From contig CATOIK010000005.1 of NCBI GenBank assembly GCA_951800645.1, forward strand, positions 62,001 through 126,000: 64,000 bases of DNA, written 5' to 3'. This stretch comes from an uncultured Eubacteriales bacterium. Lineage in GTDB: Bacteria > Bacillota > Clostridia > Lachnospirales > Lachnospiraceae. The notes below the pieces were generated by a model. It worked only from the letters and a program-made list of their open reading frames with translations. It did not search any database and was not told where the DNA came from. Shown one piece after another: positions 1-64,000 of the stretch (position 1 is its first letter; each line of letters begins with the position of its first letter). Made by a program: the position numbers and the translations under genes.

Positions 1-104
1 CTTGCCGCAGCTTCCACAGAATCAAATTTATCCTCTGTTTTCGGGGGAAACACCTCAAAAGAGAGCGTCGGCTTTCCCTCTGCCAAAATGTCACGAATTT
101 TCAT
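1..104 (-). CDS. metF: Methylenetetrahydrofolate reductase, N-terminal fragment (cut by window edge)
   Basis: Reading the minus strand from an ATG at 104 gives a protein beginning MKIRDIL and containing SFEVFPPKTED, the N-terminal signature of MetF, where the Glu of FExFPPK is catalytic. The enzyme reduces 5,10-methylene-THF to 5-methyl-THF for methionine synthesis. Only about 34 codons lie in the window. An AGGAG Shine-Dalgarno sits about 8 nt upstream of the ATG. A weak TATACT -10 on the minus strand lies near 168-173. No SAM riboswitch or T-box could be recognised between this gene and the divergent gene at 384. The assignment rests on one motif and the start context. Confidence 0.8.
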   Translation of the reverse strand, partial: MKIRDILAEGKPTLSFEVFPPKTEDKFDSVEAAA

Positions 105-246
105 ACGGTCTTCTCCTGCTTCCTGTAATTTCCAGTTCCATCTCAAAAATAGGTAATCAGAACCAGTATAGCACATCCCCCCTCTATTTTCCACTGCAGG
201 TATTTGTTAATTTGATAACGATTTCAGCGATATTTGTCCCTTTTCC

Positions 247-275
247 TTGCATTTCTGAAAATCTATGGTAAGATA
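247..275 (+). promoter_or_regulatory. Candidate promoter for the PTS_EIIC_2 gene
   Basis: TTGCAT (247-252), a 17-nt spacer and AAGATA (270-275) lie about 110 nt upstream of the gene at 384. The leader between them contains a hairpin (GAGGAC at 317-322 with GTCCTC at 343-348). The -10 match is modest. The rest of the 105-383 divergent gap shows nothing else I can name. Confidence 0.35.
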
Positions 276-383
276 ACTAGCAACTGCTTTGATCTGGGAA
301 ATCAAATGTGTGCCTAGAGGACACTGCGCAATACAGCAGAGCGTCCTCACTGTCCCACAATATCACAATAAGGAGATTTTATT

Positions 384-1406
384 ATGGAACAGACAGGCTT
401 CAAAGCATTTTTGCGCCGCAAAAATGTAAACATCACCGTAAAAACCTATCTTATTGACGCACTGGGAGCTATGGCCTTCGGCCTTTTCGCCTCCCTGCTC
501 ATCGGAACCATCTTCGGAACCCTGGGAGACAAAACACAGATTGCTCTGTTTAACACTATCGCAGAGTATTGTAAAAGCGCTACCGGCGCTGCTCTTGGCG
601 TGTCCATCGCCTATGCCCTTCAGGCGCCTCAGTTGGTGCTGTTTTCCGCCGCTGCCGTAGGAATTGCAGGAAACGCCCTGGGCGGCCCGGTAGGCGCACT
701 TTTAGCTACCATTGTGGCAGCGGAGCTGGGCAAGCTGGTATCTAAGGAGACGCGGGTTGACATTCTGGTAACTCCCGGCGTCACCATTATTTCCGGCGTG
801 CTGATAGCCCAGTTTGCAGGCCCCGGCGTATCTGCCTTTATGAACGCTTTTGGAGAGCTGGTAAAAACCTCTACAGAGATGCAGCCCTTCTTCATGGGCA
901 TTTTAGTATCCGCCCTGATCGGCATTGCCCTGACCCTGCCCATTTCCAGCGCTGCCATCTGCATTATGCTGAGCCTGGACGGACTGGCCGGCGGAGCAGC
1001 CACAGCCGGCTGCTGTGCCCAGATGATTGGCTTTGCAGTTTTAAGCTTCCGGGAAAACGGCGTAGGCGGTCTGCTGGCACAGGGTCTTGGCACCTCCATG
1101 CTGCAGATGGGCAACATCGTAAAAAATCCCCGCATCTGGATTGCCCCAACTCTGGCATCCATGATTACCGGCCCCATAGCCACCTGCATCTTCCGGCTGG
1201 AAAATATTGCAGCCGGCTCCGGCATGGGCACCTGCGGCCTGGTAGGCCCCATTGGCATCTACACCGCCATGGGCGGCGGCGCCGGCATGTGGCTGGGTAT
1301 TCTCTTAATCTGCTTCGTTCTTCCTGCCATTCTGACCTGGGTGTTCGGTGAAGTGCTGCGGAAGATTGGATGGATCAAATTTGGAGATTTGAAGCTGGAT
1401 TTATAA
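384..1406 (+). CDS. PTS_EIIC_2 / PfoR-like multi-pass membrane protein
   Basis: A 340-residue, very hydrophobic, Gly/Ala-rich protein with about eight to ten membrane segments. Its start is preceded by AAGGAG. The sequence resembles the PTS_EIIC_2 family (stand-alone IIC-like proteins, including the perfringolysin regulator PfoR of clostridia). Members lack the IIA and IIB phosphotransfer domains, and none is encoded nearby, so sugar phosphorylation cannot be assumed. It is a single-gene unit with its own leader and a strong terminator just downstream. Family assignment is from recognition of overall sequence character; substrate and regulatory role are unknown. Confidence 0.7.
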   Translation: MEQTGFKAFLRRKNVNITVKTYLIDALGAMAFGLFASLLIGTIFGTLGDKTQIALFNTIAEYCKSATGAALGVSIAYALQAPQLVLFSAAAVGIAGNALGGPVGALLATIVAAELGKLVSKETRVDILVTPGVTIISGVLIAQFAGPGVSAFMNAFGELVKTSTEMQPFFMGILVSALIGIALTLPISSAAICIMLSLDGLAGGAATAGCCAQMIGFAVLSFRENGVGGLLAQGLGTSMLQMGNIVKNPRIWIAPTLASMITGPIATCIFRLENIAAGSGMGTCGLVGPIGIYTAMGGGAGMWLGILLICFVLPAILTWVFGEVLRKIGWIKFGDLKLDL

Positions 1407-1423
1407 AAGAAAAATCGCAGAAA

Positions 1424-1478
1424 AACAGGGAGAGACGGCCTAAAATCAGGCTTGCCTCTCCCTGTTTTTTCTTTTTTG
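1424..1478. terminator. Intrinsic terminator between convergent genes
   Basis: AACAGGGAGAG pairs with CTCTCCCTGTT (1456-1466), followed by a T-rich run. A-rich sequence on the other side gives a T-run on the minus strand too, so it can end both the gene at 384 and the operon ending at 1511. Confidence 0.85.
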
Positions 1479-1510
1479 ATTTTTTCATCACTGTCCCAAA
1501 ACAGTCTTCT

Positions 1511-2863
1511 TTACTCTTTTAAAACCTCAATCGCCTTCTGCACCTGATTATCCCGCTCCAGCGGCACATCGTACTGGCCGATCAAATCCTCATCCAGTTC
1601 CAGCTCTACTTCCACATCCGGCTCCAGTCCTTTCTCATGAACATCATTGCCGGCAGGGGTATAGTAGTGGGCAATGGTCAGCTTTACGGCAGAGCCATCG
1701 TCCAAAGGAAGAAGCTGCTGCACAATACCTTTTCCGAAGGAGGTGGTTCCTACCAGGGTTGCCTTGCCGTAATCCTGAAGAGCTCCCGCAAACACCTCTG
1801 ACGCACTGGCGGACATGCCGTTAATCAGGACTGCAATGGGCATATCCAGCTCATGGCCGTCCTCTACCGGATAGCGAGGATCCATGCCGCCGGAAACCTC
1901 ATGATGCAGCTTGCCGTCTTTGCTGTAATACCGCTCAATCTCACTGTTTTTATCTGAGGTTGACAGAATGGTACCGCCATGCTGGTTCTCCGGCAGAATA
2001 TACGCTGCCATCTCCACGCAGGAATCCACCACTCCGCCGGGATTGTCCCGCAGGTCGATCACCAGTCGCTCCATGCCTTCCTTCTCCAGCTTTTCTATCT
2101 GGTTGGTAAACTGGTCTGCTGTCACGCTGTCAAACTGGGTCACCAGCACATAGCCGGTTTTGTCCGGAAGAAGCTGGGCCTCCACCGTCTCATTTTCCAC
2201 CATGCGGCGCTCCACATGAACCGGGATTTCCTCTCCGTCCCGCATCATAGTCATATCCACAAAAGTGCCTTCCTCGCCCCGGATATGCTGGCTCACCAGG
2301 GTGTCCAGATCCTGCTCCGCAGCCATCAAATCCCCTACCTTATAGAGGATGTCGCCCTTGCGGATTCCCGCCTCCTCTGCCGGAGAATCCGGGAACACCC
2401 GCAGCACCGTAATAATGCCGGTATCATACCGCTGACTTACCTGAACGCCGATGCCGCAGTAGACCCCTTCCGTCTCCTCCGTCATGGCCTGATATTCCTG
2501 TGCTGTGTAATAGGTGGTATAGGGGTCTCCCAGGCCTGCCAGCAGGCCCTTGTAGATTCCGGCCTCCATATCCGCTGCATGGATGTCCTCTTCAAACAGG
2601 AAGTAATCCCCTACCAGCTCTTCCAAAAAATCCAGCTTATTCTGAACCTGCTCTAAATCCAGGGATTCCTTTGCCGCCGTGGCTCCGCCGGAGCTTTCCA
2701 CCGACTCCGTGTTCTGGTTCTGGATTACCGTCCGGCCCACAATGGAGATGCCGGACGCCACTCCTACAATGGACAGCCCTGCAAAAGCAGTCACCATGGC
2801 TCCCACCAGCACACCTTTCCAGAATCTGTTCCTGTTTTTATATTCTTTTTCCAACAATGTCAC
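1511..2863 (-). CDS. S41 carboxyl-terminal processing protease (Ctp family)
   Basis: A 450-residue membrane-anchored serine protease. A short cytoplasmic N-terminus is followed by one membrane segment (about residues 15-40), a linker, a PDZ domain (about 130-220, YCGIGVQVS through AGIRKGD) and the S41 catalytic domain. The catalytic pair is visible: the serine in SASASE (351-356) and the lysine of FGKG (378). Ctp enzymes act outside the membrane on unstructured C-termini and, in Firmicutes, often trim cell-wall hydrolases or signalling proteins. It is the last gene of the ftsE-ftsX-M23 operon (52-nt gap to the M23 gene), so processing of that envelope hydrolase system is a reasonable inference. 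Confidence 0.9.
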   Translation of the reverse strand: MTLLEKEYKNRNRFWKGVLVGAMVTAFAGLSIVGVASGISIVGRTVIQNQNTESVESSGGATAAKESLDLEQVQNKLDFLEELVGDYFLFEEDIHAADMEAGIYKGLLAGLGDPYTTYYTAQEYQAMTEETEGVYCGIGVQVSQRYDTGIITVLRVFPDSPAEEAGIRKGDILYKVGDLMAAEQDLDTLVSQHIRGEEGTFVDMTMMRDGEEIPVHVERRMVENETVEAQLLPDKTGYVLVTQFDSVTADQFTNQIEKLEKEGMERLVIDLRDNPGGVVDSCVEMAAYILPENQHGGTILSTSDKNSEIERYYSKDGKLHHEVSGGMDPRYPVEDGHELDMPIAVLINGMSASASEVFAGALQDYGKATLVGTTSFGKGIVQQLLPLDDGSAVKLTIAHYYTPAGNDVHEKGLEPDVEVELELDEDLIGQYDVPLERDNQVQKAIEVLKE

Positions 2864-2915
2864 CTGTCTTTCTGTCTTATCAGTCCCATGTACCGGTCTC
2901 TGGCCCTCGAAATGA

Positions 2916-4133
2916 TTATGGGCTTACATACGCCAGCGGATTCACATAGCTGCCGCCGGAACGGATCCCAAAATGAAGATGAGGCCCTGTAGAATATCCG
3001 GTGGAGCCAACCTTGGCAATGGTCTGTCCCTGCTTCACTTCCTGCCCCTCTGAGGCCAGAAGCTGAGAGCAGTGCATATACACCGTATATATTCCGCTGC
3101 CGTGGTTGATCATAATGTAGTTGCCTGCCGAATAGCTGTATGCAGATACCACCACTGTACCGGACGCCGCTGCCAGAATAGGAGAACCTGTGGGCGCTCC
3201 CACATCCACCCCCTGATGGTTGGTGGACGCCCCCTCAGTAGGCGACGATCTTCCGCCAAACGCAGATGTGATCCGGCTGCTGGACGGCAGCGGCCATATA
3301 AAGCTAATATCTCCAAGACTGGCTGTCTTATACTGCTTTCCTGCAGCTTCCGCCGCTTTTCTGGCTTCTTCTTCCTTCCGCTTGATCTCCGCCTCCAGAG
3401 CCTTAATGCGGTCCTCCTGGGCTTTCAGGTCCTTCTCATATTCACTGATCTGGCCCTCCGCCTCATTTATCCGGCTTTCAAAGTTCTTCAGTTCCCTGTT
3501 TTTCTCCGCCAGCAATGTTTCCACCGACTGATGCTTGGCCTGAGTCTGTTCCTGCAGTCCCAAAAGCTCCCCATGCTCCGTCTCAAGCTCCACCTCGTGA
3601 GAGGCTATCTGCTCCTTGGTGGCTGCATACTCCTCCATCTTCTTCCGGTCATACTCGGAAATCTTCTGGATATACTCAGCCCGGTTCATAAACTGTACCA
3701 TGTCATCAGACTGAAACAGCATATCCAAGTAGCTGGTATCGCCCTGCTCGTACATATATTTTATGCGAAGCTTCATGTCTGCATACTGCTTTTCTTCCGT
3801 CTGCTTTGCTGCCTCCAGCTCCTGTTTTGTCGCAGCAATCTCCGTCTCCTTGGCAGCAATCTGGCCGGAAAGCTGATCCAGCTCGCTGTTTATCCGCTCC
3901 AGGTCATTGTCCAGGCGGCGGACATAGGCCACTGCATCGCTTTTCAACCCTTCCAGTTCTTTTAAAGAATTCTCTACCTTCTTCTTTTCTTCCTCAATGG
4001 AGCCTGCCTTTTTCCTGGCGTCCTCCACATCCTTTTTGGTAGCATAGGCCGGAAAAATGCCGCCTGCTGCCAAAAGCACCGCCAGACCAAAGGCTGCAGC
4101 CCGGCGACAGGTCTGTTTTTTTCTATGATTCAT
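2916..4133 (-). CDS. Coiled-coil M23 (LytM) murein hydrolase, EnvC/PcsB-like partner of FtsEX
   Basis: A 405-residue exported protein. An N-terminal signal peptide (Lys/Arg-rich, hydrophobic AFGLAVLLAAGG, AYA cleavage site near 31) leads into a long charged coiled coil (about 35-265) and a C-terminal M23 domain (about 290-405). The zinc ligands of an active LytM domain are present (HQGVD and HLHFG). It lies 7 nt after ftsX. In many bacteria FtsEX activates a coiled-coil hydrolase in the periplasm or wall (EnvC, PcsB, CwlO). The architecture and position point to the same role here, with its own catalytic centre rather than being only an activator. Confidence 0.88.
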   Translation of the reverse strand: MNHRKKQTCRRAAAFGLAVLLAAGGIFPAYATKKDVEDARKKAGSIEEEKKKVENSLKELEGLKSDAVAYVRRLDNDLERINSELDQLSGQIAAKETEIAATKQELEAAKQTEEKQYADMKLRIKYMYEQGDTSYLDMLFQSDDMVQFMNRAEYIQKISEYDRKKMEEYAATKEQIASHEVELETEHGELLGLQEQTQAKHQSVETLLAEKNRELKNFESRINEAEGQISEYEKDLKAQEDRIKALEAEIKRKEEEARKAAEAAGKQYKTASLGDISFIWPLPSSSRITSAFGGRSSPTEGASTNHQGVDVGAPTGSPILAAASGTVVVSAYSYSAGNYIMINHGSGIYTVYMHCSQLLASEGQEVKQGQTIAKVGSTGYSTGPHLHFGIRSGGSYVNPLAYVSP

Positions 4134-4140
4134 ATAACAC

Positions 4141-5049
4141 CTACACCTTTAAATATTTGCGGATGGTGAAAAAGCTGCCGAAGAAACCGATTCCAATGCC
4201 CAAGATCAACGCCACACCTACCATCAGGGGATAAATCTCCTCAATGGGAATGAAATACAGCATATTGGACAAAATGTGGAACCGCTCCATCAGATACACC
4301 ACTGTTCTGGTATACAGAAAATACATTCCAATCAGAGGAATGACAGCTCCCATCAGTCCAATCAGCACGCCTTCCACAATAAACGGCGACCGAATCATAA
4401 AGTTGGTAGCGCCGATCAGACGCATAATCTGGCTTTCCTGTTTCCGGAACGCAGCCGCTACAGAGATGGTGTTGTTAATCAGGAACACCGCTACGGCCAG
4501 CAGCACCCCGATAATCACCAGAGACAAGAGGCTGATCATCTTGTTAAAGCTGGAAAAGCCTGCTGCTGTGGTGTTGGAGTAATTCACCTGGCGTACACCC
4601 TCTAAACCTTCTAAATATGCTACCAGGCCCTCCTGCTGTTCAATGTCGTGGAGATAAATCTCATAGGAAGCAGAACCTGCCAGCGGATTATCGTCCGCAA
4701 AGCCTTCCGCCAGTTCCTCGTGGCCTGCAAAATATTCGGTTTTAAAGGTATCCCAGGCCTCCTGAGCAGACACATAATTCATGGACTTAATCTCCGTCCG
4801 CTGTCCAATCTGCTCTCCCAGCGCCAGAATCTGCTCCTCTGGCAAAGTTTCATCAAACAGCACCGTGATGCCCACTGTACTCTCCACATGCTGCACCATA
4901 TACTGAATATTTCCAATAATAGAAAAAAATAAACAAAATAAAAAAATACACGCAGAAATCGTGGCTGCCGATGCCAGCGAGAACCAGATATTTCTGCATA
5001 TATTTTTCACGCCCTGTTTCAGGCAATACCAAAATGTACTAAGTCTCAT
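4141..5049 (-). CDS. ftsX: Cell-division ABC transporter permease FtsX
   Basis: A 302-residue membrane protein with the FtsX layout: one N-terminal membrane segment, a large extracellular loop (about 45-165), then three membrane segments ending in FGSFFTIRKYLKV. The extracellular loop is the known docking surface for the wall hydrolase encoded next. The start codon lies inside the end of ftsE (11-nt overlap), implying translational coupling. FtsX does not transport solute; it passes ATP-driven movement of FtsE across the membrane. Confidence 0.93.
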   Translation of the reverse strand: MRLSTFWYCLKQGVKNICRNIWFSLASAATISACIFLFCLFFSIIGNIQYMVQHVESTVGITVLFDETLPEEQILALGEQIGQRTEIKSMNYVSAQEAWDTFKTEYFAGHEELAEGFADDNPLAGSASYEIYLHDIEQQEGLVAYLEGLEGVRQVNYSNTTAAGFSSFNKMISLLSLVIIGVLLAVAVFLINNTISVAAAFRKQESQIMRLIGATNFMIRSPFIVEGVLIGLMGAVIPLIGMYFLYTRTVVYLMERFHILSNMLYFIPIEEIYPLMVGVALILGIGIGFFGSFFTIRKYLKV

Positions 5050-5725
5050 CTGAATGACCGCCCTTCACTTCATCGCTAATCAGCCTTCCCCGCTCCAGGG
5101 TAATAACCCTTCCCCCCATCTGCTCCACAATTTCCTGGCTGTGGGTTACCACCACTACGGTAGTTCCCCCCTCATTGATCTCCTTAAGCAGCTTCATGAT
5201 CTCAATGGCATTCTGATGATCCAGATTTCCCGTAGGCTCGTCAGCCAAAAGCACCTCCGGCCGGTTAATCAGCGCTCTGGCAATGGCTACCCTCTGCTGC
5301 TCACCACCGGATAACTGCCGGGGCAGCATCTTATACTTAGCAGAAAGGCCAACCATTTTCAGCATTTCCGGCACAGACTCCCGGATGGTTCTGGGAGACG
5401 CCCCTACCACACGCTGGGCAAAGGCCACATTCTCAAAGACGCTCCGATCCTTTAACAGACGGAAGTCCTGGAATACAACTCCCAGCCGTCTGCGGTATTT
5501 GGGCACATACCGGCGGGGCATCTTCTGCAGGTTCATATCGTTTACCACGATGCGGCCGGAAGTAGGCTCTGCCTCTTTTAAAAGAAGCTTTAACAGGGTG
5601 GATTTGCCGGAGCCGCTGCGCCCCATAATAAAGACAAATTCCCCGTCTGCAATCTGAATGTTAATATCCTTCAGAGCCTTATTTCCGGTCTCGTAAGTTT
5701 TGTTGATGTTTGAAATTTCTATCAT
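5039..5725 (-). CDS. ftsE: Cell-division ATP-binding protein FtsE
   Basis: A 228-residue ABC ATPase with Walker A GRSGSGKST (35-43), the Q-loop in VVFQDFR, signature LSGGEQ (138-143), Walker B LLADEP (about 159-164) and a switch His in VTHSQE. Length and the FQDFRLL and PTGNLD stretches are typical of FtsE. It begins 2 nt after the PucR-type regulator gene ends and overlaps ftsX, so the regulator, ftsE, ftsX, the M23 protein and probably the protease are co-transcribed. Confidence 0.95.
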   Translation of the reverse strand: MIEISNINKTYETGNKALKDINIQIADGEFVFIMGRSGSGKSTLLKLLLKEAEPTSGRIVVNDMNLQKMPRRYVPKYRRRLGVVFQDFRLLKDRSVFENVAFAQRVVGASPRTIRESVPEMLKMVGLSAKYKMLPRQLSGGEQQRVAIARALINRPEVLLADEPTGNLDHQNAIEIMKLLKEINEGGTTVVVVTHSQEIVEQMGGRVITLERGRLISDEVKGGHSDET

Positions 5726-5727
5726 AA

Positions 5728-6816
5728 TTAGTAATCCAGACTCTCCATGTACTTCATGTACTTTACAACCATCAATGCAATCTTAAAGGTAATGGCGTCC
5801 TCAAACACCCGCAGATCCAGGCCAGTCCCCTTCTGCAGCTTGTCCAGACGGTACACCAGAGTGTTCCGGTGGATGTAAAGCTGTCTGGATGTTTCAGACA
5901 CATTTAAGCTGTTCTCAAAGAATTTGTTAATGGTGGTTAAGGTTTCATCATCAAACTCATCCGGAGACTTGCCGTCAAAGATTTCCCGGATGAACATACG
6001 GCACAGAGGCAGAGGAAGCTGATAGATCAGACGGCCAATGCCTAAGTTGCTGTAAGCCACCACATTCTTTCCGCTGTAGAAAATCTTTCCTACATCCAGA
6101 GCCATCTTGGCCTCCTTGTAGGAACGGGAAACCTCTTTAATATCTCCCACGATGGTGCCGTAAGCCACATGAACCTTAGTCATGGCCTCCGTATTCAGCA
6201 TATCTAAAATCATGTTGGCAATCTTGTCCAGCTCTGCGTAATCCTCGCCCGGTTTTACTTCCCGCACCAGAATGATGTTCTTCTCATCTACTGCAGTAAT
6301 GAAGTCCTTGGTCTTAGTAGCAAACAGGCTGCGGACTGTCTCTAAAGCATTTACATCCTTCTCATGCTGGGTTTCAATTAAAAATACCACCCGCTTTACA
6401 TTGGTCTCAATGTGCAGCTTCTTGGCCCGGTTGTAAATATCTACCAGCAGCAGGTTATCCAACAGCAGGTTTTTGATAAAGTTATCCTTATCAAACCGCT
6501 CCTTGTAGGCTACAAGCAGGTTCTGAACCTGGAATGCAGCCAGCTTTCCTACCATATATACATCGTCACTGGCGCCTCTGGCCAGCAGAATATATTCCAA
6601 CTGATGCTCGTCAAATACTTTAAAGAACTGATAACCCTGGATCACCTGGCTGTCTGCCGGAGAATCCACAAAAGAAAGGATCGAATTCTCATATTCCTCT
6701 GCGTCCGGGAATGTGGAAGCCAGCACCTTTCCCTCTGTATCACAGATGCAGAGATCAATTCTGGTAATTCCCTTAAGACCGTCAATGGTTGTCTGAAGAA
6801 TCTGATTTGAAATCAT
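5728..6816 (-). CDS. PucR/CdaR-type transcriptional regulator
   Basis: A 362-residue protein with an N-terminal sensory region (about 1-130), a central GGDEF-like domain (about 140-260) and a C-terminal helix-turn-helix of the PucR/HTH_30 type. The latter is recognisable from SETSRQLYIHRNTLVYRLDKLQ (split: SETSRQLYIHRN, TLVYRLDKLQ). Relatives regulate sugar-diacid, purine or amino-acid use. Here it is the first gene of the ftsEX operon, with a 2-nt gap to ftsE, so it may control envelope genes or simply share their transcript. No effector can be named. Confidence 0.85.
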   Translation of the reverse strand: MISNQILQTTIDGLKGITRIDLCICDTEGKVLASTFPDAEEYENSILSFVDSPADSQVIQGYQFFKVFDEHQLEYILLARGASDDVYMVGKLAAFQVQNLLVAYKERFDKDNFIKNLLLDNLLLVDIYNRAKKLHIETNVKRVVFLIETQHEKDVNALETVRSLFATKTKDFITAVDEKNIILVREVKPGEDYAELDKIANMILDMLNTEAMTKVHVAYGTIVGDIKEVSRSYKEAKMALDVGKIFYSGKNVVAYSNLGIGRLIYQLPLPLCRMFIREIFDGKSPDEFDDETLTTINKFFENSLNVSETSRQLYIHRNTLVYRLDKLQKGTGLDLRVFEDAITFKIALMVVKYMKYMESLDY

Positions 6817-6911
6817 AGCGCACGCTCCTTCTCTGATTTTCTTTCTGTCAAAAACATGGATGAAACTGCCAAACCTGACAATACCCTAAGATATATCTTA
6901 ATGCAAAATGC

Positions 6912-6952
6912 AAAAAAAAGCAAGCGAGTATGTTGCTCGCTTGCTTGCCTTT
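6912..6952 (-). terminator. Bidirectional intrinsic terminator
   Basis: AAGCAAGCGAG (6918-6928) pairs perfectly with CTCGCTTGCTT (6936-6946). A run of eight A (T on the minus strand) follows the stem in the direction of the ABC ATPase gene that ends at 6958. GCCTTTTT on the other side also gives a plus-strand T-run. Confidence 0.9.
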
Positions 6953-6957
6953 TTGTA

Positions 6958-8070
6958 TTAGTTCACGATTACCTGCTCGGTATCTTTATCGAATACATGA
7001 ATCTTGGACAGGTCCATAGCCAGCTTCACGGTATCGCCCGGTCTTGCAGTAGTGCGCGGATTTACGCGGGCAGTGCAGTTGGTCTCGTTGATGTCAAAGT
7101 ACAGGAATACTTCTGCACCCAGCATCTCGTATACGCGGATCTTAGCCTCGATAATGCTCTTAGGAGACGCAGCCAGATAAGCCTCGTCATCATGCAGGTC
7201 TTCCGGACGGATACCCAGGGTAACGATCTTGCCGATGTAACCTTTCTCCTCCATTACTTTTGCCTTCTCTGCCGGCAAAGCGATGGTGTGGCCGTCAAAG
7301 GTCAGAGTTACATCTGCGCCGTCTTTAGCAACAGTAGCGTCAATCAGATTCATCTGCGGAGCGCCGATGAAGCCTGCTACAAACTTGTTGTTGGGCTTGT
7401 CGTACAGGTTCTGCGGAGAATCTACTTGCTGAACCACGCCGTCCTTCATAACTACGATTCTGGTACCCAGGGTCATAGCCTCGGTCTGGTCATGGGTTAC
7501 ATAAATGATGGTAGCGTTCAGTCTCTGATGCAGCTTGGAAATCTCAATACGCATCTGGCCTCTCAGCTTTGCATCCAGATTGGACAGCGGCTCATCCATC
7601 AGAAATACTTTAGGGTTACGAACGATAGCGCGGCCCATAGCCACACGCTGTCTCTGGCCGCCAGAAAGAGCCTTCGGCTTACGGTCTAATAAATGGGACA
7701 GGTCAAGGATTCTTGCAGCCTCCTGAACCAGCTTGTCAATCTCATCCTTCGGGGTCTTTCTCAGCTTCAGACCAAAAGCCATGTTGTCGTAAACGCTCAT
7801 GTGGGGATACAGCGCATAGTTCTGGAATACCATGGCAATATCTCTGTCTTTCGGCTCTACATCGTTCATCAGCTTGCCGTCAATGTACAGCTCGCCGGAG
7901 GAGATGTCCTCTAAGCCAGCAATCATACGAAGGGTAGTGGATTTACCGCATCCGGACGGACCTACAAAGATGATAAACTCTTTGTCAGCGATCTCCAGGT
8001 TGAAATCTTTTACGGCAACAAATCCATTGGGATAAGTCTTGGTTACATTTTTCAAAGATAAACTAGCCAT
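6958..8070 (-). CDS. ugpC: Sugar ABC importer ATPase (UgpC/MsmK family)
   Basis: A 370-residue ATPase of the carbohydrate-uptake group. Walker A GPSGCGKST (37-45), signature LSGGQ (135-139) and Walker B FLMDEP (156-161) are present. A C-terminal MalK-type regulatory domain (about 240-370, with GIRPEDLHDD) follows. I start it at MASLSLKNV, 8070, behind GGAGAG; an upstream in-frame ATG at 8172 would read through the promoter. No permease or binding protein is adjacent. In Firmicutes such lone ATPases (MsmK) energise several sugar importers encoded elsewhere, which is the likely role here. Confidence 0.9.
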   Translation of the reverse strand: MASLSLKNVTKTYPNGFVAVKDFNLEIADKEFIIFVGPSGCGKSTTLRMIAGLEDISSGELYIDGKLMNDVEPKDRDIAMVFQNYALYPHMSVYDNMAFGLKLRKTPKDEIDKLVQEAARILDLSHLLDRKPKALSGGQRQRVAMGRAIVRNPKVFLMDEPLSNLDAKLRGQMRIEISKLHQRLNATIIYVTHDQTEAMTLGTRIVVMKDGVVQQVDSPQNLYDKPNNKFVAGFIGAPQMNLIDATVAKDGADVTLTFDGHTIALPAEKAKVMEEKGYIGKIVTLGIRPEDLHDDEAYLAASPKSIIEAKIRVYEMLGAEVFLYFDINETNCTARVNPRTTARPGDTVKLAMDLSKIHVFDKDTEQVIVN

Positions 8071-8144
8071 ATCGTTCTCTCCTTTTGTTAAGCAAATACA
8101 GACGCATTTCGTAGTTGATTCTTGTTTCTGGAATAATGATACAA

Positions 8145-8172
8145 TATATAAAATTTTTCTGCCATATGGCAA
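8145..8172 (-). promoter_or_regulatory. Promoter of the sugar ABC ATPase with overlapping palindrome
   Basis: On the minus strand TTGCCA (8172-8167), a 16-nt spacer and TATATA (8150-8145). The perfect 12-bp palindrome TGCCATATGGCA (8160-8171) overlaps the -35 box and could be an operator. The start codon is 75 nt downstream. Confidence 0.5.
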
Positions 8173-8418
8173 ATGCCCAAAATCCCATTTCCCTTTTTAG
8201 CACATTTGCCCCCTGCCTCAGAAATGTGCTGAAAATATAAAAAGCAGACGGAAATGCGTCTGCTTTTTATGTGTACTTTCGATAAATTTCTTTTTTCAAA
8301 CGGGCTTTTTCATTGTCTAACGAAAAAACCTTGTGAATCCTGCCCAAGAAAACCAGTTTTTCTTCGTTACTTTCTTTTTCTGATAAACCAAATTTTTGGA
8401 ATATTTTCCCAAAAAGAA
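8173..8418. other. Intergenic region with a bidirectional terminator
   Basis: An AT-rich gap between two minus-strand genes. AAAAGCAGACG pairs with CGTCTGCTTTT around 8240-8267, with T-runs on both strands. This is a probable terminator for the methyltransferase gene that ends at 8419. No convincing gene was seen in the rest. Confidence 0.75.
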
Positions 8419-8997
8419 TTAGGAAATTTTTCTGGCCAGCACATGAAGGGTTTTATCTCCCTCTGCTTCTTCTCCCGTTACCCAGATTTTCCGAATTTCC
8501 AGCCGTCCGGTCTCTTTTAAAATCCGCTCCAGCTTCTCCTGGGTATACTCACAGAAATAACGGCCGTTCTGGGTTCCCTCAAAATCTCCCTCATGGAAAG
8601 AAAGGTATAAGGTTCCGCCCTGACGAAGGCTGTCAATTACTTTACTGAGAATTACAGGCATCTCATCCTCCGGCACATGAACCAGGGCCTCGCAGCCCCA
8701 CACGCCGTCAAATACCTCGTCAAACTCCATATCCTCGTAAGACATATTCAGCACTTCCAGGCCGGTGTGGATCTCCGCCAGCTTGCACATCTCCTCCGAT
8801 GCATCTAAAGGCGTTACATCAAGGCCCTGCTCATAGAAAGCCAGACTGTCCCGCCCGGAACCGCAGCCAAGATCCAGGATTGTATCTCCTTCTTCCATCT
8901 CTTCCAGAAAGGCCTGCCGCTCCTCTCCTAAGTCCCGCTCTACGGTCTGCTCAAAGATTGCAGATGCATATTTATTATAGTACCCGATTGTGTCCAC
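8419..8997 (-). CDS. Class I SAM-dependent methyltransferase
   Basis: A 192-residue Rossmann-fold methyltransferase. Motif I is LDLGCGSGRD (about 41-50), followed by an acidic residue in VTPLDAS (SAM ribose contact) and a GGTLYLSFH strand typical of small-molecule methyltransferases. The start ATG at 8997 is preceded by GGAGG. It lies 9 nt downstream of the CvfB-like gene, so probably in one operon with it and the thioesterase. The substrate cannot be inferred. Confidence 0.85.
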   Translation of the reverse strand: MDTIGYYNKYASAIFEQTVERDLGEERQAFLEEMEEGDTILDLGCGSGRDSLAFYEQGLDVTPLDASEEMCKLAEIHTGLEVLNMSYEDMEFDEVFDGVWGCEALVHVPEDEMPVILSKVIDSLRQGGTLYLSFHEGDFEGTQNGRYFCEYTQEKLERILKETGRLEIRKIWVTGEEAEGDKTLHVLARKIS

Positions 8998-9006
8998 TTG
9001 ATCCTC

Positions 9007-9840
9007 CTATATCATTTCAATGGTTTTTTCCGTGATCCGGATTTTATTTTCTTTTAACAGGCATCCTACCGCCCGCTTAAAGGCATTCTTGCTCATCTGG
9101 AACTCCCGCAGGATCGTCTCAGGCCGTGCCTTATCATTGAAAGGCAGCACGCCGTCAAACTCGTCAATGACCTGTAAGACCATCTGAGCGTCTGCATCCA
9201 TCTGCAGATATGCTTTCTGCCGGGGGCTTAAATCCAGCTTTCCATCCTCCCGCACCTTTACTACCCGGACTTCCACCACATCTCCCAGATGGAAGCTGCC
9301 ATACAGCTCCTTTTTGGGGATCAGGCCGAAATAACGGTTGTCCACAGCTACAAAGGCGCCCAGCGTTTCGCTGATCTCGTAGATGGTTCCGGTTACCTTA
9401 TCATCTTTTTTATAAGGGGACTCAGCGCTCATGTAAGGATAGACTTTCATGGTTGCAGCCAGCCGTCCGCTTTTGTCAACATAAAGAGCCACCAGGCATT
9501 CCTCGCCGGGGCGAACCCTGTGATTCTGCTCCTTAAAGGGAAGCAGCAGATCCTTTTCCAGCCCCATGTCCAGGAAGGCGCCGATTTTTACCACATCCTT
9601 TACCGGCAGCACAGCGGTCTCTCCTACCTGCAGCTTCGGCACCGTGGTGGTGGCAATCATCCGGTCCTCTGAGTCCTTATAAACAAAAACCTCCAGGCTG
9701 TCTCCGGTCTTTGTACCTTCCGGCACCTGTTTCCTGGGCAGCAGCACCGACTGTTTGTCGTCTCCCTCCTGCCCTAAATACACACCGAAGTCCTTTTCCC
9801 GCTGCACCGTCAGCGTCTGAATTTTTCCTAACTCTATCAT
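9007..9840 (-). CDS. cvfB: CvfB-like S1-domain RNA-binding protein
   Basis: A 277-residue protein of tandem S1-like OB folds (about 1-65, 65-140 and 145-215) with a C-terminal winged-helix-like region, as in CvfB/YitL. I start at MIELGKIQT (9840) because its ATG overlaps the stop of the upstream thioesterase gene (ATGA); the longer frame to 9915 would read through that gene. CvfB affects virulence-gene expression in Staphylococcus; here only RNA binding is a safe statement. Confidence 0.85.
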   Translation of the reverse strand: MIELGKIQTLTVQREKDFGVYLGQEGDDKQSVLLPRKQVPEGTKTGDSLEVFVYKDSEDRMIATTTVPKLQVGETAVLPVKDVVKIGAFLDMGLEKDLLLPFKEQNHRVRPGEECLVALYVDKSGRLAATMKVYPYMSAESPYKKDDKVTGTIYEISETLGAFVAVDNRYFGLIPKKELYGSFHLGDVVEVRVVKVREDGKLDLSPRQKAYLQMDADAQMVLQVIDEFDGVLPFNDKARPETILREFQMSKNAFKRAVGCLLKENKIRITEKTIEMI

Positions 9841-10577
9841 CTGATCTTCTCTTTCTCCTTCTGCTCCCCCGCCTGCAGCCATACCACAGCGCAGGTCTGG
9901 CCCTCTGCTCCGCAAAGAACCACGGTCCAGTCATTTTCATCCCGGCTGACCTGGGGCGTCATAACATCTCCCAGCACAGCCGCATTTTTATATTCCACCC
10001 GCAACTGCCTGATCCGAATATCCTCCGGCAAAGCTTCACGAGCCATATCTACATACTGGGCGTTGTTTACATGATGGTTGGTATCGATGTGATGCCGCAT
10101 TACATGGATTTCCTTTGCAGTCTGATACGCCTCCGGCACCGGGATTTTTCTGGCGGCATACTCCATGTCCAGCTTTTTTTCATCTCCGGTTCCATACCCC
10201 CGGACATCTTCCGGACTGATCCGCGCCGGGCGGCCAGCCTCTGTGTCGAAGAAGAACCAGATGGAATTGGCTTTTACCAGATAATTTCCCTGCTTGTCCT
10301 GAATGGTGAAATTCCGGTATCCATAAATGCCTTTAAAGTCATAGGGCCAGGTACTGATAACAATTTCCTCTCCCAGTCTTGGATACCGCTCAATTACAAT
10401 CTGCCAGGAAGACAGCCACCAGGCACGACAACGCCCTTTAAGATAGTCAATCCCCAGATTCAGATCCTCTGACTGGAAGGTAGAACAGTCCTGGAAATAA
10501 TTGATAATTCCGGTTATGGTCAGTTCCTGATTTACATCCACCTCACTGTAGCGAACCCGGCTTTCAAACGAATACAT
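9837..10577 (-). CDS. Acyl-ACP thioesterase (FatA/B-like, double hot-dog)
   Basis: A 246-residue protein with two hot-dog halves. The segment DTNHHVNNAQYVDMARE (about 167-183) carries the Asn/His region that forms the active site of acyl-ACP thioesterases. N-terminal YSFESRVRYSEVDVNQE is typical of the bacterial branch. The enzyme releases fatty acids from acyl-ACP. Start MYSFES (10577) is chosen behind AGAGG; ATGA overlap joins it to the CvfB gene. It is the last chromosomal gene before the mobile element, whose insertion leaves it intact. Confidence 0.88.
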   Translation of the reverse strand: MYSFESRVRYSEVDVNQELTITGIINYFQDCSTFQSEDLNLGIDYLKGRCRAWWLSSWQIVIERYPRLGEEIVISTWPYDFKGIYGYRNFTIQDKQGNYLVKANSIWFFFDTEAGRPARISPEDVRGYGTGDEKKLDMEYAARKIPVPEAYQTAKEIHVMRHHIDTNHHVNNAQYVDMAREALPEDIRIRQLRVEYKNAAVLGDVMTPQVSRDENDWTVVLCGAEGQTCAVVWLQAGEQKEKEKIR

Positions 10578-10684
10578 ACATCTAACCTCTTTCAATGCCC
10601 ACAATGATGCCATTATCTTTTATTATCTCATATATTCAGCGGAATCACAACTATTTTTTCCATTAAAGTTTCATAGGGCGAACT

Positions 10685-10715
10685 TTCCTAAGGGCCATAT
10701 AAATTAGGAAAACCG
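10685..10715. other. Predicted attL (left end of the element)
   Basis: The hexamer CCATAT (10695-10700) is shared with attR (34076-34081). Just inside, ATTAGGAAAAC (10703-10713) is the exact inverted copy of GTTTTCCTAAT (34056-34066) at the right end. Joining the ends in a circle would give a symmetric attP with these arms 17 bp apart, as expected for a large serine recombinase. The precise crossover dinucleotide is not resolved. Confidence 0.6.
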
Positions 10716-10781
10716 CAAATACAAGGTTTTTCGGAGCCTACCAACAAAAATAATATTTGATCTATCACATTACGCTGAAAG

Positions 10782-10814
10782 GCCGTCCGGCCATCAAAAC
10801 CGGGCGGCTTTTTT
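10782..10814 (+). terminator. Terminator-like hairpin upstream of parB
   Basis: GCCGTCCGG (10782-10790) pairs with CCGGGCGGC (10800-10808, one G-U) and is followed by six T. It would stop transcription entering from the left end. A second GGAGG (about 10831) in front of a five-codon frame lies between it and parB and may be a leader-peptide relic. Apart from attL, nothing else was seen in 10578-10901. Confidence 0.6.
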
Positions 10815-10901
10815 GCGTGGATAGACGGGAAGGAGGTAAAAAATAATTACAGAAATTTAAGCCTGAAATTTGTGCAACTTTAACGAAAAGGAGGTTAATG
10901 A

Positions 10902-12353
10902 ATGGCAGATGACAAACTGAACACGGGCCCCGGTGAGAAAAAAATCCCGGAGGCTCCCGAGTCTGTAACGGCTGGCCAGCCCCAGGCCCCGGCTCCCGAA
11001 CAGGCCGCTCCCACACCCCAGCAGGAACAGACCGGGCCCGCAAAGCCCGATCCCGGCGATGTGGTAGTGTCCTTTGAGCAGATCAATGAGCTCATGGGCG
11101 AAAAGCGAAAGGCGGCCCGGGCTGAGGTAGAGAAAGCCGGGGATGCCCCCACAAAGGAGCAGGCTCCCGGTGAGGCGGAACAGCCCGCCACTGGCGAACC
11201 GAAAAAGCCCCGCCGTGGCCGTTCCCCGAAGGAGGATAAAGCGGAGCCCGCTGGCAAGGAGGCGGCAAAGCCCCGCAAGGGCCGCCCGCCCAAGGCTGAC
11301 AAAGCGGCCCCCGGCGAGGCCCAGCCGTCCAAGCGAGACAAAATGTCCCGAAGTGACGGGAAGGCTCCGGACGCTCAAACTCCCCCAAAGGCTGGGAAAA
11401 CTGCTCCCGAAAAGAAGGCCGCCGCCCCGGAGCAGGCTCCGCCCGGGCCAGTCACCCCTCCCCGTCCGGTGGAGGAAGGCAAGCTCATGTATCTGAAACT
11501 TTCCGAGATGCATCCGTTCCATACATTCCGGCCCCATCCGTTCAAGGTGCGGGACGATGCCAAAATGCAGGAGACAGTGGCATCCATTAAGGCAAACGGC
11601 GTGATGGTGCCGGGCCTTGCCCGCCCGGAAAAGGACGGAAACGGCTATGAGATTGTGGCGGGCCACCGCCGCTGCCGGGGCAGTGAACTGGCCGGGCTAT
11701 CTGAAATGCCCTTTATCGTCCGGGATATGAGCGACCACGAGGCTGTCCAGGCCATGAAGGACAGCAACAAGCAGAGGGATCAGACGCTCCCCAGCGAGCT
11801 GGCCGCCCTGCTGGATTTGGAAGTGGAGGACATCAAGCACCAGGGCGGGCGGCTGAAAAATGTGGCCGAGGGCGACATTGGCAAGCGTTCCGTGGAGATC
11901 GTGGGCGAGGCCCACGACATGAACTATAAAAAAGTCATGCGCTATCTGCGGCTCAATTCCCTTGTGCCGGAACTGCTGGACAAGGTGGACGATAAAAAGA
12001 TGGGCTTTATGCCCGCCGTGGAGCTTTCCTATATCAAGCCCAAAAACCAGAGGCTGATCGCCGTTTCCATTGACGGGGAGCAGGCGTCCCCCTCGGTGGC
12101 CCAGGCGAAAAAGCTCCGGGAGCTGGATCAGGAGGGCAAGCTCAACGGCGATGTGATTGACGGTATCTTATCAGAAAAGAAAAAGGAGGATCGAGGCGTG
12201 ATTATTTCAACTGCTGAACTGGAAAAGTATTTCGGCAAGGAGGTCACTCCGGCCAAAATGAAAGAGCAGATCATCGGCCTGCTGGACGAGTGGAAACAGA
12301 AACAGCCGCCCGAGCTGGCAAAGGCCCCGAAGAAAATGGAAAAAGACAAGTAA
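10902..12353 (+). CDS. ParB/Spo0J-family partition protein with long Pro/Ala/Lys-rich N-terminus
   Basis: A 483-residue protein. Residues 1-185 are low-complexity Pro/Ala/Lys/Glu-rich and carry AT-hook-like RRGRSPK and RKGRPPK stretches. About 190-300 is a ParB nuclease/CTPase-fold domain with the GHRRCRG box; a helix-turn-helix region follows (about 310-400). ParB proteins bind parS palindromes and spread as CTP-dependent clamps. GGAGG lies 9 nt before the ATG. No parA is present in the element, which is unusual. One copy of the dispersed palindrome is embedded in the disordered part (reads DKMSRS). This protein is the best candidate to recognise the palindromes, but that is inference. Confidence 0.88.
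   Translation: MADDKLNTGPGEKKIPEAPESVTAGQPQAPAPEQAAPTPQQEQTGPAKPDPGDVVVSFEQINELMGEKRKAARAEVEKAGDAPTKEQAPGEAEQPATGEPKKPRRGRSPKEDKAEPAGKEAAKPRKGRPPKADKAAPGEAQPSKRDKMSRSDGKAPDAQTPPKAGKTAPEKKAAAPEQAPPGPVTPPRPVEEGKLMYLKLSEMHPFHTFRPHPFKVRDDAKMQETVASIKANGVMVPGLARPEKDGNGYEIVAGHRRCRGSELAGLSEMPFIVRDMSDHEAVQAMKDSNKQRDQTLPSELAALLDLEVEDIKHQGGRLKNVAEGDIGKRSVEIVGEAHDMNYKKVMRYLRLNSLVPELLDKVDDKKMGFMPAVELSYIKPKNQRLIAVSIDGEQASPSVAQAKKLRELDQEGKLNGDVIDGILSEKKKEDRGVIISTAELEKYFGKEVTPAKMKEQIIGLLDEWKQKQPPELAKAPKKMEKDK
11330..11354. repeat. Dispersed palindrome, copy 1 of 16
   Basis: Core GAGACA-AAA-TGTCCC at 11335-11349, inside parB, in frame with its disordered N-terminal region. The left outer arm is degenerate. 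Confidence 0.85.
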
Positions 12354-12638
12354 CCACTTCGAGACATTTTGTCCCGAGGGGCTCTGCCCCTCTGCGATGG
12401 CTCTGGTGGTATATATCCCCCGTCGCCGGGGATAAAAAAGCGCAGTCGGGAGCGGGCCGTCAAGGGGGCCAACGGCCCCGCCGCTTGCGGCGGCTTGCCC
12501 TTTACGGCCTGCCCCGGCTGTGCTATCTCCGGCCAAGCGGCGGGGGTATATCCTCCAGAGCCGCCCCCTTTCCCATGATTGGGAAAGGGCGGGGGGTTAG
12601 GGTTGAACGATTTTATGTTAGAACGGAGGTTTTTACTT
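12354..12638 (+). other. Long structured intergenic leader
   Basis: A non-coding gap rich in strong hairpins. After palindrome copy 2 come ATCCCC/GGGGAT (about 12416-12434), GGGGCC/GGCCCC with GCCGC/GCGGC (about 12465-12495), and CCCTTTCCC with GGGAAAGGG (12566-12589). The last ends about 30 nt before the Shine-Dalgarno of the next gene. None has a T-run, so they are not simple terminators. No protein family was recognised in any frame. Confidence 0.6.
12356..12380. repeat. Dispersed palindrome, copy 2 of 16
   Basis: Core GAGACA-TTT-TGTCCC at 12361-12375, beginning 3 nt after the parB stop codon. Confidence 0.9.
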
Positions 12639-12980
12639 ATGAAACGACCCCTTGCATACATTACCGCCGCATGGTTTGGCGGCGACAGTGAAAACGCAGA
12701 ACTGGCGGCCCAGTATTGCCGGGCCGTATATGAGGCGGGCTTTGCACCGATCTGCCCCGCCCTCTATCTGCCGCTGTTCCTCAATGACGCAGTACCCGAG
12801 GAGCATAAAAGCGGCATTGACATTGGCCGTGACCTGCTCCGCCGCTCCCGGGTGCTGGTGGTATGCGGCCACAGCATGACCGAGGCCATGAAAAATGATA
12901 TTGCCGTGGCCCAGCGGCTGGGGATTACCGCCACCACCCTTGAGGGCATTTTGACCGTCAAGGGCCAGGGCAAACGCTGA
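12639..12980 (+). CDS. DUF7768/DUF4406-like small protein
   Basis: A 113-residue protein beginning MKRPLAYITAAWFGG. The pattern of a beta strand followed by N-x-x-L-A-x-x-Y-C-R-A-V and later SRVLVVCGHSMTEAMKNDI resembles the nucleoside-2-deoxyribosyltransferase-like fold seen in DUF4406/DUF7768 proteins of mobile elements. The start at 12639 follows GGAGG with an 11-nt spacing; upstream in-frame starts lack a ribosome site. Its stop overlaps the start of ardA by one base. No enzymatic role is established. Confidence 0.65.
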   Translation: MKRPLAYITAAWFGGDSENAELAAQYCRAVYEAGFAPICPALYLPLFLNDAVPEEHKSGIDIGRDLLRRSRVLVVCGHSMTEAMKNDIAVAQRLGITATTLEGILTVKGQGKR

Positions 12981-13684
12981 TGGCATCCTTGTTTGAGGCT
13001 TACATTACCAACCTCGGCAAATACAACGAGGGGGAGCTGGTGGGAGAAACACTGGAATTTCCCACCAGCCCCCAGGAGGTGCAGGCGCTGTTGAAACATA
13101 TCGGCGTGGACGGCATACGGTACGAGGAATTTTTTATTACCAGCTTTGACGGCGATGTGCTGGGGCTCTATGACTATCTGGGTGAATATGAAAATCTGGA
13201 CGAGCTCAACCATCTGGCCTGCCTGCTCTCGGAACTCGATCAAGGTGAGCTTGAAAAATTTGAGGCAGTGCTCCATACGGGGGCGCATACCTCCAGTGTG
13301 GCAGATATTATCAATCTGACGCAAAATCTGGATTGCTTTGAATTTTATCCGGAGATTGAAAATGAGGAGGACTTGGGCCGTTACTGGGCGGAGGACCTGC
13401 CGATCCCGGAAGAACTGAAAGACTATTTTGACTATGAGGCATACGGCAGGGACATCTCCATCAACGAGGGCGGCCACATGGCCCCAGGCGGCTATGTGGT
13501 TCAGACCAGCGGAGACTTTAGGGAATATTATCACGGCCCCCAGGACATCCCCGCCGAGCATAAGGTGTTTTCCTATCCCCAGCTTTCCATCCGGGAGCAG
13601 ATGGCCGCTTACAAAGAGGTGATTGACGGTTCCTCAAAAGAGGGCTTTCGGCGGCTGACCGAAAAAGGCCGGGAGGAACGCTGA
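12980..13684 (+). CDS. ardA: Anti-restriction protein ArdA
   Basis: A 234-residue acidic protein with the ArdA N-terminal signature AYITNLGKYNEGELVGE (8-24) and the elongated three-domain layout of Tn916-type ArdA (ORF18). ArdA mimics B-form DNA and blocks type I restriction enzymes, protecting incoming single-strand-derived DNA during conjugation. The C-terminal extra region (FSYPQLSIREQMAAYKEV, split: FSYPQLSIREQ, MAAYKEV) is typical of Clostridia ICE versions. Translationally coupled to the gene before. Confidence 0.93.
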   Translation: MASLFEAYITNLGKYNEGELVGETLEFPTSPQEVQALLKHIGVDGIRYEEFFITSFDGDVLGLYDYLGEYENLDELNHLACLLSELDQGELEKFEAVLHTGAHTSSVADIINLTQNLDCFEFYPEIENEEDLGRYWAEDLPIPEELKDYFDYEAYGRDISINEGGHMAPGGYVVQTSGDFREYYHGPQDIPAEHKVFSYPQLSIREQMAAYKEVIDGSSKEGFRRLTEKGREER

Positions 13685-13690
13685 CAAGGC

Positions 13691-13715
13691 ACTTCGAGAC
13701 ATTTTGTCCCAAAGC
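13691..13715. repeat. Dispersed palindrome, copy 3 of 16
   Basis: Core GAGACA-TTT-TGTCCC at 13696-13710, between the ardA stop and the pcfB Shine-Dalgarno (13723-13727). Confidence 0.9.
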
Positions 13716-13735
13716 GGAGAAAGGAGGCGGTGTAA

Positions 13736-14212
13736 CTGATTGATGAAGAAATTTCCCGGAGCTCCATAGCGATCTCTGTCCGGGCTGGCAAGCTGACGGC
13801 CCGGGGGCTGGCTTATGTGCTCCAGGCGGCTGGGGGCCAGATCGCCAAACGGCACCGGGCGGCCCAAAGGCCCCACGGCAGGCAGAGCGTGAAAAAGCTC
13901 ATGGCCCACGGAGAAAATATAAACAGCATTGAGGTGGAGGCTCCCAGGCTCTTTGACCGTATGGCCCGCCGTTTCAATGTGGACTATGCCTTTTATAAAA
14001 CTGGGCCGGACAAATATCTGCTGTTTTTTAAGGCGGGACAGGCGGACGCTGTTACCGCCTGCTTTGAAAGCTATTCCCGGAAACTGCTCACGCAGTCAAA
14101 ATTCAGACGCATCCCTATCCGGGAGCAACTGAAACAGGCGGCGGAGCGGCTTGCGGTGGAAAAGCCCCGGGCGAAAGAACGAGTAAAGGAGGCGGCCCGT
14201 GAGGACAGATAG
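13736..14212 (+). CDS. pcfB: PcfB-family conjugation protein (DUF3801), probable CTG start
   Basis: A 158-residue protein of the PcfB family, which works with the coupling ATPase encoded next. The first ordinary start codon in frame is at 13817, but the reading frame and family-like sequence (IDEEISRSSIAISVRAGKL) begin right after GGAGG at 13723-13727. The codon at the proper spacing (8 nt) is CTG at 13736, followed by ATT; the codon before CTG is a stop. So translation most likely begins at a non-ATG codon. The 3' end overlaps the virD4 start by 14 nt. Confidence 0.8.
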   Translation: MIDEEISRSSIAISVRAGKLTARGLAYVLQAAGGQIAKRHRAAQRPHGRQSVKKLMAHGENINSIEVEAPRLFDRMARRFNVDYAFYKTGPDKYLLFFKAGQADAVTACFESYSRKLLTQSKFRRIPIREQLKQAAERLAVEKPRAKERVKEAAREDR

Positions 14213-16037
14213 CATAAAAAAATATTTGATACCCAACATCCCCTACCTGTTTATCCTGTGGGCCTGTCTGAAAATCGGGACAGCCTACCGGCTGGCGGCG
14301 GGTACGGATTTCGCCCACAAATTGATCGGGCTGGGCCAGACCATCGGCCCGGCCTTTGCCGACTTCGCCCCGGGAGTCAATCCCTTTGACTGGCTGATCG
14401 GCATCGTGGGGGCGGCGGCGTTCCGTCTGCTGATCTATGTAAAAAGCAAAAACGCTAAAAAATTCCGCCGGGATGAAGAGTATGGATCGGCCCGGTGGGG
14501 GACGGAAAAAGACATCAAGCCCTTTGTCGATCCAAAGTTTGAAAACAATGTCATTCTGACCGGGACGGAGTTCCTTACCATGAATACCCGGCCCCAAAAC
14601 CCGGCCAACGCCCGCAACCTCAACTGCTGTGTCATCGGCTCGTCCGGCTCGGGAAAAACCCGGTTCTGGCTCACGCCCCAACTGCTCCAGGCTCATTCCT
14701 CTTTCGTGGTGGTCGATCCCAAGGGCGGGGTGCTGTCCCAGGTGGGCGCTTTTCTCCAAAAGAAAAAGGGGTATAAGGTCAAGGTATTCAACAGCATTGA
14801 TTTTTCAAAATCCATGCACTATAACCCGCTGGCCTATATCAAGAACGAGGCCGACATCCTTAAATTTGTGGATGCCCTCATTTCCAACACCAAAGGCGAG
14901 GGCAAGGAGGGCGACCCGTTCTGGACAAAATCGGAAACTTTGCTTTACTGCGCTTTGATCGCCTATATCATTTTCGAGGGCCCCGCCGAGGATCGGAACA
15001 TGAATACTCTGGTGGATATGATTTCCGGTATGGAGGTCAAAGAGGATGATGAGGAATTTATGAACGCCGTGGACTATATGTTTTCCGGGCTGGAAAAGAG
15101 AAAGCCGGATTGTTTCGCTGTCAAGCAGTACAAAAAGTACAAGCTGGCCAGCGGCAAGACGGCAAAAAGCATTTTGATTTCCTGCGGGGCCAGACTTGCG
15201 CCCTTTGACATCCCCCAGCTCCGGGAGATTATGTCTTATGACGAAATGGAGCTTGACCGCATCGGAGATCGGAAAACGGCGGTGTTCTTTATTATCTCGG
15301 ACACCACCCAGACCTATAACTTCCTTGTGGCTCTTGCTTTTTCGCAGATGTTCAATCTCCTGTGCGAGCGGGCCGACAATGTCCACGGGGGCCGCCTGCC
15401 CCACCATGTGCGGGTGCTGTGGGACGAGGCGGCCAACACTGGCCAGGTGCCCCAGCTTGAAAAGATTGTGGCGGTGATCCGCTCCCGGGAGGTGTCGCTG
15501 ACCCTCTTTTACCAGCAGTTGGCGCAGTGCAAGGCTATTTATGACAAACACGCTGAGACGATTTTGGGAAATATGGACAGCGTGATCTTCCTCGGAGGCC
15601 GGGAGGCCAGCACCATCAAGGAAATTTCCGAGAACTGGCTGGGAAAGGCCACTATCTCCATGCAGACCGACAGCCGCTCCCGTGGCCAGTCGGAAAGCTA
15701 CAGCCAGAATAACCAGCGGCTGGGCCGGGAGCTGATGACCCCGGCGGAACTGGCAACCATGCCGGGGGACAAGTGCATTTTGCAGTTGCGGGGCCTGCCC
15801 CCGTTCTTCTCCCCCAAATATGATCTGAAAAAGCACCCCAACTACAAATACACGGCTGAGGCCGATAAAATCAAAAACGCCTTTGACCTTGACAGGCTCA
15901 TCAACCGCCGCAGGCGGCCCGGGCCGGAGGAACTATGCGAGGTGTATAAGGTGTCCGTGGAGGACAATGGGCTCACAGGCGAGGACGAGGACATCCTCAA
16001 CTATGACGATATTGACGATCCGGACGCCTTTGCATAA
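14199..16037 (+). CDS. VirD4/TraG-type conjugal coupling ATPase (PcfC-like)
   Basis: A 612-residue type IV coupling protein with a GTG start inside the end of pcfB. Two N-terminal membrane segments (about 10-30 and 60-85) precede the RecA-like domain. Walker A GSSGSGKT lies near 147-154 and Walker B VLWDEAAN near 406-413. It carries relaxase-DNA complexes to the mating channel. SARWGTEKDI near 100 is typical of TraG/VirD4. The gene is followed at once by palindrome copy 4 and a terminator. Confidence 0.95.
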   Translation: MRTDSIKKYLIPNIPYLFILWACLKIGTAYRLAAGTDFAHKLIGLGQTIGPAFADFAPGVNPFDWLIGIVGAAAFRLLIYVKSKNAKKFRRDEEYGSARWGTEKDIKPFVDPKFENNVILTGTEFLTMNTRPQNPANARNLNCCVIGSSGSGKTRFWLTPQLLQAHSSFVVVDPKGGVLSQVGAFLQKKKGYKVKVFNSIDFSKSMHYNPLAYIKNEADILKFVDALISNTKGEGKEGDPFWTKSETLLYCALIAYIIFEGPAEDRNMNTLVDMISGMEVKEDDEEFMNAVDYMFSGLEKRKPDCFAVKQYKKYKLASGKTAKSILISCGARLAPFDIPQLREIMSYDEMELDRIGDRKTAVFFIISDTTQTYNFLVALAFSQMFNLLCERADNVHGGRLPHHVRVLWDEAANTGQVPQLEKIVAVIRSREVSLTLFYQQLAQCKAIYDKHAETILGNMDSVIFLGGREASTIKEISENWLGKATISMQTDSRSRGQSESYSQNNQRLGRELMTPAELATMPGDKCILQLRGLPPFFSPKYDLKKHPNYKYTAEADKIKNAFDLDRLINRRRRPGPEELCEVYKVSVEDNGLTGEDEDILNYDDIDDPDAFA

Positions 16038-16041
16038 ATGG

Positions 16042-16066
16042 GCTTTGGGACAAAGTGTCCCGAAGT
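16042..16066. repeat. Dispersed palindrome, copy 4 of 16
   Basis: Core GGGACA-AAG-TGTCCC at 16047-16061, 10 nt past the virD4 stop and directly before a terminator. Confidence 0.9.
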
Positions 16067-16074
16067 CGGTAACT

Positions 16075-16098
16075 GCCGCCAGAAATGGCGGCTTTTTT
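16075..16098 (+). terminator. Intrinsic terminator between virD4 and Maff2 gene
   Basis: GCCGCC (16075-16080) pairs with GGCGGC (16087-16092), followed by TTTTTT. It would split the transfer operon or attenuate its distal part. Confidence 0.8.
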
Positions 16099-16134
16099 CA
16101 TAGCCGGGAATATCCCGGAGAAATGGAGGACTAT

Positions 16135-16347
16135 ATGGCATTTTTCGCATCCGCTATCACCACTTTACAGACCCTTGTGATCGCCCTCGGCGCTGGCCTT
16201 GGCGTATGGGGCGTAGTCAATCTTCTGGAGGGCTACGGCTCGGACAACCCTGGCTCAAAAAGCCAGGGCATGAAACAGCTCATGGCTGGCGGCGGCATCA
16301 TCGTGATCGGCACCACGCTGATTCCTCTGCTGTCTGGCCTGTTCTAA
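16135..16347 (+). CDS. Maff2-family small membrane protein
   Basis: A 70-residue protein starting MAFFASAITTLQTLVIALGAG, the namesake motif of Maff2 proteins of Firmicutes conjugative elements. Two membrane segments (about 8-28 and 45-67) flank a Gly/Ser loop. This resembles a VirB2-like pilin in size and topology, but that function is inference. Start 16135 follows GGAGG; an in-frame ATG at 16123 overlaps the ribosome site and is less likely. Confidence 0.85.
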   Translation: MAFFASAITTLQTLVIALGAGLGVWGVVNLLEGYGSDNPGSKSQGMKQLMAGGGIIVIGTTLIPLLSGLF

Positions 16348-16356
16348 GGAGGGCCT

Positions 16357-17223
16357 ATGGATTTTCTCACCGACTGGCTCACGGACTGGCTGAAGGAGCT
16401 GCTGATTGACGGAATTATGGGGAACCTCTCGGGGCTCTTTGATACCGTCAATGCCAAAGTCGGAGAGATTGCGGTACAGGTAGGGACGACCCCGGCGGCA
16501 TGGAACGCCGGGGTTTTCTCCCTCATCCGCCAGCTTTCCGAAACGGTGATTTTACCGATTGCCGGGCTGGTGCTGACCTTTGTTGCCACCTATGAGCTGA
16601 TACAGATGCTTTTGGAAAAAAACAATATGCACGAGTTTGATGTGGCGAATATCTACAAGTGGGTATTCAAAACCGCTTGTGCCATCCTCATTCTCTCCAA
16701 CACTTTTAACATTGTGATGGCTGTGTTCGATGTGTCCCAGAGTACCATCTCCAGGGCGGCGGGGCTGATCCAGGGCTCTACAGACATTACCCCGGATATG
16801 CTGGCCGCATTGGAAACCACGCTGGAGGGGATGGACTTGGGCCCGCTTTTGGGCCTGTGGCTCCAGTCCTCGCTGATCGGCGTGACCATGCAGGTCATGG
16901 GGATTATCATTTTTGTTTTGGTGTATGGCAGAATGATTGAAATATATTTGCTGACCAGTTTAGCGCCCCTCCCCGTGGCTACTCTTGCCAACAGAGAGCT
17001 TGGCGGCACAGGGCAGAACTACTTAAAATCCCTGTTCGCCGTGGGCTTTCAAGGGATGCTCATTTTAGTGTGTGTCGCTATTTATGCAGTGCTCGTCCAG
17101 GGGATCGCCACCAGCGGCGACCCCATCGGGGCAATCTGGGGAACCGTTGGCTATACGGTTCTCTTATGCTTTATGCTCTTTAAGACGGGCGGCATCGCCC
17201 AGCGCATTTTCGGGGCGCATTAA
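16357..17223 (+). CDS. TrbL/VirB6-like conjugation membrane protein
   Basis: A 288-residue protein with an amphipathic N-terminus (TDWLTDWLKELLIDG) and five to six membrane segments (about 60-85, 100-125, 165-190, 225-250, 258-280). Position between Maff2 and PrgI/VirB4 and topology match the VirB6/TrbL inner-membrane channel component of Tn1549-type systems. It begins 9 nt after the Maff2 gene behind AGGAGG. Confidence 0.85.
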   Translation: MDFLTDWLTDWLKELLIDGIMGNLSGLFDTVNAKVGEIAVQVGTTPAAWNAGVFSLIRQLSETVILPIAGLVLTFVATYELIQMLLEKNNMHEFDVANIYKWVFKTACAILILSNTFNIVMAVFDVSQSTISRAAGLIQGSTDITPDMLAALETTLEGMDLGPLLGLWLQSSLIGVTMQVMGIIIFVLVYGRMIEIYLLTSLAPLPVATLANRELGGTGQNYLKSLFAVGFQGMLILVCVAIYAVLVQGIATSGDPIGAIWGTVGYTVLLCFMLFKTGGIAQRIFGAH

Positions 17224-17228
17224 GCAGG

Positions 17229-17253
17229 ACTTCGGGACACTTTGTCCCAAGGC
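17229..17253. repeat. Dispersed palindrome, copy 5 of 16
   Basis: Core GGGACA-CTT-TGTCCC at 17234-17248, between the TrbL-like stop and the next Shine-Dalgarno. Confidence 0.9.
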
Positions 17254-17270
17254 CGGAAAGGAGGCGGGAT

Positions 17271-17654
17271 ATGCCAAGGCGGGCCCCCACCCGGTATAAA
17301 CCGGGCCCGGATGGGGAAATGCGCCGGACATGGAACGGCAAGCTCCCGGAGGAATTTACCCAGCGGGACACGCTGGCGTTTATGGCTGATACCGATTTGC
17401 TTTTGAATGGAAAGGTATCGGCGGAAACCCTGTCTGCAATCCATGCGGCAGGCTATGACTATAAGGGCGGGGCTGTCATCCCCATGCCTGGAAAGGAGGA
17501 AACAGGACTGAGTAACGATATAATTGCAAAAGCTGAGGCGGTGCGGCCCGCCCCGATAAGGGAGCAGATGGCCCAGGCCGCAAAGGAGGCGGGAAAGGAA
17601 AACGCCGCCCGCTCTGCCCCGGCAAAGAAAAAGGAGGCCCGGGATGACCGCTGA
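17271..17654 (+). CDS. Hypothetical basic protein of the transfer module
   Basis: A 127-residue charged protein with no recognised domain. The N-terminus is rich in Arg/Pro (PRRAPTRYKPGPDG), the middle has helices (LAFMADTDLLLNGKVSAETLSAI split at LLLN), and the C-terminus is Ala/Lys-rich with PIREQMAQAAKEAG. A similar IREQ-x2-QAA stretch occurs in PcfB, and IREQMAA in ArdA, suggesting a shared short C-terminal motif in several proteins of this element. The start follows AAGGAGG. It overlaps the methyltransferase gene. Confidence 0.7.
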   Translation: MPRRAPTRYKPGPDGEMRRTWNGKLPEEFTQRDTLAFMADTDLLLNGKVSAETLSAIHAAGYDYKGGAVIPMPGKEETGLSNDIIAKAEAVRPAPIREQMAQAAKEAGKENAARSAPAKKKEARDDR

Positions 17655-18438
17655 GAAAACCTCGGGACAAAGTGTCCCAAAGCTCCCGGCCTGCCCGGAG
17701 GGGCTGTTCCTTATGGACGGCATCGAGGGCCTGCGCTCCCTCCCCCGGTACTCGGTGGATATGCTTTTGACCGACCCGCCCTACGGCACCACCCGGAATT
17801 TTTGGGATGTGCCGCTCCCCCTCCCGGAGCTCTGGGAGGCGGTGAGATGGGCGGTCAAGCCGGAGGGGGCTGTGCTTTTTTTCGCACAATGCCCCTATGA
17901 CAAGGTGCTGGGGGCCTCCAACCTCTCCATGCTCCGCTATGAGTGGGTATGGTACAAGAGCCGGTGTACCGGCTTTCTCAACGCAAGGCGGGCCCCCCTA
18001 AAGCGGACGGAGAATATTTTGGTATTCTATCAAAGGCTCCCCTATTACGATCCGCAGTTTGAACAGGGCAAGCCCTATAAGAAAATTTCCCGTGAGGGGA
18101 GCAACAGCCCCAACTATGGAAAATTCCTGCGTTCCAGCAGTGGATCGGAGGACGGCCTGCGCTTTCCCGGAAACCTTTTGACCTTTTCTTCCGTACAGCG
18201 CACCGTCCACCCCACGCAGAAACCCGTGGAGCTGTGCGAGTATCTCATCAAAACTTATACCCGGCCCGGGGAGATCGTTGCCGACATCTGCGCTGGCTCC
18301 GGCACCACCGCCGTGGCCGCCGTCAACACGGGCCGCCGCTTTGTCTGCTTTGAAACCGCCCCGGCTTTCTATGCCCCGGCCACGGAGCGCATCCGGCTGG
18401 CGGGGGAGGCGGTAAAGGCCGGGCAGAAAGGAGTGTAA
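17644..18438 (+). CDS. DNA methyltransferase, beta class (N6-adenine or N4-cytosine)
   Basis: A 264-residue enzyme with catalytic motif IV TDPPYG (about 42-47) preceding the SAM motif ICAGSGTTA (about 218-226), the order of beta-class amino-methyltransferases. HPTQKPVELCEYLI before motif I is the usual substrate-side helix. No restriction enzyme is adjacent, so it is an orphan modification enzyme that may protect the element from host restriction. The ATG overlaps the preceding gene. Palindrome copy 6 falls in codons 6-12 and reads as SGQSVPK, giving an odd N-terminal tail before the family homology starts. Confidence 0.92.
   Translation: MTAEKTSGQSVPKLPACPEGLFLMDGIEGLRSLPRYSVDMLLTDPPYGTTRNFWDVPLPLPELWEAVRWAVKPEGAVLFFAQCPYDKVLGASNLSMLRYEWVWYKSRCTGFLNARRAPLKRTENILVFYQRLPYYDPQFEQGKPYKKISREGSNSPNYGKFLRSSSGSEDGLRFPGNLLTFSSVQRTVHPTQKPVELCEYLIKTYTRPGEIVADICAGSGTTAVAAVNTGRRFVCFETAPAFYAPATERIRLAGEAVKAGQKGV
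17659..17683. repeat. Dispersed palindrome, copy 6 of 16
   Basis: Core GGGACA-AAG-TGTCCC at 17664-17678, inside the 5' end of the DNA methyltransferase gene, 10 nt after the previous stop. Confidence 0.9.
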
Positions 18439-18440
18439 CT

Positions 18441-19034
18441 ATCGGAGACTATTCTATCATTTACGCCGATCCCCCCTGGCGGTACGCCCAAAAGGGCCTG
18501 CAAGGTGCGGCGGAGCGGCACTACCCCACAATGACGATTGACGAGCTGTGCGCGCTCCCGGTGGCAGATCTGGCCGCCCGGGACAGCGCACTTTTTTTGT
18601 GGGCGACTTTCCCCCAGCTCCCCGAGGCTCTGCGGCTCATTAAGGAGTGGGGCTTTACCTATAAAAGCGTGGCCTTTGTCTGGCTGAAAAAGAATAAAAA
18701 GGCGGATAGCTGGTTTTATGGGCTGGGCTTTTGGACAAGGGGGAACGCAGAAATCTGCCTGCTGGCTACCAGGGGCCATCCCAAACGGCAGGCGGCGAAT
18801 ATCCATCAGTTTATCATTTCCCCCATAGAGGCCCACAGCAAAAAGCCGGACGAGGCTCGGGAAAAGATTGTTGCCCTCATGGGCGACCTGCCCCGTGTGG
18901 AGCTGTTCGCAAGGCAGACACCGCCCGGCTGGGATGTGTGGGGAAATGAAGTCGCAAGCACGCTCCCGGACTTTGGGACAAAGTGTCCCGAAGTGGCCGG
19001 GGCTGGAAAGGAGGATCATTCGTGTCCTATGTGA
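18441..19034 (+). CDS. MT-A70-family methyltransferase with probable ATC start
   Basis: A 197-residue MT-A70-like enzyme. The catalytic ADPPW (about residues 9-13) is followed by the typical PTMTIDEL, LFLWATFP and KGHPKR-like (RGHPKRQAANIHQ) blocks; the family methylates adenine. No ATG, GTG or TTG occurs in frame between the upstream stop and 18531, which is past the DPPW motif. The codon 7 nt after AAAGGAG (18427-18433) is ATC at 18441, giving (M)GDYSIIYADPPW. So initiation at ATC is strongly implied. Palindrome copy 7 lies in the C-terminal codons (DFGTKCPEV). The end overlaps prgI by 13 nt. Confidence 0.88.
   Translation: MGDYSIIYADPPWRYAQKGLQGAAERHYPTMTIDELCALPVADLAARDSALFLWATFPQLPEALRLIKEWGFTYKSVAFVWLKKNKKADSWFYGLGFWTRGNAEICLLATRGHPKRQAANIHQFIISPIEAHSKKPDEAREKIVALMGDLPRVELFARQTPPGWDVWGNEVASTLPDFGTKCPEVAGAGKEDHSCPM
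18970..18994. repeat. Dispersed palindrome, copy 7 of 16
   Basis: Core GGGACA-AAG-TGTCCC at 18975-18989, within the last codons of the MT-A70 gene and 28 nt upstream of the prgI start. Confidence 0.9.
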
Positions 19035-19417
19035 ATGTACCCAACGATTTATCGAAGATCAAAACAAAAATTGCCTTTAACCTCACCAAACGCCAGCTTG
19101 TCTGTTTCGGCTCTGCGGCGGCGGTGGGCATCCCGTCCTATCTTCTGGCCCGTGGCTCCATCGGCAACACCGGGGCCATGTTTGCCATGCTGGTGATCAT
19201 GCTCCCGGCGTTCCTGCTGGCTATGTACGAAAAAGACGGGCTCCCCTTTGAAAAGGTGGTGAAGAACATCATCCGGGCCCGGTTTACCCGCCCCGGGATA
19301 AGGCCCTACCAGACAGAAAACATTTACGCCCCCTTTACCGGGCGGGGCGCTGTGAGAAAGGAGGATACGATTGCAGACAACAAAACAAAAAAGCGGGCGA
19401 AAAGCCGCAAAGGGTAA
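19022..19417 (+). CDS. PrgI-family (VirB3-like) conjugation membrane protein
   Basis: A 131-residue protein beginning (V)SYVNVPNDLSKIKTKIAFNL, the standard opening of PrgI proteins, with two close membrane segments (about 25-45 and 50-70) and a basic C-terminus. The GTG at 19022 is 6 nt after GGAGG. PrgI is the VirB3-like partner of the VirB4 ATPase, whose gene overlaps its 3' end by 47 nt. Confidence 0.9.
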   Translation: MSYVNVPNDLSKIKTKIAFNLTKRQLVCFGSAAAVGIPSYLLARGSIGNTGAMFAMLVIMLPAFLLAMYEKDGLPFEKVVKNIIRARFTRPGIRPYQTENIYAPFTGRGAVRKEDTIADNKTKKRAKSRKG

Positions 19418-21734
19418 GGGCCGGGCGGCCATCTCCGCCCAGCAGTCTATCCCTTATATTTCTATGCACCCGGACGGCGTGTGCAAGCTCCCCGGCGGGC
19501 TCTATACGAAAACCGTGGAATATGAGGACATCAATTATTCCGTGGCAAGCACCGAGGATCAGACGGCGATCTTTAGCGGCTGGAGCTCATTCCTCAACTA
19601 TTTTGACAGCTCTCTGCCGTTCCAGCTTTCCTTTATCAACCGCCGCTCCCACTCCCGGGGCCGCTACAAGGTGAACATCCCCCAGGCGGACGATGATTTT
19701 AACAGCGTCCGGGAGGAATTTACCGGGATGTTAAAAAACCAGATCGCCCGTTCCAACAACGGCATTGAACGCTCCAAATATATCACCTTTGGCATACCTG
19801 CCGAGGGGATCGCTGAGGCCCGGCCCCGTCTGGAGCGTGTGGAGGCCGATGTGATGGGGAACTTTAAGCGGCTGGGCGTTCCCTCGGAGCCGATGGACGG
19901 GCGGGCAAGGCTGGCTTTGCTCCACAGCCAGATGCACCCGGGGAGCCGGGAGCCGTTCCGCTTTTCGTGGAAGGACATCCCGCAGACGGGACTGGGCACG
20001 AAGGATTTTATTGCCCCGGACAGCTTTGACTTTCGGCAGTCCCGCTTATTCCGGGTGGGCCAGTATTGGGGGGCCGTGTCCTACTTGCAGATTTTAGCGT
20101 CCGAGCTTTCGGATAAACTGCTGGCGGAGATTTTGGAGCTGGATGCGGAGATGACCGTGACCCTCCATATCCAGACGGTAGATCAGCTCAAGGCCATTAA
20201 AACCATTAAGGGAAAACTCTCCGACATTGGAAAAATGAAGGTGGAGGAACAGCGGAAAGCTGTCCGGGCCGGATATGACCCCGACATTCTGCCGCCCGAC
20301 CTCATTACCTTTTCCAAGGACGCCGCCGATCTCCTTGCCGACCTCCAGTCCCGCAACGAGAGGATGTTCCTCTTGACCTTTACGGTGGTGAACCTTGCCC
20401 CCACCCGCCAGCGGCTGGAAAACGATGTGTTTACCGTGGGCGGCATCGCCCAGAAATACAACTGCGCCTTAAAGCGGCTGGACTGGCAGCAGGAACAGGG
20501 CTTTGTGTCCTCGCTGGCCCTCGGCGTGAACGAGGTGGAAATTAAGCGGGGCATGACCACCAGCTCCACGGCGATCTTTATCCCCTTTATGACAAGGGAA
20601 CTGCGGATGGACGGGCAGGCCCTCTACTACGGCATGAACGCCCTTTCCCACAATGTCATCATGGCTGACCGGAAAAAATTGAAGTCGGCCAACGGGATGT
20701 ATCTGGGCTCCACCGGCTCGGGGAAATCCTTTGCGGCAAAAAGGGAGCTCTTAAATGTTTTTCTTACCATTCCCCAGGATCGGATTATCATTGTTGACCC
20801 GATGGGCGAGTATGCCCCGCTGGTGAAACGGCTGGGCGGGCAGGTGATCGAAATTGCCCCGGACAGCCCCCACCACTTAAACCCGATGGATGTGGAGCTC
20901 AACATGGCCGCCGGGGAAAGCCCTCTTTCCATGAAAGCAGACTTTCTTCTTTCCCTGTGCGAGTTGGTGGTGGGCGGCAAGGAGGGCTTACAGCCCATTG
21001 AAAAAACGGTGGTTGACCGCTGTGTGCGGCTGGTGTACCGGGAGCAGGCGCTGGGGCTTGGGAATACGAAAACCCCGCTTTTGCAGGATTTGTATGAGGA
21101 GCTCCTAAAACAGCCGGAGCCCGAGGCCCGGCGTGTGGCAACGGCGTTAGAGCTCTACTGCACAGGCTCCTTAAACCTTTTTAACCACCCCACGAATGTA
21201 AAGACGGACAGCCGGGTGGTGTGCGTTGTGCTGAAAAACATGGGAGAAAATCTCCGCAAAATCGCCATGCACATCACAAACGAGTTTGTCTCCCAGGCGG
21301 TAGATACTAACTTCCGGGAGGGCGTGGCAACCTGGTGCTACTTTGACGAGTTCCATGTCCTGCTCCGTGACCCGCTGACCGCCAGCTACTTTGTGGCGGT
21401 GTGGAAGATGCTCCGCAAAAAGGGCTGTGTCCCGAGTGCTTTAACCCAGAATGTGAAAGACCTTTTGGCCAGCCGGGAGATCGAGAACATTCTGGACAAC
21501 ACGGATTTTATGATCCTGCTGTCCCAGGCCCAGAGCGACCGGGCAATTCTGGCCAGACAGCTCGGCATTTCCGAGCACCAGCTTTCCTACATCACCCACT
21601 CTAATTCCGGCGAGGGCCTGCTGTTTTATGGGAATGTGACCATCCCGTTTGTTGACCGTTTCCCCAAGGGGGAGATTTATAACCTGCTGACCACCCGCCC
21701 GGAGGATATGAGAAATGAAACGAAAACCGAATAA
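19371..21734 (+). CDS. VirB4-type conjugation ATPase (TrsE/CD419-like)
   Basis: A 787-residue motor ATPase of the mating channel. The N-terminal half is the VirB4 CagE-like domain. Walker A GSTGSGKSFAAK lies near 445-456 and Walker B TWCYFDEFHVLL near 652-663. It starts with TTG behind GGAGG, inside prgI. Its 3' end overlaps the CD1107-like hydrolase gene by 20 nt. Size and order match VirB4 of Tn1549-type elements. Confidence 0.95.
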   Translation: MQTTKQKSGRKAAKGKGRAAISAQQSIPYISMHPDGVCKLPGGLYTKTVEYEDINYSVASTEDQTAIFSGWSSFLNYFDSSLPFQLSFINRRSHSRGRYKVNIPQADDDFNSVREEFTGMLKNQIARSNNGIERSKYITFGIPAEGIAEARPRLERVEADVMGNFKRLGVPSEPMDGRARLALLHSQMHPGSREPFRFSWKDIPQTGLGTKDFIAPDSFDFRQSRLFRVGQYWGAVSYLQILASELSDKLLAEILELDAEMTVTLHIQTVDQLKAIKTIKGKLSDIGKMKVEEQRKAVRAGYDPDILPPDLITFSKDAADLLADLQSRNERMFLLTFTVVNLAPTRQRLENDVFTVGGIAQKYNCALKRLDWQQEQGFVSSLALGVNEVEIKRGMTTSSTAIFIPFMTRELRMDGQALYYGMNALSHNVIMADRKKLKSANGMYLGSTGSGKSFAAKRELLNVFLTIPQDRIIIVDPMGEYAPLVKRLGGQVIEIAPDSPHHLNPMDVELNMAAGESPLSMKADFLLSLCELVVGGKEGLQPIEKTVVDRCVRLVYREQALGLGNTKTPLLQDLYEELLKQPEPEARRVATALELYCTGSLNLFNHPTNVKTDSRVVCVVLKNMGENLRKIAMHITNEFVSQAVDTNFREGVATWCYFDEFHVLLRDPLTASYFVAVWKMLRKKGCVPSALTQNVKDLLASREIENILDNTDFMILLSQAQSDRAILARQLGISEHQLSYITHSNSGEGLLFYGNVTIPFVDRFPKGEIYNLLTTRPEDMRNETKTE

Positions 21735-23481
21735 ACCACGCCCGGAGCCCTGGGCGCAGACAGGCCCCACTGACCCCGGGGGCGGGGCCGCCGATTCGGG
21801 CGGCTCTGCTTTTGGGGCTGGCTCTGAAAAGCAGTCCGGGGCAACGGCTGAGGGAACTTCGGGACAAAGTGTCCCAAAGTCTCCCAAGTCCAAATTCAGA
21901 CAGAAAAGCCAGCAGGAACAGGCCGCCGCCAGCAAGCTCCGCATGGAAAAACAAGGGGAAAAGCTGGGGGCCGCCAGGGAAAAGCTGGCAAAACAGAAAC
22001 CGCCCAAAAAGCCCGGCCCGGTGAAACGGGCGGGCCGTGTGGCCGGGGGCTCCGTCCACGGCTTTGTGCATGGCAAGATTTTTGAGGTGGAGCAGGAAAA
22101 TGTAGGCACCGAGGGGGCCCACCGCTCCGAGCTTGTGGGCGAGTCCGGCCTGCGGTACGGCTCCCGGTTTGTAAAGCGCAAAATCCGGGAGCACCCGGCA
22201 AAAGCGGTGAGCCGGGCCGAGGCGAAGTTTATCAAGGCCAAGGCGGACTATCATTTCCACACCGCCGCTCAGGAGCACCCGGAGCTTGCGAAAAGCGCCC
22301 TCAAACGCTACTGGCAGAAACAGCGGCTGAGAAAGCAATACCAAAAGCGGGCAAGAGAGGCCGCCAGGCATGGTACAAAGGCCGCCGGGAAAACTGCCGC
22401 CGCCACGGAAAAGCTGGCGGCAAAGGCGGCGGGCTTTGTGAAACGCCATCCCGTTGGCTCCCTGATCGCTCTTGTCTGCGTTCTGCTTATTTTTATGATG
22501 CAGTCCTGCTCGTCCTCGCTGGTAATGCTGGGGAACGCCGGGGCCGGGGCTGTCGGGGCCAGCACCTACCCTTGCGAGGATGGGGATATGCTGGGGGCTG
22601 AGGCCTCCTACTGCGGTTTGGAGGCGGAGCTGGGGCGCTATCTTGATACCTACGAGGCCACCCACGATTATGACGAGTACCACTTCGACCTGGACGGGAT
22701 CGAGCATGATCCCTATGTACTGCTTTCTATTTTGTGTTCGCTCCATGAGGGCCAGTGGACGCTCCCCCAGGTGGAGGGCACTCTGCAAACGCTCTTTGAC
22801 CGCCAGTACATTCTCACCGAGGAAGTGGTGGTGGAGGTGCGCTACCGGACGGAAACCCGCACCGACAGAGAAGGCAACGATTACGATGTGGAGGTTCCCT
22901 ACAATTATTACATCTGCTATGTCACGCTGGAAAATGCGGATTTATCCCATCTGCCCGTTTCCCTTATGGGCGAGGATCAGCTATCCCGGTACGCCATCTA
23001 TATGTCTACCCTTGGCAACCGCCCCGACCTGTTCCCCGACTCGCCCTATGTAAACAGATACATCACGGGCCAGCCTGGTGGCGGCTATGAGGTGCCCCCG
23101 GAATATCTGGACGATGAAACCTTTGCCGCCATACTGACCGAGGCCGAGAAATACATCGGCTACCCTTATGTGTGGGGCGGCTCCAGCCCGGCCACTTCCT
23201 TTGACTGCTCCGGCTTTGTGTCCTGGGTTATCAACCATTCGGGCTGGAATGTGGGCCGTCTGGGGGCACAGGGGCTTTACAACATCTGTACCCCGGTGGG
23301 CTCCCCCAGGCCCGGCGACCTTGTATTTTTTAAGGGCACCTACAATACCCCGGGCGTGAGCCATGTGGGGATTTATGTGGGGGATGGGCGGATGCTCCAC
23401 TGTGGAGATCCCATCGGCTACGCAAATTTGAATACAAGCTACTGGCAGTCTCATTTCTACGCCTACGGGCGTTTACCATGA
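21715..23481 (+). CDS. CD1107-like NlpC/P60 wall hydrolase of the conjugation machine
   Basis: A 588-residue protein. A basic, low-complexity cytoplasmic N-terminus (about 1-240, Lys/Ala/Arg-rich helices) is followed by one membrane segment (about 246-270, ending at Cys-rich MMQSCSSS), an extracellular domain and a C-terminal NlpC/P60 domain with catalytic Cys498 in FDCSGF and a later His in SHVGIYVGDG. It would open peptidoglycan at the mating site (VirB1/VirB8-like role). Palindrome copy 8 sits in the disordered N-terminus (SGQSVPKS). Confidence 0.9.
   Translation: MKRKPNKPRPEPWAQTGPTDPGGGAADSGGSAFGAGSEKQSGATAEGTSGQSVPKSPKSKFRQKSQQEQAAASKLRMEKQGEKLGAAREKLAKQKPPKKPGPVKRAGRVAGGSVHGFVHGKIFEVEQENVGTEGAHRSELVGESGLRYGSRFVKRKIREHPAKAVSRAEAKFIKAKADYHFHTAAQEHPELAKSALKRYWQKQRLRKQYQKRAREAARHGTKAAGKTAAATEKLAAKAAGFVKRHPVGSLIALVCVLLIFMMQSCSSSLVMLGNAGAGAVGASTYPCEDGDMLGAEASYCGLEAELGRYLDTYEATHDYDEYHFDLDGIEHDPYVLLSILCSLHEGQWTLPQVEGTLQTLFDRQYILTEEVVVEVRYRTETRTDREGNDYDVEVPYNYYICYVTLENADLSHLPVSLMGEDQLSRYAIYMSTLGNRPDLFPDSPYVNRYITGQPGGGYEVPPEYLDDETFAAILTEAEKYIGYPYVWGGSSPATSFDCSGFVSWVINHSGWNVGRLGAQGLYNICTPVGSPRPGDLVFFKGTYNTPGVSHVGIYVGDGRMLHCGDPIGYANLNTSYWQSHFYAYGRLP
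21856..21880. repeat. Dispersed palindrome, copy 8 of 16
   Basis: Core GGGACA-AAG-TGTCCC at 21861-21875, inside the 5' low-complexity part of the CD1107-like gene. Confidence 0.9.
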
Positions 23482-23493
23482 TTGGAGGTATTT

Positions 23494-23745
23494 ATGGCAA
23501 CAGCGAAAAGCATGAAAATCCAGGCCGAGATTGATAAGGTCAAGGCCAAAATCAGTGAACAGCAGGCCCGGCTCAAGGAGCTGGAACAAAAGAAACTGGA
23601 AGCGGAAAACAGCGAGATCGTGGACATCGTGCGGGGCATGAGCATCCCCCTTGACCAGCTCCCGCTCCTGTTTGAAAAGCTGAAAGGCGGCGCTTTGGGA
23701 CAAAGTGTCCCGAAGTCGGAGCCCGAGAAAAAGGAGGAAAACTAA
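23494..23745 (+). CDS. DUF4315-family coiled-coil protein
   Basis: An 83-residue protein starting MATAKSMKIQAEIDKVKAK, a short coiled coil (about 8-45) followed by the conserved EIVDIVRGMSI-like segment that marks DUF4315 in Firmicutes conjugative elements. Start chosen behind GGAGG; the ATG at 23482 has no ribosome site. Palindrome copy 9 lies in the last codons (LGQSVPKS). Function unknown; always between the NlpC/P60 and DUF4366 genes. Confidence 0.85.
   Translation: MATAKSMKIQAEIDKVKAKISEQQARLKELEQKKLEAENSEIVDIVRGMSIPLDQLPLLFEKLKGGALGQSVPKSEPEKKEEN
23692..23716. repeat. Dispersed palindrome, copy 9 of 16
   Basis: Core GGGACA-AAG-TGTCCC at 23697-23711, in the 3' end of the DUF4315 gene, 33 nt before the DUF4366 start. 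Confidence 0.9.
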
Positions 23746-23748
23746 TCT

Positions 23749-24495
23749 ATGAAACGAGTTCAAGTTTTGACAGCGGCGTTTTGCGCCGCTGTTCTTTTAT
23801 GCGGATTGAGCACAACGGCCTATGCCGGGGGCGGCGAGGAATGGGAGGGGCTTGACCCGGAGGAGCCCGCCGTCACGGAGGAGCCTGCCGAGCCCACGGT
23901 CACGCCGGGCGAGGGGTTTTCCGAGGAGGGAAACCTTGTGACCCGTGATCTCCTTTATGACGAGCACACCAATAAGCAGTTTATTACCGTCCAGGCCAGG
24001 GGCGGGACTACCTTTTATCTCGTCATCGACTATGACAAGCCCGTGGACGAGGAAGGCGAGCAGTATGAAACCTACTTTTTGAACATGGTGGACGAGGCCG
24101 ACCTGCTGGCCGCTGCCGAGGCAGCGGGGGCGGAGGCGGCGGTCTGCTCCTGCGCTGAGAAATGTGCGGCGGGGGCTGTCAATACCGACTGCCCGGTTTG
24201 TTCTGTGAATATGGGGAAATGCGTGGGGGCGGAGCCGGAGCCCGTCGCTGACCCGGTGGAGGAGCCAGAGCCCGAGCCGGAGAAAAAGGGCAACGCCGGG
24301 ACGCTCCTTATCATTCTGGCCCTTGCGGTAATCGGAGGCGGGGCCGGCTGGTACTTTAAGATTTACCGCCCCAAACAGGAAAAGGCCGCCGGGCCCGGGG
24401 AGGACTACGGGGACGAGCTGGAGGACTATGAGGTTGGGGACGATATGCCGCCCTGGGACGAGGACGAACCCGAGGAAATGGAGGACGAGGAATGA
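23749..24495 (+). CDS. DUF4366 (CD1107-family) exported membrane protein
   Basis: A 248-residue protein with a signal peptide (VQVLTAAFCAAVLLCGLST, cleavage near AYA, 24-26), an acidic Pro/Glu linker, an extracellular core with RDLLYDEHTNKQFITVQAR (split: RDLLYDEHTN, KQFITVQAR) and TFYLVIDYDKP, a cysteine cluster (CSCAEKCAAG, CPVCSVNMGKC), one C-terminal membrane segment (about 187-206) and an acidic tail. This is the DUF4366 layout found next to conjugation genes. Probably a surface component of the mating apparatus. Confidence 0.85.
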   Translation: MKRVQVLTAAFCAAVLLCGLSTTAYAGGGEEWEGLDPEEPAVTEEPAEPTVTPGEGFSEEGNLVTRDLLYDEHTNKQFITVQARGGTTFYLVIDYDKPVDEEGEQYETYFLNMVDEADLLAAAEAAGAEAAVCSCAEKCAAGAVNTDCPVCSVNMGKCVGAEPEPVADPVEEPEPEPEKKGNAGTLLIILALAVIGGGAGWYFKIYRPKQEKAAGPGEDYGDELEDYEVGDDMPPWDEDEPEEMEDEE

Positions 24496-24668
24496 ATTTT
24501 ACAAACAGCCCCTTAGAACGAATGATGAAGGAACGCCCCCGGCCGCAGGCTCCTGCCGTGAGCAGGCCGCCCAAAGGCTCCGCCTGCTGTGGCTGTGCCT
24601 ACTGGCGGGGCATCCGGTGTGTGTCCTGCTATAAGGAGCTTTTGAAGTCTCCGGCTGGCGGGAGGTAA
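24492..24668 (+). CDS. Small cysteine-rich protein (58 aa)
   Basis: The ATG overlaps the DUF4366 stop (ATGA). The frame encodes 58 residues with CCGC (32-35) and CVSC (43-46), a likely zinc knuckle, and ends just before the next gene, whose Shine-Dalgarno is in its last codons. Tight coupling on both sides and paired CxxC-like motifs support a real gene. No family was recognised. Confidence 0.7.
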   Translation: MNFTNSPLERMMKERPRPQAPAVSRPPKGSACCGCAYWRGIRCVSCYKELLKSPAGGR

Positions 24669-24672
24669 GGCA

Positions 24673-25041
24673 GTGGGTCGTGAGCTGACCCGGCAGGAAA
24701 AGGCGGCCATCCGCTCCCTTGTGGTGAAATGGTGCGCCAACTATGACCGGGAATATGGATGCCTGCCGCTGGAGTGTGAGTGCTATATGTTCGGAAAATG
24801 CTGGACGGGGAGCTTTTGCCGCTATTTCCGGGAGGCCGTCCTGCCCCTTGACCCGGCGTTGGAGGCGGCCCTTTTGACCGAGGGCCCCAGGCCGGATTTC
24901 AAGCTCTGCCCGGTATGCGGCGGAGCCGTGGCCCCGGACAGGCGGCAGGCGTACTGCTCGGAGGCGTGCGCCTTAAAAGCCCACCGCCGCCAACAGCGGG
25001 AATATATGCGGAAAAAACGGGGCCGGACTGTTGACAATTAG
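24673..25041 (+). CDS. Cysteine-rich VLP-domain protein
   Basis: A 122-residue protein with a GTG start behind GGGAGG. TRQEKAAIRSLVVKWCANYD, then CLPLECECYMFGKCW, match the Cys_rich_VLP family of conjugative elements. A C-terminal zinc ribbon CPVCGGAVAPDRRQAYCSEAC (split: CPVCGGAVAPDRR, QAYCSEAC) is followed by basic residues, suggesting nucleic-acid binding. Role in transfer unknown. Confidence 0.85.
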   Translation: MGRELTRQEKAAIRSLVVKWCANYDREYGCLPLECECYMFGKCWTGSFCRYFREAVLPLDPALEAALLTEGPRPDFKLCPVCGGAVAPDRRQAYCSEACALKAHRRQQREYMRKKRGRTVDN

Positions 25042-25204
25042 GCCCCCGAAAACCCGCTTGTAACAAGGCTTTTACAGGCCGTTTTGGGGGCGGGCAATAG
25101 GATTCTATGTCCCGCCCCCAAAGGGCCGAAATGCTGTCAACATTTATCCGCCGGGACTTTGGGACAAAGTGTCCCGAAGTCCCGGCTTTCTGGAAGGAGT
25201 TACT
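25042..25204. other. Non-coding hairpin region upstream of the mobilisation operon (candidate oriT)
   Basis: 163 nt without a gene directly before the hypothetical-mobC-relaxase operon. TTTGGGGGCGGG (25083-25094) pairs perfectly over 12 bp with CCCGCCCCCAAA (25111-25122), with a nested ATAG/CTAT in the loop. A smaller CTTGT/ACAAG hairpin lies near 25060-25070 and palindrome copy 10 near the end. Inverted repeats just upstream of mobC are typical of oriT; the nic site cannot be placed. Confidence 0.45.
25156..25180. repeat. Dispersed palindrome, copy 10 of 16
   Basis: Core GGGACA-AAG-TGTCCC at 25161-25175. The longest copy: pairing extends to GGGACT...AGTCCC (25153-25183). Confidence 0.92.
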
Positions 25205-25795
25205 ATGGACAAAAATCAAGGCTATTCCATTTTGAAGGCTGTAATGCTGGAAAACGGCAGGGGCTTTGCGCTGGGGCATCATCCCACGGCCCCATCCCCC
25301 TATGTCACATGGGCCTGTTACGATGATAAGGACGGCCAGCGGCAGTATGAATGGGGGCATTACGGTAACAACCTGGCCGCTATGGAAAAGGACTTTTCGG
25401 CCCGGGTGCAGGACTACCAGCGGCTTTACCATGTGGAGATCGTGCAGACCGAGGCCCCCGGCCTTTACAAGTATTATTCCACCCAGCGGCCTGTGGACAT
25501 CGGGACATTCCCCAAGCCGTCCCACAATGCCCCGGATGAGATCGTCAACTACGATCAGCGCATCCCTGTGGAGGGCGGCGCATTTCCGGCCTGGGGGCAT
25601 CTGACCTACACCCGGCCTTTGACGGAAAAACAGGCGGCGGATTATGAACTGCGCCCAGCCCCCGGCAATCCCGACAGACCCCGCCCGATTGCCCAGCAGA
25701 TGCGGGAGGCTGGAACGCTGGCAAAGGAAAAAGCTCTGGATAAGGTGCTGGAGTCGCCCAGCCCCCGCCGTGGACGGGATCGGGAGGAACGATGA
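25205..25795 (+). CDS. Hypothetical protein preceding mobC
   Basis: A 196-residue protein starting MDKNQGYSILKAVMLENG behind AAGGAG. Residues 1-60 resemble a compact alpha/beta domain with WACYDDKDGQRQYEWGHYG (split: WACYDDKDGQ, RQYEWGHYG), common next to mobilisation genes in Clostridia ICEs. The C-terminus again has the PIAQQMREAG motif like PcfB and the gene at 17271. Stop overlaps the mobC start (ATGA). No function assigned. Confidence 0.75.
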   Translation: MDKNQGYSILKAVMLENGRGFALGHHPTAPSPYVTWACYDDKDGQRQYEWGHYGNNLAAMEKDFSARVQDYQRLYHVEIVQTEAPGLYKYYSTQRPVDIGTFPKPSHNAPDEIVNYDQRIPVEGGAFPAWGHLTYTRPLTEKQAADYELRPAPGNPDRPRPIAQQMREAGTLAKEKALDKVLESPSPRRGRDREER

Positions 25796-26136
25796 AAAAG
25801 CGCCGCCGCCCTGTCCATCTCCATGTGATGGTATCCGAGGAGGAGCAGGCTCTCATTCAAGAACGCATGGACGAGGCGGGCATCCGCAATATGGGGGCCT
25901 ATATGCGGAAAATGGCCCTCAACGGGTATGTGCTCCATGTTGACCTCTCGCCCGTCCGGGAACTGGTATCGCTCCAGCGGCGGTGCTCAAACAATCTCAA
26001 TCAAGTGGCAATCCAGGCCAACACCTACGGCGGGATTTATCCCGAGGAAATCGCCGCTTTGAAAAAGGACTATGAGGCCCTGTGGGGGCCGCTGTCCGAT
26101 CTGCTAAAAAAGCTCGCCGCCGTGGTGGAGCTCTAA
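25792..26136 (+). CDS. MobC-like relaxosome accessory protein
   Basis: A 114-residue protein with an N-terminal ribbon-helix-helix (RPVHLHVMVSEEEQALIQ, about 5-50) and the MobC/NikA-type LQRRCSNNLNQVAIQANTYG segment (split: LQRRCSNNLN, QVAIQANTYG). Such proteins bind oriT and help the relaxase nick. Overlaps the upstream gene; the relaxase follows after palindrome copy 11. Confidence 0.88.
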   Translation: MKKRRRPVHLHVMVSEEEQALIQERMDEAGIRNMGAYMRKMALNGYVLHVDLSPVRELVSLQRRCSNNLNQVAIQANTYGGIYPEEIAALKKDYEALWGPLSDLLKKLAAVVEL

Positions 26137-26177
26137 TCTCTCCGGGGAGTGGTATATGCCGCTCCCCGGTTTTCTCG

Positions 26178-26202
26178 ACTTCGGGACAAAGTGTCCCGAG
26201 GT
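26178..26202. repeat. Dispersed palindrome, copy 11 of 16
   Basis: Core GGGACA-AAG-TGTCCC at 26183-26197, between mobC and the relaxase Shine-Dalgarno (26224-26228). Confidence 0.9.
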
Positions 26203-26235
26203 GGCGAAAATCGTTTATGGAGAGGAGGGATATTT

Positions 26236-27657
26236 ACGGCAACCACCAGACTCATTACCCACCATATCAGCAAGGGGGAAACCATTGGGCAGTCTCTGAA
26301 AGACCGTTTGGACTATGGGAAGAACCCGGAGAAAACCCAGGGCGGGGAGCTCATTTCCGCCTATGAGTGCGATCACCAGACCGCCGATGCCGAGTTCCTG
26401 CTCTCCAAGGCAAAGTATAAGGCTGTCACGGGCCGGGAACAAAAGCGGGAGGCTGATGTGCTCTGCTATCAGATCCGTCAGTCCTTTGCCCCTGGGGAGA
26501 TTACCCCGGAGGAGGCCAACCGGGTAGGCTATGAAACAGCCATGCGCTGGACAAAGGGCAGACACGCCTTTTTCGTTGCCACTCATACGGATAAAAAACA
26601 TATCCACAACCACATTTATTACAATCCGATCTCGCTGGACTATACTCGGAAATTCCGGGACTTCTGGAGGTCGGCGGGGGCTCTGCGGCGGCTCTCTGAT
26701 CGGGTATGTCTGGAAAATGACCTGTCCGTGATCCAGCATCCAAAGCTCCATAGCAAGGGCCGTTTCTTGCATTACGGCCAGTGGATCGGGGAGCGGCCCC
26801 CGTCCGCACAGCAGAGGGTACGGCAGGCCATCGTTGCGGCTCTGGAGCAAAAGCCCGCCGACTTTGCGGCGTTCCTCCGGCTTATGGAAGAGTCCGGCTT
26901 TGCGGTAAAGCATGGGCGGGGCGGCGTGATTTCCTTTCTTGCTCCCGGCCAGGATAAGCCCACCCGCCTGCGTTCCTCCACCCTCGGGGACGGTTTTGAT
27001 CCCGGAGACATCCGGGCGGTGATCGCCGGGGAGCGGCCCATCCCGGTACTGGCAGACGAGGCCCCGGCTCCGGCCCGGCGTGTCAATCTGATCATAGATA
27101 TTCAACGGCGCATGGCCCAGGGCAAGGGCCCGGCCTATGAACGGTGGGCCAAGGTTTACAACCTCAAACAGATGGCCGCCGCCCTCCAGTATCTGCGGGA
27201 GCATGACCTTATGGACTATGAAACGATGGCGGCCAGCACCGAGGCGGCGGTGGAGCGTTTTCATGCTCTCTCCGGGGAACTGCGGGAAACGGAGGCGGCC
27301 CTCGAAAAGACAGCCGGGCTCATGGCGGCTACAGTGGAGTATGCCAAGACCCGGCCCGTGTTCGATGGCTACAAGGCGGCCCGGTACAGTAAAAAATATC
27401 TGGCCCAGCACGAGGCGGAGCTTTCCGACTACCGGACGGCAAAGGCGGCGCTCAACGAGCTTTTGGCCGGGGAGAAACTCCCGAAAATGGCGGATATGAA
27501 AAAGGCCCGCCAGGAGCTGGCGGGGAAGAAAAAAGCCCTCTATGCCGAGTACCGCAAGGCCCAGGCGGATATGCGGCAGGCCGTGGCGGTCAAGGCGAAT
27601 ATTGATCACCTGCTCGGCGTAACGGACGGGCGGGAAAATAAGGCCCAGGAGCGATAG
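26236..27657 (+). CDS. MobA/VirD2-family relaxase, probable ACG start
   Basis: A 473-residue relaxase. The metal-binding three-His motif HIHNHIYYN lies near 122-130. Upstream are the conserved YECDHQTADAEFLLSK and YQIRQSFAPGEITPEEAN blocks (each 20 residues or fewer), and the C-terminal third is a long helical region. It nicks oriT and pilots the strand. Typical relatives open with M-A-T-T-R-L; here ACG GCA ACC ACC AGA CTC follows GGAGGG by 6 nt, so ACG is the probable start. A longer in-frame reading from 26149 exists but would run through palindrome copy 11 and lacks family similarity. Confidence 0.9.
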   Translation, partial: TATTRLITHHISKGETIGQSLKDRLDYGKNPEKTQGGELISAYECDHQTADAEFLLSKAKYKAVTGREQKREADVLCYQIRQSFAPGEITPEEANRVGYETAMRWTKGRHAFFVATHTDKKHIHNHIYYNPISLDYTRKFRDFWRSAGALRRLSDRVCLENDLSVIQHPKLHSKGRFLHYGQWIGERPPSAQQRVRQAIVAALEQKPADFAAFLRLMEESGFAVKHGRGGVISFLAPGQDKPTRLRSSTLGDGFDPGDIRAVIAGERPIPVLADEAPAPARRVNLIIDIQRRMAQGKGPAYERWAKVYNLKQMAAALQYLREHDLMDYETMAASTEAAVERFHALSGELRETEAALEKTAGLMAATVEYAKTRPVFDGYKAARYSKKYLAQHEAELSDYRTAKAALNELLAGEKLPKMADMKKARQELAGKKKALYAEYRKAQADMRQAVAVKANIDHLLGVTDGRENKAQER

Positions 27658-27692
27658 CGACAGGCCGCAGACAACAGGCGCATAGCGCCGGG

Positions 27693-27717
27693 ACTTTGGG
27701 ACACTTTGTCCCGAAGT
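27693..27717. repeat. Dispersed palindrome, copy 12 of 16
   Basis: Core GGGACA-CTT-TGTCCC at 27698-27712, with outer arms extended to GGACT/AGTCC, downstream of the relaxase stop. Confidence 0.92.
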
Positions 27718-27726
27718 CCAGCGGGT

Positions 27727-27779
27727 TTGGGGAGCTCCCCAACAAGCATTTTTGCGGGGCCAGCGGCCCGGCAAAAATA
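27727..27779. repeat. Back-to-back inverted repeats after the relaxase gene
   Basis: TTGGGGAGCTCCCCAA (27727-27742) is a perfect palindrome. It is followed by a hairpin of TTTTTGC-G-GGGCC (27749-27761) with GGCCC-G-GCAAAAA (27765-27777). With copy 12 on one side and the terminator on the other, this makes four inverted repeats in 107 bp. Confidence 0.8.
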
Positions 27780-27799
27780 GCAGGTGTGGCCACACCTGC
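27772..27799 (-). terminator. Intrinsic terminator of the HTH gene
   Basis: The perfect 20-bp palindrome GCAGGTGTGGCCACACCTGC (27780-27799) is followed on the minus strand by TATTTTTG, the signature of a terminator for the gene ending at 27858. Confidence 0.8.
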
Positions 27800-27857
27800 C
27801 CTGCTTGCCGTTTCGTGCGATCCCGCTACATGGCGCAAAAACGGAGGTCACGCTTTC

Positions 27858-28217
27858 TTACGCATCCTCCGTTTCCTTGGCGGCTTTCATCGCTTGGATG
27901 GTGGCCTCTACAATTTTCAATTCTCTTTCGTCCAGAGAGCCCAGCATGGCGTCAATGCGTTTTCTGCATTCGCTCCCGCCGTTCTTGGATGGGTAAAAAT
28001 ACTGATCTACTGATATGTCAAACATTGTGACCAGTTGATAAAAAGTATTAAGGCTTGGGTGCTGGCCGTCATTTTCGTTATACATGATCGTGCGTGGAGA
28101 GCGGTCAACAATATAGGCCAGTTGCTCCTGTGTCATCCCGCTGGCCTCCCGAGCCCGCTTGATGGCCCGTCCTATATCGTGAAAATCAAATCGCCGTTTG
28201 TCTTGCTCTAACTTCAT
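27858..28217 (-). CDS. Cro/CI-type helix-turn-helix regulator
   Basis: A 119-residue protein with an HTH_3 domain (about 10-65: IGRAIKRAREASGMTQEQLA then PSLNTFYQLVTMFDISVDQY) and a helical C-terminus. Start MKLEQDKRRF at 28217 is chosen behind GGTGAT; an upstream ATG (28247) lies inside the operator-like dyad. It is the only minus-strand gene of the element and faces the TetR cargo, so it may repress transfer or recombination genes and itself. Base composition is closer to the cargo than to the transfer genes. Confidence 0.82.
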   Translation of the reverse strand: MKLEQDKRRFDFHDIGRAIKRAREASGMTQEQLAYIVDRSPRTIMYNENDGQHPSLNTFYQLVTMFDISVDQYFYPSKNGGSECRKRIDAMLGSLDERELKIVEATIQAMKAAKETEDA

Positions 28218-28218
28218 A

Positions 28219-28262
28219 ATATCACCTAATGTAATTTTACATTTCATGTGATATTATTTGAA
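28219..28262 (-). promoter_or_regulatory. Promoter and nested dyad operator of the HTH gene
   Basis: Minus strand TTCAAA (28262-28257), 17-nt spacer, TAAAAT (28239-28234). Two nested inverted repeats cover it: ATATCAC/GTGATAT (28219-28225 and 28248-28254) and ATGTAA/TTACAT (28229-28234 and 28237-28242). An autoregulatory operator is likely. Confidence 0.6.
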
Positions 28263-28329
28263 CGATTTATATTTTCATACTACCGACTGTTTAATTTCAT
28301 GTCTGCATAGAGGATAATGCACATGAGGG

Positions 28330-28380
28330 TTGACAAAAGGAAATTTCTCTGCTATATTTTATACAGACCGTTGGTTTGTA
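28330..28380 (+). promoter_or_regulatory. Promoter and operator of the TetR gene
   Basis: Consensus TTGACA (28330-28335), 17-nt spacer, TATATT (28353-28358). Directly downstream, CAGACCGTTGGTTTGTA (28364-28380) is an imperfect dyad related to the perfect site in front of the efflux gene, as expected for autorepression. Confidence 0.75.
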
Positions 28381-28392
28381 TGGAGGTGCGGG

Positions 28393-29043
28393 ATGGCAAG
28401 AAACAAATATCCGGAGGAAACCGTAAAGCTGATTTTGGATGTTGCCACCCATCTGTTTGTCGAAAAAGGGTATGACGCAACATCCTTGCAGGACATCATC
28501 AACGAAACAAATCTTTCAAAAGGTGCAATCTATCATCATTTTTCGTCCAAAGAGGAAATTTTTGAAGCGATCTTTCATCGTATAGGTGAAGAAAACACAA
28601 CCGCTTTGGCAAAAGTGCGGGATAATAATTCCTTGAATGGGCTGGAAAAACTGCGGGCAATTTTTAAGGCCGCTTTGTTTAATTCTAATCAGAGCTTAAT
28701 GTTGACAGTTACACCATGCTTATTGGATAATCCACGCTTTTTAGCGATGCAAATTGCTCAGCTCTACCAAATTGTTGCTCCAAAGTTTATTCAACCGATC
28801 TTACAGCAGGGGATTGACGATGGCTCCATTCAAGCGACAACTCCCCGTGAACTGGCAGAGGCAATCATGGTTTTGTCTAATGTATGGCTCAATCCGCTGG
28901 TTAGCATGACTGACGAAACGGGGGTGCGTAATCGGTGCAAAACATTCAATGACCTGTTACAAGGCGTTGGTATTAACCAGCTTTTGGACGATGAAATGAT
29001 AGAGGGCTATGTTAGCTACTGCAAGTCTCAGCACCCGGCCTAA
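28393..29043 (+). CDS. TetR-family repressor of the efflux cargo
   Basis: A 216-residue repressor. The N-terminal helix-turn-helix (about 10-55) includes LFVEKGYDATSLQDI and LSKGAIYHHFSSKEEIF, the TetR consensus. The rest is a ligand-binding helical domain. Start ATG 28393 follows GGAGG; the longer frame from 28330 would begin at the promoter -35. It is followed by a terminator and by an MFS gene that has a matching operator, so local control of drug or metabolite efflux is likely. Ligand unknown. Confidence 0.92.
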   Translation: MARNKYPEETVKLILDVATHLFVEKGYDATSLQDIINETNLSKGAIYHHFSSKEEIFEAIFHRIGEENTTALAKVRDNNSLNGLEKLRAIFKAALFNSNQSLMLTVTPCLLDNPRFLAMQIAQLYQIVAPKFIQPILQQGIDDGSIQATTPRELAEAIMVLSNVWLNPLVSMTDETGVRNRCKTFNDLLQGVGINQLLDDEMIEGYVSYCKSQHPA

Positions 29044-29049
29044 CTTCCT

Positions 29050-29084
29050 AAAATAAGCTGCTCCCTAAAAGAGCAGTTTATTTT
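29050..29084 (+). terminator. Terminator after the TetR gene
   Basis: AAAATAAGCTGCTC pairs with GAGCAGTTTATTTT around a CCTAAAA loop, ending in a T-run. It uncouples the TetR gene from the efflux gene. Confidence 0.85.
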
Positions 29085-29095
29085 GGACATTTATC

Positions 29096-29112
29096 AAACC
29101 GACGGTCGGTTT
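29096..29112 (+). promoter_or_regulatory. TetR-type operator before the efflux gene
   Basis: AAACCGACGGTCGGTTT is a perfect 17-bp palindrome 26 nt upstream of the MFS start, in an AT-rich promoter region. It shares ACCGnnGGT with the site in front of the TetR gene. Confidence 0.8.
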
Positions 29113-29138
29113 AATAAATCAATCAATGGAGGTACTTT

Positions 29139-30377
29139 ATGCAAACAAAACTTTTTAGGCGTGATTTTACTCTTGTTGTGATCGGCCAGATTATTTCCCT
29201 GTTCGGCAACGCCATCTTGCGATTTGCCTTGCCACTGTATTTGTTGCGGGAAACAGGTTCTTCAACTCTGTTTGGCGCTGTGACAGCCTGTTCCTTTGCT
29301 CCGATGGTTGTTCTCTCTATGGTTGGTGGTGTATTAGCTGACCGAGTGAACAAACGCAATATCATGGTAGGACTTGATTTTTCAACAGCGGCAATTATCA
29401 TTCTGTTCTACTTTTCTCTTGGCAAACTGCCAACAGTCCCATTGTTTATTATCGTACTGATGTTACTGTATGGCATTTCTGGTACTTACCAGCCGTCAGT
29501 GCAAGCGAGCGTCCCCTTATTGGTATCGAGAGAAAAGTTAATGGCGGGAAATGCCGTTATTAACCAGGTCAATACGCTTTCCGGCCTGCTGGGGCCGGTG
29601 ATCGGCGGTGTGATGTTTACCCTTTGGGGGATTTACCCGATTCTGCTTTTGAGTGCGGCGTGTTTTACACTCTCCGCCGTTATGGAGATTTTCATTCGTA
29701 TCCCACATGAAAAGCGGTTTCGTGAAGTTGGCGTATTTCATGTAATAGGAATGGACTTAAAAGAAAGCTATCAGTTTGTAAAAACAGAAAAGCCTATTTT
29801 CTTCTCGGTGGTCTTTCTGGTATCTATCTTCAACTTGGTTTTGAGTGCGGTAATGATTGTGGGAATACCTATTCTAATAACGCAGGTATTGGGAATGTCT
29901 GATACCATGTATGGCTTTACACAAGGCTCTCTGGCTTTAGGCGGTTTGTGTGGTGGAATTTTAACGGCCATTGTATCTGAAAAACTGAAACTTCAAAATT
30001 CGTATGTGCTACTTTTGGCTTGTTCTGTGGCTGTGGCAGTTATGGGAATTTCTCTTTTCTTGAATATGCCCACTATTGTATCGTATTGGGCAATAACTTT
30101 AATGAGCTTTGCGGCGATGGGGGCGTCTACGCTCTTTATGGTACAGATTTATACGATGGTGCAGACACAAACTCCACCACAATTAGTAGGAAAGATTATG
30201 GCGGCGCTGATCTCTATTGCGATGTGCGGCCAACCGATAGGTCAAGCGATTTATGGAGTTTTGTTTGATATTTTTGCTATGCACACATGGATAGTTTTAA
30301 TAGGTGCCGCAGTTGCAGCGTTTTTGATTTCCTTGTACTCCAAAAAGATATTTAGCCAGTTAGAAAGCAATAAGTAG
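29139..30377 (+). CDS. MFS efflux transporter (MefA/enterobactin-exporter-like)
   Basis: A 412-residue, 12-segment transporter. FRRDFTLVVIGQIISLFGNA at the N-terminus and GGVLADRVNKRNIMVGLD (motif A, about 66-83) place it in the MFS_3 drug/macrolide-efflux-like group. Start ATG follows GGAGG. Regulated, by inference, by the upstream TetR protein through the palindrome at 29096. Lower GC and absence of the element's palindrome here suggest later acquisition. The substrate is not predictable; resistance should not be assumed. Confidence 0.9.
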   Translation: MQTKLFRRDFTLVVIGQIISLFGNAILRFALPLYLLRETGSSTLFGAVTACSFAPMVVLSMVGGVLADRVNKRNIMVGLDFSTAAIIILFYFSLGKLPTVPLFIIVLMLLYGISGTYQPSVQASVPLLVSREKLMAGNAVINQVNTLSGLLGPVIGGVMFTLWGIYPILLLSAACFTLSAVMEIFIRIPHEKRFREVGVFHVIGMDLKESYQFVKTEKPIFFSVVFLVSIFNLVLSAVMIVGIPILITQVLGMSDTMYGFTQGSLALGGLCGGILTAIVSEKLKLQNSYVLLLACSVAVAVMGISLFLNMPTIVSYWAITLMSFAAMGASTLFMVQIYTMVQTQTPPQLVGKIMAALISIAMCGQPIGQAIYGVLFDIFAMHTWIVLIGAAVAAFLISLYSKKIFSQLESNK

Positions 30378-30459
30378 TCTCCATTATTGATGGAAACAAC
30401 TTTGCATAAAGACAAGACTGCACTTCATACAAAGGCCGCTGTTTGACAGCAACGGTTTC

Positions 30460-30505
30460 ACGGCGGTTTGAAAAATATAAATTCAAGCCGCCGTTTTCTT
30501 TTTCA
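30460..30505 (+). terminator. Terminator of the cargo block
   Basis: ACGGCGGTTTGAA (30460-30472) pairs with TTCAAGCCGCCGT (30482-30494), followed by TTTTCTTTTT. Confidence 0.88.
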
Positions 30506-30856
30506 AAAATAGAAATACGGAGGGTGTGTTAAAGTTGCCCTTTTTCAAGGACACGGCGGTGCCAAAGAGGTATCGCTGTGTCCATTTTCATATTTTGTAG
30601 CCCCCGTGAACTCCATCAGTTAAAAAAAGCGTAGCCCCTCCCCCGGAGCAGTCCGGCTATGGATGTGAAAATAGACAGTATATAATCGAATATATAACTT
30701 CGTGCGTCTGCATGGCTCTGTGTCATGCGGGCGTTTTTTGTTATCCGCACTTCGAGACAAAGTGTCCCAAGGTGCGGTGTAGCTCCCCGGGATGCCGCTC
30801 CCCACCGCCCCCGTTTCGGTCACTCATCCACCCAACACCGAAACGGAGGTTTAATT
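30506..30856 (+). other. Intergenic leader of the sigma-like gene
   Basis: Contains a hairpin GGACACGGCG/CGCTGTGTCC (about 30548-30582), an isolated TATAAT (30681-30686) and a terminator-like stem CGTCTGCATG/CATGCGGGCG followed by TTTTTT (30705-30739). Palindrome copy 13 and the Shine-Dalgarno of the next gene follow. The layout suggests attenuation but no known regulatory RNA was recognised. Confidence 0.5.
30749..30773. repeat. Dispersed palindrome, copy 13 of 16
   Basis: Core GAGACA-AAG-TGTCCC at 30754-30768, just after a terminator-like stem and 84 nt upstream of the sigma-like gene. Confidence 0.9.
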
Positions 30857-31267
30857 ATGACTACATTCAATCTGAAAGATTTTTATTATTGGTACACGCA
30901 GGATCAGTTTATCGAGGTTTCTGACGAGGTGGCCGGGGTATTTCTGGCCGATGCCCGTCACGAAATGGCTTACCAGCGGCGGCTTTCCCGGCACAAGGCG
31001 CAGTATTCTCTGGATTGTGAGGACGGGATTGAATATTCCGCCTGCCTGCATGAGCCCACGCCCCAGGAGCTCTTGGAGCGGATGGAGCTGTTCTGCCGTC
31101 TGTGGAACGCCCTCAATTCTCTGCCGGAAATCCAGGGCCGGAGGATCGACGCCCATATCATTCTTGGAAAGAGCATCAAGGAAATTGCCGAGGCCGAAGG
31201 CGTACATGAGGAGTCTGTCCGGCAGTCCATCAAGCGGGGCCTTGAGCGCATGAAAAAAACTTTTTAA
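30857..31267 (+). CDS. Sigma-70-like factor (region 4 HTH) of the element
   Basis: A 136-residue protein with a C-terminal sigma region 4 helix-turn-helix (KSIKEIAEAEGVHEESVRQS, about 108-127), a short acidic middle and no clear region 2. Similar small sigma-like proteins occur near the recombinase in Tn916- and Tn1549-type elements. Start 30857 follows GGAGG. It may activate transfer or recombinase genes; direct evidence is lacking. Confidence 0.8.
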   Translation: MTTFNLKDFYYWYTQDQFIEVSDEVAGVFLADARHEMAYQRRLSRHKAQYSLDCEDGIEYSACLHEPTPQELLERMELFCRLWNALNSLPEIQGRRIDAHIILGKSIKEIAEAEGVHEESVRQSIKRGLERMKKTF

Positions 31268-31331
31268 TTTTTTCATTTTGCCCACTTGGAAATGATGAAA
31301 AAATGTCTCGGTTTATGAGAGGAGGTTATCT

Positions 31332-31595
31332 TTCTCTGCAGAACAACAGGAGCGGCCCCGAGCAACATACGGGGAGCCGGGCGGCGGGTGCGCTGTGACT
31401 TTCTCCACAGAGGAACGAGCGAACAACACCAGCGCCGCAAATGGGGCGGGCCAACCCCAGGGCCACGATCCGCCGCAGGACAGGCTGGCCGCCTGTCCCT
31501 CCGGGCCGCCCTCTTGTCTGTGTGGGAGCGCCGCTCCGAATAAAGCTGTCTTTGGACGGGTCAAGAAAATGAGGGCGGCGTTCCCTCAATTTTAG
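31332..31595 (+). CDS. Possible small protein with no ordinary start codon
   Basis: GGAGG at 31321-31325 is followed 6 nt later by a frame reading (x)SAEQQERPRATYGEPGGG and ending at 31595, 88 codons. The codon at the expected start position is TTC; the first ordinary start in frame is GTG at 31395 without a ribosome site. A competing frame from ATC 31328 is also open for about 70 codons. Given other non-standard starts in this element it may be real, but the case is weak. Confidence 0.3.
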   Translation, partial: FSAEQQERPRATYGEPGGGCAVTFSTEERANNTSAANGAGQPQGHDPPQDRLAACPSGPPSCLCGSAAPNKAVFGRVKKMRAAFPQF

Positions 31596-31613
31596 GAAAG
31601 CGAGGTACAGTCT

Positions 31614-31817
31614 ATGAGTTACGATCCCGCAGAATTGGCGGCCCTGTTATCTGAACCGTGGAGCAACGGCGCTTGCCGTGGCTATGTCATTATGGCGATG
31701 GAAAACTGCGGCTTTGCCGACCAGGACATCCGCCGTATCATGGCCGAGCTCTATGAGCTGTTCGACTTTGTATCTCTGGATGAGGCCGAGGCCCATTATC
31801 AGAAAAGCTCCTATTGA
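31614..31817 (+). CDS. Small conserved-looking hypothetical protein
   Basis: A 67-residue acidic protein (MSYDPAELAALLSEPWSNG...), probably three helices, with a Shine-Dalgarno-like GAGG 10 nt upstream. It lies in the string of short genes before the recombinase typical of this ICE type. Its stop codon touches palindrome copy 14. No domain recognised. Confidence 0.7.
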   Translation: MSYDPAELAALLSEPWSNGACRGYVIMAMENCGFADQDIRRIMAELYELFDFVSLDEAEAHYQKSSY

Positions 31818-31841
31818 CTTCGAGACAAAATGTCCCGAGGT
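31817..31841. repeat. Dispersed palindrome, copy 14 of 16
   Basis: Core GAGACA-AAA-TGTCCC at 31822-31836, directly after the stop codon of the small gene. Confidence 0.9.
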
Positions 31842-31944
31842 GGAGCGAGGCAAGAGGGCGGCACCTTTTGGGTGCTGCCCTCTTGCGTTTCCCCACTATG
31901 AGCGGGAGGCGATTTAACCCTGTTTTGGAAGAGGAGGTTTTACC

Positions 31945-32211
31945 GTGAGATTAACTGCACAGGAAATTGAACAAATGAAAAGCGTTGACATCGGCGCAGT
32001 AGATAAGGAAACCCTTGCAGACGCAAGCGGTTTTACTTTCGATCCGATGCTCCCCAAGGAAACCCGGGCCCAGCGGATGTTGGAGCATTTCAAAAATCCG
32101 TATTGTTTCCGTTTGGGCGATATGGTGATTAAGCTGGAGTTTGCGGACGAGGGGCCCTCCCTCCAGGAACTGCTCACCGCATTTTTTCTCCGGCAGAAAA
32201 GCGGGCTGTAA
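31945..32211 (+). CDS. DUF6870-like small protein
   Basis: An 88-residue protein starting with GTG behind GGAGG. The N-terminus RLTAQEIEQMKSVDI and the segment FKNPYCFRLGDMVIKLEFAD (20 residues) resemble DUF6870 proteins that accompany conjugative-element recombinases. Function unknown. It ends 22 nt before palindrome copy 15. Confidence 0.7.
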   Translation: MRLTAQEIEQMKSVDIGAVDKETLADASGFTFDPMLPKETRAQRMLEHFKNPYCFRLGDMVIKLEFADEGPSLQELLTAFFLRQKSGL

Positions 32212-32233
32212 CTTCGACTTCGGCCCCTCTGCA

Positions 32234-32258
32234 ACTTCGAGACAAAGTGTCCCATACA
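32234..32258. repeat. Dispersed palindrome, copy 15 of 16
   Basis: Core GAGACA-AAG-TGTCCC at 32239-32253, 14 nt upstream of the recombinase promoter -35. The right outer arm is degenerate. Confidence 0.85.
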
Positions 32259-32267
32259 AAGGCATCC

Positions 32268-32296
32268 TTGTTGTCCCTCCCCAGCAGAGGTATAAT
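32268..32296 (+). promoter_or_regulatory. Promoter of the serine recombinase
   Basis: TTGTTG (32268-32273), 17-nt spacer, perfect TATAAT (32291-32296); the start codon is 31 nt downstream behind AAGGAGG. Palindrome copy 15 sits just upstream, a position suited to a regulator. Confidence 0.75.
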
Positions 32297-32327
32297 ATAG
32301 ATGTAATGTGATAGGGAAGGAGGACAA

Positions 32328-34025
32328 ATGGCAAGAACAGCAAACCGGGGGACAATAAGCGCCAGTGCCCCTACTTCATACAATGCGATGCGCTGGAGGC
32401 TGGGTAAATATATCCGGCTCTCCAAAGAAGATTTACTCCGTGGCCGGGACGAAAGCAACAGCGTTATCAACCAGAGGCGGCTTTTGGAGCAATACCACCA
32501 GACCCATCTGGACGAGTTCTATGACGGAACCGAGCAGGATGTATATGTGGATGACGGCAAAACCGGGACGGATACTGACCGTGAAGATTTCCAGCGGCTC
32601 CTGGCCGATGTGTATAGCGGCAGGATCAACTGCGTGATTGTCAAAGACCTGTCCCGCCTCTCCCGTAACTATACCGATGCCGGGAACTTGATTGAAAATC
32701 TGTTTGTCCGGCTGAATGTACGGTTTATCAGCTTGGCGGAGGGTGTGGACAGCTACCGCAACCCGGACAGCGTATCAAACATTATCGTGCCGATCACGAA
32801 TGTAATGAACGATCAATACTGCTATCAGACCTCAAAGAAAATCCGGCAGGTATTTGATATGAAACGCCGCAACGGTGAGTTTATCGGTTCGTATGCCCCC
32901 TATGGCTATGTGAAAGACCCGAATGACAAACACGCCTTGTTGGTTGATCCCGAGGCCGCCGAAGTGGTAAAAAGCATTTTTGCGTTGTTTCTGTCCGGTA
33001 TGAACAAACGGGGGATCACCTATTACTTGAACGACCACGGGACACTTTGTCCCACAGCCTATAAGCAACAGCAGGGGCTCAAGTACAACGCCCCCAACGC
33101 CCAGGGCAATCCTATGTGGAGTACAATCACCATAGACACAATCTTAAAAAATCGTGTTTATGTGGGGGATATGGTACAAGGCCGCCAGCGGGTGAAAAGC
33201 TATAAAATCCACATTCAAGAAAAGGTGCCGGAGGAAGAATGGTTTATCGTGGAGAATACCCATGAGGCCATTATAGACCGGGAAACCTTTGCAAAGGTGC
33301 AGAGCCTGCTCAAACGGGATACCCGCACCGCTCCAAAAGCTAAACAGCTTTACCTGTTCAGTGGTTTTCTGAAATGTGCCGACTGTGGCCGGGCGATGTC
33401 CCGGATCGCATCCAAAGGGATTTATGTATATTATCAATGCGGGACTTATAAAAGCCTGTCAAAAAAGGCTTGCACTATGCACTCGATTAAAAGTGACCGA
33501 CTTGAGGCTGGAGTGCTGTTTGCGATCCAGCAACAGGTGCATCTGGCACTTACTTATTCCGAGTTTGTTGCCCGTATCAACTCCGCACCTCTGAAAAAGA
33601 GCAAGTCAAAGCGGCTGGAAGATACCATCGCCGCAAAAGAAAAAGAGCTTGCTAAAATCATGCGGTACAAGCAGGCCCTTTATCAAGACTGGAAAGACGG
33701 GGAAATTACCCGCAACGATTACCGGCACATGAGCGAGGACTATGAACAGCAGATTGAGGCCCTCACACGCATTATGCAAACGCTGACGGCGGAGCAGGAA
33801 CAACTGGAAAACGGCGTGGATGCGGAAAGCCCATGCCTTACCGCATTTCTCAAATACCGGAACATTGACAAGCTGACACGGGAAATTTTAGGCGAGCTGA
33901 TCGACCACATTAAGGTTTACGAGGGCGGCAATATCAGCGTGAAATTCAAATACGCTGACGAGTTCCGCCGTATAGCAGAATATATCGAGCTCAATTCCCC
34001 TATGGTTACGGGGGCCGCTGTCTGA
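32328..34025 (+). CDS. Large serine recombinase (integrase/excisionase-type, TndX/TnpX-like)
   Basis: A 565-residue recombinase. The N-terminal resolvase domain has catalytic Ser32 in YIRLSKED and the conserved DLSRLSRNY (about 106-114). The recombinase domain (about 180-300) is followed by a zinc ribbon (LKCADCGRAMSR, YQCGTYKSLSKKACTMH, about 345-385) and a coiled coil (about 420-490). It excises and integrates the element. Palindrome copy 16 lies in the coding sequence and reads DHGTLCPT. No separate excisionase is seen, consistent with TndX/TnpX-like enzymes that do both. Confidence 0.95.
   Translation: MARTANRGTISASAPTSYNAMRWRLGKYIRLSKEDLLRGRDESNSVINQRRLLEQYHQTHLDEFYDGTEQDVYVDDGKTGTDTDREDFQRLLADVYSGRINCVIVKDLSRLSRNYTDAGNLIENLFVRLNVRFISLAEGVDSYRNPDSVSNIIVPITNVMNDQYCYQTSKKIRQVFDMKRRNGEFIGSYAPYGYVKDPNDKHALLVDPEAAEVVKSIFALFLSGMNKRGITYYLNDHGTLCPTAYKQQQGLKYNAPNAQGNPMWSTITIDTILKNRVYVGDMVQGRQRVKSYKIHIQEKVPEEEWFIVENTHEAIIDRETFAKVQSLLKRDTRTAPKAKQLYLFSGFLKCADCGRAMSRIASKGIYVYYQCGTYKSLSKKACTMHSIKSDRLEAGVLFAIQQQVHLALTYSEFVARINSAPLKKSKSKRLEDTIAAKEKELAKIMRYKQALYQDWKDGEITRNDYRHMSEDYEQQIEALTRIMQTLTAEQEQLENGVDAESPCLTAFLKYRNIDKLTREILGELIDHIKVYEGGNISVKFKYADEFRRIAEYIELNSPMVTGAAV
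33034..33058. repeat. Dispersed palindrome, copy 16 of 16
   Basis: Core GGGACA-CTT-TGTCCC at 33039-33053, inside the recombinase gene; outer arms are not conserved, so this copy may be fortuitous or under coding constraint. Confidence 0.65.
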
Positions 34026-34055
34026 CCCCCTAACCTAAAACAATTCCGTTTGCTT

Positions 34056-34086
34056 GTTTTCCTAATATATAACGCCCATATGAAAT
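34056..34086. other. Predicted attR (right end of the element)
   Basis: GTTTTCCTAAT (34056-34066) is the inverted copy of the left-end arm, and CCATAT (34076-34081) repeats the attL hexamer. It lies 31 nt after the recombinase stop. Confidence 0.6.
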
Positions 34087-34121
34087 GAAAATAAGGGCGC
34101 CGGAAATTTCCCCGACGCCCT
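34084..34121 (-). terminator. Terminator of the kduI-yhcH operon
   Basis: On the minus strand GGGCGTCGG pairs with CCGGCGCCC, followed by TTATTTT. The element inserted immediately beyond its T-run, leaving the terminator working. Confidence 0.8.
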
Positions 34122-34133
34122 CGTATCTCGCTT

Positions 34134-34598
34134 TTACTTTTCGCAGATTTTAACAACTACTTTTTTTACCTGTCCAGGCTCGCCTGCTGCTGCCTTCGGC
34201 TTGTGGCCGTCCCAGGGATTGAAAATCATAAATTCGCCTGCTCCGACTGTAACCGGAAGACCCGGATTGGAATTATCGTAAAATACTACATCCTTCTCCG
34301 GATTATAAGGAACATTCTCTTTCAGCGCGTCCTTGGGTGCATAGGTCATAGTCTCCTTACCCTCGATGATATACTGGATGTCGGTGTAATCTTTGTGCGC
34401 CTCAAACTTGGCGTCTTCCCAGGCTACGGTGGTGTAGGTCATCACATTGGCATAAACCATCTTGCCGTCAATCTCATATTTTCCGTTTTCCAGATTCTTT
34501 AAATCCTGGCTTTTTAACCAGTCAACAGCCTTGGCGTAGCGGCCTTCAATACCTAAGCTGCGGTAAAAATCCAAATTCTTCGCCTGATCAAAAATCAT
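34134..34598 (-). CDS. YhcH/YjgK/YiaL-family cupin (EbgC/TabA-like)
   Basis: A 154-residue single-domain cupin. The conserved EAHKDYTDIQYIIEGKE, FYDNSNP-like strand and MIFNPWDGHKPKAA hold the predicted metal ligands. Family members act as sugar anomerases or biofilm modulators. Located 43 nt downstream of kduI and co-oriented, so it probably serves the same uronate or amino-sugar pathway. Length matches the family. Confidence 0.88.
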   Translation of the reverse strand: MIFDQAKNLDFYRSLGIEGRYAKAVDWLKSQDLKNLENGKYEIDGKMVYANVMTYTTVAWEDAKFEAHKDYTDIQYIIEGKETMTYAPKDALKENVPYNPEKDVVFYDNSNPGLPVTVGAGEFMIFNPWDGHKPKAAAGEPGQVKKVVVKICEK

Positions 34599-34641
34599 TG
34601 CAGTATCCTCCTGATTGTGTAAATTTTATATGGTTTTATGA

Positions 34642-35484
34642 TTATCTTAATTCCGTGGTGGGGATGGTGTCCATATCGTCAAACTCCTGGTTTTCACCGC
34701 CCATGGCCCAGATAAAGGTGTAATTGCTGGTGCCTGCGCCGGAATGAATGCTCCAGGACGGGCTGATGACAGCCTGCTCGTTCTGCATAATAATGTGGCG
34801 AGTCTCATTTCCCTCACCCATCATATGAAATACCACATTGTTCTCCGGAATCTCAAAATACATATAAACTTCCATACGGCGCTCGTGGGTGTGAGCCGGC
34901 ATGGTGTTCCATACGCTGCCCGGCTCCAGAACAGTCATACCCATAGACAGTTGGCAGGTTTCCAGCACAGACGGATGGATAAACTGGTTGATGGTTCTCT
35001 TATTGGAAGTCTCCATAGCGCCCAGCGGCTTTTTAGCTGCGTCCTTAATGGAAATAAAGGTGGTCTTGCATGCCTTGTGAGCCGGTGCGCTTACCATGTA
35101 AAACTTAGCCGGATTAGCTGCGTCATCACTTGCAAAAGTTACTTCTCTGGTGCCTTTGGTAATGTAGAGGCAGTCCTTGTAACCCATGTGGAAAGTCTCG
35201 CCGTCAGCCACAATGGTTCCTGCGCCGCCAATGTTGAAAATACCGATTTCCCGTCTCTCCAACAGATAATGGGTGCCGAAGTTTTTCCATACATCAATGC
35301 CTTTGTCGATGGAAACGGTCTCCTTTACCGGCATACATCCCATGGTAACCATACGGTCTACATGAGAGTAAACAGCTACTACTTCATCAGCTACATACAG
35401 ATTTTCAATTAAAAACTCCTTGCGGGTCTCCTCTGTGGTGTAGCGTTTGAAATCTTTTTGATTTGCGGAATAACGAATATCCAT
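34642..35484 (-). CDS. kduI: 5-dehydro-4-deoxy-D-glucuronate isomerase
   Basis: A 280-residue KduI. It converts 5-keto-4-deoxyuronate to 2,5-diketo-3-deoxygluconate in pectin and glycosaminoglycan breakdown. The zinc site is visible in PAHTHERRMEVYMYF, with a further His near SWSIHSGAGTSNY. Start MDIRYSAN (35484) is set by GGAGG; the frame runs further upstream without a ribosome site. Promoter and a dyad operator lie directly upstream. kduD is not in the window. Confidence 0.95.
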   Translation of the reverse strand: MDIRYSANQKDFKRYTTEETRKEFLIENLYVADEVVAVYSHVDRMVTMGCMPVKETVSIDKGIDVWKNFGTHYLLERREIGIFNIGGAGTIVADGETFHMGYKDCLYITKGTREVTFASDDAANPAKFYMVSAPAHKACKTTFISIKDAAKKPLGAMETSNKRTINQFIHPSVLETCQLSMGMTVLEPGSVWNTMPAHTHERRMEVYMYFEIPENNVVFHMMGEGNETRHIIMQNEQAVISPSWSIHSGAGTSNYTFIWAMGGENQEFDDMDTIPTTELR

Positions 35485-35522
35485 TGTTCTCATCCTCCAT
35501 ACATGTTCGCATTCGGAATCGC

Positions 35523-35550
35523 TGCAAAATGCTTGTCCGTCCATTTTGCA
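35523..35550 (-). promoter_or_regulatory. Operator-like dyad before kduI
   Basis: TGCAAAATG (35523-35531) and CATTTTGCA (35542-35550) form a perfect 9-bp inverted repeat with a 10-bp spacer, between the promoter -10 and the kduI start: a likely repressor site for uronate control. Confidence 0.6.
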
Positions 35551-35565
35551 AAATTCTCTATGATA

Positions 35566-35593
35566 ATTATAATACTTTTCCGCAAATATGCAA
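35566..35593 (-). promoter_or_regulatory. Promoter of kduI-yhcH
   Basis: Minus strand TTGCAT (35593-35588), 16-nt spacer, TATAAT (35571-35566). Confidence 0.7.
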
Positions 35594-35599
35594 GAGTGC

Positions 35600-35637
35600 A
35601 AAAACCTGCGTCCCGGAATTTTTCCGTAAACGCAGGT
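35600..35637 (-). terminator. Terminator of mscL
   Basis: On the minus strand ACCTGCGT pairs with ACGCAGGT, with inner CGGAA/TTCCG pairing, followed by TTTTTGC. Confidence 0.85.
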
Positions 35638-35663
35638 CCCTTATTTCTTTTCTGCTTTATATT

Positions 35664-36080
35664 TTATGCCTCAGCCTTTTCCTCTGCCAGAAGCTGAGAA
35701 GTACAGTGTCCGCAGCGGGTTGCATCCAACGGAATCTCGCTCTTGCAGAACGGGCAAACCTTAGTGGTGGGAGCTGCCGGCTCATCCTCATGATGGCCGA
35801 AGGATGCTGCCTTATTGATTGCCTTTAACATGCAGAACAGAATGAACGCCATAATAATGAAATTCACCAATGCAGAGATAAGTGCGGAGCCGAAACCGGC
35901 AACATCGCTTAAGGTGTAAACTGCGCCGCCGGTAAAGAAATTTAATACCGGATTGATAAAGTTGTCCGTCAGAGCGGTAACCAGGCCGGAAAACGCGCCT
36001 CCAACGATAACGCCGACTGCCATGTCCATTACATTACCGCGAAGGGCAAATGCCTTAAACTCATTAAAAAACTTTTTCAT
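35664..36080 (-). CDS. mscL: Large-conductance mechanosensitive channel with C-terminal zinc ribbon
   Basis: A 138-residue MscL. FNEFKAFALRGNVMDMAVGVIVGGAF (split: FNEFKAFALRG, NVMDMAVGVIVGGAF) is the N-terminal helix and first membrane segment; the second lies at about 68-92. It releases solutes on hypo-osmotic shock. Instead of the usual charged C-terminal helix bundle, the tail carries CPFCKSEIPLDATRCGHC (about 110-127), a double CxxC zinc ribbon. The gene stands alone with its own terminator. Confidence 0.92.
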   Translation of the reverse strand: MKKFFNEFKAFALRGNVMDMAVGVIVGGAFSGLVTALTDNFINPVLNFFTGGAVYTLSDVAGFGSALISALVNFIIMAFILFCMLKAINKAASFGHHEDEPAAPTTKVCPFCKSEIPLDATRCGHCTSQLLAEEKAEA

Positions 36081-36302
36081 TTGAATTACTCCTTTTTCCT
36101 TTTTGTACCATATGCTTTTGCATACTTTTACCGAATAATATATACTATATTTTTCATTCCTCGTCTATAGGAATTCTGCCCATTCCCAGAATATACCGTC
36201 CTTTGCGCAGAAACGGCAAATGTATCAAAACCGGGAATTTCCATCCGATTATTTTCTTCTGAAACCGCTTGTGCTATCATATGATTTTGCTGCCTTGAAA
36301 GG

Positions 36303-36348
36303 GAAAAGCAGAAATCTCACCAGCCAAAGCTTGATTTCTGCTTTCACA
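36303..36348 (-). terminator. Hairpin/terminator after the small membrane protein gene
   Basis: AAAGCAGAAATC (36305-36316) pairs with GATTTCTGCTTT (36333-36344); the minus-strand T-run is short. No other feature was seen in 36081-36380 beyond the AT-rich mscL promoter region. Confidence 0.55.
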
Positions 36349-36380
36349 AAATAACAGTTCTTTTTTCTGTTTCGGCACAC

Positions 36381-36680
36381 TCAGTCCTTTAACCATCTGT
36401 CCAGGAAGCACCAAAGCCGGTACATCAGGTATCCCCAGGCAAAGAATAAGCCGATCAGCACTGCAAGAGGCACATGGTTTTCATAAGAATTAACCCGGAA
36501 ATACTTCTGCCAGCCGGGAATATCTGTATAGTAATACTGGCCCGGGCCAAAATCAATCCCCGGCACCTGCCCCATGTTCTGGCTCATCATGTAAACAGAT
36601 ACTACAATGGCTGCCACAAAAATGACCACGCCTGCAATTCCTACAATTTTAAGAAGCTTTCCGTCTTTCTTGTTTTCCAT
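36381..36680 (-). CDS. Small two-segment membrane protein, unknown
   Basis: A 99-residue protein with membrane segments at about 10-32 and 70-92 and an extracellular loop rich in Gly, Pro and Tyr (PGIDFGPGQYYYTDIPGW). Lies 97 nt downstream of the YeiH-like gene on the same strand, separated by a perfect-armed hairpin (36738-36764). No family recognised. Confidence 0.65.
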   Translation of the reverse strand: MENKKDGKLLKIVGIAGVVIFVAAIVVSVYMMSQNMGQVPGIDFGPGQYYYTDIPGWQKYFRVNSYENHVPLAVLIGLFFAWGYLMYRLWCFLDRWLKD

Positions 36681-36737
36681 AACAATGCCTTTCTGTTAAA
36701 CCATCTCCACTGCCGTCTCGATGGTTTTCTCGTCAAA

Positions 36738-36764
36738 TGTCTGTTCGTGCAAGCACGACAGACA
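36738..36764. repeat. Hairpin between the YeiH-like gene and the small membrane gene
   Basis: TGTCTGT-T-CGTGC pairs with GCACG-A-CAGACA-like arms around a two-base loop. No T-run, so an RNA stabiliser or attenuator rather than a clear terminator. Confidence 0.5.
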
Positions 36765-36776
36765 CTTTCCTCGTTA

Positions 36777-38165
36777 TTATACCATAATGTTCGGAACTGG
36801 GAAAATTCTGCCGCTGAGCAGAAGCCATGCTACAACGAAAGTCAGCACAAGGTTAAAGGTCTGACCTACAATATACAGTACAAACGGCTTGCCGCCCTGG
36901 AACTGCTCTGCCATCTCCTTAAAGTTGGTCTCCAGGCCGATGCAGGTGAATGCCAGTGCAAAGCACCAGGTCTGGAACTCTTTCAGGTTGCTTAAGATGG
37001 TATCGGTTGCCTCTACGCCGATAGTATTCTGCATCACAAAGGAGAAGATCAAGGAAGCGCCTACAAAGCCCAGGATGAACTTGGGGAATCTGTGCCAGAT
37101 CTCAGAAGCGCCTACAGTCTGTCCAGCAGTCTTGTCCACCTTGGTGGTAAAGAAGATTGCTACTGCAAATGCAATGAAACCGATCAGAATGTTCTGAATC
37201 ATTTTTACCAGCGCCGCTACCTGTCCAGCCAGCTCACCCAGAGCGTTACCAGCCAAAACAACGGCTCCGGTAGAGTCTACAGTACCGCCGATCCATGCGC
37301 CGCCTACCATGGGATCCATAGCAATTACCTTGCAAAACAGGGGCATGGTTACCATCATGATAACAGTAAAGATCAGAGAGATACCAACAGCAAAGGTTAA
37401 ATCTGTCTTTTTAGCCCTGCAGGCTGCCGCTGTAGCGATCGCAGCAGAAGTACCGCAGACAGAGGTAGCTGCAGCAATCGTCATAACCATCGGCTTATTC
37501 TGCATCTTTAAAACTTTGATGCCTAAAATCCACATGAAAATGATAACAATCGGAGTTACCAGCCAGGCAATGCCCAGACCGTACAGTCCAAATTTCTGAA
37601 TGTTAGAGAACAGTACGGAAGCGCCCATCAGCACCAGTCCGGTTTTAATATAAAACTCAGTCTGGATAGCCGGCTTCAGCCAATTAGGAACCTTCAGCAG
37701 GTTTGAAATTACAAGGCCAATGATCAAAGCCCAGAAGGCATACTCTAAATATTTGCTGAATACAACCTGTGCAGAGATTAACCGCACAACGGCTGTCAGA
37801 GCAAATACGCCTGCAAATGCCGCCAGATATTTCTTCCAGTCTTTTCCCATCAGCTTATTGGAAATGACAAAGATCACAGCCAGAGCTACCATCGTCAGAA
37901 GAATACCGGACCAGGTTTTTACACAGGTCTCGCTTCCATTAAAAAACTGCATGATGGAACCGGTCTCTGCATCTCCCCACTTGCCGAACTTTCCGCCTTT
38001 AAACACATAGCTTCCGGAAATCACGCCGATTGCCGCTACCGCGATCAAAAGAAATGCGCCCCAGATGGAAAGCCAGTCCTCTTTGTGAATCAAATCGCTC
38101 ATTTGAAACTTCTCTGCAACAACCACATCATCGTTTGCTGCATTTTGGGTACCATTCACTCCCAT
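36777..38165 (-). CDS. YeiH-family putative sulfate exporter (UPF0324), long form
   Basis: A 462-residue membrane protein with about 10-12 segments. The conserved TAAATSVCGTSAAIATAAA-like block (about 235-255) and GGAWIGGTVDSTGAVV are characteristic of the YeiH family. It is about 100 residues longer than usual, with an extra N-terminal region carrying two to three membrane segments. Substrate assignment in the family is tentative. Confidence 0.82.
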   Translation of the reverse strand: MGVNGTQNAANDDVVVAEKFQMSDLIHKEDWLSIWGAFLLIAVAAIGVISGSYVFKGGKFGKWGDAETGSIMQFFNGSETCVKTWSGILLTMVALAVIFVISNKLMGKDWKKYLAAFAGVFALTAVVRLISAQVVFSKYLEYAFWALIIGLVISNLLKVPNWLKPAIQTEFYIKTGLVLMGASVLFSNIQKFGLYGLGIAWLVTPIVIIFMWILGIKVLKMQNKPMVMTIAAATSVCGTSAAIATAAACRAKKTDLTFAVGISLIFTVIMMVTMPLFCKVIAMDPMVGGAWIGGTVDSTGAVVLAGNALGELAGQVAALVKMIQNILIGFIAFAVAIFFTTKVDKTAGQTVGASEIWHRFPKFILGFVGASLIFSFVMQNTIGVEATDTILSNLKEFQTWCFALAFTCIGLETNFKEMAEQFQGGKPFVLYIVGQTFNLVLTFVVAWLLLSGRIFPVPNIMV

Positions 38166-38407
38166 AGTATCCTCCTAAAAGTCATTTATGTCGTGCAAAG
38201 AACACTTTTTCAAATTCCTTGTCAAAGTTTTAACACGCAGAGTTAGTATATATAATGGTTATACATAAATCAATAGCATAAATAGACAATATACTGCTAC
38301 TATTTTTGTCGATATTGTCATTTTTCCATTTGCCGGGAAAGAGGCTAACTTCTATTCGATAAAAAACAATGTTTTGATTTACAGAACAAACTTTCACTAT
38401 AATGTAA

Positions 38408-38440
38408 AAAGCCCCTGGAAATCACGCTTCCAGGGGCAAA
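38408..38440 (-). terminator. Terminator of tRNA-Gln
   Basis: GCCCCTGGAA (38411-38420) pairs perfectly with TTCCAGGGGC (38428-38437), followed on the minus strand by TTTTTAC. Confidence 0.92.
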
Positions 38441-38442
38441 AG

Positions 38443-38514
38443 CTGGGCTACAAGGATTCGAACCTTGAAATGACGGAGTCAGAGTCCGTTGCCTTACCAT
38501 TTGGCGATAGCCCA
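38443..38514 (-). tRNA. tRNA-Gln (anticodon CTG)
   Basis: A 72-nt cloverleaf on the minus strand. Acceptor arms TGGGCTA and TAGCCCA, anticodon stem ACGGA/TCCGT with loop CTCTGAC (anticodon CTG, reading CAG), T-arm CAAGG-TTCGAAT-CCTTG. Own promoter and terminator flank it. The CCA end is not encoded. Confidence 0.95.
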
Positions 38515-38552
38515 TTAAGTTACGCAACTGTTTATTTACAGCTGCGTTAATG

Positions 38553-38581
38553 ATTATATCTATATATCGGCATTTCGTCAA
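38553..38581 (-). promoter_or_regulatory. Promoter of tRNA-Gln
   Basis: Minus strand TTGACG (38581-38576), 17-nt spacer, TATAAT (38558-38553), about 39 nt before the mature 5' end. Confidence 0.88.
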
Positions 38582-38633
38582 GTACTTTTTTTATTTTCTT
38601 TTCTGGCGTCTGGCTGACCTTAGAAAACGCCTT

Positions 38634-39395
38634 TTACCGGCTTTCCATCCCCTCCACCTGGCGCACCAGTTCCTCTACCAGTCTGGCGGATACGCCGTCA
38701 TAGCAGCTTTCAAATTCTCCGGAGGCCATACTGTAGGAAACTCCGTTTTGCACTGTGGTTGGATCCGGCAGCCAGCATTTACAGGAGCTGTGCACCTGGG
38801 TCAGCCCGGTTTCTTCCATAAGAGATACTGCATTCTCTGCATTGACGCCGCTTCCAGCCACAATCTGAATCCGGTCTCCAAACTGTTTCTGAAGCATCCC
38901 CAGAAGGGCGGCTCCCTCCACAGCCTTCGGCTTTAATCCGCTGGTAAGCACCCGGTCTATGCCCAGAGCAATCAAACACTCCATGGCAGATACAGGATTT
39001 TCCACGCAGTCAAAGGCTCTGTGGAACACTGCCTCCTTCCCTGCGCCGTGAATCAACTCCACCAGCCGCCTGGTCCGGGTTTCCTCTACAGAACCATCTT
39101 CCTTTAAAAATCCAAAAACAATACCATCGGCGCCGGCAGCCAGCAGTTCCCGGCATTCTTCCTCCATTACCAGAAACTCCTCCTCCAGATAGCAAAATCC
39201 CGCCCCTCTGGGCCGCACCATAGCCATTACCTGAAGCTCTGGAAAATCCCGCTTTACCAGACGCACCGTAGATGCCGTAGGTGTCAGACCGCCCAGCATC
39301 AATGCGCTGTTTAATTCAATGCGTACTGCTCCGCCCAGAGCCGCCTGTTTTGCATCATAGTAGCTGCCGCAGCACACTTCCACGATTCGCTTCAC
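38634..39395 (-). CDS. cutC: CutC-family TIM-barrel protein
   Basis: A 253-residue protein with the CutC hallmarks: VEVCCGS at the start, RIELNSAL, GGLTPT, VMVRPRGAGF-like (AMVRPRGAGFCYLEEE), FHRAFD and a DRVLTSG strand. Historically linked to copper homeostasis; the biochemical function is unsettled. Lies 23 nt after ispD on the same strand. Confidence 0.92.
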   Translation of the reverse strand: MKRIVEVCCGSYYDAKQAALGGAVRIELNSALMLGGLTPTASTVRLVKRDFPELQVMAMVRPRGAGFCYLEEEFLVMEEECRELLAAGADGIVFGFLKEDGSVEETRTRRLVELIHGAGKEAVFHRAFDCVENPVSAMECLIALGIDRVLTSGLKPKAVEGAALLGMLQKQFGDRIQIVAGSGVNAENAVSLMEETGLTQVHSSCKCWLPDPTTVQNGVSYSMASGEFESCYDGVSARLVEELVRQVEGMESR

Positions 39396-39418
39396 TTTTT
39401 TCTTCCTCCCGCTCCCGC

Positions 39419-40123
39419 TTATCTTCTTTTTAAAAGAGCCTCTGCCAGAACCAAATCCTCCGGCGTAGTCACTTTCAGATTTTCATAGCTGCCTTCCACC
39501 AGGCGGACTGCTGCGCCGGAGGCAGTCTCCACCACCATGGCATCATCAGTGATACCGGTCTGCAGGGTCTCATCTGCCATCACCCGGTCGTAGGCAGACC
39601 GGACCAGCTCATAGGAAAAGGCCTGGGGTGTCTGAACCTGCCAAAGATGGGAACGGTCCGGCGTAGCTGCCGCAAAACCTGCATCGTCTGCTACTTTAAT
39701 AGTATCCTTTACCGGCATTCCCACTACACAGGCTCCGTACTCCTTTGCTCCGCAGATAGCACGGTCAATAATCTCCCCGGTTACCAGCGGTCTGGCTCCA
39801 TCGTGAATCAGCACATGACTGCAGCCTTCCAGCGCCTTTAATCCCTCATAGACAGAATGATACCGCTCTGCCCCGCCGGGCACTACCGCCCGAAGTTTCT
39901 TAAGCTTCATGGATGCCAGGATTTCTTTCCGGACATAGTCTTCTTCTCCTGCGCCGGTTACCAGCACCAGATCTTCCGCCTGGCTCTGCTCAAAGGCCTC
40001 CAGCGCATGGCAAATCAGGGGACGGCCTGCCAGAAGCATATACTGCTTCTGTATCCTGCTGCCCATTCTGCTCCCACGGCCTCCTGCCAGGATTACTGCC
40101 CCAATCCGCTCACTTTGGTTCAT
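39419..40123 (-). CDS. ispD: 2-C-methyl-D-erythritol 4-phosphate cytidylyltransferase
   Basis: A 234-residue nucleotidyltransferase of the MEP isoprenoid pathway. [12 protein letters not shown] (10-21) is the CTP loop, [14 protein letters not shown] and [11 protein letters not shown] are IspD motifs, and TPQAFSYEL lies near the C-terminus. Start overlaps the tsaD stop (ATGA). Confidence 0.94.
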
Positions 40124-41163
40124 AATGCCCTCCGCTCTCCCAGCTTCAAATTAGGAACTGCATTCAAATCCCAGCCGTGCCGGGTTCCTTTCTGGTATTC
40201 ATAATATGCGGCCACACCAATCATGGCTGCATTGTCCGTGCAGTAGACAGGAGACGGACGATAAAGCTTAAGCCCTTCTTTGGCGCAGGCCTCCTCCATG
40301 GCTGCCCGCAGGGCTGAGTTGGACGCTACTCCGCCGGCAATAGCTACCTTATGATAGCCGTGTTCCTTAGCCGCCAGTACGGCCCGGCTTACCAAAGCCT
40401 CTACCACTGCATTCTGAAAAGACGCCACCAAATCCGGCACGCAAATTTCCTGACCAGTCATATTCGCCTTGTTGATATAATTTAAGGTGGCGGATTTTAA
40501 GCCGCTGAAGCTGAAATCGTAGGGAGAACCTTCCACCCTGGCCCTGGGAAATTCCACAGCATGAGGATTTCCCTCCTTTGCAGCCTTGTCCACCTTTGGC
40601 CCTCCTGGATAACCCAGGCCTACGGCTCTGGCTACTTTATCAAAGGCCTCTCCTGCCGCATCGTCCCTGGTCCGTCCCAGAATTTCAAACTGGCCGTAAT
40701 CCTTTACAATTACCAGATGGGTATGGCCGCCGGACACGATCAGGCACACAAAGGGCGGCTCCAGATCCGGATGCTCGATGTAATTGGCCGATACATGGCC
40801 CTCAATATGATGCACGCCTACCAGCGGCTTCCTGGCTGCAAAAGCAATCGCCTTTGCCTCAGCCACTCCCACCAAAAGGGCGCCTACCAGGCCGGGGCCA
40901 TAGGTAACGCCGATAGCTGTAATCTCGTCTAAGGTTACTCCTGCATCTGCAAGAGCCTGCTCGATTACCTGGTTGATCTTTTCAATATGCTTGCGGGAGG
41001 CAATCTCCGGCACCACGCCGCCAAACTGAGTGTGGAGGTCAATCTGGGAAGAAATTACATTAGAAAGAACCTCCCGGCCATTACGCACCACAGAAGCGGC
41101 AGTTTCATCGCAGGAGCTTTCAATACCCAGAATCAATACATCCTTTTTATTCTGATTTTCCAT
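40120..41163 (-). CDS. tsaD: tRNA N6-adenosine threonylcarbamoyltransferase TsaD
   Basis: A 347-residue ASKHA-fold enzyme that transfers threonylcarbamoyl to A37 of ANN-reading tRNAs. [11 protein letters not shown] (12-22), metal-binding His119 and His123 in [14 protein letters not shown] and [10 protein letters not shown] are all present. Its partners TsaB and TsaE are encoded about 2 kb upstream on the same strand. Confidence 0.96.
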
Positions 41164-41172
41164 GCTTTATCC

Positions 41173-42084
41173 TCACTCCTCATCAAAGGTCAGCTCCAGA
41201 GTCCAGCCGTCTCTGGCAGCCTTTGCCTGGGGAAATATCTTCTGTACTTTGTCTATAAAATCCTCCGGATGGGTCAGGGACGGGCTGTAATGGGTCAGCC
41301 ACATCTGCCGGGGATCTGCCTTCTTTGCCAGGCTGGCCGCCTCATACATAGTCATATGCTTGTACTCTCTGGCCTTTGCCTCCTTGCCGTCCTCGCCGTA
41401 CATGCCTTCGCAGATGAACAGGTCTGCATCCTGGGCATATTCGGTAATAACCGGAACAGGCCGGGTATCGGTACAGTAAGTCACTTTAAGGCCTCTCCGA
41501 GGCTGCCCCAGCACCATGTCCGGGGTGTAGGTCATGCCGTCCATTTCCACTGTCTCCCCTTTTTGGAGACGGTTCCAGGCCTTCATGGGTACATTCTGCT
41601 CCCTGGCCCGCTCCACATCAAACCGTCCTGCCCGGAGAATGGAGATAGAATAGCCATAGCAGACCACATTGTGGTTTACCCGGTAGGCGTCAATTACATA
41701 GGGGCCAAGCTTCATCTGCTGTCTGGCTTCCTCCAGCTCAATAAACCGCAGGGGAAACGGCAGCTCCGGCGCGATGCTCCGAAGGGCCGTTACAATCCGC
41801 TCCAGGCCTTTGGGGCCAACCAGGGTCAAAGGCTCCGTCCGTTCTGCGTTTCCCATAGTCAGAAGCAGTCCCGGCAGACCGCTGATGTGGTCTGCATGAT
41901 AATGGGTGAAGCAGATAATATCAATGGGCTTAGGGCTCCAGCCCTTTTCTTTTAAAGCAACCTGGGTTCCCTCTCCGCAGTCAATAAGAAGGCTGCTTCC
42001 GTCGCAGCGGGCCATCATGGCGGTCAGCCAGCGGTAAGGCAGCGGCATCATGCCGCCGGTTCCCAGCAAACAAATATCCAGCAT
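41173..42084 (-). CDS. rnz: Ribonuclease Z
   Basis: A 303-residue metallo-beta-lactamase-fold tRNA 3' endonuclease. Zinc motif HYHADH (61-66), GTGG near the start, CTDTRP and the C-terminal LTHYSPS (His ligand) are visible. It precedes tsaD by 9 nt, so two tRNA-processing genes are coupled. Confidence 0.92.
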   Translation of the reverse strand: MLDICLLGTGGMMPLPYRWLTAMMARCDGSSLLIDCGEGTQVALKEKGWSPKPIDIICFTHYHADHISGLPGLLLTMGNAERTEPLTLVGPKGLERIVTALRSIAPELPFPLRFIELEEARQQMKLGPYVIDAYRVNHNVVCYGYSISILRAGRFDVERAREQNVPMKAWNRLQKGETVEMDGMTYTPDMVLGQPRRGLKVTYCTDTRPVPVITEYAQDADLFICEGMYGEDGKEAKAREYKHMTMYEAASLAKKADPRQMWLTHYSPSLTHPEDFIDKVQKIFPQAKAARDGWTLELTFDEE

Positions 42085-42171
42085 AAGGTGTGTTCCTCGT
42101 TTCTTATATGTCTAAAAAGAATCCGCCGCAGCGAACCCTCTGATTATACAAGAACCATCATAACACACGCA

Positions 42172-42414
42172 CTAAATGAATTCAACCTGTTCCTCCACTT
42201 CCGGACGGATTCGCAGCTCGTTTACCAGACGGTCATAGCACTCCTCGCATAAATCGAAACGATGGGTTTCTCCGTCTTTTTCGGAAAAGTAATCCCAGGT
42301 GTGACACACCTCCAGGGCTCCCTCCAGCAGAATCCCCTGCTTCACTGCCAGCTTCTTTCCGCATCCGTTGCAGATAACGGTCTCCAGTTCTCCATTGCCT
42401 TTGTATTTTCTCAT
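42172..42414 (-). CDS. Small zinc-ribbon-like protein, unknown
   Basis: An 80-residue protein with CNGCGKKL (about 15-22) and LCEECYDRLV (about 56-65), a split pair of CxxC motifs suggesting one zinc site. Acidic tail. Lies between rimI and rnz on the same strand with a GAGG ribosome site. Family not recognised. Confidence 0.7.
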   Translation of the reverse strand: MRKYKGNGELETVICNGCGKKLAVKQGILLEGALEVCHTWDYFSEKDGETHRFDLCEECYDRLVNELRIRPEVEEQVEFI

Positions 42415-42470
42415 TTCTTCCTCGCCTTTCTTTTTCAGTTCTGTCCGGAACCCCGGCTTTTTTCAAAATA

Positions 42471-42502
42471 GAAAAAGGGGTATCCGGTTTCTCAGATACC
42501 CC
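42471..42502 (-). terminator. Terminator after rimI
   Basis: On the minus strand GGGGTATC pairs with GGATACCCC, followed by TTTTTC. It ends the tsaE-tsaB-rimI unit before the zinc-ribbon gene. Confidence 0.85.
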
Positions 42503-42558
42503 TACATTATAATCGTAAATCATGCAGAAATTAAGTGGTAATTCCTGTATGTTTCCTG

Positions 42559-42993
42559 CTAAACAGACCGCTTCCACATGATGACGGCGTCCTCCGCCGG
42601 GCTGCGGTAGTACCCCTTCCGCACTGCCTCCGCTGCAAAACCATAGGATTCATAAAGCTTTCGGGCTGCCGTATTTCCGGCCCGCACCTCCAGGGTAATG
42701 GCAGCCGCCTGGTTTTCTCTGGCAAAAGATACCATGGCATCCATCAGTTTCCTGCCCAGGCCCAGGCCCCGCCAGGCCGGAAGGACAGCAATCCGCTGCA
42801 CCTCCCCCTCTCCTGCCAGCACCCGCAAATTGCAGTAGCCCAGGATTTTCTCCTCCTGCTCCAGCACAAAATACACATCATATGGGCTGTAAATACCAGA
42901 TTCTAAAATTCCGTAAGACCATGGCTCAGAAAAACAAACCTGTTCCAGCTCTGCCACCTGTTCCAGGTCTGCAGCAGTCATCCGCCGGATCAT
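42559..42993 (-). CDS. rimI: Ribosomal protein S18-alanine N-acetyltransferase
   Basis: A 144-residue GNAT enzyme. IRRMTAADLEQVAELEQVCF opening, EVRAGNTAARKLYESYGF (motif A/B) and the acetyl-CoA loop AWRGLGLGRKLM are RimI-like. Overlaps tsaB by 4 nt; the tsaB-rimI pairing is common in Firmicutes. Confidence 0.9.
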   Translation of the reverse strand: MIRRMTAADLEQVAELEQVCFSEPWSYGILESGIYSPYDVYFVLEQEEKILGYCNLRVLAGEGEVQRIAVLPAWRGLGLGRKLMDAMVSFARENQAAAITLEVRAGNTAARKLYESYGFAAEAVRKGYYRSPAEDAVIMWKRSV

Positions 42994-43772
42994 CTCCTTG
43001 CCTCCGGCTGCTCTGAATCCGGGCTGTCCCCGGTTCCCACGCTGTGTCCGGCAGCCAGCTCCTTCGTCTTTCCCTGCCGTCTGGCTTCCTCCAGCTCCCG
43101 CTCTGCCTGGGCTTTCTTTAAATAATCCGGCTTGTGGTCTGCCGCAGTCTCCGTCTTTCCTTCTGCCAGGTAAACTGCTCCCAGAGCCGCCACGCTGGCA
43201 GCCCGCTGCCGGTTCATCTGGGCAGGGGCAAAATCAAAGGGAACAGTCATTTCCTGCTGAATGACTGTTTTGTAAGCCGGAACACCATCGCCTAAAAAGA
43301 TTACCCGCTCTCCCCGGTCATTTAACTCCCCAATCAGCTCCCGGATGTCCATAGCGCAGGATTCTTTTACTACAGCAAACTCCTGCTCATACCGGTAAAG
43401 GCCGGTATATACCTGCTGCCGTCTGGCGTCCATCATAGGGCAGATAAGCGCCGCAGTCCCGTACAGATTGTAAGCCATGGCGTCCAAAGTCGGCACATGG
43501 ATAAGAGGCTTTTTAAGAGCCAGCCCCAGGCCTTTAGCCGTAGCAGAGCCAATCCTCAGCCCAGTAAAGGAGCCTGGACCGCCGGATACTGCAATGGCGT
43601 CCACAGACCCCAGATCCAGCTCCAGCATCCTGGTAATTTCATCAATCATGGGAAGCAATGTCTGGGAGTGGGTTTTCTTAAAATTCACAGTATACTCTGC
43701 AGTTACCACATCGTCTGTCACCAGCGCTACAGAGGCTGTCAGAGCGGCGCTCTCAATTCCTAACACATTCAT
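42990..43772 (-). CDS. tsaB: t6A biosynthesis protein TsaB
   Basis: A 260-residue TsaB. LGIESAALTASVAL, SGGPGSFTGLRIG (about 62-76) and an ASKHA-like fold lacking the full catalytic set mark it as the TsaD partner. The last ~35 residues are extra and charged. Overlaps tsaE (ATGA) and rimI. Confidence 0.93.
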   Translation of the reverse strand: MNVLGIESAALTASVALVTDDVVTAEYTVNFKKTHSQTLLPMIDEITRMLELDLGSVDAIAVSGGPGSFTGLRIGSATAKGLGLALKKPLIHVPTLDAMAYNLYGTAALICPMMDARRQQVYTGLYRYEQEFAVVKESCAMDIRELIGELNDRGERVIFLGDGVPAYKTVIQQEMTVPFDFAPAQMNRQRAASVAALGAVYLAEGKTETAADHKPDYLKKAQAERELEEARRQGKTKELAAGHSVGTGDSPDSEQPEARR

Positions 43773-44200
43773 GGTTCAAGTCCCTCCACTGTGATTTTCC
43801 GGTAGTCAAAGCCCTGTTCCAGATCCTTTTCAATCCGAATCCGGATCACCTGCTCCGGCAAAAGCTCCGGCACCAGTTGGGACCACTCAATCAAGCAGAC
43901 GCCCTCTCCGTAAAAGCAGTCCTCATAGCCGATCTCATCCATCTCACTGACATCTGCGATACGGTACACATCAAAGTGATACAAAGGCAGACGCCCTTCC
44001 TCATACTGCTGCAGAATGGTAAAGGTAGGGCTGTTGACCGGCCCTTCAATGCCAAGTCCTGCAGCAAAGCCCTGGGTGAATACCGTCTTTCCCACTCCCA
44101 GGTCTCCGTCCAGACAGTAAACCTGGCCGGGAAGAGCACGGCTCCCCAGTTCCTTTCCCAGAAGATAGGTTTCCTCCGGGCTGTTTGTTATGTTCTCCAT
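43769..44200 (-). CDS. tsaE: t6A biosynthesis ATPase TsaE
   Basis: A 143-residue P-loop ATPase. Walker A-like GDLGVGKTVFTQG (about 33-45), SPTFTI and the Y-H-F-D-V-Y-R motif (LYHFDVYR, about 73-80) are diagnostic of TsaE. First gene of tsaE-tsaB-rimI. Confidence 0.93.
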   Translation of the reverse strand: MENITNSPEETYLLGKELGSRALPGQVYCLDGDLGVGKTVFTQGFAAGLGIEGPVNSPTFTILQQYEEGRLPLYHFDVYRIADVSEMDEIGYEDCFYGEGVCLIEWSQLVPELLPEQVIRIRIEKDLEQGFDYRKITVEGLEP

Positions 44201-44253
44201 CTATTTCCTCCCGTCAAACATTCCTGACGCTGTAACGGATGAAACGGTTATCC

Positions 44254-44847
44254 TCAGATCCTGCGGCGCCGTTCCTTTGGCAGATATGTCCGGGCCATCT
44301 CAAAAAAGGCCTCCTGCTGGTCCTCCATCACCCGGTCCGGGATCAGGTAGGCATGGATCCGGTCCATATAAAGGACTACCAGCTTACGCCCCCGATCCAT
44401 CCGGCCCATCTGATCCCAGGTAAAGGTTACCTGTTGCTCTCCCTGCTCCACCAAAAGTCCGTCCCGGCTAAAGGTCAAAGCCATAGGCGGCTGGGCAGCC
44501 ATCCGTTTCGCCTGTTTTTTTGCCTTATTGTATAGAAGAAGGGGCTGCCAGACTGTAAACAGACTGCCGCAGAAAACCAGCAGCAGCCGGTAAGGCACTG
44601 TCAGCTCTCCCCAGCGGATGATTAAAAGCACCAGAGCCGCCGCCGTAAAAATCAGATTAAACATTCCCATCATACCGCCATTGCTGTGGTGCATGGAAAA
44701 CTGCCAGAAATCCCCGGCAGTCAGGGCAATCTGAAACTGGATCTTCGGTTCTTCCTCTTTTTTCTCCTCCGGCTTCTGTTCCTTTTTCTCTTTGTTTTTC
44801 TGATACTGCAGGGCTGCTTCCCGCTTTGCTTCCATTTCAAGGTCCAT
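44254..44847 (-). CDS. YcxB-like membrane protein
   Basis: A 197-residue protein: charged N-terminal helix rich in Lys/Glu (about 5-38), then two membrane segments (about 63-82 and 88-107) and a C-terminal soluble YcxB-type domain (LTFSRDGLLVEQGEQQVTFTW split at EQGE). Start chosen at the ATG 44847 behind GGAGG; a TTG two codons upstream is too close to it. Function unknown. Confidence 0.7.
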   Translation of the reverse strand: MDLEMEAKREAALQYQKNKEKKEQKPEEKKEEEPKIQFQIALTAGDFWQFSMHHSNGGMMGMFNLIFTAAALVLLIIRWGELTVPYRLLLVFCGSLFTVWQPLLLYNKAKKQAKRMAAQPPMALTFSRDGLLVEQGEQQVTFTWDQMGRMDRGRKLVVLYMDRIHAYLIPDRVMEDQQEAFFEMARTYLPKERRRRI

Positions 44848-44874
44848 CTGCAATTCCTCCGTTTCTCCCTGTCC

Positions 44875-47016
44875 TTACAGCTTCATGGTTAAGGATATGC
44901 GTTTTTTCCCCATATCTACTGCCAGCACCTTTACTTCCACCACATCTCCCACGCTTACTACCTCCATGGGATGCTTGATGTATTTGTCCGTCATCTGGGA
45001 AATGTGCACCAGTCCGTCCTGATGGACGCCGATGTCTACAAAGGCGCCAAAATCAATTACATTCCGCACCGTGCCCTTTAAGAGCATTCCGGGGGTTAAA
45101 TCCTTCATTTCCAGTACATCTGTCCGAAGAATGGGACGGGGCATCTCATCTCTTGGGTCTCTGGCAGGTTTTTCCAGCTCCTTTACCATATCCTGAAGGG
45201 TGATGTCTCCCACTCCCAGCTCAGACGCCAGCTTTCTGTAGTCGTGAATCTTTCTTCCCAGCTCCTTTAAGCCGCCGCTTGTTATATCCTTGGGGCTGTA
45301 GCCCAATTTTTCCAGAAGGGTCACTGCCGCCCCGTAGCTTTCCGGATGAACGGAAGTACAGTCCAGAGGATTTTCCCCGCCGGAAATCCGAAGGAAGCCT
45401 GCACACTGCTCAAATGCCTTCGGCCCCAGCTTTGCCACCTTTAAAAGCTGCTTCCGGTCTGTAAAAGCGCCGTTTTCCTCCCGGTAAACCACAATGTTTT
45501 TTGCCACTGTCTTGCTGATGCCGGAAATGTATTCCAGCAGAGAAGCAGAGGCAGTGTTTAAATCCACACCGACCCGGTTTACACAGTCTTCCACAACTCC
45601 CTGTAAGGTCTCGCTTAAATGCTTCTGATTCATGTCGTGCTGGTACTGTCCTACACCAATGGATTTGGGGTCAATCTTTACCAGCTCTGCCAGCGGATCC
45701 TGCAGCCGTCTGGCAATGGAAGCAGCGCTTCTCTGTCCCACATCAAACTGAGGGAATTCCTCTGTAGCCAGCTTACTGGCAGAGTACACAGACGCTCCCG
45801 CCTCATTGACAATCACATACTGCACACGCTCCGGAATCTCTTTTAACAGCTCCACAATAATCATTTCCGATTCTCTGGATGCGGTTCCGTTTCCTACGGA
45901 AATCAGGGAAATGCTATATTTTTTAATCAACTGCTTCAGCACCCGTTTAGACTCCTCCACCCGGTTCTGGGGAGCAGTGGGGTAGATGACTGTAGTGTCC
46001 AGCACCTTTCCGGTAGGATCCACTACTGCCAGCTTGCAGCCGGTCCGAAAAGCCGGGTCCCAGCCTAACACCACCTGTCCGGCAATGGGCGGCTGCATCA
46101 GAAGCTGCTGTAAATTCTTTCCAAACACCTTCACAGCCCCGGCCTCCGCCGTCTCTGTCAGATCACCACGGATTTCCCGCTCAATGGCAGGTGCAATCAG
46201 GCGGCTGTAGCTGTCCTTTATGGTCTCCTGAAGGACAGGCGTAGTATAGGGATTTTCCCTCACAATAATCTGCTTTTCCAGATAGCGGAGAATCACTTCC
46301 TCCGGAGCTTCCACCTTGACAGTAAGGATTTTTTCTTTCTCTCCCCGGTTCAGCGCCAATACCCGGTGTCCGGCACATTTTTTCACCGGCTCTGTATAGT
46401 TATAATACATCTCATAGACAGATTCTGCTGTTTCATCCTTTGCAGAGGAGGTAATTGCCCCCTGGTCTGTGGTGGCTTTCCGGATATAGGTCCGGTAATC
46501 TGCGTTGTCAGAAATCCGCTCTGCAATAATATCCATAGCCCCGGCGATGGCGTCCTGAACAGAAGCCACCTCCTTCTCCTCTGACACATAGGCTTCCGCC
46601 AGACTTTCCAGCGGTTCCTTTGTCATCTGCAGCAGGATTAAATCTGCAAACGGCTCCAAACCCCGCTCTTTTGCAATCATGGCGCGGGTACGGCGTTTCG
46701 GCCTGTAGGGGCGGTATAAATCCTCCAGAGCCACCATGGTCATGGCCTCTGTAATCTGCTGTTCCAGCTCCGGAGTCAGCTTTTCCTGATCCCGGATGGA
46801 GTTTAACACCTGCTCCTTCTTTTCCTCCAGATTCCGCAGATACCGAAGCCGCTCGTCTAAATTCCGCAGCACCTCGTCGTCCAAAGAGCCGGTAACCTCT
46901 TTCCGGTATCTGGCAATAAAGGGAATCGTATTTCCCTCATCAATCAACTGCACGGCTGCCTTTGCCTGTTCATATCCAATCTGCAGCTCCTGATGCAGCA
47001 CCTTAATAATATCCAT
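44875..47016 (-). CDS. tex: Tex-family S1 RNA-binding protein
   Basis: A 713-residue Tex protein. N-terminal Tex region (IPFIARYRKEVTGSLDDE), YqgF-like domain, helix-hairpin-helix segment (SKTVAKNIVVYREENGAF) and C-terminal S1 domain (about 640-713: LKGTVRNVIDFGAFVDIGVH split at FGAF). Tex acts on transcription and stalled elongation complexes. Full length and intact. Confidence 0.95.
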   Translation of the reverse strand: MDIIKVLHQELQIGYEQAKAAVQLIDEGNTIPFIARYRKEVTGSLDDEVLRNLDERLRYLRNLEEKKEQVLNSIRDQEKLTPELEQQITEAMTMVALEDLYRPYRPKRRTRAMIAKERGLEPFADLILLQMTKEPLESLAEAYVSEEKEVASVQDAIAGAMDIIAERISDNADYRTYIRKATTDQGAITSSAKDETAESVYEMYYNYTEPVKKCAGHRVLALNRGEKEKILTVKVEAPEEVILRYLEKQIIVRENPYTTPVLQETIKDSYSRLIAPAIEREIRGDLTETAEAGAVKVFGKNLQQLLMQPPIAGQVVLGWDPAFRTGCKLAVVDPTGKVLDTTVIYPTAPQNRVEESKRVLKQLIKKYSISLISVGNGTASRESEMIIVELLKEIPERVQYVIVNEAGASVYSASKLATEEFPQFDVGQRSAASIARRLQDPLAELVKIDPKSIGVGQYQHDMNQKHLSETLQGVVEDCVNRVGVDLNTASASLLEYISGISKTVAKNIVVYREENGAFTDRKQLLKVAKLGPKAFEQCAGFLRISGGENPLDCTSVHPESYGAAVTLLEKLGYSPKDITSGGLKELGRKIHDYRKLASELGVGDITLQDMVKELEKPARDPRDEMPRPILRTDVLEMKDLTPGMLLKGTVRNVIDFGAFVDIGVHQDGLVHISQMTDKYIKHPMEVVSVGDVVEVKVLAVDMGKKRISLTMKL

Positions 47017-47142
47017 AATTTCTATTCCGTCCTTTTTATCTGTCAGTCTGCCTTTCGCTCCAGCCCCAACTTCCTGCTTGTTCCCCGGCAGGTTTCGTGG
47101 TATGATTAGCAGGTACAGGCTATTACTACCGGAGGATGTTAC

Positions 47143-47505
47143 ATGAATAAATCGCCATCAAAAAGCCCGAATCTATACGACCGTCTGGCTGTTTACAGTT
47201 TAATCTGCGGCACCCTGGGGCTTTTAACCTGCTGCTGCATGAACCCGCCCTTTCAAATGGTTCTGGGCGGAGCTTCTATTGTCCTGGCTCTTGCATCCAG
47301 GGGAAACGGCTCTCCATTTTCCACTCCTGCCAAAACAGGACTGAGTCTGGGAATTGTCTCAGCGGCATTAAGCATTCTGATTTTCGGTCAGTTTATGTGG
47401 GCCATGGACATTATCAAGAACCCGGAAAACACCCAACTGATCCGGGAAATCTACAGCGAGTTCAGCGCCGTCATGGAATCCGCTGCCAGCGGGCAGATGC
47501 CGTAA
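47143..47505 (+). CDS. Small membrane protein, DUF4190-like
   Basis: A 120-residue protein. YDRLAVYSLICGTLGLLTCCCMNPP and the following GGASIVLALASRGNG and AKTGLSLGIVSAALSI repeats give two to three membrane segments with the DUF4190 character. Start ATG follows GGAGG. It is divergent from tex. Function unknown. Confidence 0.7.
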   Translation: MNKSPSKSPNLYDRLAVYSLICGTLGLLTCCCMNPPFQMVLGGASIVLALASRGNGSPFSTPAKTGLSLGIVSAALSILIFGQFMWAMDIIKNPENTQLIREIYSEFSAVMESAASGQMP

Positions 47506-47579
47506 CGAAAAGCACAGTCTACATTGTATCATAAAAATCCAGGGATGAAAACCCAATCATCCCAGAAAACGGGAGCGCT

Positions 47580-48209
47580 ATGAAGAAAGAAAAAAGCAGT
47601 CTGAAATCCATCGTATACCAGGAAACCTTAGACGGTATTATCCGGGGGGAATACAAGGCCGGTCAGATTTTAAACGAGCAGGAGCTGGTGGAAAAATTCG
47701 GCTTCAGCAAATCCCCGGTGCGGGAGGCCTTAATTGCCCTGTGCAACGAAGGGGTTCTCCGCAGCATCCCCCGCTACGGTTACGAGGTAATCCGCCTTAC
47801 CGGCCGGGATGTGGAGGAAATTCTCCGCTACCGCCTGATTTTAGAACGGGGCCTTCTGCAGGACGGCGGACAGAATATCACAGAAGAATATCTGGGAGAG
47901 CTGGAACGGTTAAACACCCTCTGCAATGCTTCCGAGGACGATATGTGGGTACACTGGGAACACAACATGAACTTCCACCTGGCCCTTGTCTCCTGCTCCG
48001 GGAACCAGTACGCCGCCGCCCAATTAAAAAAATCCATGGATATTTTAAAACGGGCCTACGCCCAGTTTTACTGGGATAAATGGAGCGACCAGTTTAACCC
48101 CTTTGATATGAAATATCACCAGAATATCATCACTTGTTTAAGAAACGGAGATGTGGAAGGCGCCGTAGAAAAGCTGGAGCTGGATTTCCAGGACTTCCAC
48201 AGCCTGTAA
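47580..48209 (+). CDS. GntR/FadR-family transcriptional regulator (FCD domain)
   Basis: A 209-residue regulator. Winged helix (about 8-75: ILNEQELVEKFGFSKSPVRE and LRSIPRYGYEV) and a C-terminal FCD-type helical domain (about 85-205) with the metal-binding Asp/His positions partly visible (HNMNFHLALV). No target gene is adjacent in the same direction. Confidence 0.88.
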   Translation: MKKEKSSLKSIVYQETLDGIIRGEYKAGQILNEQELVEKFGFSKSPVREALIALCNEGVLRSIPRYGYEVIRLTGRDVEEILRYRLILERGLLQDGGQNITEEYLGELERLNTLCNASEDDMWVHWEHNMNFHLALVSCSGNQYAAAQLKKSMDILKRAYAQFYWDKWSDQFNPFDMKYHQNIITCLRNGDVEGAVEKLELDFQDFHSL

Positions 48210-48224
48210 CCCCAGACAAAAGAC

Positions 48225-48261
48225 AAAAGAAATGGTGCCGCCCCATCAGGAAAGCGGCACC
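48225..48261 (-). terminator. Terminator overlapping the end of the DUF2752 gene
   Basis: GGTGCCGC (48234-48241) pairs with GCGGCACC (48254-48261); the minus-strand continuation ATTTCTTTTG is T-rich. Confidence 0.7.
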
Positions 48262-48605
48262 GCCAGAAGATCTATTCCAAATCCTATAAGACACACATTT
48301 TTGACAATCCAGTTGACCAGAATGATACCAACGCCGATGTAGGTAAACATCAGCTCATGGCCCAGGTAGCATTCTGGTTTTTTTGTGACCTTTCCAAGCA
48401 GCCAGCTTCCAAAAAGCAGCAGGGCCGCAAAGACCATGTAAGGCACCAGAGGATGATACACAAAGCTCTGAACCAAATCCCCATGCAGCAGATATACCGC
48501 AGACCGTGTACCGCCGCAGCCGGGACAGTAAAGTCCGGTTACCATCTGAAACAGACAGGGCAGCTTAAAAAACGCCCATAACGGCTGAAACAGTTTTCCC
48601 ATCAC
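48246..48605 (-). CDS. DUF2752 membrane protein
   Basis: A 119-residue protein with the DUF2752 signature GLYCPGCGGTRSAVYLLHGD (about 24-43, paired Cys) and three membrane segments. Often found near membrane or division loci; function unknown. It lies 15 nt downstream of hom, so probably co-transcribed. Confidence 0.85.
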   Translation of the reverse strand: MMGKLFQPLWAFFKLPCLFQMVTGLYCPGCGGTRSAVYLLHGDLVQSFVYHPLVPYMVFAALLLFGSWLLGKVTKKPECYLGHELMFTYIGVGIILVNWIVKNVCLIGFGIDLLAVPLS

Positions 48606-48620
48606 CGAAGCCCCTGCCCT

Positions 48621-49862
48621 TTACAGCTCTGCCCGGATCATCTGAAGGATTCCGGCCTCTCCGGCTGCCTGACAGGAACGGTCAAAGGCAACTGCCTTCT
48701 CTTTAAACACTGCTTCACTCATAACCTGGGTCAGCAGGGCAAACTCCGGCTCCTGATCCAGACATACCATTTCCACTGAACCGAATATGTCTTTTACCGC
48801 AGCTTCTTTCTCAGCTATAGTTCCTGCAATCCGTACAAAATACCGATGGCATGCAGTATCCACATCTGCAATCTCCAGCCGTTTATTACTCCAGCTAGGA
48901 ACTACATTGCAATCCAGGTTCTGGGCTGCCTCCACAATGTCCGCCACTACGGCGCTGGCAGTCTGCAGCTTTCCTGCGCCGCTGCCATAAAACATCAGAT
49001 CGCCCACCATATTACCCTTTATCATAATGCCGTTAAACACATCGCTGACAGCATAAAGCGGATGCTGCTTTCCAATCATTACCGGAGCCACCCAGGCATG
49101 AACCTGGCCGTCCCCAATCCGGCTGGAGCCAAACAGCTTCACAGAAGCCCCCAGCTTTTCCGCATATTTGAAATCCACGTCTGTAATCCTGGTAATGCCT
49201 TCTGTATAAATATCTTCGTAATTTACCTCACAGCCGGTTGCCACGGATGTTAAGATGGCAATCTTTCTGCAGGTATCGTGTCCTTCCACATCCGCTTCCG
49301 GATTCCGCTCCGCATATCCTAAATCCTGAGCCTCTTTTAAAGCTGCTTCAAAAGAAGTCCCCTCCTTGTCCATCTTGGACAGGATAAAGTTGGTGGTTCC
49401 GTTTAAAATACCGGTAATCTCCCGGATTTTCTCTCCCTTAAGACAACGGTACATAGGACGGATGATGGGAATACCGCCGCCTACGCTGCCCTCAAAGAAA
49501 AAGTTTACCCGGCGCTCTCTTGCAATCTGCAGAAGCTCGGTTCCGTATGCCGCCACCAAAGCCTTATTGGAGGTAGCCACATGCTTTCCCGCCATCAGGC
49601 AGGCCTTTACAAAGGGATAAGCCGGATTCAAGCCGCCCATGGTCTCTACTACCACCTGAACCTCCGGATCCTGCTCAATAATCTGAAAATCATGAATGAT
49701 TTTGTCCTCTACCGGAGTGCCGGGAAAATCCCGCAGATCCAGCACATATTTCAGAGCCACTTCCTGCCCTGCCGCCGCCTTTAATTCCTCCCGGTTTTTA
49801 TCCAGGATTTCCGCCACGCCGGAGCCGATCGTACCATATCCCATAATTGCCACATAAATCAT
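48621..49862 (-). CDS. hom: Homoserine dehydrogenase
   Basis: A 413-residue enzyme reducing aspartate semialdehyde to homoserine. NAD(P) motif GYGTIGSG (8-15), ETMGGLNPAY, SNKALVA and GTTNFIL mark the family; the lysine of GYAERNPEADVEGHD-like region is catalytic. A C-terminal ACT-like portion (about 340-413) is present. An ACT-domain protein gene precedes it by 67 nt. Confidence 0.95.
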   Translation of the reverse strand: MIYVAIMGYGTIGSGVAEILDKNREELKAAAGQEVALKYVLDLRDFPGTPVEDKIIHDFQIIEQDPEVQVVVETMGGLNPAYPFVKACLMAGKHVATSNKALVAAYGTELLQIARERRVNFFFEGSVGGGIPIIRPMYRCLKGEKIREITGILNGTTNFILSKMDKEGTSFEAALKEAQDLGYAERNPEADVEGHDTCRKIAILTSVATGCEVNYEDIYTEGITRITDVDFKYAEKLGASVKLFGSSRIGDGQVHAWVAPVMIGKQHPLYAVSDVFNGIMIKGNMVGDLMFYGSGAGKLQTASAVVADIVEAAQNLDCNVVPSWSNKRLEIADVDTACHRYFVRIAGTIAEKEAAVKDIFGSVEMVCLDQEPEFALLTQVMSEAVFKEKAVAFDRSCQAAGEAGILQMIRAEL

Positions 49863-49929
49863 AATTGTTCTCCTCCCTTTCCTTGCTGCCTTCCCGGTTT
49901 CCAGACATAACCTTCCTGAAATAAAAAAG

Positions 49930-50376
49930 TTACTCCCTGGCCAGGATCTTCACAAAATGAATTCCGTTCTGTTCCTCAATTTCCTCCACCATCCGGGAAA
50001 TATTGCCGGTGTTGGGCTGAACCTCCACAGAGAGGGTCAGGGTTGCCACGCCGTTGACCGGAATACTCTGATGGATTGTCAGGATGTTGGCTTTATAAAC
50101 AGCCACTGTGTGGAGCACATCTGATAAAAGGCCCTGCTCATCATCCAACTGCACCACAAAGGTTACGGTCTTTCCCTTAGTGTTATCATAAAATGGGAAA
50201 ATATCATCCTTGTACTTATAAAAGGAGCTGCGGCTGATGCCCACCTGATCGGTGGCGTCCTGTACAGTCATAACCCGCTCGGCCTCCAGCAGCCGTTTTG
50301 CCTCTACCACTTTCAGAAGCACCTCAGGAACTGCCTTCTGCTTCACCACAAAATACTTGCTTTTCTCCTCTGCCAT
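49930..50376 (-). CDS. ACT-domain protein (PheB/UPF0735)
   Basis: A 148-residue protein: N-terminal HTH-like region (VLLKVVEAKRLLEAE, ATDQVGISRSSFYKYKDDIF split at FYKY) and a C-terminal ACT domain (about 70-145). Start MAEEKSKYF (50376) is set by GGAGG; upstream sequence in frame is the prfB terminator. Common upstream of hom; likely an amino-acid-responsive regulator. Confidence 0.85.
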   Translation of the reverse strand: MAEEKSKYFVVKQKAVPEVLLKVVEAKRLLEAERVMTVQDATDQVGISRSSFYKYKDDIFPFYDNTKGKTVTFVVQLDDEQGLLSDVLHTVAVYKANILTIHQSIPVNGVATLTLSVEVQPNTGNISRMVEEIEEQNGIHFVKILARE

Positions 50377-50442
50377 GATTCTTGCCTCCGCCTCTGTTCG
50401 TGCATCATGCACATTTGTTCTCACTTGAAAGATATTAGCACA

Positions 50443-50485
50443 AAAAAGAACAGGATGCAACCTTATTTTCAGATTGCATCCTGTT
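50443..50485 (-). terminator. Terminator of secA-prfB
   Basis: On the minus strand AACAGGATGCAA pairs with TTGCATCCTGTT, followed by CTTTTTT. Confidence 0.92.
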
Positions 50486-50506
50486 TTATCCAAATTAAGT
50501 TCCTGT

Positions 50507-51644
50507 TCAGTCTTCTGAAGAAGCCCGTCTGTCCGGACATCCCAGGCTCAGCCAGCGCAGATATGCGCTGATAAAGGGATCCAGGCCGCCGTCTAAAACA
50601 TTGGCCACATTTCCGCTTTCCTCGCCGGTTCTCAGATCCTTCACCATGGTGTAGGGCTGCAGTACATAGGAGCGAATCTGGTTTCCCCAGCCGATCTCCT
50701 TTACATCTCCCCGGATGTCGGAAAGCTTTTCCGCATTCTCCTGCTGTTTTAACATGTAAAGCTTTGCCTTTAACATCTGCATGGCTTTATCCTTGTTCTG
50801 GAACTGAGAACGCTCATTCTGACACTGTACTACAATTCCTGTGGGAATATGGGTAATACGGATGGCAGAGGAGGTCTTGTTGATATGCTGTCCGCCTGCT
50901 CCGCTGGAGCGATAGGTATCAATCCGCAGATCGTCCTGGTTAATCTCCACATCCAGGTCTTCTTCAATATCCGGCATCACATCGCAGGACACAAAAGAGG
51001 TCTGCCGTTTTCCTGCCGCATTAAAGGGAGAGATGCGCACCAGACGATGAACGCCCCGCTCAGACTTTAAGTAGCCGAAGGCGTTTTCTCCGTTGATCTG
51101 AATAGTGACAGACTTGATGCCTGCCTCATCTCCGTCCAGATAGTCCAGCACCTCCGTCTTATACCCCATCTTGTCGGCCCAGCGGCAGTACATGCGGTAC
51201 AGCATACTGCACCAGTCGCAGGACTCGGTGCCGCCTGCGCCCGCATTCAGCCGCAAAATGGCATTGTACTTGTCATACTCCCCGGAAAGCAGGGTCTGCA
51301 GACGGATCTTCTCCAGATTGGAGGTAAATTCATCCAGCATTTCCTGAATTTCCGGAATAAGAGACGGGTCGTTTTCCTCATACCCCATCTCGATCATTAC
51401 CTGGATGTCCTCATACTGCTGTTCCAGGCTCCGGTACAGATCCACCGTATCTTTCAGATTCTTGGCCTCCTGCACCAGTTTGGCGGAGCGCTCTGCATCA
51501 TCCCAGAATCCCGGCTCCTCCATGGACTTGTTTAATTCATCAATCCGATTCACTTTGCCAGCCAGGTCAAAGTGAATCCCTCACTTCCACTAATGGTTTT
51601 TCAAAGGTCGATAATGTGTACTTAAACTGATCTAATTCTACCAT
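50507..51644 (-). CDS. prfB: Peptide chain release factor 2 with programmed +1 frameshift
   Basis: The true start is ATG at 51644 (MVELDQFKYT) behind GAAGG. After 25 codons the frame reaches CTT TGA C (51572-51566); slipping +1 at CTT continues as DLAGKVNRIDEL and runs to 50507, about 378 residues in all. A Shine-Dalgarno-like AGGG precedes the site. This is the classic autoregulation of RF2: low RF2 pauses at UGA and favours the shift. The GGQ motif (GAGGQHINK) is intact. Lies 75 nt after secA. Confidence 0.95.
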
Positions 51645-51719
51645 TGTGTCACCTTCTTTCATTTCAATATTTTATTTATAAAAGATGTGCGATCCGCAGG
51701 GAAGCAGCTTTCTGCATTT

Positions 51720-54290
51720 TTAAACCGGCTTTCTTCCGCAGCACTGCTTATATTTCTTTCCGCTTCCGCAGGGGCAGGGATCGTTGGGGTAGATCTTCTG
51801 AACCTCCCGCTTCTTCGGCGCCTGTACGGCGCTGTCGTCCCGGTTGGTTCCGGTTACCTTTGCAGCCGGTTCCCGCTCTACCTTCTGCTCCACCCGGATG
51901 TGGAACAGGATGCGGACTGTCTCCTCGGTAATGGCGGCAGTCATGGCCTCGAACATCTCAAAAGCACTCATCTTGTACTCTACCACCGGATCCCGCTGGC
52001 CGTATGCCTGCAGGCCGATGCCCTGACGAAGCTGATCCATATCATCGATATGGCTCATCCACTTGTTATCGATTACTTTTAAGAGGATTACACGCTCAAT
52101 CTCACGGATCTGCTCAGAGTCCGGGAACATGGCTTCCTTGGCCTCATAAAGCTTGATGGCCTCCTCCTTCAGCATATGCTTCAGCTCATTCTTCTTAGCA
52201 ACCGGGTGGTTCTCCAGAGTAATAGGCTGCAGCGGAATGACAGGCAGAAGAAGGCTGTTTAACTCGCCTAAATCCCAATCCTCGGCGCTCTGGTCGTCAG
52301 ACAGGGAAATATCCACAGAATTCTCCACAATATCGGTGATCATCTTAAGCACAACATCCCGCATGTTGGAGCCGTCCAGTACCTTCCGGCGCTCTGCGTA
52401 AATGATCTCTCTCTGCTCATTATTGACTTCATCAAATTTAAGCAGGTTCTGACGAATGCCGTAGTTGTTGGTCTCAATCTTCATCTGAGCCTTCTCAATG
52501 GCGTTAGACAGCATCTTATGCTCAATCTGCTCACCATCCGGCACGCCCAACGCCTCGAACATGCTCATTAAACGCTCAGAGCCGAACAGACGCATCAGAT
52601 CATCCTCCAGGGAAATGTAGAAGCGGGATTCACCCGGATCTCCCTGACGGCCGGAGCGTCCTCTCAACTGATTGTCAATCCGGCGGGACTCATGGCGCTC
52701 TGTTCCGATGATCTTAAGACCGCCTAAGGCCCTGGACTCCTCATCCAGCTTAATATCCGTACCACGGCCTGCCATGTTGGTAGCGATAGTCACAGCGCCG
52801 TGGATACCGGCGTCAGCCACAATCTCCGCCTCCAGCTCATGGTATTTTGCATTCAGCACTTTGTGAGGGATGCCTTTTTTCTTCAGCATCTTGCTCAACA
52901 TCTCGGAAGTCTCGATGGTAATGGTGCCTACCAGAACCGGCTGCCCTTTCTCATGGGCCTCTGCCACTTCCTCTACTACTGCCTCAAATTTTTCCCGCTT
53001 AGTCTTGTATACTGCGTCCTCATGGTCGATACGGGCCACCGGACGGTTGGTGGGAATGGCAATGGCGTCCATACCATAAGTGGTGCGGAATTCCTTTTCC
53101 TCCGTCAGCGCCGTACCGGTCATACCAGACTTTTTATTGAATTTATTAAAGAAGTTCTGGAAGGTGATGGTAGCCAGAGTTTTGCTCTCCCGGCGGACAT
53201 TCACATGCTCCTTCGCCTCAATGGCCTGGTGCAGACCGTCAGAATAGCGGCGGCCCGGCATAATACGGCCAGTAAATTCGTCTACGATCAGAATTTCATC
53301 GTCCTTTACCACATAGTCCTTGTCCCGGAACATCAGGTTGTTGGCCCGCAGCGCCAGAATGATGTTGTGCTGGATTTCCAGATTTTCCGGGTCTGCCAGG
53401 TTTTCAATATGGAAGAATTCCTCTACCTTGCGGACGCCGTCCTCTGTTAAGTTGACTACCTTATCCTTTTCATTGACTACGAAATCTCCGGTCTCCTCAA
53501 TGTCCTCCCCCATGATGGCATTCATCTTGGTAAACTCGCCGGAGGCCTCGCCTCGTACAAGCTGGTGAGCCAGCACATCGCAAACCTCGTAAAGCTTGGT
53601 AGATTTGCCGCTCTGGCCGGAAATAATCAAAGGCGTTCTGGCTTCATCGATCAGAACCGAGTCCACCTCGTCAATGATAGCGTAATCCAGATCTCTTAAA
53701 ACCATCTGTTCCTTATAAATAGCCATGTTATCCCGCAGGTAGTCAAAGCCCAGCTCATTGTTCGTCACATAGGTGATGTCGCAGCCATAGGCTTTTTTCC
53801 GCTCCTCTGAATTCATGGAGTTCAGCACTACGCCTACAGTCAGACCCAGGAATTCGTGAACCTGGCCCATCCACTCTGCATCTCGCTTTGCCAGGTAGTC
53901 GTTTACCGTAACAATGTGAACGCCCTTTCCTGCCAATGCATTTAAATAAGCAGGCGCTGTAGACACCAGGGTCTTACCTTCACCGGTACGCATCTCTGCG
54001 ATACGGCCCTGATGCAGAACAATACCGCCGATAAGCTGTACCGGATAGTGTTCCATATTCAGCGTTCTCTTGGCTGCCTCCCGCACGGTAGCAAATGCCT
54101 CCGGCAGAAGATCATCCAGAGTCTCTCCCGCTGCCAGCCGTTCCTTAAAGATACGGGTGTTGTCCCGCAGCTCCTCGTCTGTCAGCCCCTGCATCTTTGG
54201 TCTCAGCGCTTCAATCTTATCCACAATGGGATAAATCATTTTCAGCTCCCGCTCGCTGTGAGTACCAAATACTTTTTCTATGAGATTCAT
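51720..54290 (-). CDS. secA: Preprotein translocase ATPase SecA
   Basis: An 856-residue SecA. Walker A in [10 protein letters not shown] (about 100-109), [19 protein letters not shown] (split: [19 protein letters not shown]), [12 protein letters not shown] and the C-terminal zinc motif [13 protein letters not shown] are present. The motor of Sec export. Own promoter upstream; prfB follows in the same transcript. Confidence 0.97.
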
Positions 54291-54379
54291 ACTCTGTTCT
54301 CCTGTTTTAAAAATGTTTCCTGTTTTGTGCTTTCAGTCATGGCCTTTTCCGACCCTTCTTTTACAAGTCAATCTTATAC

Positions 54380-54408
54380 ATTGTAGCACTAACCTTTGAT
54401 TTATTCAA
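54380..54408 (-). promoter_or_regulatory. Promoter of secA
   Basis: Minus strand TTGAAT (54408-54403), 17-nt spacer, TACAAT (54385-54380). Confidence 0.8.
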
Positions 54409-54473
54409 GTTTTCCCCGCCTGTTCATAAAAAATTTACTTTCCTGTTACATCCTTCACCAATTCTCTCCTGTT

Positions 54474-54679
54474 TTATCCACAATCCCCTGGGAAACGAGA
54501 TAACATAAGATAAAAATTATGGTAAACCTAACAATTTGTACAAAAACTATGTTCGATTTTCCACTTATCCACTTTATCCACATTATCCACAGGATTATCT
54601 GTGGATAAGTACTCCTGTCCGCAACAGTCGATTTTAAGCCAAATTCTACTTATACACCGAGTTATCCACATTATCCACA
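54474..54679. other. Cluster of DnaA boxes
   Basis: TTATCCACA occurs perfectly at 54474-54482, 54574-54582, 54583-54591, 54662-54670 and 54671-54679, and in reverse at 54600-54608; 54565-54573 is an 8/9 match. Three boxes are joined end to end (54565-54591) and two more (54662-54679). The surrounding secA-hpf gap (54291-54955) is AT-rich, as in an origin or titration locus, yet no dnaA, dnaN or rpmH is in the window. No gene was accepted in the gap. Confidence 0.85.
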
Positions 54680-54896
54680 TTTTTTCGCCGTGGATTTACC
54701 AGGGAACTTCCTCTTTTTTCATTTTTTAACTTTTGTATACTTGTCATAAATTTTCCAATTACGACAAAAAGTACAGGGAAAACCCTTGACTTTTCCTGAC
54801 TTCCCCTGATAGAAATGCAATTCAAGGCTTCCGAAAAAAGGTATCCATTTTTACACTGTTTAGCAAGTAATTGTATGAACATTTTGTGTCTTTCAG

Positions 54897-54925
54897 TTGA
54901 ATTTTCCTAACATATGTGCTATACT
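54897..54925 (+). promoter_or_regulatory. Promoter of hpf
   Basis: TTGAAT (54897-54902), 17-nt spacer, TATACT (54920-54925). Confidence 0.8.
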
Positions 54926-54955
54926 TAATTCATCCCAAATAAAGGAGTGATGTAT

Positions 54956-55483
54956 ATGCGTTATACGATTACAGGAAGAAACATCAATGTAACTCCCGGC
55001 CTTCGGGCTGCTATCGAGGAGAAAATCGGGAAACTGGACCGTTACTTTAATCCGGACACAGAAGTCATCGTTACTTTAAGCGTTCAGAAGGACAAGCAGA
55101 TGATTGAGGTAACCATCCCGGTAAAAGGAAGCATCATCCGCGCTGAGGAATCCAGCAATGATATGTATGTCTCCATTGACCTGGTTGAGGAGATCATCGA
55201 ACGCCAGCTCAAAAAATACAAAAGAAAACTCATCGACAAAAAACAGTCTGCCCAGGCCTTCTCCGAATTATTCATGAACGAGGAAACGCCTCAGGATGAT
55301 GAAATCCAGATTGTAAAAACCAAGCGCTTCGCCATGAAACCCATGGATCCGGAAGAAGCCTGCGTACAGATGGAGCTGTTAGGACACAACTTCTATGTAT
55401 TCTTAAACGCAGACACGGAAGAAGTCAATGTGGTTTACAAGAGAAAAGGAAATACCTACGGACTGATTGAACCGGAATTCTAA
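54956..55483 (+). CDS. hpf: Long-form ribosome hibernation promoting factor
   Basis: A 175-residue protein: N-terminal S30AE domain (1-100, MRYTITGRNINVT) and a C-terminal dimerisation domain (about 120-175, RFAMKPMDPEEACVQMELLG). The long form dimerises 70S ribosomes into 100S particles in stationary phase. Start 54956 is chosen for spacing to AAAGGAG; the GTG at 54947 and ATG at 54950 overlap or abut the ribosome site. Confidence 0.94.
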   Translation: MRYTITGRNINVTPGLRAAIEEKIGKLDRYFNPDTEVIVTLSVQKDKQMIEVTIPVKGSIIRAEESSNDMYVSIDLVEEIIERQLKKYKRKLIDKKQSAQAFSELFMNEETPQDDEIQIVKTKRFAMKPMDPEEACVQMELLGHNFYVFLNADTEEVNVVYKRKGNTYGLIEPEF

Positions 55484-55521
55484 TGCCGTATACATGGCAG
55501 AACTATCCTGACGAAAACACA

Positions 55522-55553
55522 GGGGATGCAAAAATGCATCCCCTTAATTTTTG
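55522..55553 (+). terminator. Terminator of hpf
   Basis: GGGGATGCA pairs with TGCATCCCC around AAAA, followed by TTAATTTTTG. Confidence 0.88.
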
Positions 55554-55560
55554 TCTCAAA

Positions 55561-56685
55561 TCATATCAGCTTTCTTAACCATCTGCCCCGCTCCCGCTCA
55601 GACAGCAGCACCAGACACCAGGAAACCAGAAGCATCGGCACAAAAATAAACAGGGCGATATTGATTTCCGGCAACGGAACTCCCGCCTCTGTCAGCCTGG
55701 GCGCATTCCAGGAAAACAGGTAGAAGAAATAGAAATGGGAGAAATACACCCACTCGCTGACGCTCCGCAGTCTGGAAAACAGCTTCCAGTCCGGGAAAGG
55801 CACCGCCATAGCGCCTTCCACCAGGCAATACGCCGCAGGCAGAGCAAAAAACGCCATATTGGTAATGCTGCAGTGCTTCACTTCCTTATACATCAAATAA
55901 GCAGACGCCAGCGCTCCAAGCACCGACACCACAAAGGGCAGCCGCCATTTCTTCCTGGAAAAATAAAGCCCCAGAGACACATAGAAGCTTCCGTAAAATA
56001 CGCCGTTGCGCATGGTTACAAACTTAGGGGCGTACCACCAGATCCACTCCTGAAACCACATAGGCATCCGCTCTGTATAAAACCAGTTGTCGCCCAGACA
56101 TCCTGCAATAAACAGCATTCCGGTAACAATCAGGATCTGCCAGACCTTAAGGCCAATCCGACTCAGCCCCCATACAATGAGACAGGCCAGAGCCAGAGCC
56201 GGAAGATACCACAACTGGGCAATGCTGCTGGAAACGAAAAAGGATTTCACATAGTTTTTTACAAACACGCCGAAGCTTTCCGTACTGTGATACCAGTTGT
56301 AAAGGTCTATCGGCCAGTAAAGCACGCTCCAGATCACATAGAGCTTTACAATGCGGATTACATAGTTCCACAGGATACGGCTTCCGGTTAAGTTCTGTTT
56401 CCGTGACCGCCCTGTCTCTGACTTTTTCCGGGTCTTCGGTTCTTTCTCCGCCTGTCCCCAAAACCAGCTTCGCCCTGCCCCTGCCTCCGGAATCTTCCGG
56501 AACAGCAGGAACCCGGCAATGATGAAGAACACTGGCACTGCCAGATTGGAAAGCCAGCTTCCCACCAGAAGCCGCCACTTACTGTCAATGCCATAAAACA
56601 CCTGAATCATATGACGGCCAGCCACCAAAAGGGCCATACTCAGCTTTAACAGATCCAGGCCATAGTACATGGTTCTCTTTCCCAT
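55561..56685 (-). CDS. Acyltransferase-3 family membrane protein
   Basis: A 374-residue protein with about ten membrane segments. YYGLDLLKLSMALLVAGRHM at the N-terminus contains the family's Arg/His pair (RH), and FFIIAGFLLFRK follows. Members O-acetylate surface polysaccharides or peptidoglycan. A basic insertion (about 75-105) is unusual. It starts 16 nt downstream of the NlpC/P60 gene, so may act in the same wall process. Start set at ATG 56685; GTG 56694 is possible. Confidence 0.82.
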   Translation of the reverse strand: MGKRTMYYGLDLLKLSMALLVAGRHMIQVFYGIDSKWRLLVGSWLSNLAVPVFFIIAGFLLFRKIPEAGAGRSWFWGQAEKEPKTRKKSETGRSRKQNLTGSRILWNYVIRIVKLYVIWSVLYWPIDLYNWYHSTESFGVFVKNYVKSFFVSSSIAQLWYLPALALACLIVWGLSRIGLKVWQILIVTGMLFIAGCLGDNWFYTERMPMWFQEWIWWYAPKFVTMRNGVFYGSFYVSLGLYFSRKKWRLPFVVSVLGALASAYLMYKEVKHCSITNMAFFALPAAYCLVEGAMAVPFPDWKLFSRLRSVSEWVYFSHFYFFYLFSWNAPRLTEAGVPLPEINIALFIFVPMLLVSWCLVLLSERERGRWLRKLI

Positions 56686-56700
56686 AACCGCCACCGCCTG

Positions 56701-58008
56701 TTAATCCAGGAAAGTACCTGCCTTGCAGGGCGTCCGGTAGTTGGCCGGGGAAATGCAGATGCCGGTGGTGGGGTTGCTGGCGTGGATCACTTTTCCGTCT
56801 CCTATGTAAATAGCCACATGGTTGATGTAATCTCCGCTGGCATAAAACAACAGATCTCCCGGCTGCAGCTCTGACTGGGGAATCTCCCGCACATTGGCTG
56901 CCTGGTCTCTGGAGCTTCTTCCTGTGGTAATCCCAAAATTCTTAAACACCTCCTGAACAAAGCCGGAGCAGTCTGCTCCGTTTGTCAAGCTGGTTCCGCC
57001 GTACAAATAAGGATTTCCCAAAAACTGTCTGGCATAGGCCACCACTGCCGTTCTGGCAGCAGATACCACCGCCTCAGACGCCGGGCCGCCGGAACCGGCA
57101 ACGACTACGCTGCCCTTATTTCCGGAGCCGTCGGAGCTGTTGTTTCCGGAGCTGCCAGAATTATTGTTTTTTGACGGGGCTATGGTACTGCTGCCGGAGG
57201 GGGCGTTTCCTGCCACTATGTTATTATCCTTTTTCAGCTCTGCAGCCGGTTTCTGAGCCGGAGCCGGAGCGGAAACACTGCCGGAATCCTGGGCCTCTGT
57301 GGGATGGGCTGCAATAATCAGCTCTCCTGTATTAGCCTCTACCTGCATTACCTGCTGAAGGGCCGCTATGGCGGCGTCTGCCTCCTGCTTTCTCTGAGCC
57401 TCCTCAGCCAGCTTTTCCTGCTCCTCCGCCAGAGAAACCGCCTGGTCAAATTCCACCTCTACCTTACAGTAGGACTGGGCAATATAGCCTTCCAGATCTG
57501 CGTCCACCTGAACCTTGAAGAACTCTCCCTCCTCCCCCTGAACCACATAGCGGGCGCCCATGGAAAGCAGGGTCAGAGTGTTGCTGGTTAAATTAGGTTC
57601 TTCCCGCAGACGAAGACTGTCTGTGTTTATGGTTACAAACTCCCGGCCAATGGACTGGGCCAGCCGTTCTGCCGCCTCGCCGGTAATAAAATACTGGGCC
57701 TTAATATAGCCGTTTACTGTGCCGGACTGAATCCGGTACCAGGCTCCGCCCTCTCCCTCTACCGTCTCCAGGATGGTAGCCGCGCAGTTATTGTAAATCT
57801 TTCCTACAATGGCGCTGTTTGTGGTAGGCTGCTGCCGGATGTTCACATAATCTGTCACCTGAGAGACAGCAATGTTGGAATAATCCCCAGGCTCTGCCAC
57901 CAGAGGCGCAACATGAACCGACATCTGAGGCTGCGCATACGCAGTCACCGCTCCCGCAGACAATACGCCAAGACAGCAAAATACCAGTATTTTCCATAAT
58001 CTCCTCAT
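56701..58008 (-). CDS. Secreted SH3b-NlpC/P60 cell-wall endopeptidase
   Basis: A 435-residue exported hydrolase. Signal peptide (1-26, AYA), two bacterial SH3 domains (about 48-110 and 125-185), a coiled-coil stretch (about 190-220), a low-complexity Ser/Asn/Gly linker (about 260-310) and a C-terminal NlpC/P60 domain with Cys347 in ADCSGF and a His in NHVAIYIGDG. It likely cleaves the D-Glu-DAP stem bond. It lies 16 nt after trxB. Confidence 0.92.
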   Translation of the reverse strand: MRRLWKILVFCCLGVLSAGAVTAYAQPQMSVHVAPLVAEPGDYSNIAVSQVTDYVNIRQQPTTNSAIVGKIYNNCAATILETVEGEGGAWYRIQSGTVNGYIKAQYFITGEAAERLAQSIGREFVTINTDSLRLREEPNLTSNTLTLLSMGARYVVQGEEGEFFKVQVDADLEGYIAQSYCKVEVEFDQAVSLAEEQEKLAEEAQRKQEADAAIAALQQVMQVEANTGELIIAAHPTEAQDSGSVSAPAPAQKPAAELKKDNNIVAGNAPSGSSTIAPSKNNNSGSSGNNSSDGSGNKGSVVVAGSGGPASEAVVSAARTAVVAYARQFLGNPYLYGGTSLTNGADCSGFVQEVFKNFGITTGRSSRDQAANVREIPQSELQPGDLLFYASGDYINHVAIYIGDGKVIHASNPTTGICISPANYRTPCKAGTFLD

Positions 58009-58024
58009 TGGTTCTGCTGCCTCC

Positions 58025-59008
58025 TTACGATTCTGTCAGATAACGCTCTGCGCTGGTTACAGCGTTAGCCCCATCCGCCACCGCAGTTACAATCTGCCGA
58101 AGCTGCTTTCTTCTTACATCGCCGGCTGCAAAAATGCCGGGTACACTGGATGCGCAGGTTTCATCTGCCACAATATAGCCATGGTCCATTTTCACCAGAT
58201 TTTCAAAGGGTTTGCTGCTGGGCGTGACGCCCACTGCAATAAACACGCCGTCTACGGCAAGCTCCCCGGTTTCTCCAGTCTTTACATTTTTTACTGCCAG
58301 CCCGGTTACCTTTTCCTGTCCCCGGATTTCCTCCACAACCGTATCCCAGATTACCGTCACATTTTCCAGGGAAAACAGCTTTTCCTGCAGAGACTTGGCC
58401 CCCCGCAGCTCATCCCGCCGATGAATCAGATATACATGCTCACACATCCGGGCCAGGAAAACAGCGTCCTCAATGGCTACATCTCCGCCACCTACTACAG
58501 CGGTCACCTTTTTCCGGAAAAATGCGCCGTCACAGGTAGCGCAGTAGCTGACGCCCATGCCTGCAAGTTCTTCCTCACCGGGAACATTCAGTTTACTGTG
58601 CATGGCGCCGGAAGCAATGACAACCGTCCGGGTCAGGTAAGTACCCTTCTGGCCGATAATCCGCTTTAAGGGAGCAGACGGACCGGTTCTTCTTAAGCGA
58701 AGCTCCGCCGCCTCCAGAGTTTCCCCTGCCTCCTGCTCCTCTGTGAGTTCAATCGCCTCTACCGTATCCTCGCAGACCTCTGCCTCCAGGCCGTCTGCAT
58801 GCTGGCGGAATTTCATTCCCAGCTCATATCCGTTGATTCCCGGAAGGCCCGGATAGTTATCCACCTCGTAGGTAGTAAGCACCTGACCGCCGCTGACCAT
58901 TTCTTTTTCAATTACCAGGGTATTCATTTTTGCCCGCTGGGCATAAATTGCCGCAGCAAGCCCGGCCGGGCCGGAACCGATGATTACCATATCATATACT
59001 TTTCTCAT
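58025..59008 (-). CDS. trxB: Thioredoxin reductase
   Basis: A 327-residue FAD/NADPH enzyme. GSGPAGLAAAIYAQRA (11-26, FAD), redox-active Cys156 and Cys159 in CATCD, VGGGDVAIEDA (NADPH) and a C-terminal FAAGDVR. A short acidic insertion (about 86-105) lengthens one FAD-domain loop relative to the E. coli enzyme. Reduces thioredoxin; no thioredoxin gene nearby. Confidence 0.92.
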   Translation of the reverse strand: MRKVYDMVIIGSGPAGLAAAIYAQRAKMNTLVIEKEMVSGGQVLTTYEVDNYPGLPGINGYELGMKFRQHADGLEAEVCEDTVEAIELTEEQEAGETLEAAELRLRRTGPSAPLKRIIGQKGTYLTRTVVIASGAMHSKLNVPGEEELAGMGVSYCATCDGAFFRKKVTAVVGGGDVAIEDAVFLARMCEHVYLIHRRDELRGAKSLQEKLFSLENVTVIWDTVVEEIRGQEKVTGLAVKNVKTGETGELAVDGVFIAVGVTPSSKPFENLVKMDHGYIVADETCASSVPGIFAAGDVRRKQLRQIVTAVADGANAVTSAERYLTES

Positions 59009-59059
59009 CCATTCTGCTCCTGTCTCACATATTGTGTCTGCTCATTTCAATCCAACATA

Positions 59060-59068
59060 AGTATATCA
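59060..59068 (-). promoter_or_regulatory. Extended -10 promoter of trxB
   Basis: Minus strand TGA-TATACT (TATACT at 59065-59060), about 52 nt before the trxB start; no good -35. Confidence 0.5.
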
Positions 59069-59108
59069 CAAGTCTTTTTAAAGATACATACTGTTCTGGA
59101 AAATGTAA

Positions 59109-59137
59109 TTGAATTGTAATTTTTTCAAGAGTATAAT
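59109..59137 (+). promoter_or_regulatory. Promoter of the SDR gene
   Basis: TTGAAT (59109-59114), 17-nt spacer, TATAAT (59132-59137), 23 nt before the start codon. Confidence 0.85.
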
Positions 59138-59160
59138 ATAGATACAAAGGAGATGATCGT

Positions 59161-59892
59161 ATGGCAAAAAAAGTGGTTCTTGTAACCGGCGCTTCTCGTG
59201 GAATCGGGAAAGCCATTGCTGTAAAATTTGCAAAAAAGGGATACAATGTGGTTATCAACTGCGCCCACAGGGAAGCGGAGCTGCTTCAGACAAAGAAAGA
59301 AATTGAAGGCTACCAGGTTTCCTGCCTGGCTGTTTTAGGCGATGTAGGGGACCAGTCCGTCTGCGAATCCATGTTTGCCCAGATCCGCAAGCAGTTCGGC
59401 ACCCTGGATGTGCTGGTAAACAACGCCGGCATTTCCTATGTAGGACTTCTGCAGGAAATGAGCGCAGAAAACTGGGACCGGATTATCCGCACCAACTTAA
59501 CCTCTGTATTTCACTGCTGCAAGCTGGCTATTCCCATGATGCTGGCTGCCGGCGGCGGAAAAATTGTCAATATTTCCTCCGTCTGGGGCGTAGCCGGAGC
59601 TTCCTGCGAGGCAGCCTACTCTGCCACAAAAGGCGGTATCAACGCCTTTACAAAGGCTCTGGCCAAGGAGCTGGCTCCCAGCAACATTCAGGTCAACGCC
59701 GTAGCCTGCGGCGCCATCGACACAGAAATGAACCAGTGGCTGGAAGAGGACGAGCTGATCCAACTGGTAGAGGAAATCCCTGCCGGTCGTCTTGGTCAGG
59801 CTGAGGAGGTAGCAGACCTTGTCTACCACTTAGGCTACAAAGGCAGCTACTTAACCGGCCAGGTCATTGGGCTTGATGGAGGATGGATCTAA
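59161..59892 (+). CDS. Short-chain dehydrogenase/reductase (FabG-like)
   Basis: A 243-residue SDR. TGASRGIG (9-16) binds NAD(P), NNAG (87-90), Ser140, Tyr153 and Lys157 (YSATK) form the catalytic set, and the C-terminus GQVIGLDGGWI is typical of 3-oxoacyl-ACP reductase. It stands alone, outside any fatty-acid cluster, so a role in another keto reduction is possible. AAAGGAG precedes the ATG. Confidence 0.85.
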   Translation: MAKKVVLVTGASRGIGKAIAVKFAKKGYNVVINCAHREAELLQTKKEIEGYQVSCLAVLGDVGDQSVCESMFAQIRKQFGTLDVLVNNAGISYVGLLQEMSAENWDRIIRTNLTSVFHCCKLAIPMMLAAGGGKIVNISSVWGVAGASCEAAYSATKGGINAFTKALAKELAPSNIQVNAVACGAIDTEMNQWLEEDELIQLVEEIPAGRLGQAEEVADLVYHLGYKGSYLTGQVIGLDGGWI

Positions 59893-59967
59893 CTAACAGA
59901 CAGCTGCCGGGCTTTTTAAGCCCGGTCAGCCCATGTCCAGCAGATTCCAAATCCCATCGTTCAGCGT

Positions 59968-60468
59968 TTAAAACTTTCTAATGGCGTCATCTTCGTCAGA
60001 AACTGCCCGAATTGCCCGGACTGTCACATAATAACTGTACCGCTCGTTGGCCTTTATCAGAATCCGATCCCCTACCTTGTGGCCCAGAATCGCCTTTCCC
60101 AAAGGAGATTCCACACTGACCATATTGTTCATGGAATTTCCCCGGATACTGGTTACCAGCTTGTACACTTCTTCCTCATCATCGTCTTCCATATAAAGGG
60201 TCACTTCCTTATTTAAACCCACTTCATCATCACGGGACTTGTCTGAAATAATGATGGCATTTTTCAGCATATTCTCCAGATAGCGAATCCTGCTTTCATT
60301 TTGATTTTTGTCCTTTTTGGCTGCATGATACTCAAAGTTTTCGCTTAAATCTCCGTGAGCCCTGGCCTCCTTCACAGCAGCCAGACACTCCTGCCGCACC
60401 ACCAGCTTCCGGTGCTCAATTTCCGCCTGAATCTTTTCCACATCCGATTTTGTCAATTTCTCTCTCAT
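59968..60468 (-). CDS. greA: Transcript cleavage factor GreA/GreB family
   Basis: A 166-residue factor: N-terminal coiled coil (about 1-75) with the acidic tip DLSENFEYHAAK (Asp/Glu that enter the RNA polymerase channel) and a C-terminal FKBP-like domain (SPLGKAILGHKVGD). Rescues backtracked polymerase. Standard length. Confidence 0.9.
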   Translation of the reverse strand: MREKLTKSDVEKIQAEIEHRKLVVRQECLAAVKEARAHGDLSENFEYHAAKKDKNQNESRIRYLENMLKNAIIISDKSRDDEVGLNKEVTLYMEDDDEEEVYKLVTSIRGNSMNNMVSVESPLGKAILGHKVGDRILIKANERYSYYVTVRAIRAVSDEDDAIRKF

Positions 60469-60544
60469 TTTTCCTCCTTAATTTCAAGCATAGAAATAGG
60501 GAGGGATTCCAAAGAACCCCGCCCCTGCGCTTACCAAACCCTAT

Positions 60545-61435
60545 CTATTCTGCTTCTTCCTTCTGCCCGGCTTCCGCTTCCTCCACAATCCGCAGATAAT
60601 CCGCTTCTTCTTTCTTTATGCTGGGAATAAACCGTTTTGCGAAACGGCCCTGGCCCCGGGTTTTTACATAGAAAAAACCAATCACGGAAAAGGTAACTGC
60701 TCCGATAAAGTTGACGATCAGATCCTCCATGGTGTCAATCAGGCCAATGTCCAGATAACCGCCAAGTCCTAAAGGCTCGCCGTTTATAAACACCTCGTTG
60801 ATGTCATGGATACGGTACACCGCCGTACCTCCTGCCGGATCCAGCATCACTGTGGAAATGTCGTGGATGATGGTGTCCTTCTGCATATCCATATGCAGGA
60901 AGGTGTCCACTCCAAACTCAAAGAACTCCCAAAGCACGCCGATCGTCATGGAAAAGCAAAAAGCCACAACGGACATGTAAACCGGTGACAGGCTGAACTT
61001 GTCCCGCTTTTCCTGATTTAAAATATCCACCAGGGAAAATCCGATAGCCGCCGCCAAAAATCCGTTCAGGGTATGCAGCACCGTGTCCCAGTAAGGGAAT
61101 TTGGTGTAATAGGAACCAATCTCTCCCAGAATTTCCGCAGCAAAAATGAAAATCAGAATGATGATTTCCAAAGTTGTAGGAAATTCAATCTTTAACTCTA
61201 CCTGCAAAAAACTGGGGATTGTAAGTAAAAGAAGTGTTAAACCGCAGTAAAATACATTCTCATAGTTGCGATTTAACACCTGCAGTACCATCACCAGGAT
61301 AACCAGGGCGCGCAGCACCAGATATACGGCAAAGGAGCTTTTGTGCTCTGCGATTTCCATCTTGATGGCTTTTTCTGTTCTGGCCCACCGTTCAGACAGA
61401 CGGCGGGCCGCTTTTTCATTTTTCCTTGGTTTCAT
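60545..61435 (-). CDS. Multi-pass membrane protein, DUF2238-like
   Basis: A 296-residue protein with about seven membrane segments. PYWDTVLHTLNGFLAAAIGF (about 118-137) and GVLWEFFEFGVDTFLHMDMQ with a His/Asp/Glu-rich end resemble the DUF2238/YjdF group. Cytoplasmic ends are charged. Lies between yajC and greA on the same strand. Function unknown. Confidence 0.65.
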   Translation of the reverse strand: MKPRKNEKAARRLSERWARTEKAIKMEIAEHKSSFAVYLVLRALVILVMVLQVLNRNYENVFYCGLTLLLLTIPSFLQVELKIEFPTTLEIIILIFIFAAEILGEIGSYYTKFPYWDTVLHTLNGFLAAAIGFSLVDILNQEKRDKFSLSPVYMSVVAFCFSMTIGVLWEFFEFGVDTFLHMDMQKDTIIHDISTVMLDPAGGTAVYRIHDINEVFINGEPLGLGGYLDIGLIDTMEDLIVNFIGAVTFSVIGFFYVKTRGQGRFAKRFIPSIKKEEADYLRIVEEAEAGQKEEAE

Positions 61436-61445
61436 CTCTTCCCGT

Positions 61446-61748
61446 TTATTCCGGCTTCTCTACCTGTACGATAGACTGCTTCTGCATAGGGATACGGCAG
61501 TTTTTGTTGCTGCCGAATTCTACAATTACGGTATCATCTGTCATATCAATGACAACGCCGTAGAAGCCTGCAGTAGTGAGAACACTGTCGCCAATAGCCA
61601 CGCTGGCTAACAGCTCCTGCATTTTCTTTTTCTCTTTTTTCTGGGGACGGATTGCAAAGAAATACATCAGGGCACAGAAGAAAACAATATAGCCCACTAA
61701 AAACATTCCGCCGCCTGCTCCAGTTCCAGTTGCTGTTGCTGTAAACAT
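61446..61748 (-). CDS. yajC: Preprotein translocase subunit YajC
   Basis: A 100-residue protein with one membrane segment (about 12-35), the FFAIRPQKKEKKKMQELL stretch and a C-terminal domain with GDSVLTTAGFYGVV, all diagnostic. Accessory to SecDF. Located in the tgt-yajC-secDF neighbourhood, 84 nt after tgt. Confidence 0.93.
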   Translation of the reverse strand: MFTATATGTGAGGGMFLVGYIVFFCALMYFFAIRPQKKEKKKMQELLASVAIGDSVLTTAGFYGVVIDMTDDTVIVEFGSNKNCRIPMQKQSIVQVEKPE

Positions 61749-61832
61749 AAAATCCTCCTTGCAGCCATGCCGCCGCCTCGCCGCAGCCAGCCTTTTTCAT
61801 TCTAGTTGTGGATTATCCGGAAAGGGAAAAGC

Positions 61833-62969
61833 TTACTTCTCCCCGGCTTTCATGCCGGCAAGCTTCTTCGCCTTATATTCCCCATACCGGTGCTCCTCGA
61901 TTGCGTCGCGAATCTCTTTCATCATTGTATTATAAAAATATAAATTATGCAAGACGCATAACCGCATTCCCAGCATTTCTTTTGCCTTAAACAGATGACG
62001 GATATACGCTCTGCTGTAGGAACGGCAGGCCGGGCACTGACAGCCTTCCTCAATGGGCCGGGAATCCAGCTCATACTTCTGATTCATCAGATTTAACTTG
62101 CCCTGATTTGTGTAGACATGGCTGTGACGGCCATTTCTGGACGGATATACACAGTCGAAAAAGTCTACGCCCCGGTCCACCGCTTCCAGAATATTGGCCG
62201 GTGTACCAACACCCATTAAATAAGTGGGCTTATTCTGAGGCAGATGAGGAACCGTCACATCCAGGACATGATACATCTCCTCATGGGTCTCTCCCACAGC
62301 CAGGCCGCCGATGGCGTAGCCGTCTAAATCCATGGATGCAATGGTCTTTGCGTGATTTATGCGAATCTCATCTACTACGCCGCCCTGGTTGATGCCGAAC
62401 AGAAGCTGTTCCTTATTGATGGTATCCGGCAGACTGTTAAGCCGCGCCATTTCCTTCTTGCAGCGCTCCAGCCACCGGGTAGTCCGGTCTACAGAATTCT
62501 GAATGTACTTAAGGTCTGCACGGCTGGGGGGACATTCGTCAAAAGCCATGGCAATGGTGGAGCCTAAATTGGACTGGATCTGCATACTTTCCTCCGGCCC
62601 CATAAAAATCCTGTGGCCGTCAATGTGAGACTGAAAGTATACCCCCTCCTCCTTAATTTTGCGAAGGCCGGCCAGGGAAAACACCTGGAAGCCGCCGGAA
62701 TCTGTAAGAATGGGGCGGTCCCAGTTCATAAACCTGTGAAGACCGCCGAACTCCTTAATCAGCTTGTCGCCGGTGCGCACATGAAGGTGGTAGGTGTTAG
62801 ACAGCTCCACCTGGGTGCCAATCTGGCGCAGATCATCAGTGGAAACTGCGCCTTTGATAACACCCACCGTGCCTACATTCATAAATACAGGGGTCTGGAT
62901 GGTGCCGTGGACCGTCTCCACCTGGGCCCGCTTGGCACGGCCATCCGTTGTAATCAACTGATATTTCAT
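61833..62969 (-). CDS. tgt: Queuine tRNA-ribosyltransferase
   Basis: A 378-residue Tgt that exchanges G34 for a queuosine precursor. TPVFMNVGTVG, catalytic Asp in LTDSGGFQVFSL and in GIDFFDCVYPSRNGRH-like (GVDFFDCVYPSRNGRH), and zinc ligands CQCPAC with a later His. Start MKYQLITTD (62969) is chosen because it overlaps the secDF stop (ATGA) behind AGGAAG; the frame continues inside secDF without function. Confidence 0.95.
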   Translation of the reverse strand: MKYQLITTDGRAKRAQVETVHGTIQTPVFMNVGTVGVIKGAVSTDDLRQIGTQVELSNTYHLHVRTGDKLIKEFGGLHRFMNWDRPILTDSGGFQVFSLAGLRKIKEEGVYFQSHIDGHRIFMGPEESMQIQSNLGSTIAMAFDECPPSRADLKYIQNSVDRTTRWLERCKKEMARLNSLPDTINKEQLLFGINQGGVVDEIRINHAKTIASMDLDGYAIGGLAVGETHEEMYHVLDVTVPHLPQNKPTYLMGVGTPANILEAVDRGVDFFDCVYPSRNGRHSHVYTNQGKLNLMNQKYELDSRPIEEGCQCPACRSYSRAYIRHLFKAKEMLGMRLCVLHNLYFYNTMMKEIRDAIEEHRYGEYKAKKLAGMKAGEK

Positions 62970-64000
62970 TTTTTCTTCCTGTTGGTCATTACGAACCACA
63001 TAGCGCCTGTCAGGCAGACAGAGGAATAAGTTCCGCATACAATTCCCACCATAAGCGGCAGTGCAAACTCACGGATAGAGGACACGCCCAGCAGGAACAG
63101 TACAAATACCATGATAAAGGTAGTCAGAGAAGTGTTGATGCTTCTGGTAAAGGTCTGGGTAATGCTTAAGTTCACCAGCTCTGCCAGGCTTCTTTTTCCC
63201 TGGCTCTCTGCCAGGTTTTCACGGATTCGGTCAAAGATAACGATGGTGGCATTGATGGAATAACCTACAATCGTCAGCATACATGCGATAAAGGTAGATC
63301 CTACAGACCACTTAGCTACAGCATAGAAGGTGATAACCACCAGCACATCATGCAGCAGAGCCAGAATTGCGCTGGCTGCAAAGCGTATATCCTTAAACCG
63401 GAACCAGATATATAACAGCATCAGAGCGGTAGCCACGATAACAGCCCACCATGCGTCCTGCTTCATCTCTGCACTGACTGCGCCGGAGATGCTTTCTGCC
63501 GTAATCTTCTCAGCCTCAACGCCGAAGTTTTCTACCATAGCGTCTTCCATGGCCTGTCTCTGTTCTACATTCAAGGTCTTGGTTTTAATAATAACCTCGT
63601 TGGTGCCTGCCACCTTCTGGGTCTGCACATCGGCATCTCCTGTGATTTCAGATACAACCGGAACCACCTTGGCGGAAATATCCTCCAGGCTCATATCCTC
63701 ATTAAAGGTTACATTGGTAGAAGTACCGCCGGTAAAGTCCATACCGTAATTTAAGATATGGCCGGTCTTGCTGTTGTTCAGCGCCATAGCTGCCCATCCG
63801 CCTACAATGATTACCAGAGACAGGATGAAGCACAGGTTCTTCTTGCCCAGGAAATTGATGGGGGCTCTGTCCTTCTTGGTGCCGTAGAATTTGGGGCTTT
63901 CAAAGCCTAAGCTGTACAGAGCGTACAGGGCGCCTCTGGTAATAAACAGAGCCGTCACCATGGAAAGTACAATACCGATAGCCAGGGTAGTAGCAAAGCC
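62966..64000 (-). CDS. secDF: SecDF fusion protein, C-terminal part (cut by window edge)
   Basis: At least 344 residues visible. The frame is open to 64000 and begins in the window with GFATTLAIGIVLSMVTALFI, the end of a SecD domain. It then continues into a full SecF domain (FTGGTSTNVTF, YIWFRFKDIRFAASAILAL split at FAAS, IVGYSINATIVIFDRIRENL, split at INAT). So SecD and SecF are one polypeptide, as in many Firmicutes. Proton-driven late export. An apparent start at 63961 is internal. Confidence 0.92.
   Translation of the reverse strand, partial: GFATTLAIGIVLSMVTALFITRGALYALYSLGFESPKFYGTKKDRAPINFLGKKNLCFILSLVIIVGGWAAMALNNSKTGHILNYGMDFTGGTSTNVTFNEDMSLEDISAKVVPVVSEITGDADVQTQKVAGTNEVIIKTKTLNVEQRQAMEDAMVENFGVEAEKITAESISGAVSAEMKQDAWWAVIVATALMLLYIWFRFKDIRFAASAILALLHDVLVVITFYAVAKWSVGSTFIACMLTIVGYSINATIVIFDRIRENLAESQGKRSLAELVNLSITQTFTRSINTSLTTFIMVFVLFLLGVSSIREFALPLMVGIVCGTYSSVCLTGAMWFVMTNRKKK

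Follow-up and report, generated by a model that had tools for sequence, protein, structure and literature searches.

Dispersed 25-bp palindromes in a conjugative element of gut Clostridia as probable sites of the element's own ParB

Why should a conjugative element (ICE) carry one 25-bp palindrome in 16 copies along its whole length, and which protein, if any, reads it? Within the window (the entire 64-kb stretch of DNA analyzed), the ICE is delimited by two probable ends, a left end just outside the ParB gene (10684..10713) and a right end directly past the recombinase gene (34056..34085), which form an imperfect inverted repeat (30 nt, 83% complementary, 23342 nt between). A pattern search recovered 16/16 palindrome cores (GRGACANNNTGTCCC) at the coordinates given in the initial annotation. 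With zero or one mismatch allowed, the 64 kb held the same 16 cores (11335–33053) and none elsewhere, which bears out the claim that the flanking chromosome lacks them; a wider pattern (KRGHCANNNTGDCYM) matched 16 times in the 23.6-kb element vs. once in the 40.4 kb of flanks. The left half of the core reads GGGACA in 10 copies and GAGACA (GAG class) in six, and the right half reads TGTCCC in all 16. The complete palindrome has 11-bp arms around a 3-nt spacer, and often lies close to stop codons or Shine–Dalgarno-like sequences. Its half-site may resemble that of F plasmid sopC (TGGGAC). A search of the literature (titles and abstract openings, mostly of open-access journals, with preprints outside it) found no paper on these repeats among the matches listed.

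Across the whole genome, GRGACANNNTGTCYC gave 20 matches vs. one for the reversed control pattern: 16 in the ICE, two on other contigs, and two on the same contig, ~31 and ~34 kb left of the ICE, inside a probable satellite element. A 23-bp version of the palindrome was present in 7 of 291 Clostridia genomes and had no match in the other 284, so that host chromosomes were not found to hold the motif at equal density; control patterns gave 0 matches among the matches listed for this search.

All 16 sites are annotated on the forward strand. The first gene of the element encodes an orphan ParB of 483 aa, the predicted binder (10902..12353, +; key residues R329, N341, and Y342). Site 1 (11330..11354) lies within this gene, site 2 (12356..12380) directly past its stop codon, and site 3 (13691..13715) past ArdA; all three are of the GAG class. 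Site 4 (16042..16066) falls between TcpA/VirD4 and a terminator-like hairpin (16075–16092), site 5 (17229..17253) past TrbL, site 6 (17659..17683) in codons 6–14 at the N-end of an N6/N4 DNA methylase, and site 7 (18970..18994) at the C-end of an MT-A70 gene, ahead of PrgI. Site 8 (21856..21880) occupies the N-terminal part of an NlpC/P60 gene, site 9 (23692..23716) the C-terminal codons of DUF4315, and site 10 (25156..25180) a position ahead of a DarA_C gene, the true start of which, by eye, is downstream of the site. Site 11 (26178..26202) follows MobC and another terminator-like hairpin (26142–26169), where the relaxase frame begins, and site 12 (27693..27717) lies past the relaxase. The GAG class returns with site 13 (30749..30773), upstream of a sigma-region-4 gene, site 14 (31817..31841), past orf67, and site 15 (32234..32258), 9 bp upstream of the −35 of a putative recombinase promoter (TTGTTG-17-TATAAT; 32268..32296, +). 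Site 16 (33034..33058), within the recombinase gene, has a perfect core with poor outer arms and, among the elements compared, was shared by the window and its close relative G012C261 alone; for these reasons it may be fortuitous.

Most backbone gene junctions carry a site. The description of the sites as mostly 3–40 nt past a stop codon holds for ~10 of the 16, and fails for the six that lie within reading frames (11335, 17664, 18975, 21861, 23697, and 33039; start codons judged by eye). The sites are dispersed over 21.7 kb rather than clustered at one centromere, with a mean gap of 1447 bp (range 417–3056 bp, CV 0.53), which is evener than random (P = 0.0065); these irregular gaps agree with the earlier exclusion of a CRISPR. 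The spacer is mostly uniform within an element (AAG, AAT, or AAA type), and its orientation varies with position. A reading of the palindromes as recombinase sites with oriented spacers was dropped on the grounds that spacer orientation varies in this way and that the sites lie among transfer genes.

Site positions are largely orthologous in 12 long ICE stretches, single positions being absent in some, and this positional conservation spans ParB lineages of ~50% identity. Closely related elements retain the motif, and loss from close relatives that encode the same proteins was not found. In sister ICEs, the same places are taken by a different palindrome, with half-sites ACTTYGGGACA, CTCTGGACA, or CTTCGGGYCA and the same 3-nt spacer length. 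In-frame copies within genes, and the presence of sites in some satellites and their absence from others, could be read as traces of a mobile palindromic repeat (REP/RPE-like) spread by insertion; however, the ICE positions are orthologous and the spelling has been replaced in place, so that this reading is rejected as barely credible, in keeping with the original view that the palindrome is not a transposable repeat.

The spelling follows the ParB. Two ParB residues predict it in 74/74 elements (at least two sites each, commoner base taken; L222, L236, L250, L254, and L255, with fewer than two generic sites each, are outside this set), with a generic site pattern that admits G/T alone at p1 and A/C/T alone at p4. 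Residue 329 goes with the p1 base (R329 with G, L/K329 with T) and residue 342 with the p4 base (Y/G342 with A, V342 with C/T). When half-sites are summed over the 79 rows of the ParB alignment (L230, with an unreadable ParB frame, is left out), R329 accompanies G in 931/944 and L/K329 accompanies T in 122/126, while Y/G342 accompanies A in 730/742 and V342 accompanies C/T in 314/328. With the helix-turn-helix (HTH) columns left out of the ParB tree, residue and base changes match (3 vs. 3 and 2 vs. 2); an independent-pairs sign test (two supported pairs, p 0.5) is unable to reach significance because the switches are few. A distant group of short ParBs (7 of 18 type-A loci with a ParB match) has R and Y at the two positions and one type-A site within parB; two more loci, L100 and L124, are unreadable there. 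A hybrid site within parB is retained in 4/5 LNY elements. Because of the two-residue code and the matched changes on the tree, the 25-bp palindromes are very probably the cognate sites at which the ICE-encoded ParB loads. The initial annotation had proposed an element-wide protein-binding site, with ParB among the candidates, and the residue–base code and site orthology argue strongly for that proposal at the level of sequence.

The arms, the short 3-nt loop, and the frequent proximity to stop codons or Shine–Dalgarno-like sequences would also suit RNA hairpins acting in the processing, stability, or translational coupling of a polycistronic mRNA. Yet among 235 distinct contexts (R/N/Y-type elements), 99 place GAG opposite CCC and 87 place C opposite A, both mismatches in sense RNA; the spelling tracks the ParB HTH, and sites also occur within coding ends. 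With sense-strand pairing broken at many type-A sites, an RNA role is rejected as most improbable, and the absence of a T-run directly after the palindrome (0/16) upholds the earlier exclusion of a terminator. The GAG half is also strictly polar, in 99/99 distinct contexts (R/N/Y-type elements), and this counts against the ParB reading, because a symmetric clamp leaves it unexplained.

Could another DNA-binding protein of the element, such as the methylase, MobC, or the sigma-like protein, be the reader? Among the 334 variable columns of ParB, two (324 and 329) separate p1 perfectly and three (76, 321, and 342) separate p4, whereas none does so for either base in DUF7768, DUF3801, or TcpA (72, 104, and 184 variable columns). 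Genes in which spelling also follows clade were sampled in fewer elements (27–35); there, perfect p4-separating columns number 24/417 in VirB4, 83/403 in NlpC, 38/291 in the relaxase, and 3/64 in MobC, with one each in ArdA, TrbL, and PrgI, and perfect p1-separating columns number two each in VirB4 and NlpC. The three MobC columns speak for another reader, as does the occurrence of N6_N4_Mtase in 12/12 long GGGACA-type ICE stretches. Nevertheless, MobC separates p1 in 0/64 columns, satellites keep sites without these ICE genes in the DNA examined, and the methylase is missing from four sister ICEs that hold other palindromes at the same places. The methylase was dropped as reader on this last ground, and we consider any such alternative reader very unlikely.

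The protein itself is consistent with its assignment as the predicted binder. It matches Pfam ParB_N (PF02195, 6e-15) and TIGR00180 (66.7 bits vs. a cut-off of 58.45), and a fold search returned ParB-CDP (1e-11), Noc-NBS (7e-11), and KorB (1e-8), with TM-scores to the query of only 0.3–0.4; the top matches are nucleotide-bound ParBs. The ParB model has HTH helices at 135–149 and 154–163, with Y342 as the first residue of the latter, and residue 342 aligns, in a weak 1.3-bit stretch, to a Thermus Spo0J Arg beside the recognition helix. By position, residue 342 would correspond to R173 of Caulobacter, which belongs to a set of four residues reported to switch preference from parS to NBS when changed (PMC7383237). 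Use of CTP by this ParB is uncertain because its motifs deviate from those of solved ParBs (GHRR for GERR, SN/DN for EN).

The ICE is of the Tn1549 type by its CD1115-type coupling protein (NF045973, 536 bits; cut-off 250) and conserved transfer genes, and it shares its conjugation machine with Tn1549/CD1115-type ICEs (TcpA of the CD1115 family, Maff2, TrbL, VirB4, NlpC, and CD1107). It differs from L130, which lacks both this ParB and the array; L130 is probably the Tn1549-type element of pMG2200, and the names Tn1549 and pMG2200 occur together in at least eight papers. The comparison covered 48 control stretches and sisters, and its figures cover those named: among 20 further ICE stretches whose TcpA has ~55–58% identity, 19 had zero copies of the GGGACA-type motif, and no such array was present in those control ICEs examined that lack a ParB of the long kind. 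The palindromes thus mark one ICE clade and are not a general trait of Tn1549-type elements, because L130 and these 19 stretches hold no copy. Some ICEs that have no array encode short ParBs (41–46% identity); therefore, a ParB alone is no sign of an array.

In satellite mobilizable elements, 20/30 loci (30 of 31 matches) have such sites, at a nearly constant position, and four of the loci hold two spellings in tandem. No ParB match was found in the satellite DNA examined. The tandem arrangement rests on the satellite locus comparisons rather than on a pattern search, which gave no match in 285 loci, probably because the assumed linker was wrong.

What would the sites do for the element? They might serve mainly in maintenance, with the excised replicating circle and the satellites partitioned or clustered by ParB, perhaps together with a host ParA. 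Differently spelled ICEs share genomes (G028 and G011, among the matches listed), as expected if incompatibility is avoided, whereas pairs of the same spelling within one genome (G008 and G012) speak against incompatibility. Known partition sites are clustered, and the sites here are spread, in 12–16 copies that exceed the expected need of partition. No ParA family domain was detected among the 29 products scanned, all from the larger frames; for this reason partition in the classical sense, one of the roles first suggested, is weakened, and a KorB-, Noc-, or BisD-like clamp that coats and regulates the element seems likelier. In satellites that have a RepA_N replication gene, one or two sites occupy a nearly constant position; this can be likened to SGI1, with its two reported copies of sequences that mimic the ParB sites of its helper IncC plasmid (PMC10954446), and favors maintenance. 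Satellites here would likewise mimic helper sites, with the difference that some join two specificities in tandem. On the whole, we regard maintenance as the main role as rather unlikely.

Regulation offers another answer. As predicted from the ParB family, a ParB dimer would read the palindrome, close as a nucleotide-dependent clamp, and slide off, and with a site every 0.4–3 kb such clamps would reach the entire 23-kb element. The choice of gene junctions, and of protein ends that are probably disordered, would reflect tolerance of a 25-bp site at such places. Less certainly, the resulting ParB coat would mainly check transfer, excision, and regulatory genes and organize the element in the manner of KorB or Noc. 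Silencing or regulation may be the main role, a view held with slightly less than even confidence; that the sites favor the ends of genes over promoters is counted against the ParB reading.

KorB of plasmid RK2 is likewise a ParB-family clamp with operators (OB) on a conjugative element. Its OB-proximal sites are reported 4–10 bp upstream of promoters, a placement that site 15 resembles, and its reported reach of 1.5 kb is close to the mean site spacing in the ICE (PMC11790492). Site 15 abuts the putative recombinase promoter, which would fit repression there. This promoter was read off an alignment of eight elements, 8/8 of which have site 15 and the TATAAT box, the latter identical and the −35 varying; a promoter scan found 12 and 20 promoter-like sites vs. 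4.7 and 8.6 in shuffles, and the putative recombinase promoter was not among its listed sites. Unlike KorB, the ICE has no KorA-like clamp lock identified by domain scans, it has sites at most backbone junctions, and its site spelling switches between lineages. Noc of Bacillus is also a ParB paralogue with its own sites (NBS) and a reported switch of specificity in which the residue that aligns with 342 takes part (PMC7383237), but it is chromosomal with CTP-regulated membrane binding (PMC8429893), whereas the ParB here is ICE-borne.

BisD of ICEclc, likewise an ICE-encoded regulator with a ParB domain (PMC7423338; PMC12704722), raises the prospect that ParB at its sites activates ICE genes in transfer-competent cells, BisD being the ParB-domain subunit of an activator (PMC7423338). 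BisD is proteobacterial and works with BisC, and the passages on it describe no dispersed array; here, no BisC partner was identified by general domain scans, and the abutment of site 15 on the putative −35 is usable either way. We consider activation improbable.

If the palindromes are ParB loading sites, the system is one of an orphan ParB with dispersed sites, the entire set of which changes spelling together with the protein. It is somewhat probable that this ICE family of gut Clostridia runs private ParB-site codes, in which each lineage would form its coat from scattered sites of its own spelling, a dozen or more in number, the spelling of the set would change when one or two ParB residues do, and tandem two-spelling sites of satellites, upstream of their own operon, would be readable by several helper ICEs. 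The ParB assignment gives a likely function and reader to a repeat that had lacked an explanation, in a family of conjugative elements present in many gut Clostridia, and presents a natural repeated experiment in which the specificity of a DNA-binding protein shifts jointly with that of a dozen or more sites. By extension, control by ParB clamps may be more widespread among ICEs, with satellites exploiting it.

The ICE occupies ~23.4 kb of the window and is probably bounded by the inverted repeats at 10684–10713 and 34056–34085. Domain scans place ParB first, followed by DUF7768, ArdA, DUF3801, TcpA/VirD4, Maff2, TrbL, LPD26, an N6/N4 DNA methylase, MT-A70, PrgI, VirB4, NlpC/P60, DUF4315, CD1107, Cys-rich VLP, DarA_C, MobC, relaxase, TetR/MFS cargo, a sigma-region-4 protein, DUF6870, and a large serine recombinase. 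All 16 palindromes described in the initial annotation are present (16/16), and their reported absence from the flanking chromosome also held: counts in the window, the whole genome, and Clostridia genomes make the array a property of the element, not of the surrounding chromosome. The ParB N-terminus (10902–11500) is long and of low complexity, with repeated RGRxPK-like motifs that we presume to be akin to AT-hooks; the short ParBs compared lack this region.

Within the clade (TcpA identity of 84% or more), each of 12 long ICE stretches carries 9–16 motif copies; contig ends truncate some of these stretches, G033C9 included. Their sites are mostly orthologous, lying inside and after ParB, after ArdA, TcpA, and TrbL, ~20 bp past the start of the methylase gene, within NlpC, at the end of DUF4315, at the relaxase, and before the sigma-like and recombinase genes, with individual positions absent from some stretches. 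Judged from sequence comparison, the ICE clade has long carried the array under selection. The motif has zero copies in L130, which we take to be the Tn1549-type element of pMG2200, and in three further ICEs (L131–L133), and is absent from 19 of 20 further ICE stretches (T176–T195); the exception, T182, also has TrbL, LPD26, and methylase genes belonging to an ICE that bears the motif. A wider pattern gave four matches in 26 controls (611 kb), two of them in T182, and a 23-bp motif version is present in 7 of 291 Clostridia genomes. The maff2 gene, adjoining TcpA, holds inserts of ~10 kb or more in three relatives (G007C22, G028C128, and G006C44), and no sites were found within these inserts.

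Sister ICEs without the GGGACA spelling of the window (type A) have a different palindrome at corresponding positions: G011C19 has CCTCTGGACA-CSG-TGTCCAGAGG (exact 7-bp halves in 10 copies), and G020C76, G028C67, and G025C5 have CTTCGGGYCA together with the mirrored half. Three spellings share alignment columns just past the TcpA stop, and two share columns in the DUF4315 C-terminal codons; the site thus appears to be maintained as DNA even within translated codons. Because different spellings occupy identical places, spelling is best explained by a trans-acting factor. The N6_N4 methylase (17644–18438) occurs in 12/12 long type-A stretches and 0/4 sister ICEs with other palindromes.

ParB sequences were gathered with neighboring DNA, in which palindrome families were sought blind to ParB and then counted with a generic pattern. 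Two ParB HTH positions, 329 and 342, predict the first (p1) and fourth (p4) core bases of the half-site: p1 is G in 931/944 half-sites with R329 and T in 122/126 with L/K329, and p4 is A in 730/742 with Y/G342 and C/T in 314/328 with V342. Taking the commoner base per element, agreement is 74/74 at each position. On a ParB tree built by a quick method with HTH columns removed, position 329 shows three residue and three base changes and position 342 two of each; in the best tree the L type is nested twice, separately, among R/N/Y rows (LNY support 100, within a set at 98; LSG plus LSV 99, within sets at 85–91), and an independent-pairs sign test has two supported pairs only. Of 334 variable ParB columns, just two (324 and 329) separate p1 and three (76, 321, and 342) separate p4, and no variable column in DUF7768, DUF3801, or TcpA separates either. 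Separating columns in genes sampled in fewer stretches (27–35 rows) are poorer evidence: for p4, VirB4 24/417, NlpC 83/403, relaxase 38/291, and MobC 3/64; for p1, two each in VirB4 and NlpC. ArdA (59 rows), TrbL, and PrgI have one p4-separating column each. By this residue–base covariation, the palindromes are very probably binding sites of the ICE's own ParB. Four of five LNY elements (L247, L248, L249, and L218) have a hybrid site inside parB that joins a GGGACA half to a TGGACA half, perhaps a relic of a specificity switch.

A fold search with the ParB model matched ParB, Noc, and KorB at low TM-scores. In the predicted structure (mean pLDDT 83.2), the recognition helix begins with residue 342, which aligns, in a weak alignment stretch, with the Arg preceding the Spo0J recognition helix. 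By position, residue 342 would be the counterpart of Caulobacter R173, which is reported to contact parS base 1 and to be among four residues whose change shifts preference to NBS (PMC7383237).

A type-A site scan reached at least 119 loci via the site and not via ParB. Among those listed, 18 have a ParB match: nine of the long kind, seven of a distant shorter kind (L028, L046, L063, L069, L083, L115, and L119), and two (L100 and L124) with the HTH unread. In the seven short ParBs, the recognition helix is SYKTVQRY and R stands thirteen residues earlier; each of these loci has a single type-A palindrome within its parB, apparently immediately ahead of the HTH codons.

Among the matches listed, 65 of 119 type-A loci lack an ICE-clade gene at ≥60% identity, and 19 of these carry a small mobilizable element (satellite) with type-A sites and genes for RepA_N, Cys-rich VLP, Mob_Pre, and an HTH_3 regulator; no ParB match was found in the DNA of these 19 loci. 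A site-blind search for the satellite replication protein found 31 matches across 24 of 348 genomes. Among the 30 loci examined (L256–L285), a site falls within 1.5 kb of rep in 20, and 10 have none; the 20 comprise 14 with type A only, two with TGG type only, and four that pair two spellings as tandem sites 26 bp apart (TGG plus GGGACA in L258, L268, and L271; TGG plus GGGYCA in L272). In L260 and L282, a degenerate second site adjoins the first. HTH_3 and VLP genes flank the site, which is upstream of the VLP-rep-mob genes; relatives such as L266 and L276 are without the site-bearing stretch. At five satellite loci (L031, L037, L060, L081, and L125), a second site ~3.4–4.9 kb ahead of rep pairs a TTGTGGACA half with a GGGACA half, a combination of type A and the code of L239. 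Extra sites in the window's genome, left of the window at contig C5 positions 39009 and 41902 (L001 and L002), very probably belong to such a satellite; the ICE ParB is the sole ParB found in this genome at E up to 1e-35. SGI1 is reported to carry sequences mimicking the parS of its IncC helper (PMC10954446), and these satellites similarly carry ICE-type ParB sites.

By analogy with the family member KorB (PMC11790492), ParB would close at the sites and then slide as a clamp; this step is uncertain because the CTP motifs deviate. In R/N/Y-type elements, a variant GAGACA half lies upstream in 99/99 distinct contexts, which trace to a limited set of homologous positions, and downstream in none; in V-type elements, it lies upstream in three and downstream in two. 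The window's variant sites (1–3 and 13–15) occur only toward the two ICE ends, near ParB and ArdA and near the sigma-like and recombinase genes; relatives also have the variant past TcpA (G033C9), past TrbL (G008C38), and at the methylase (G028C128). This pattern might reflect graded or oriented loading.

Maintenance of the excised circle is a possible role: differing spellings within one genome (G011 and G028) would suit incompatibility avoidance, but two ICEs in G008 share one spelling, as do two in G012. ParB might also act as an activator, for which BisD offers a precedent (PMC7423338). Site 15 (32234–32258) precedes the −35 of the putative recombinase promoter (32268–32296) by 9 bp, is kept in 8/8 aligned elements, and resembles the OB-proximal arrangement described for KorB (PMC11790492). 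Site spacing is even (gap CV P < 0.05 in 8 of 11 elements, which are related to one another; P is 0.10 in G009C9, 0.06 in G012C272, and 0.97 in G006C44, with its large insert), and no ParA was found among the 29 ICE products scanned. On the basis of the even spacing and the lack of a detected ParA, we favor an element-wide ParB coat that would serve regulation of the ICE.
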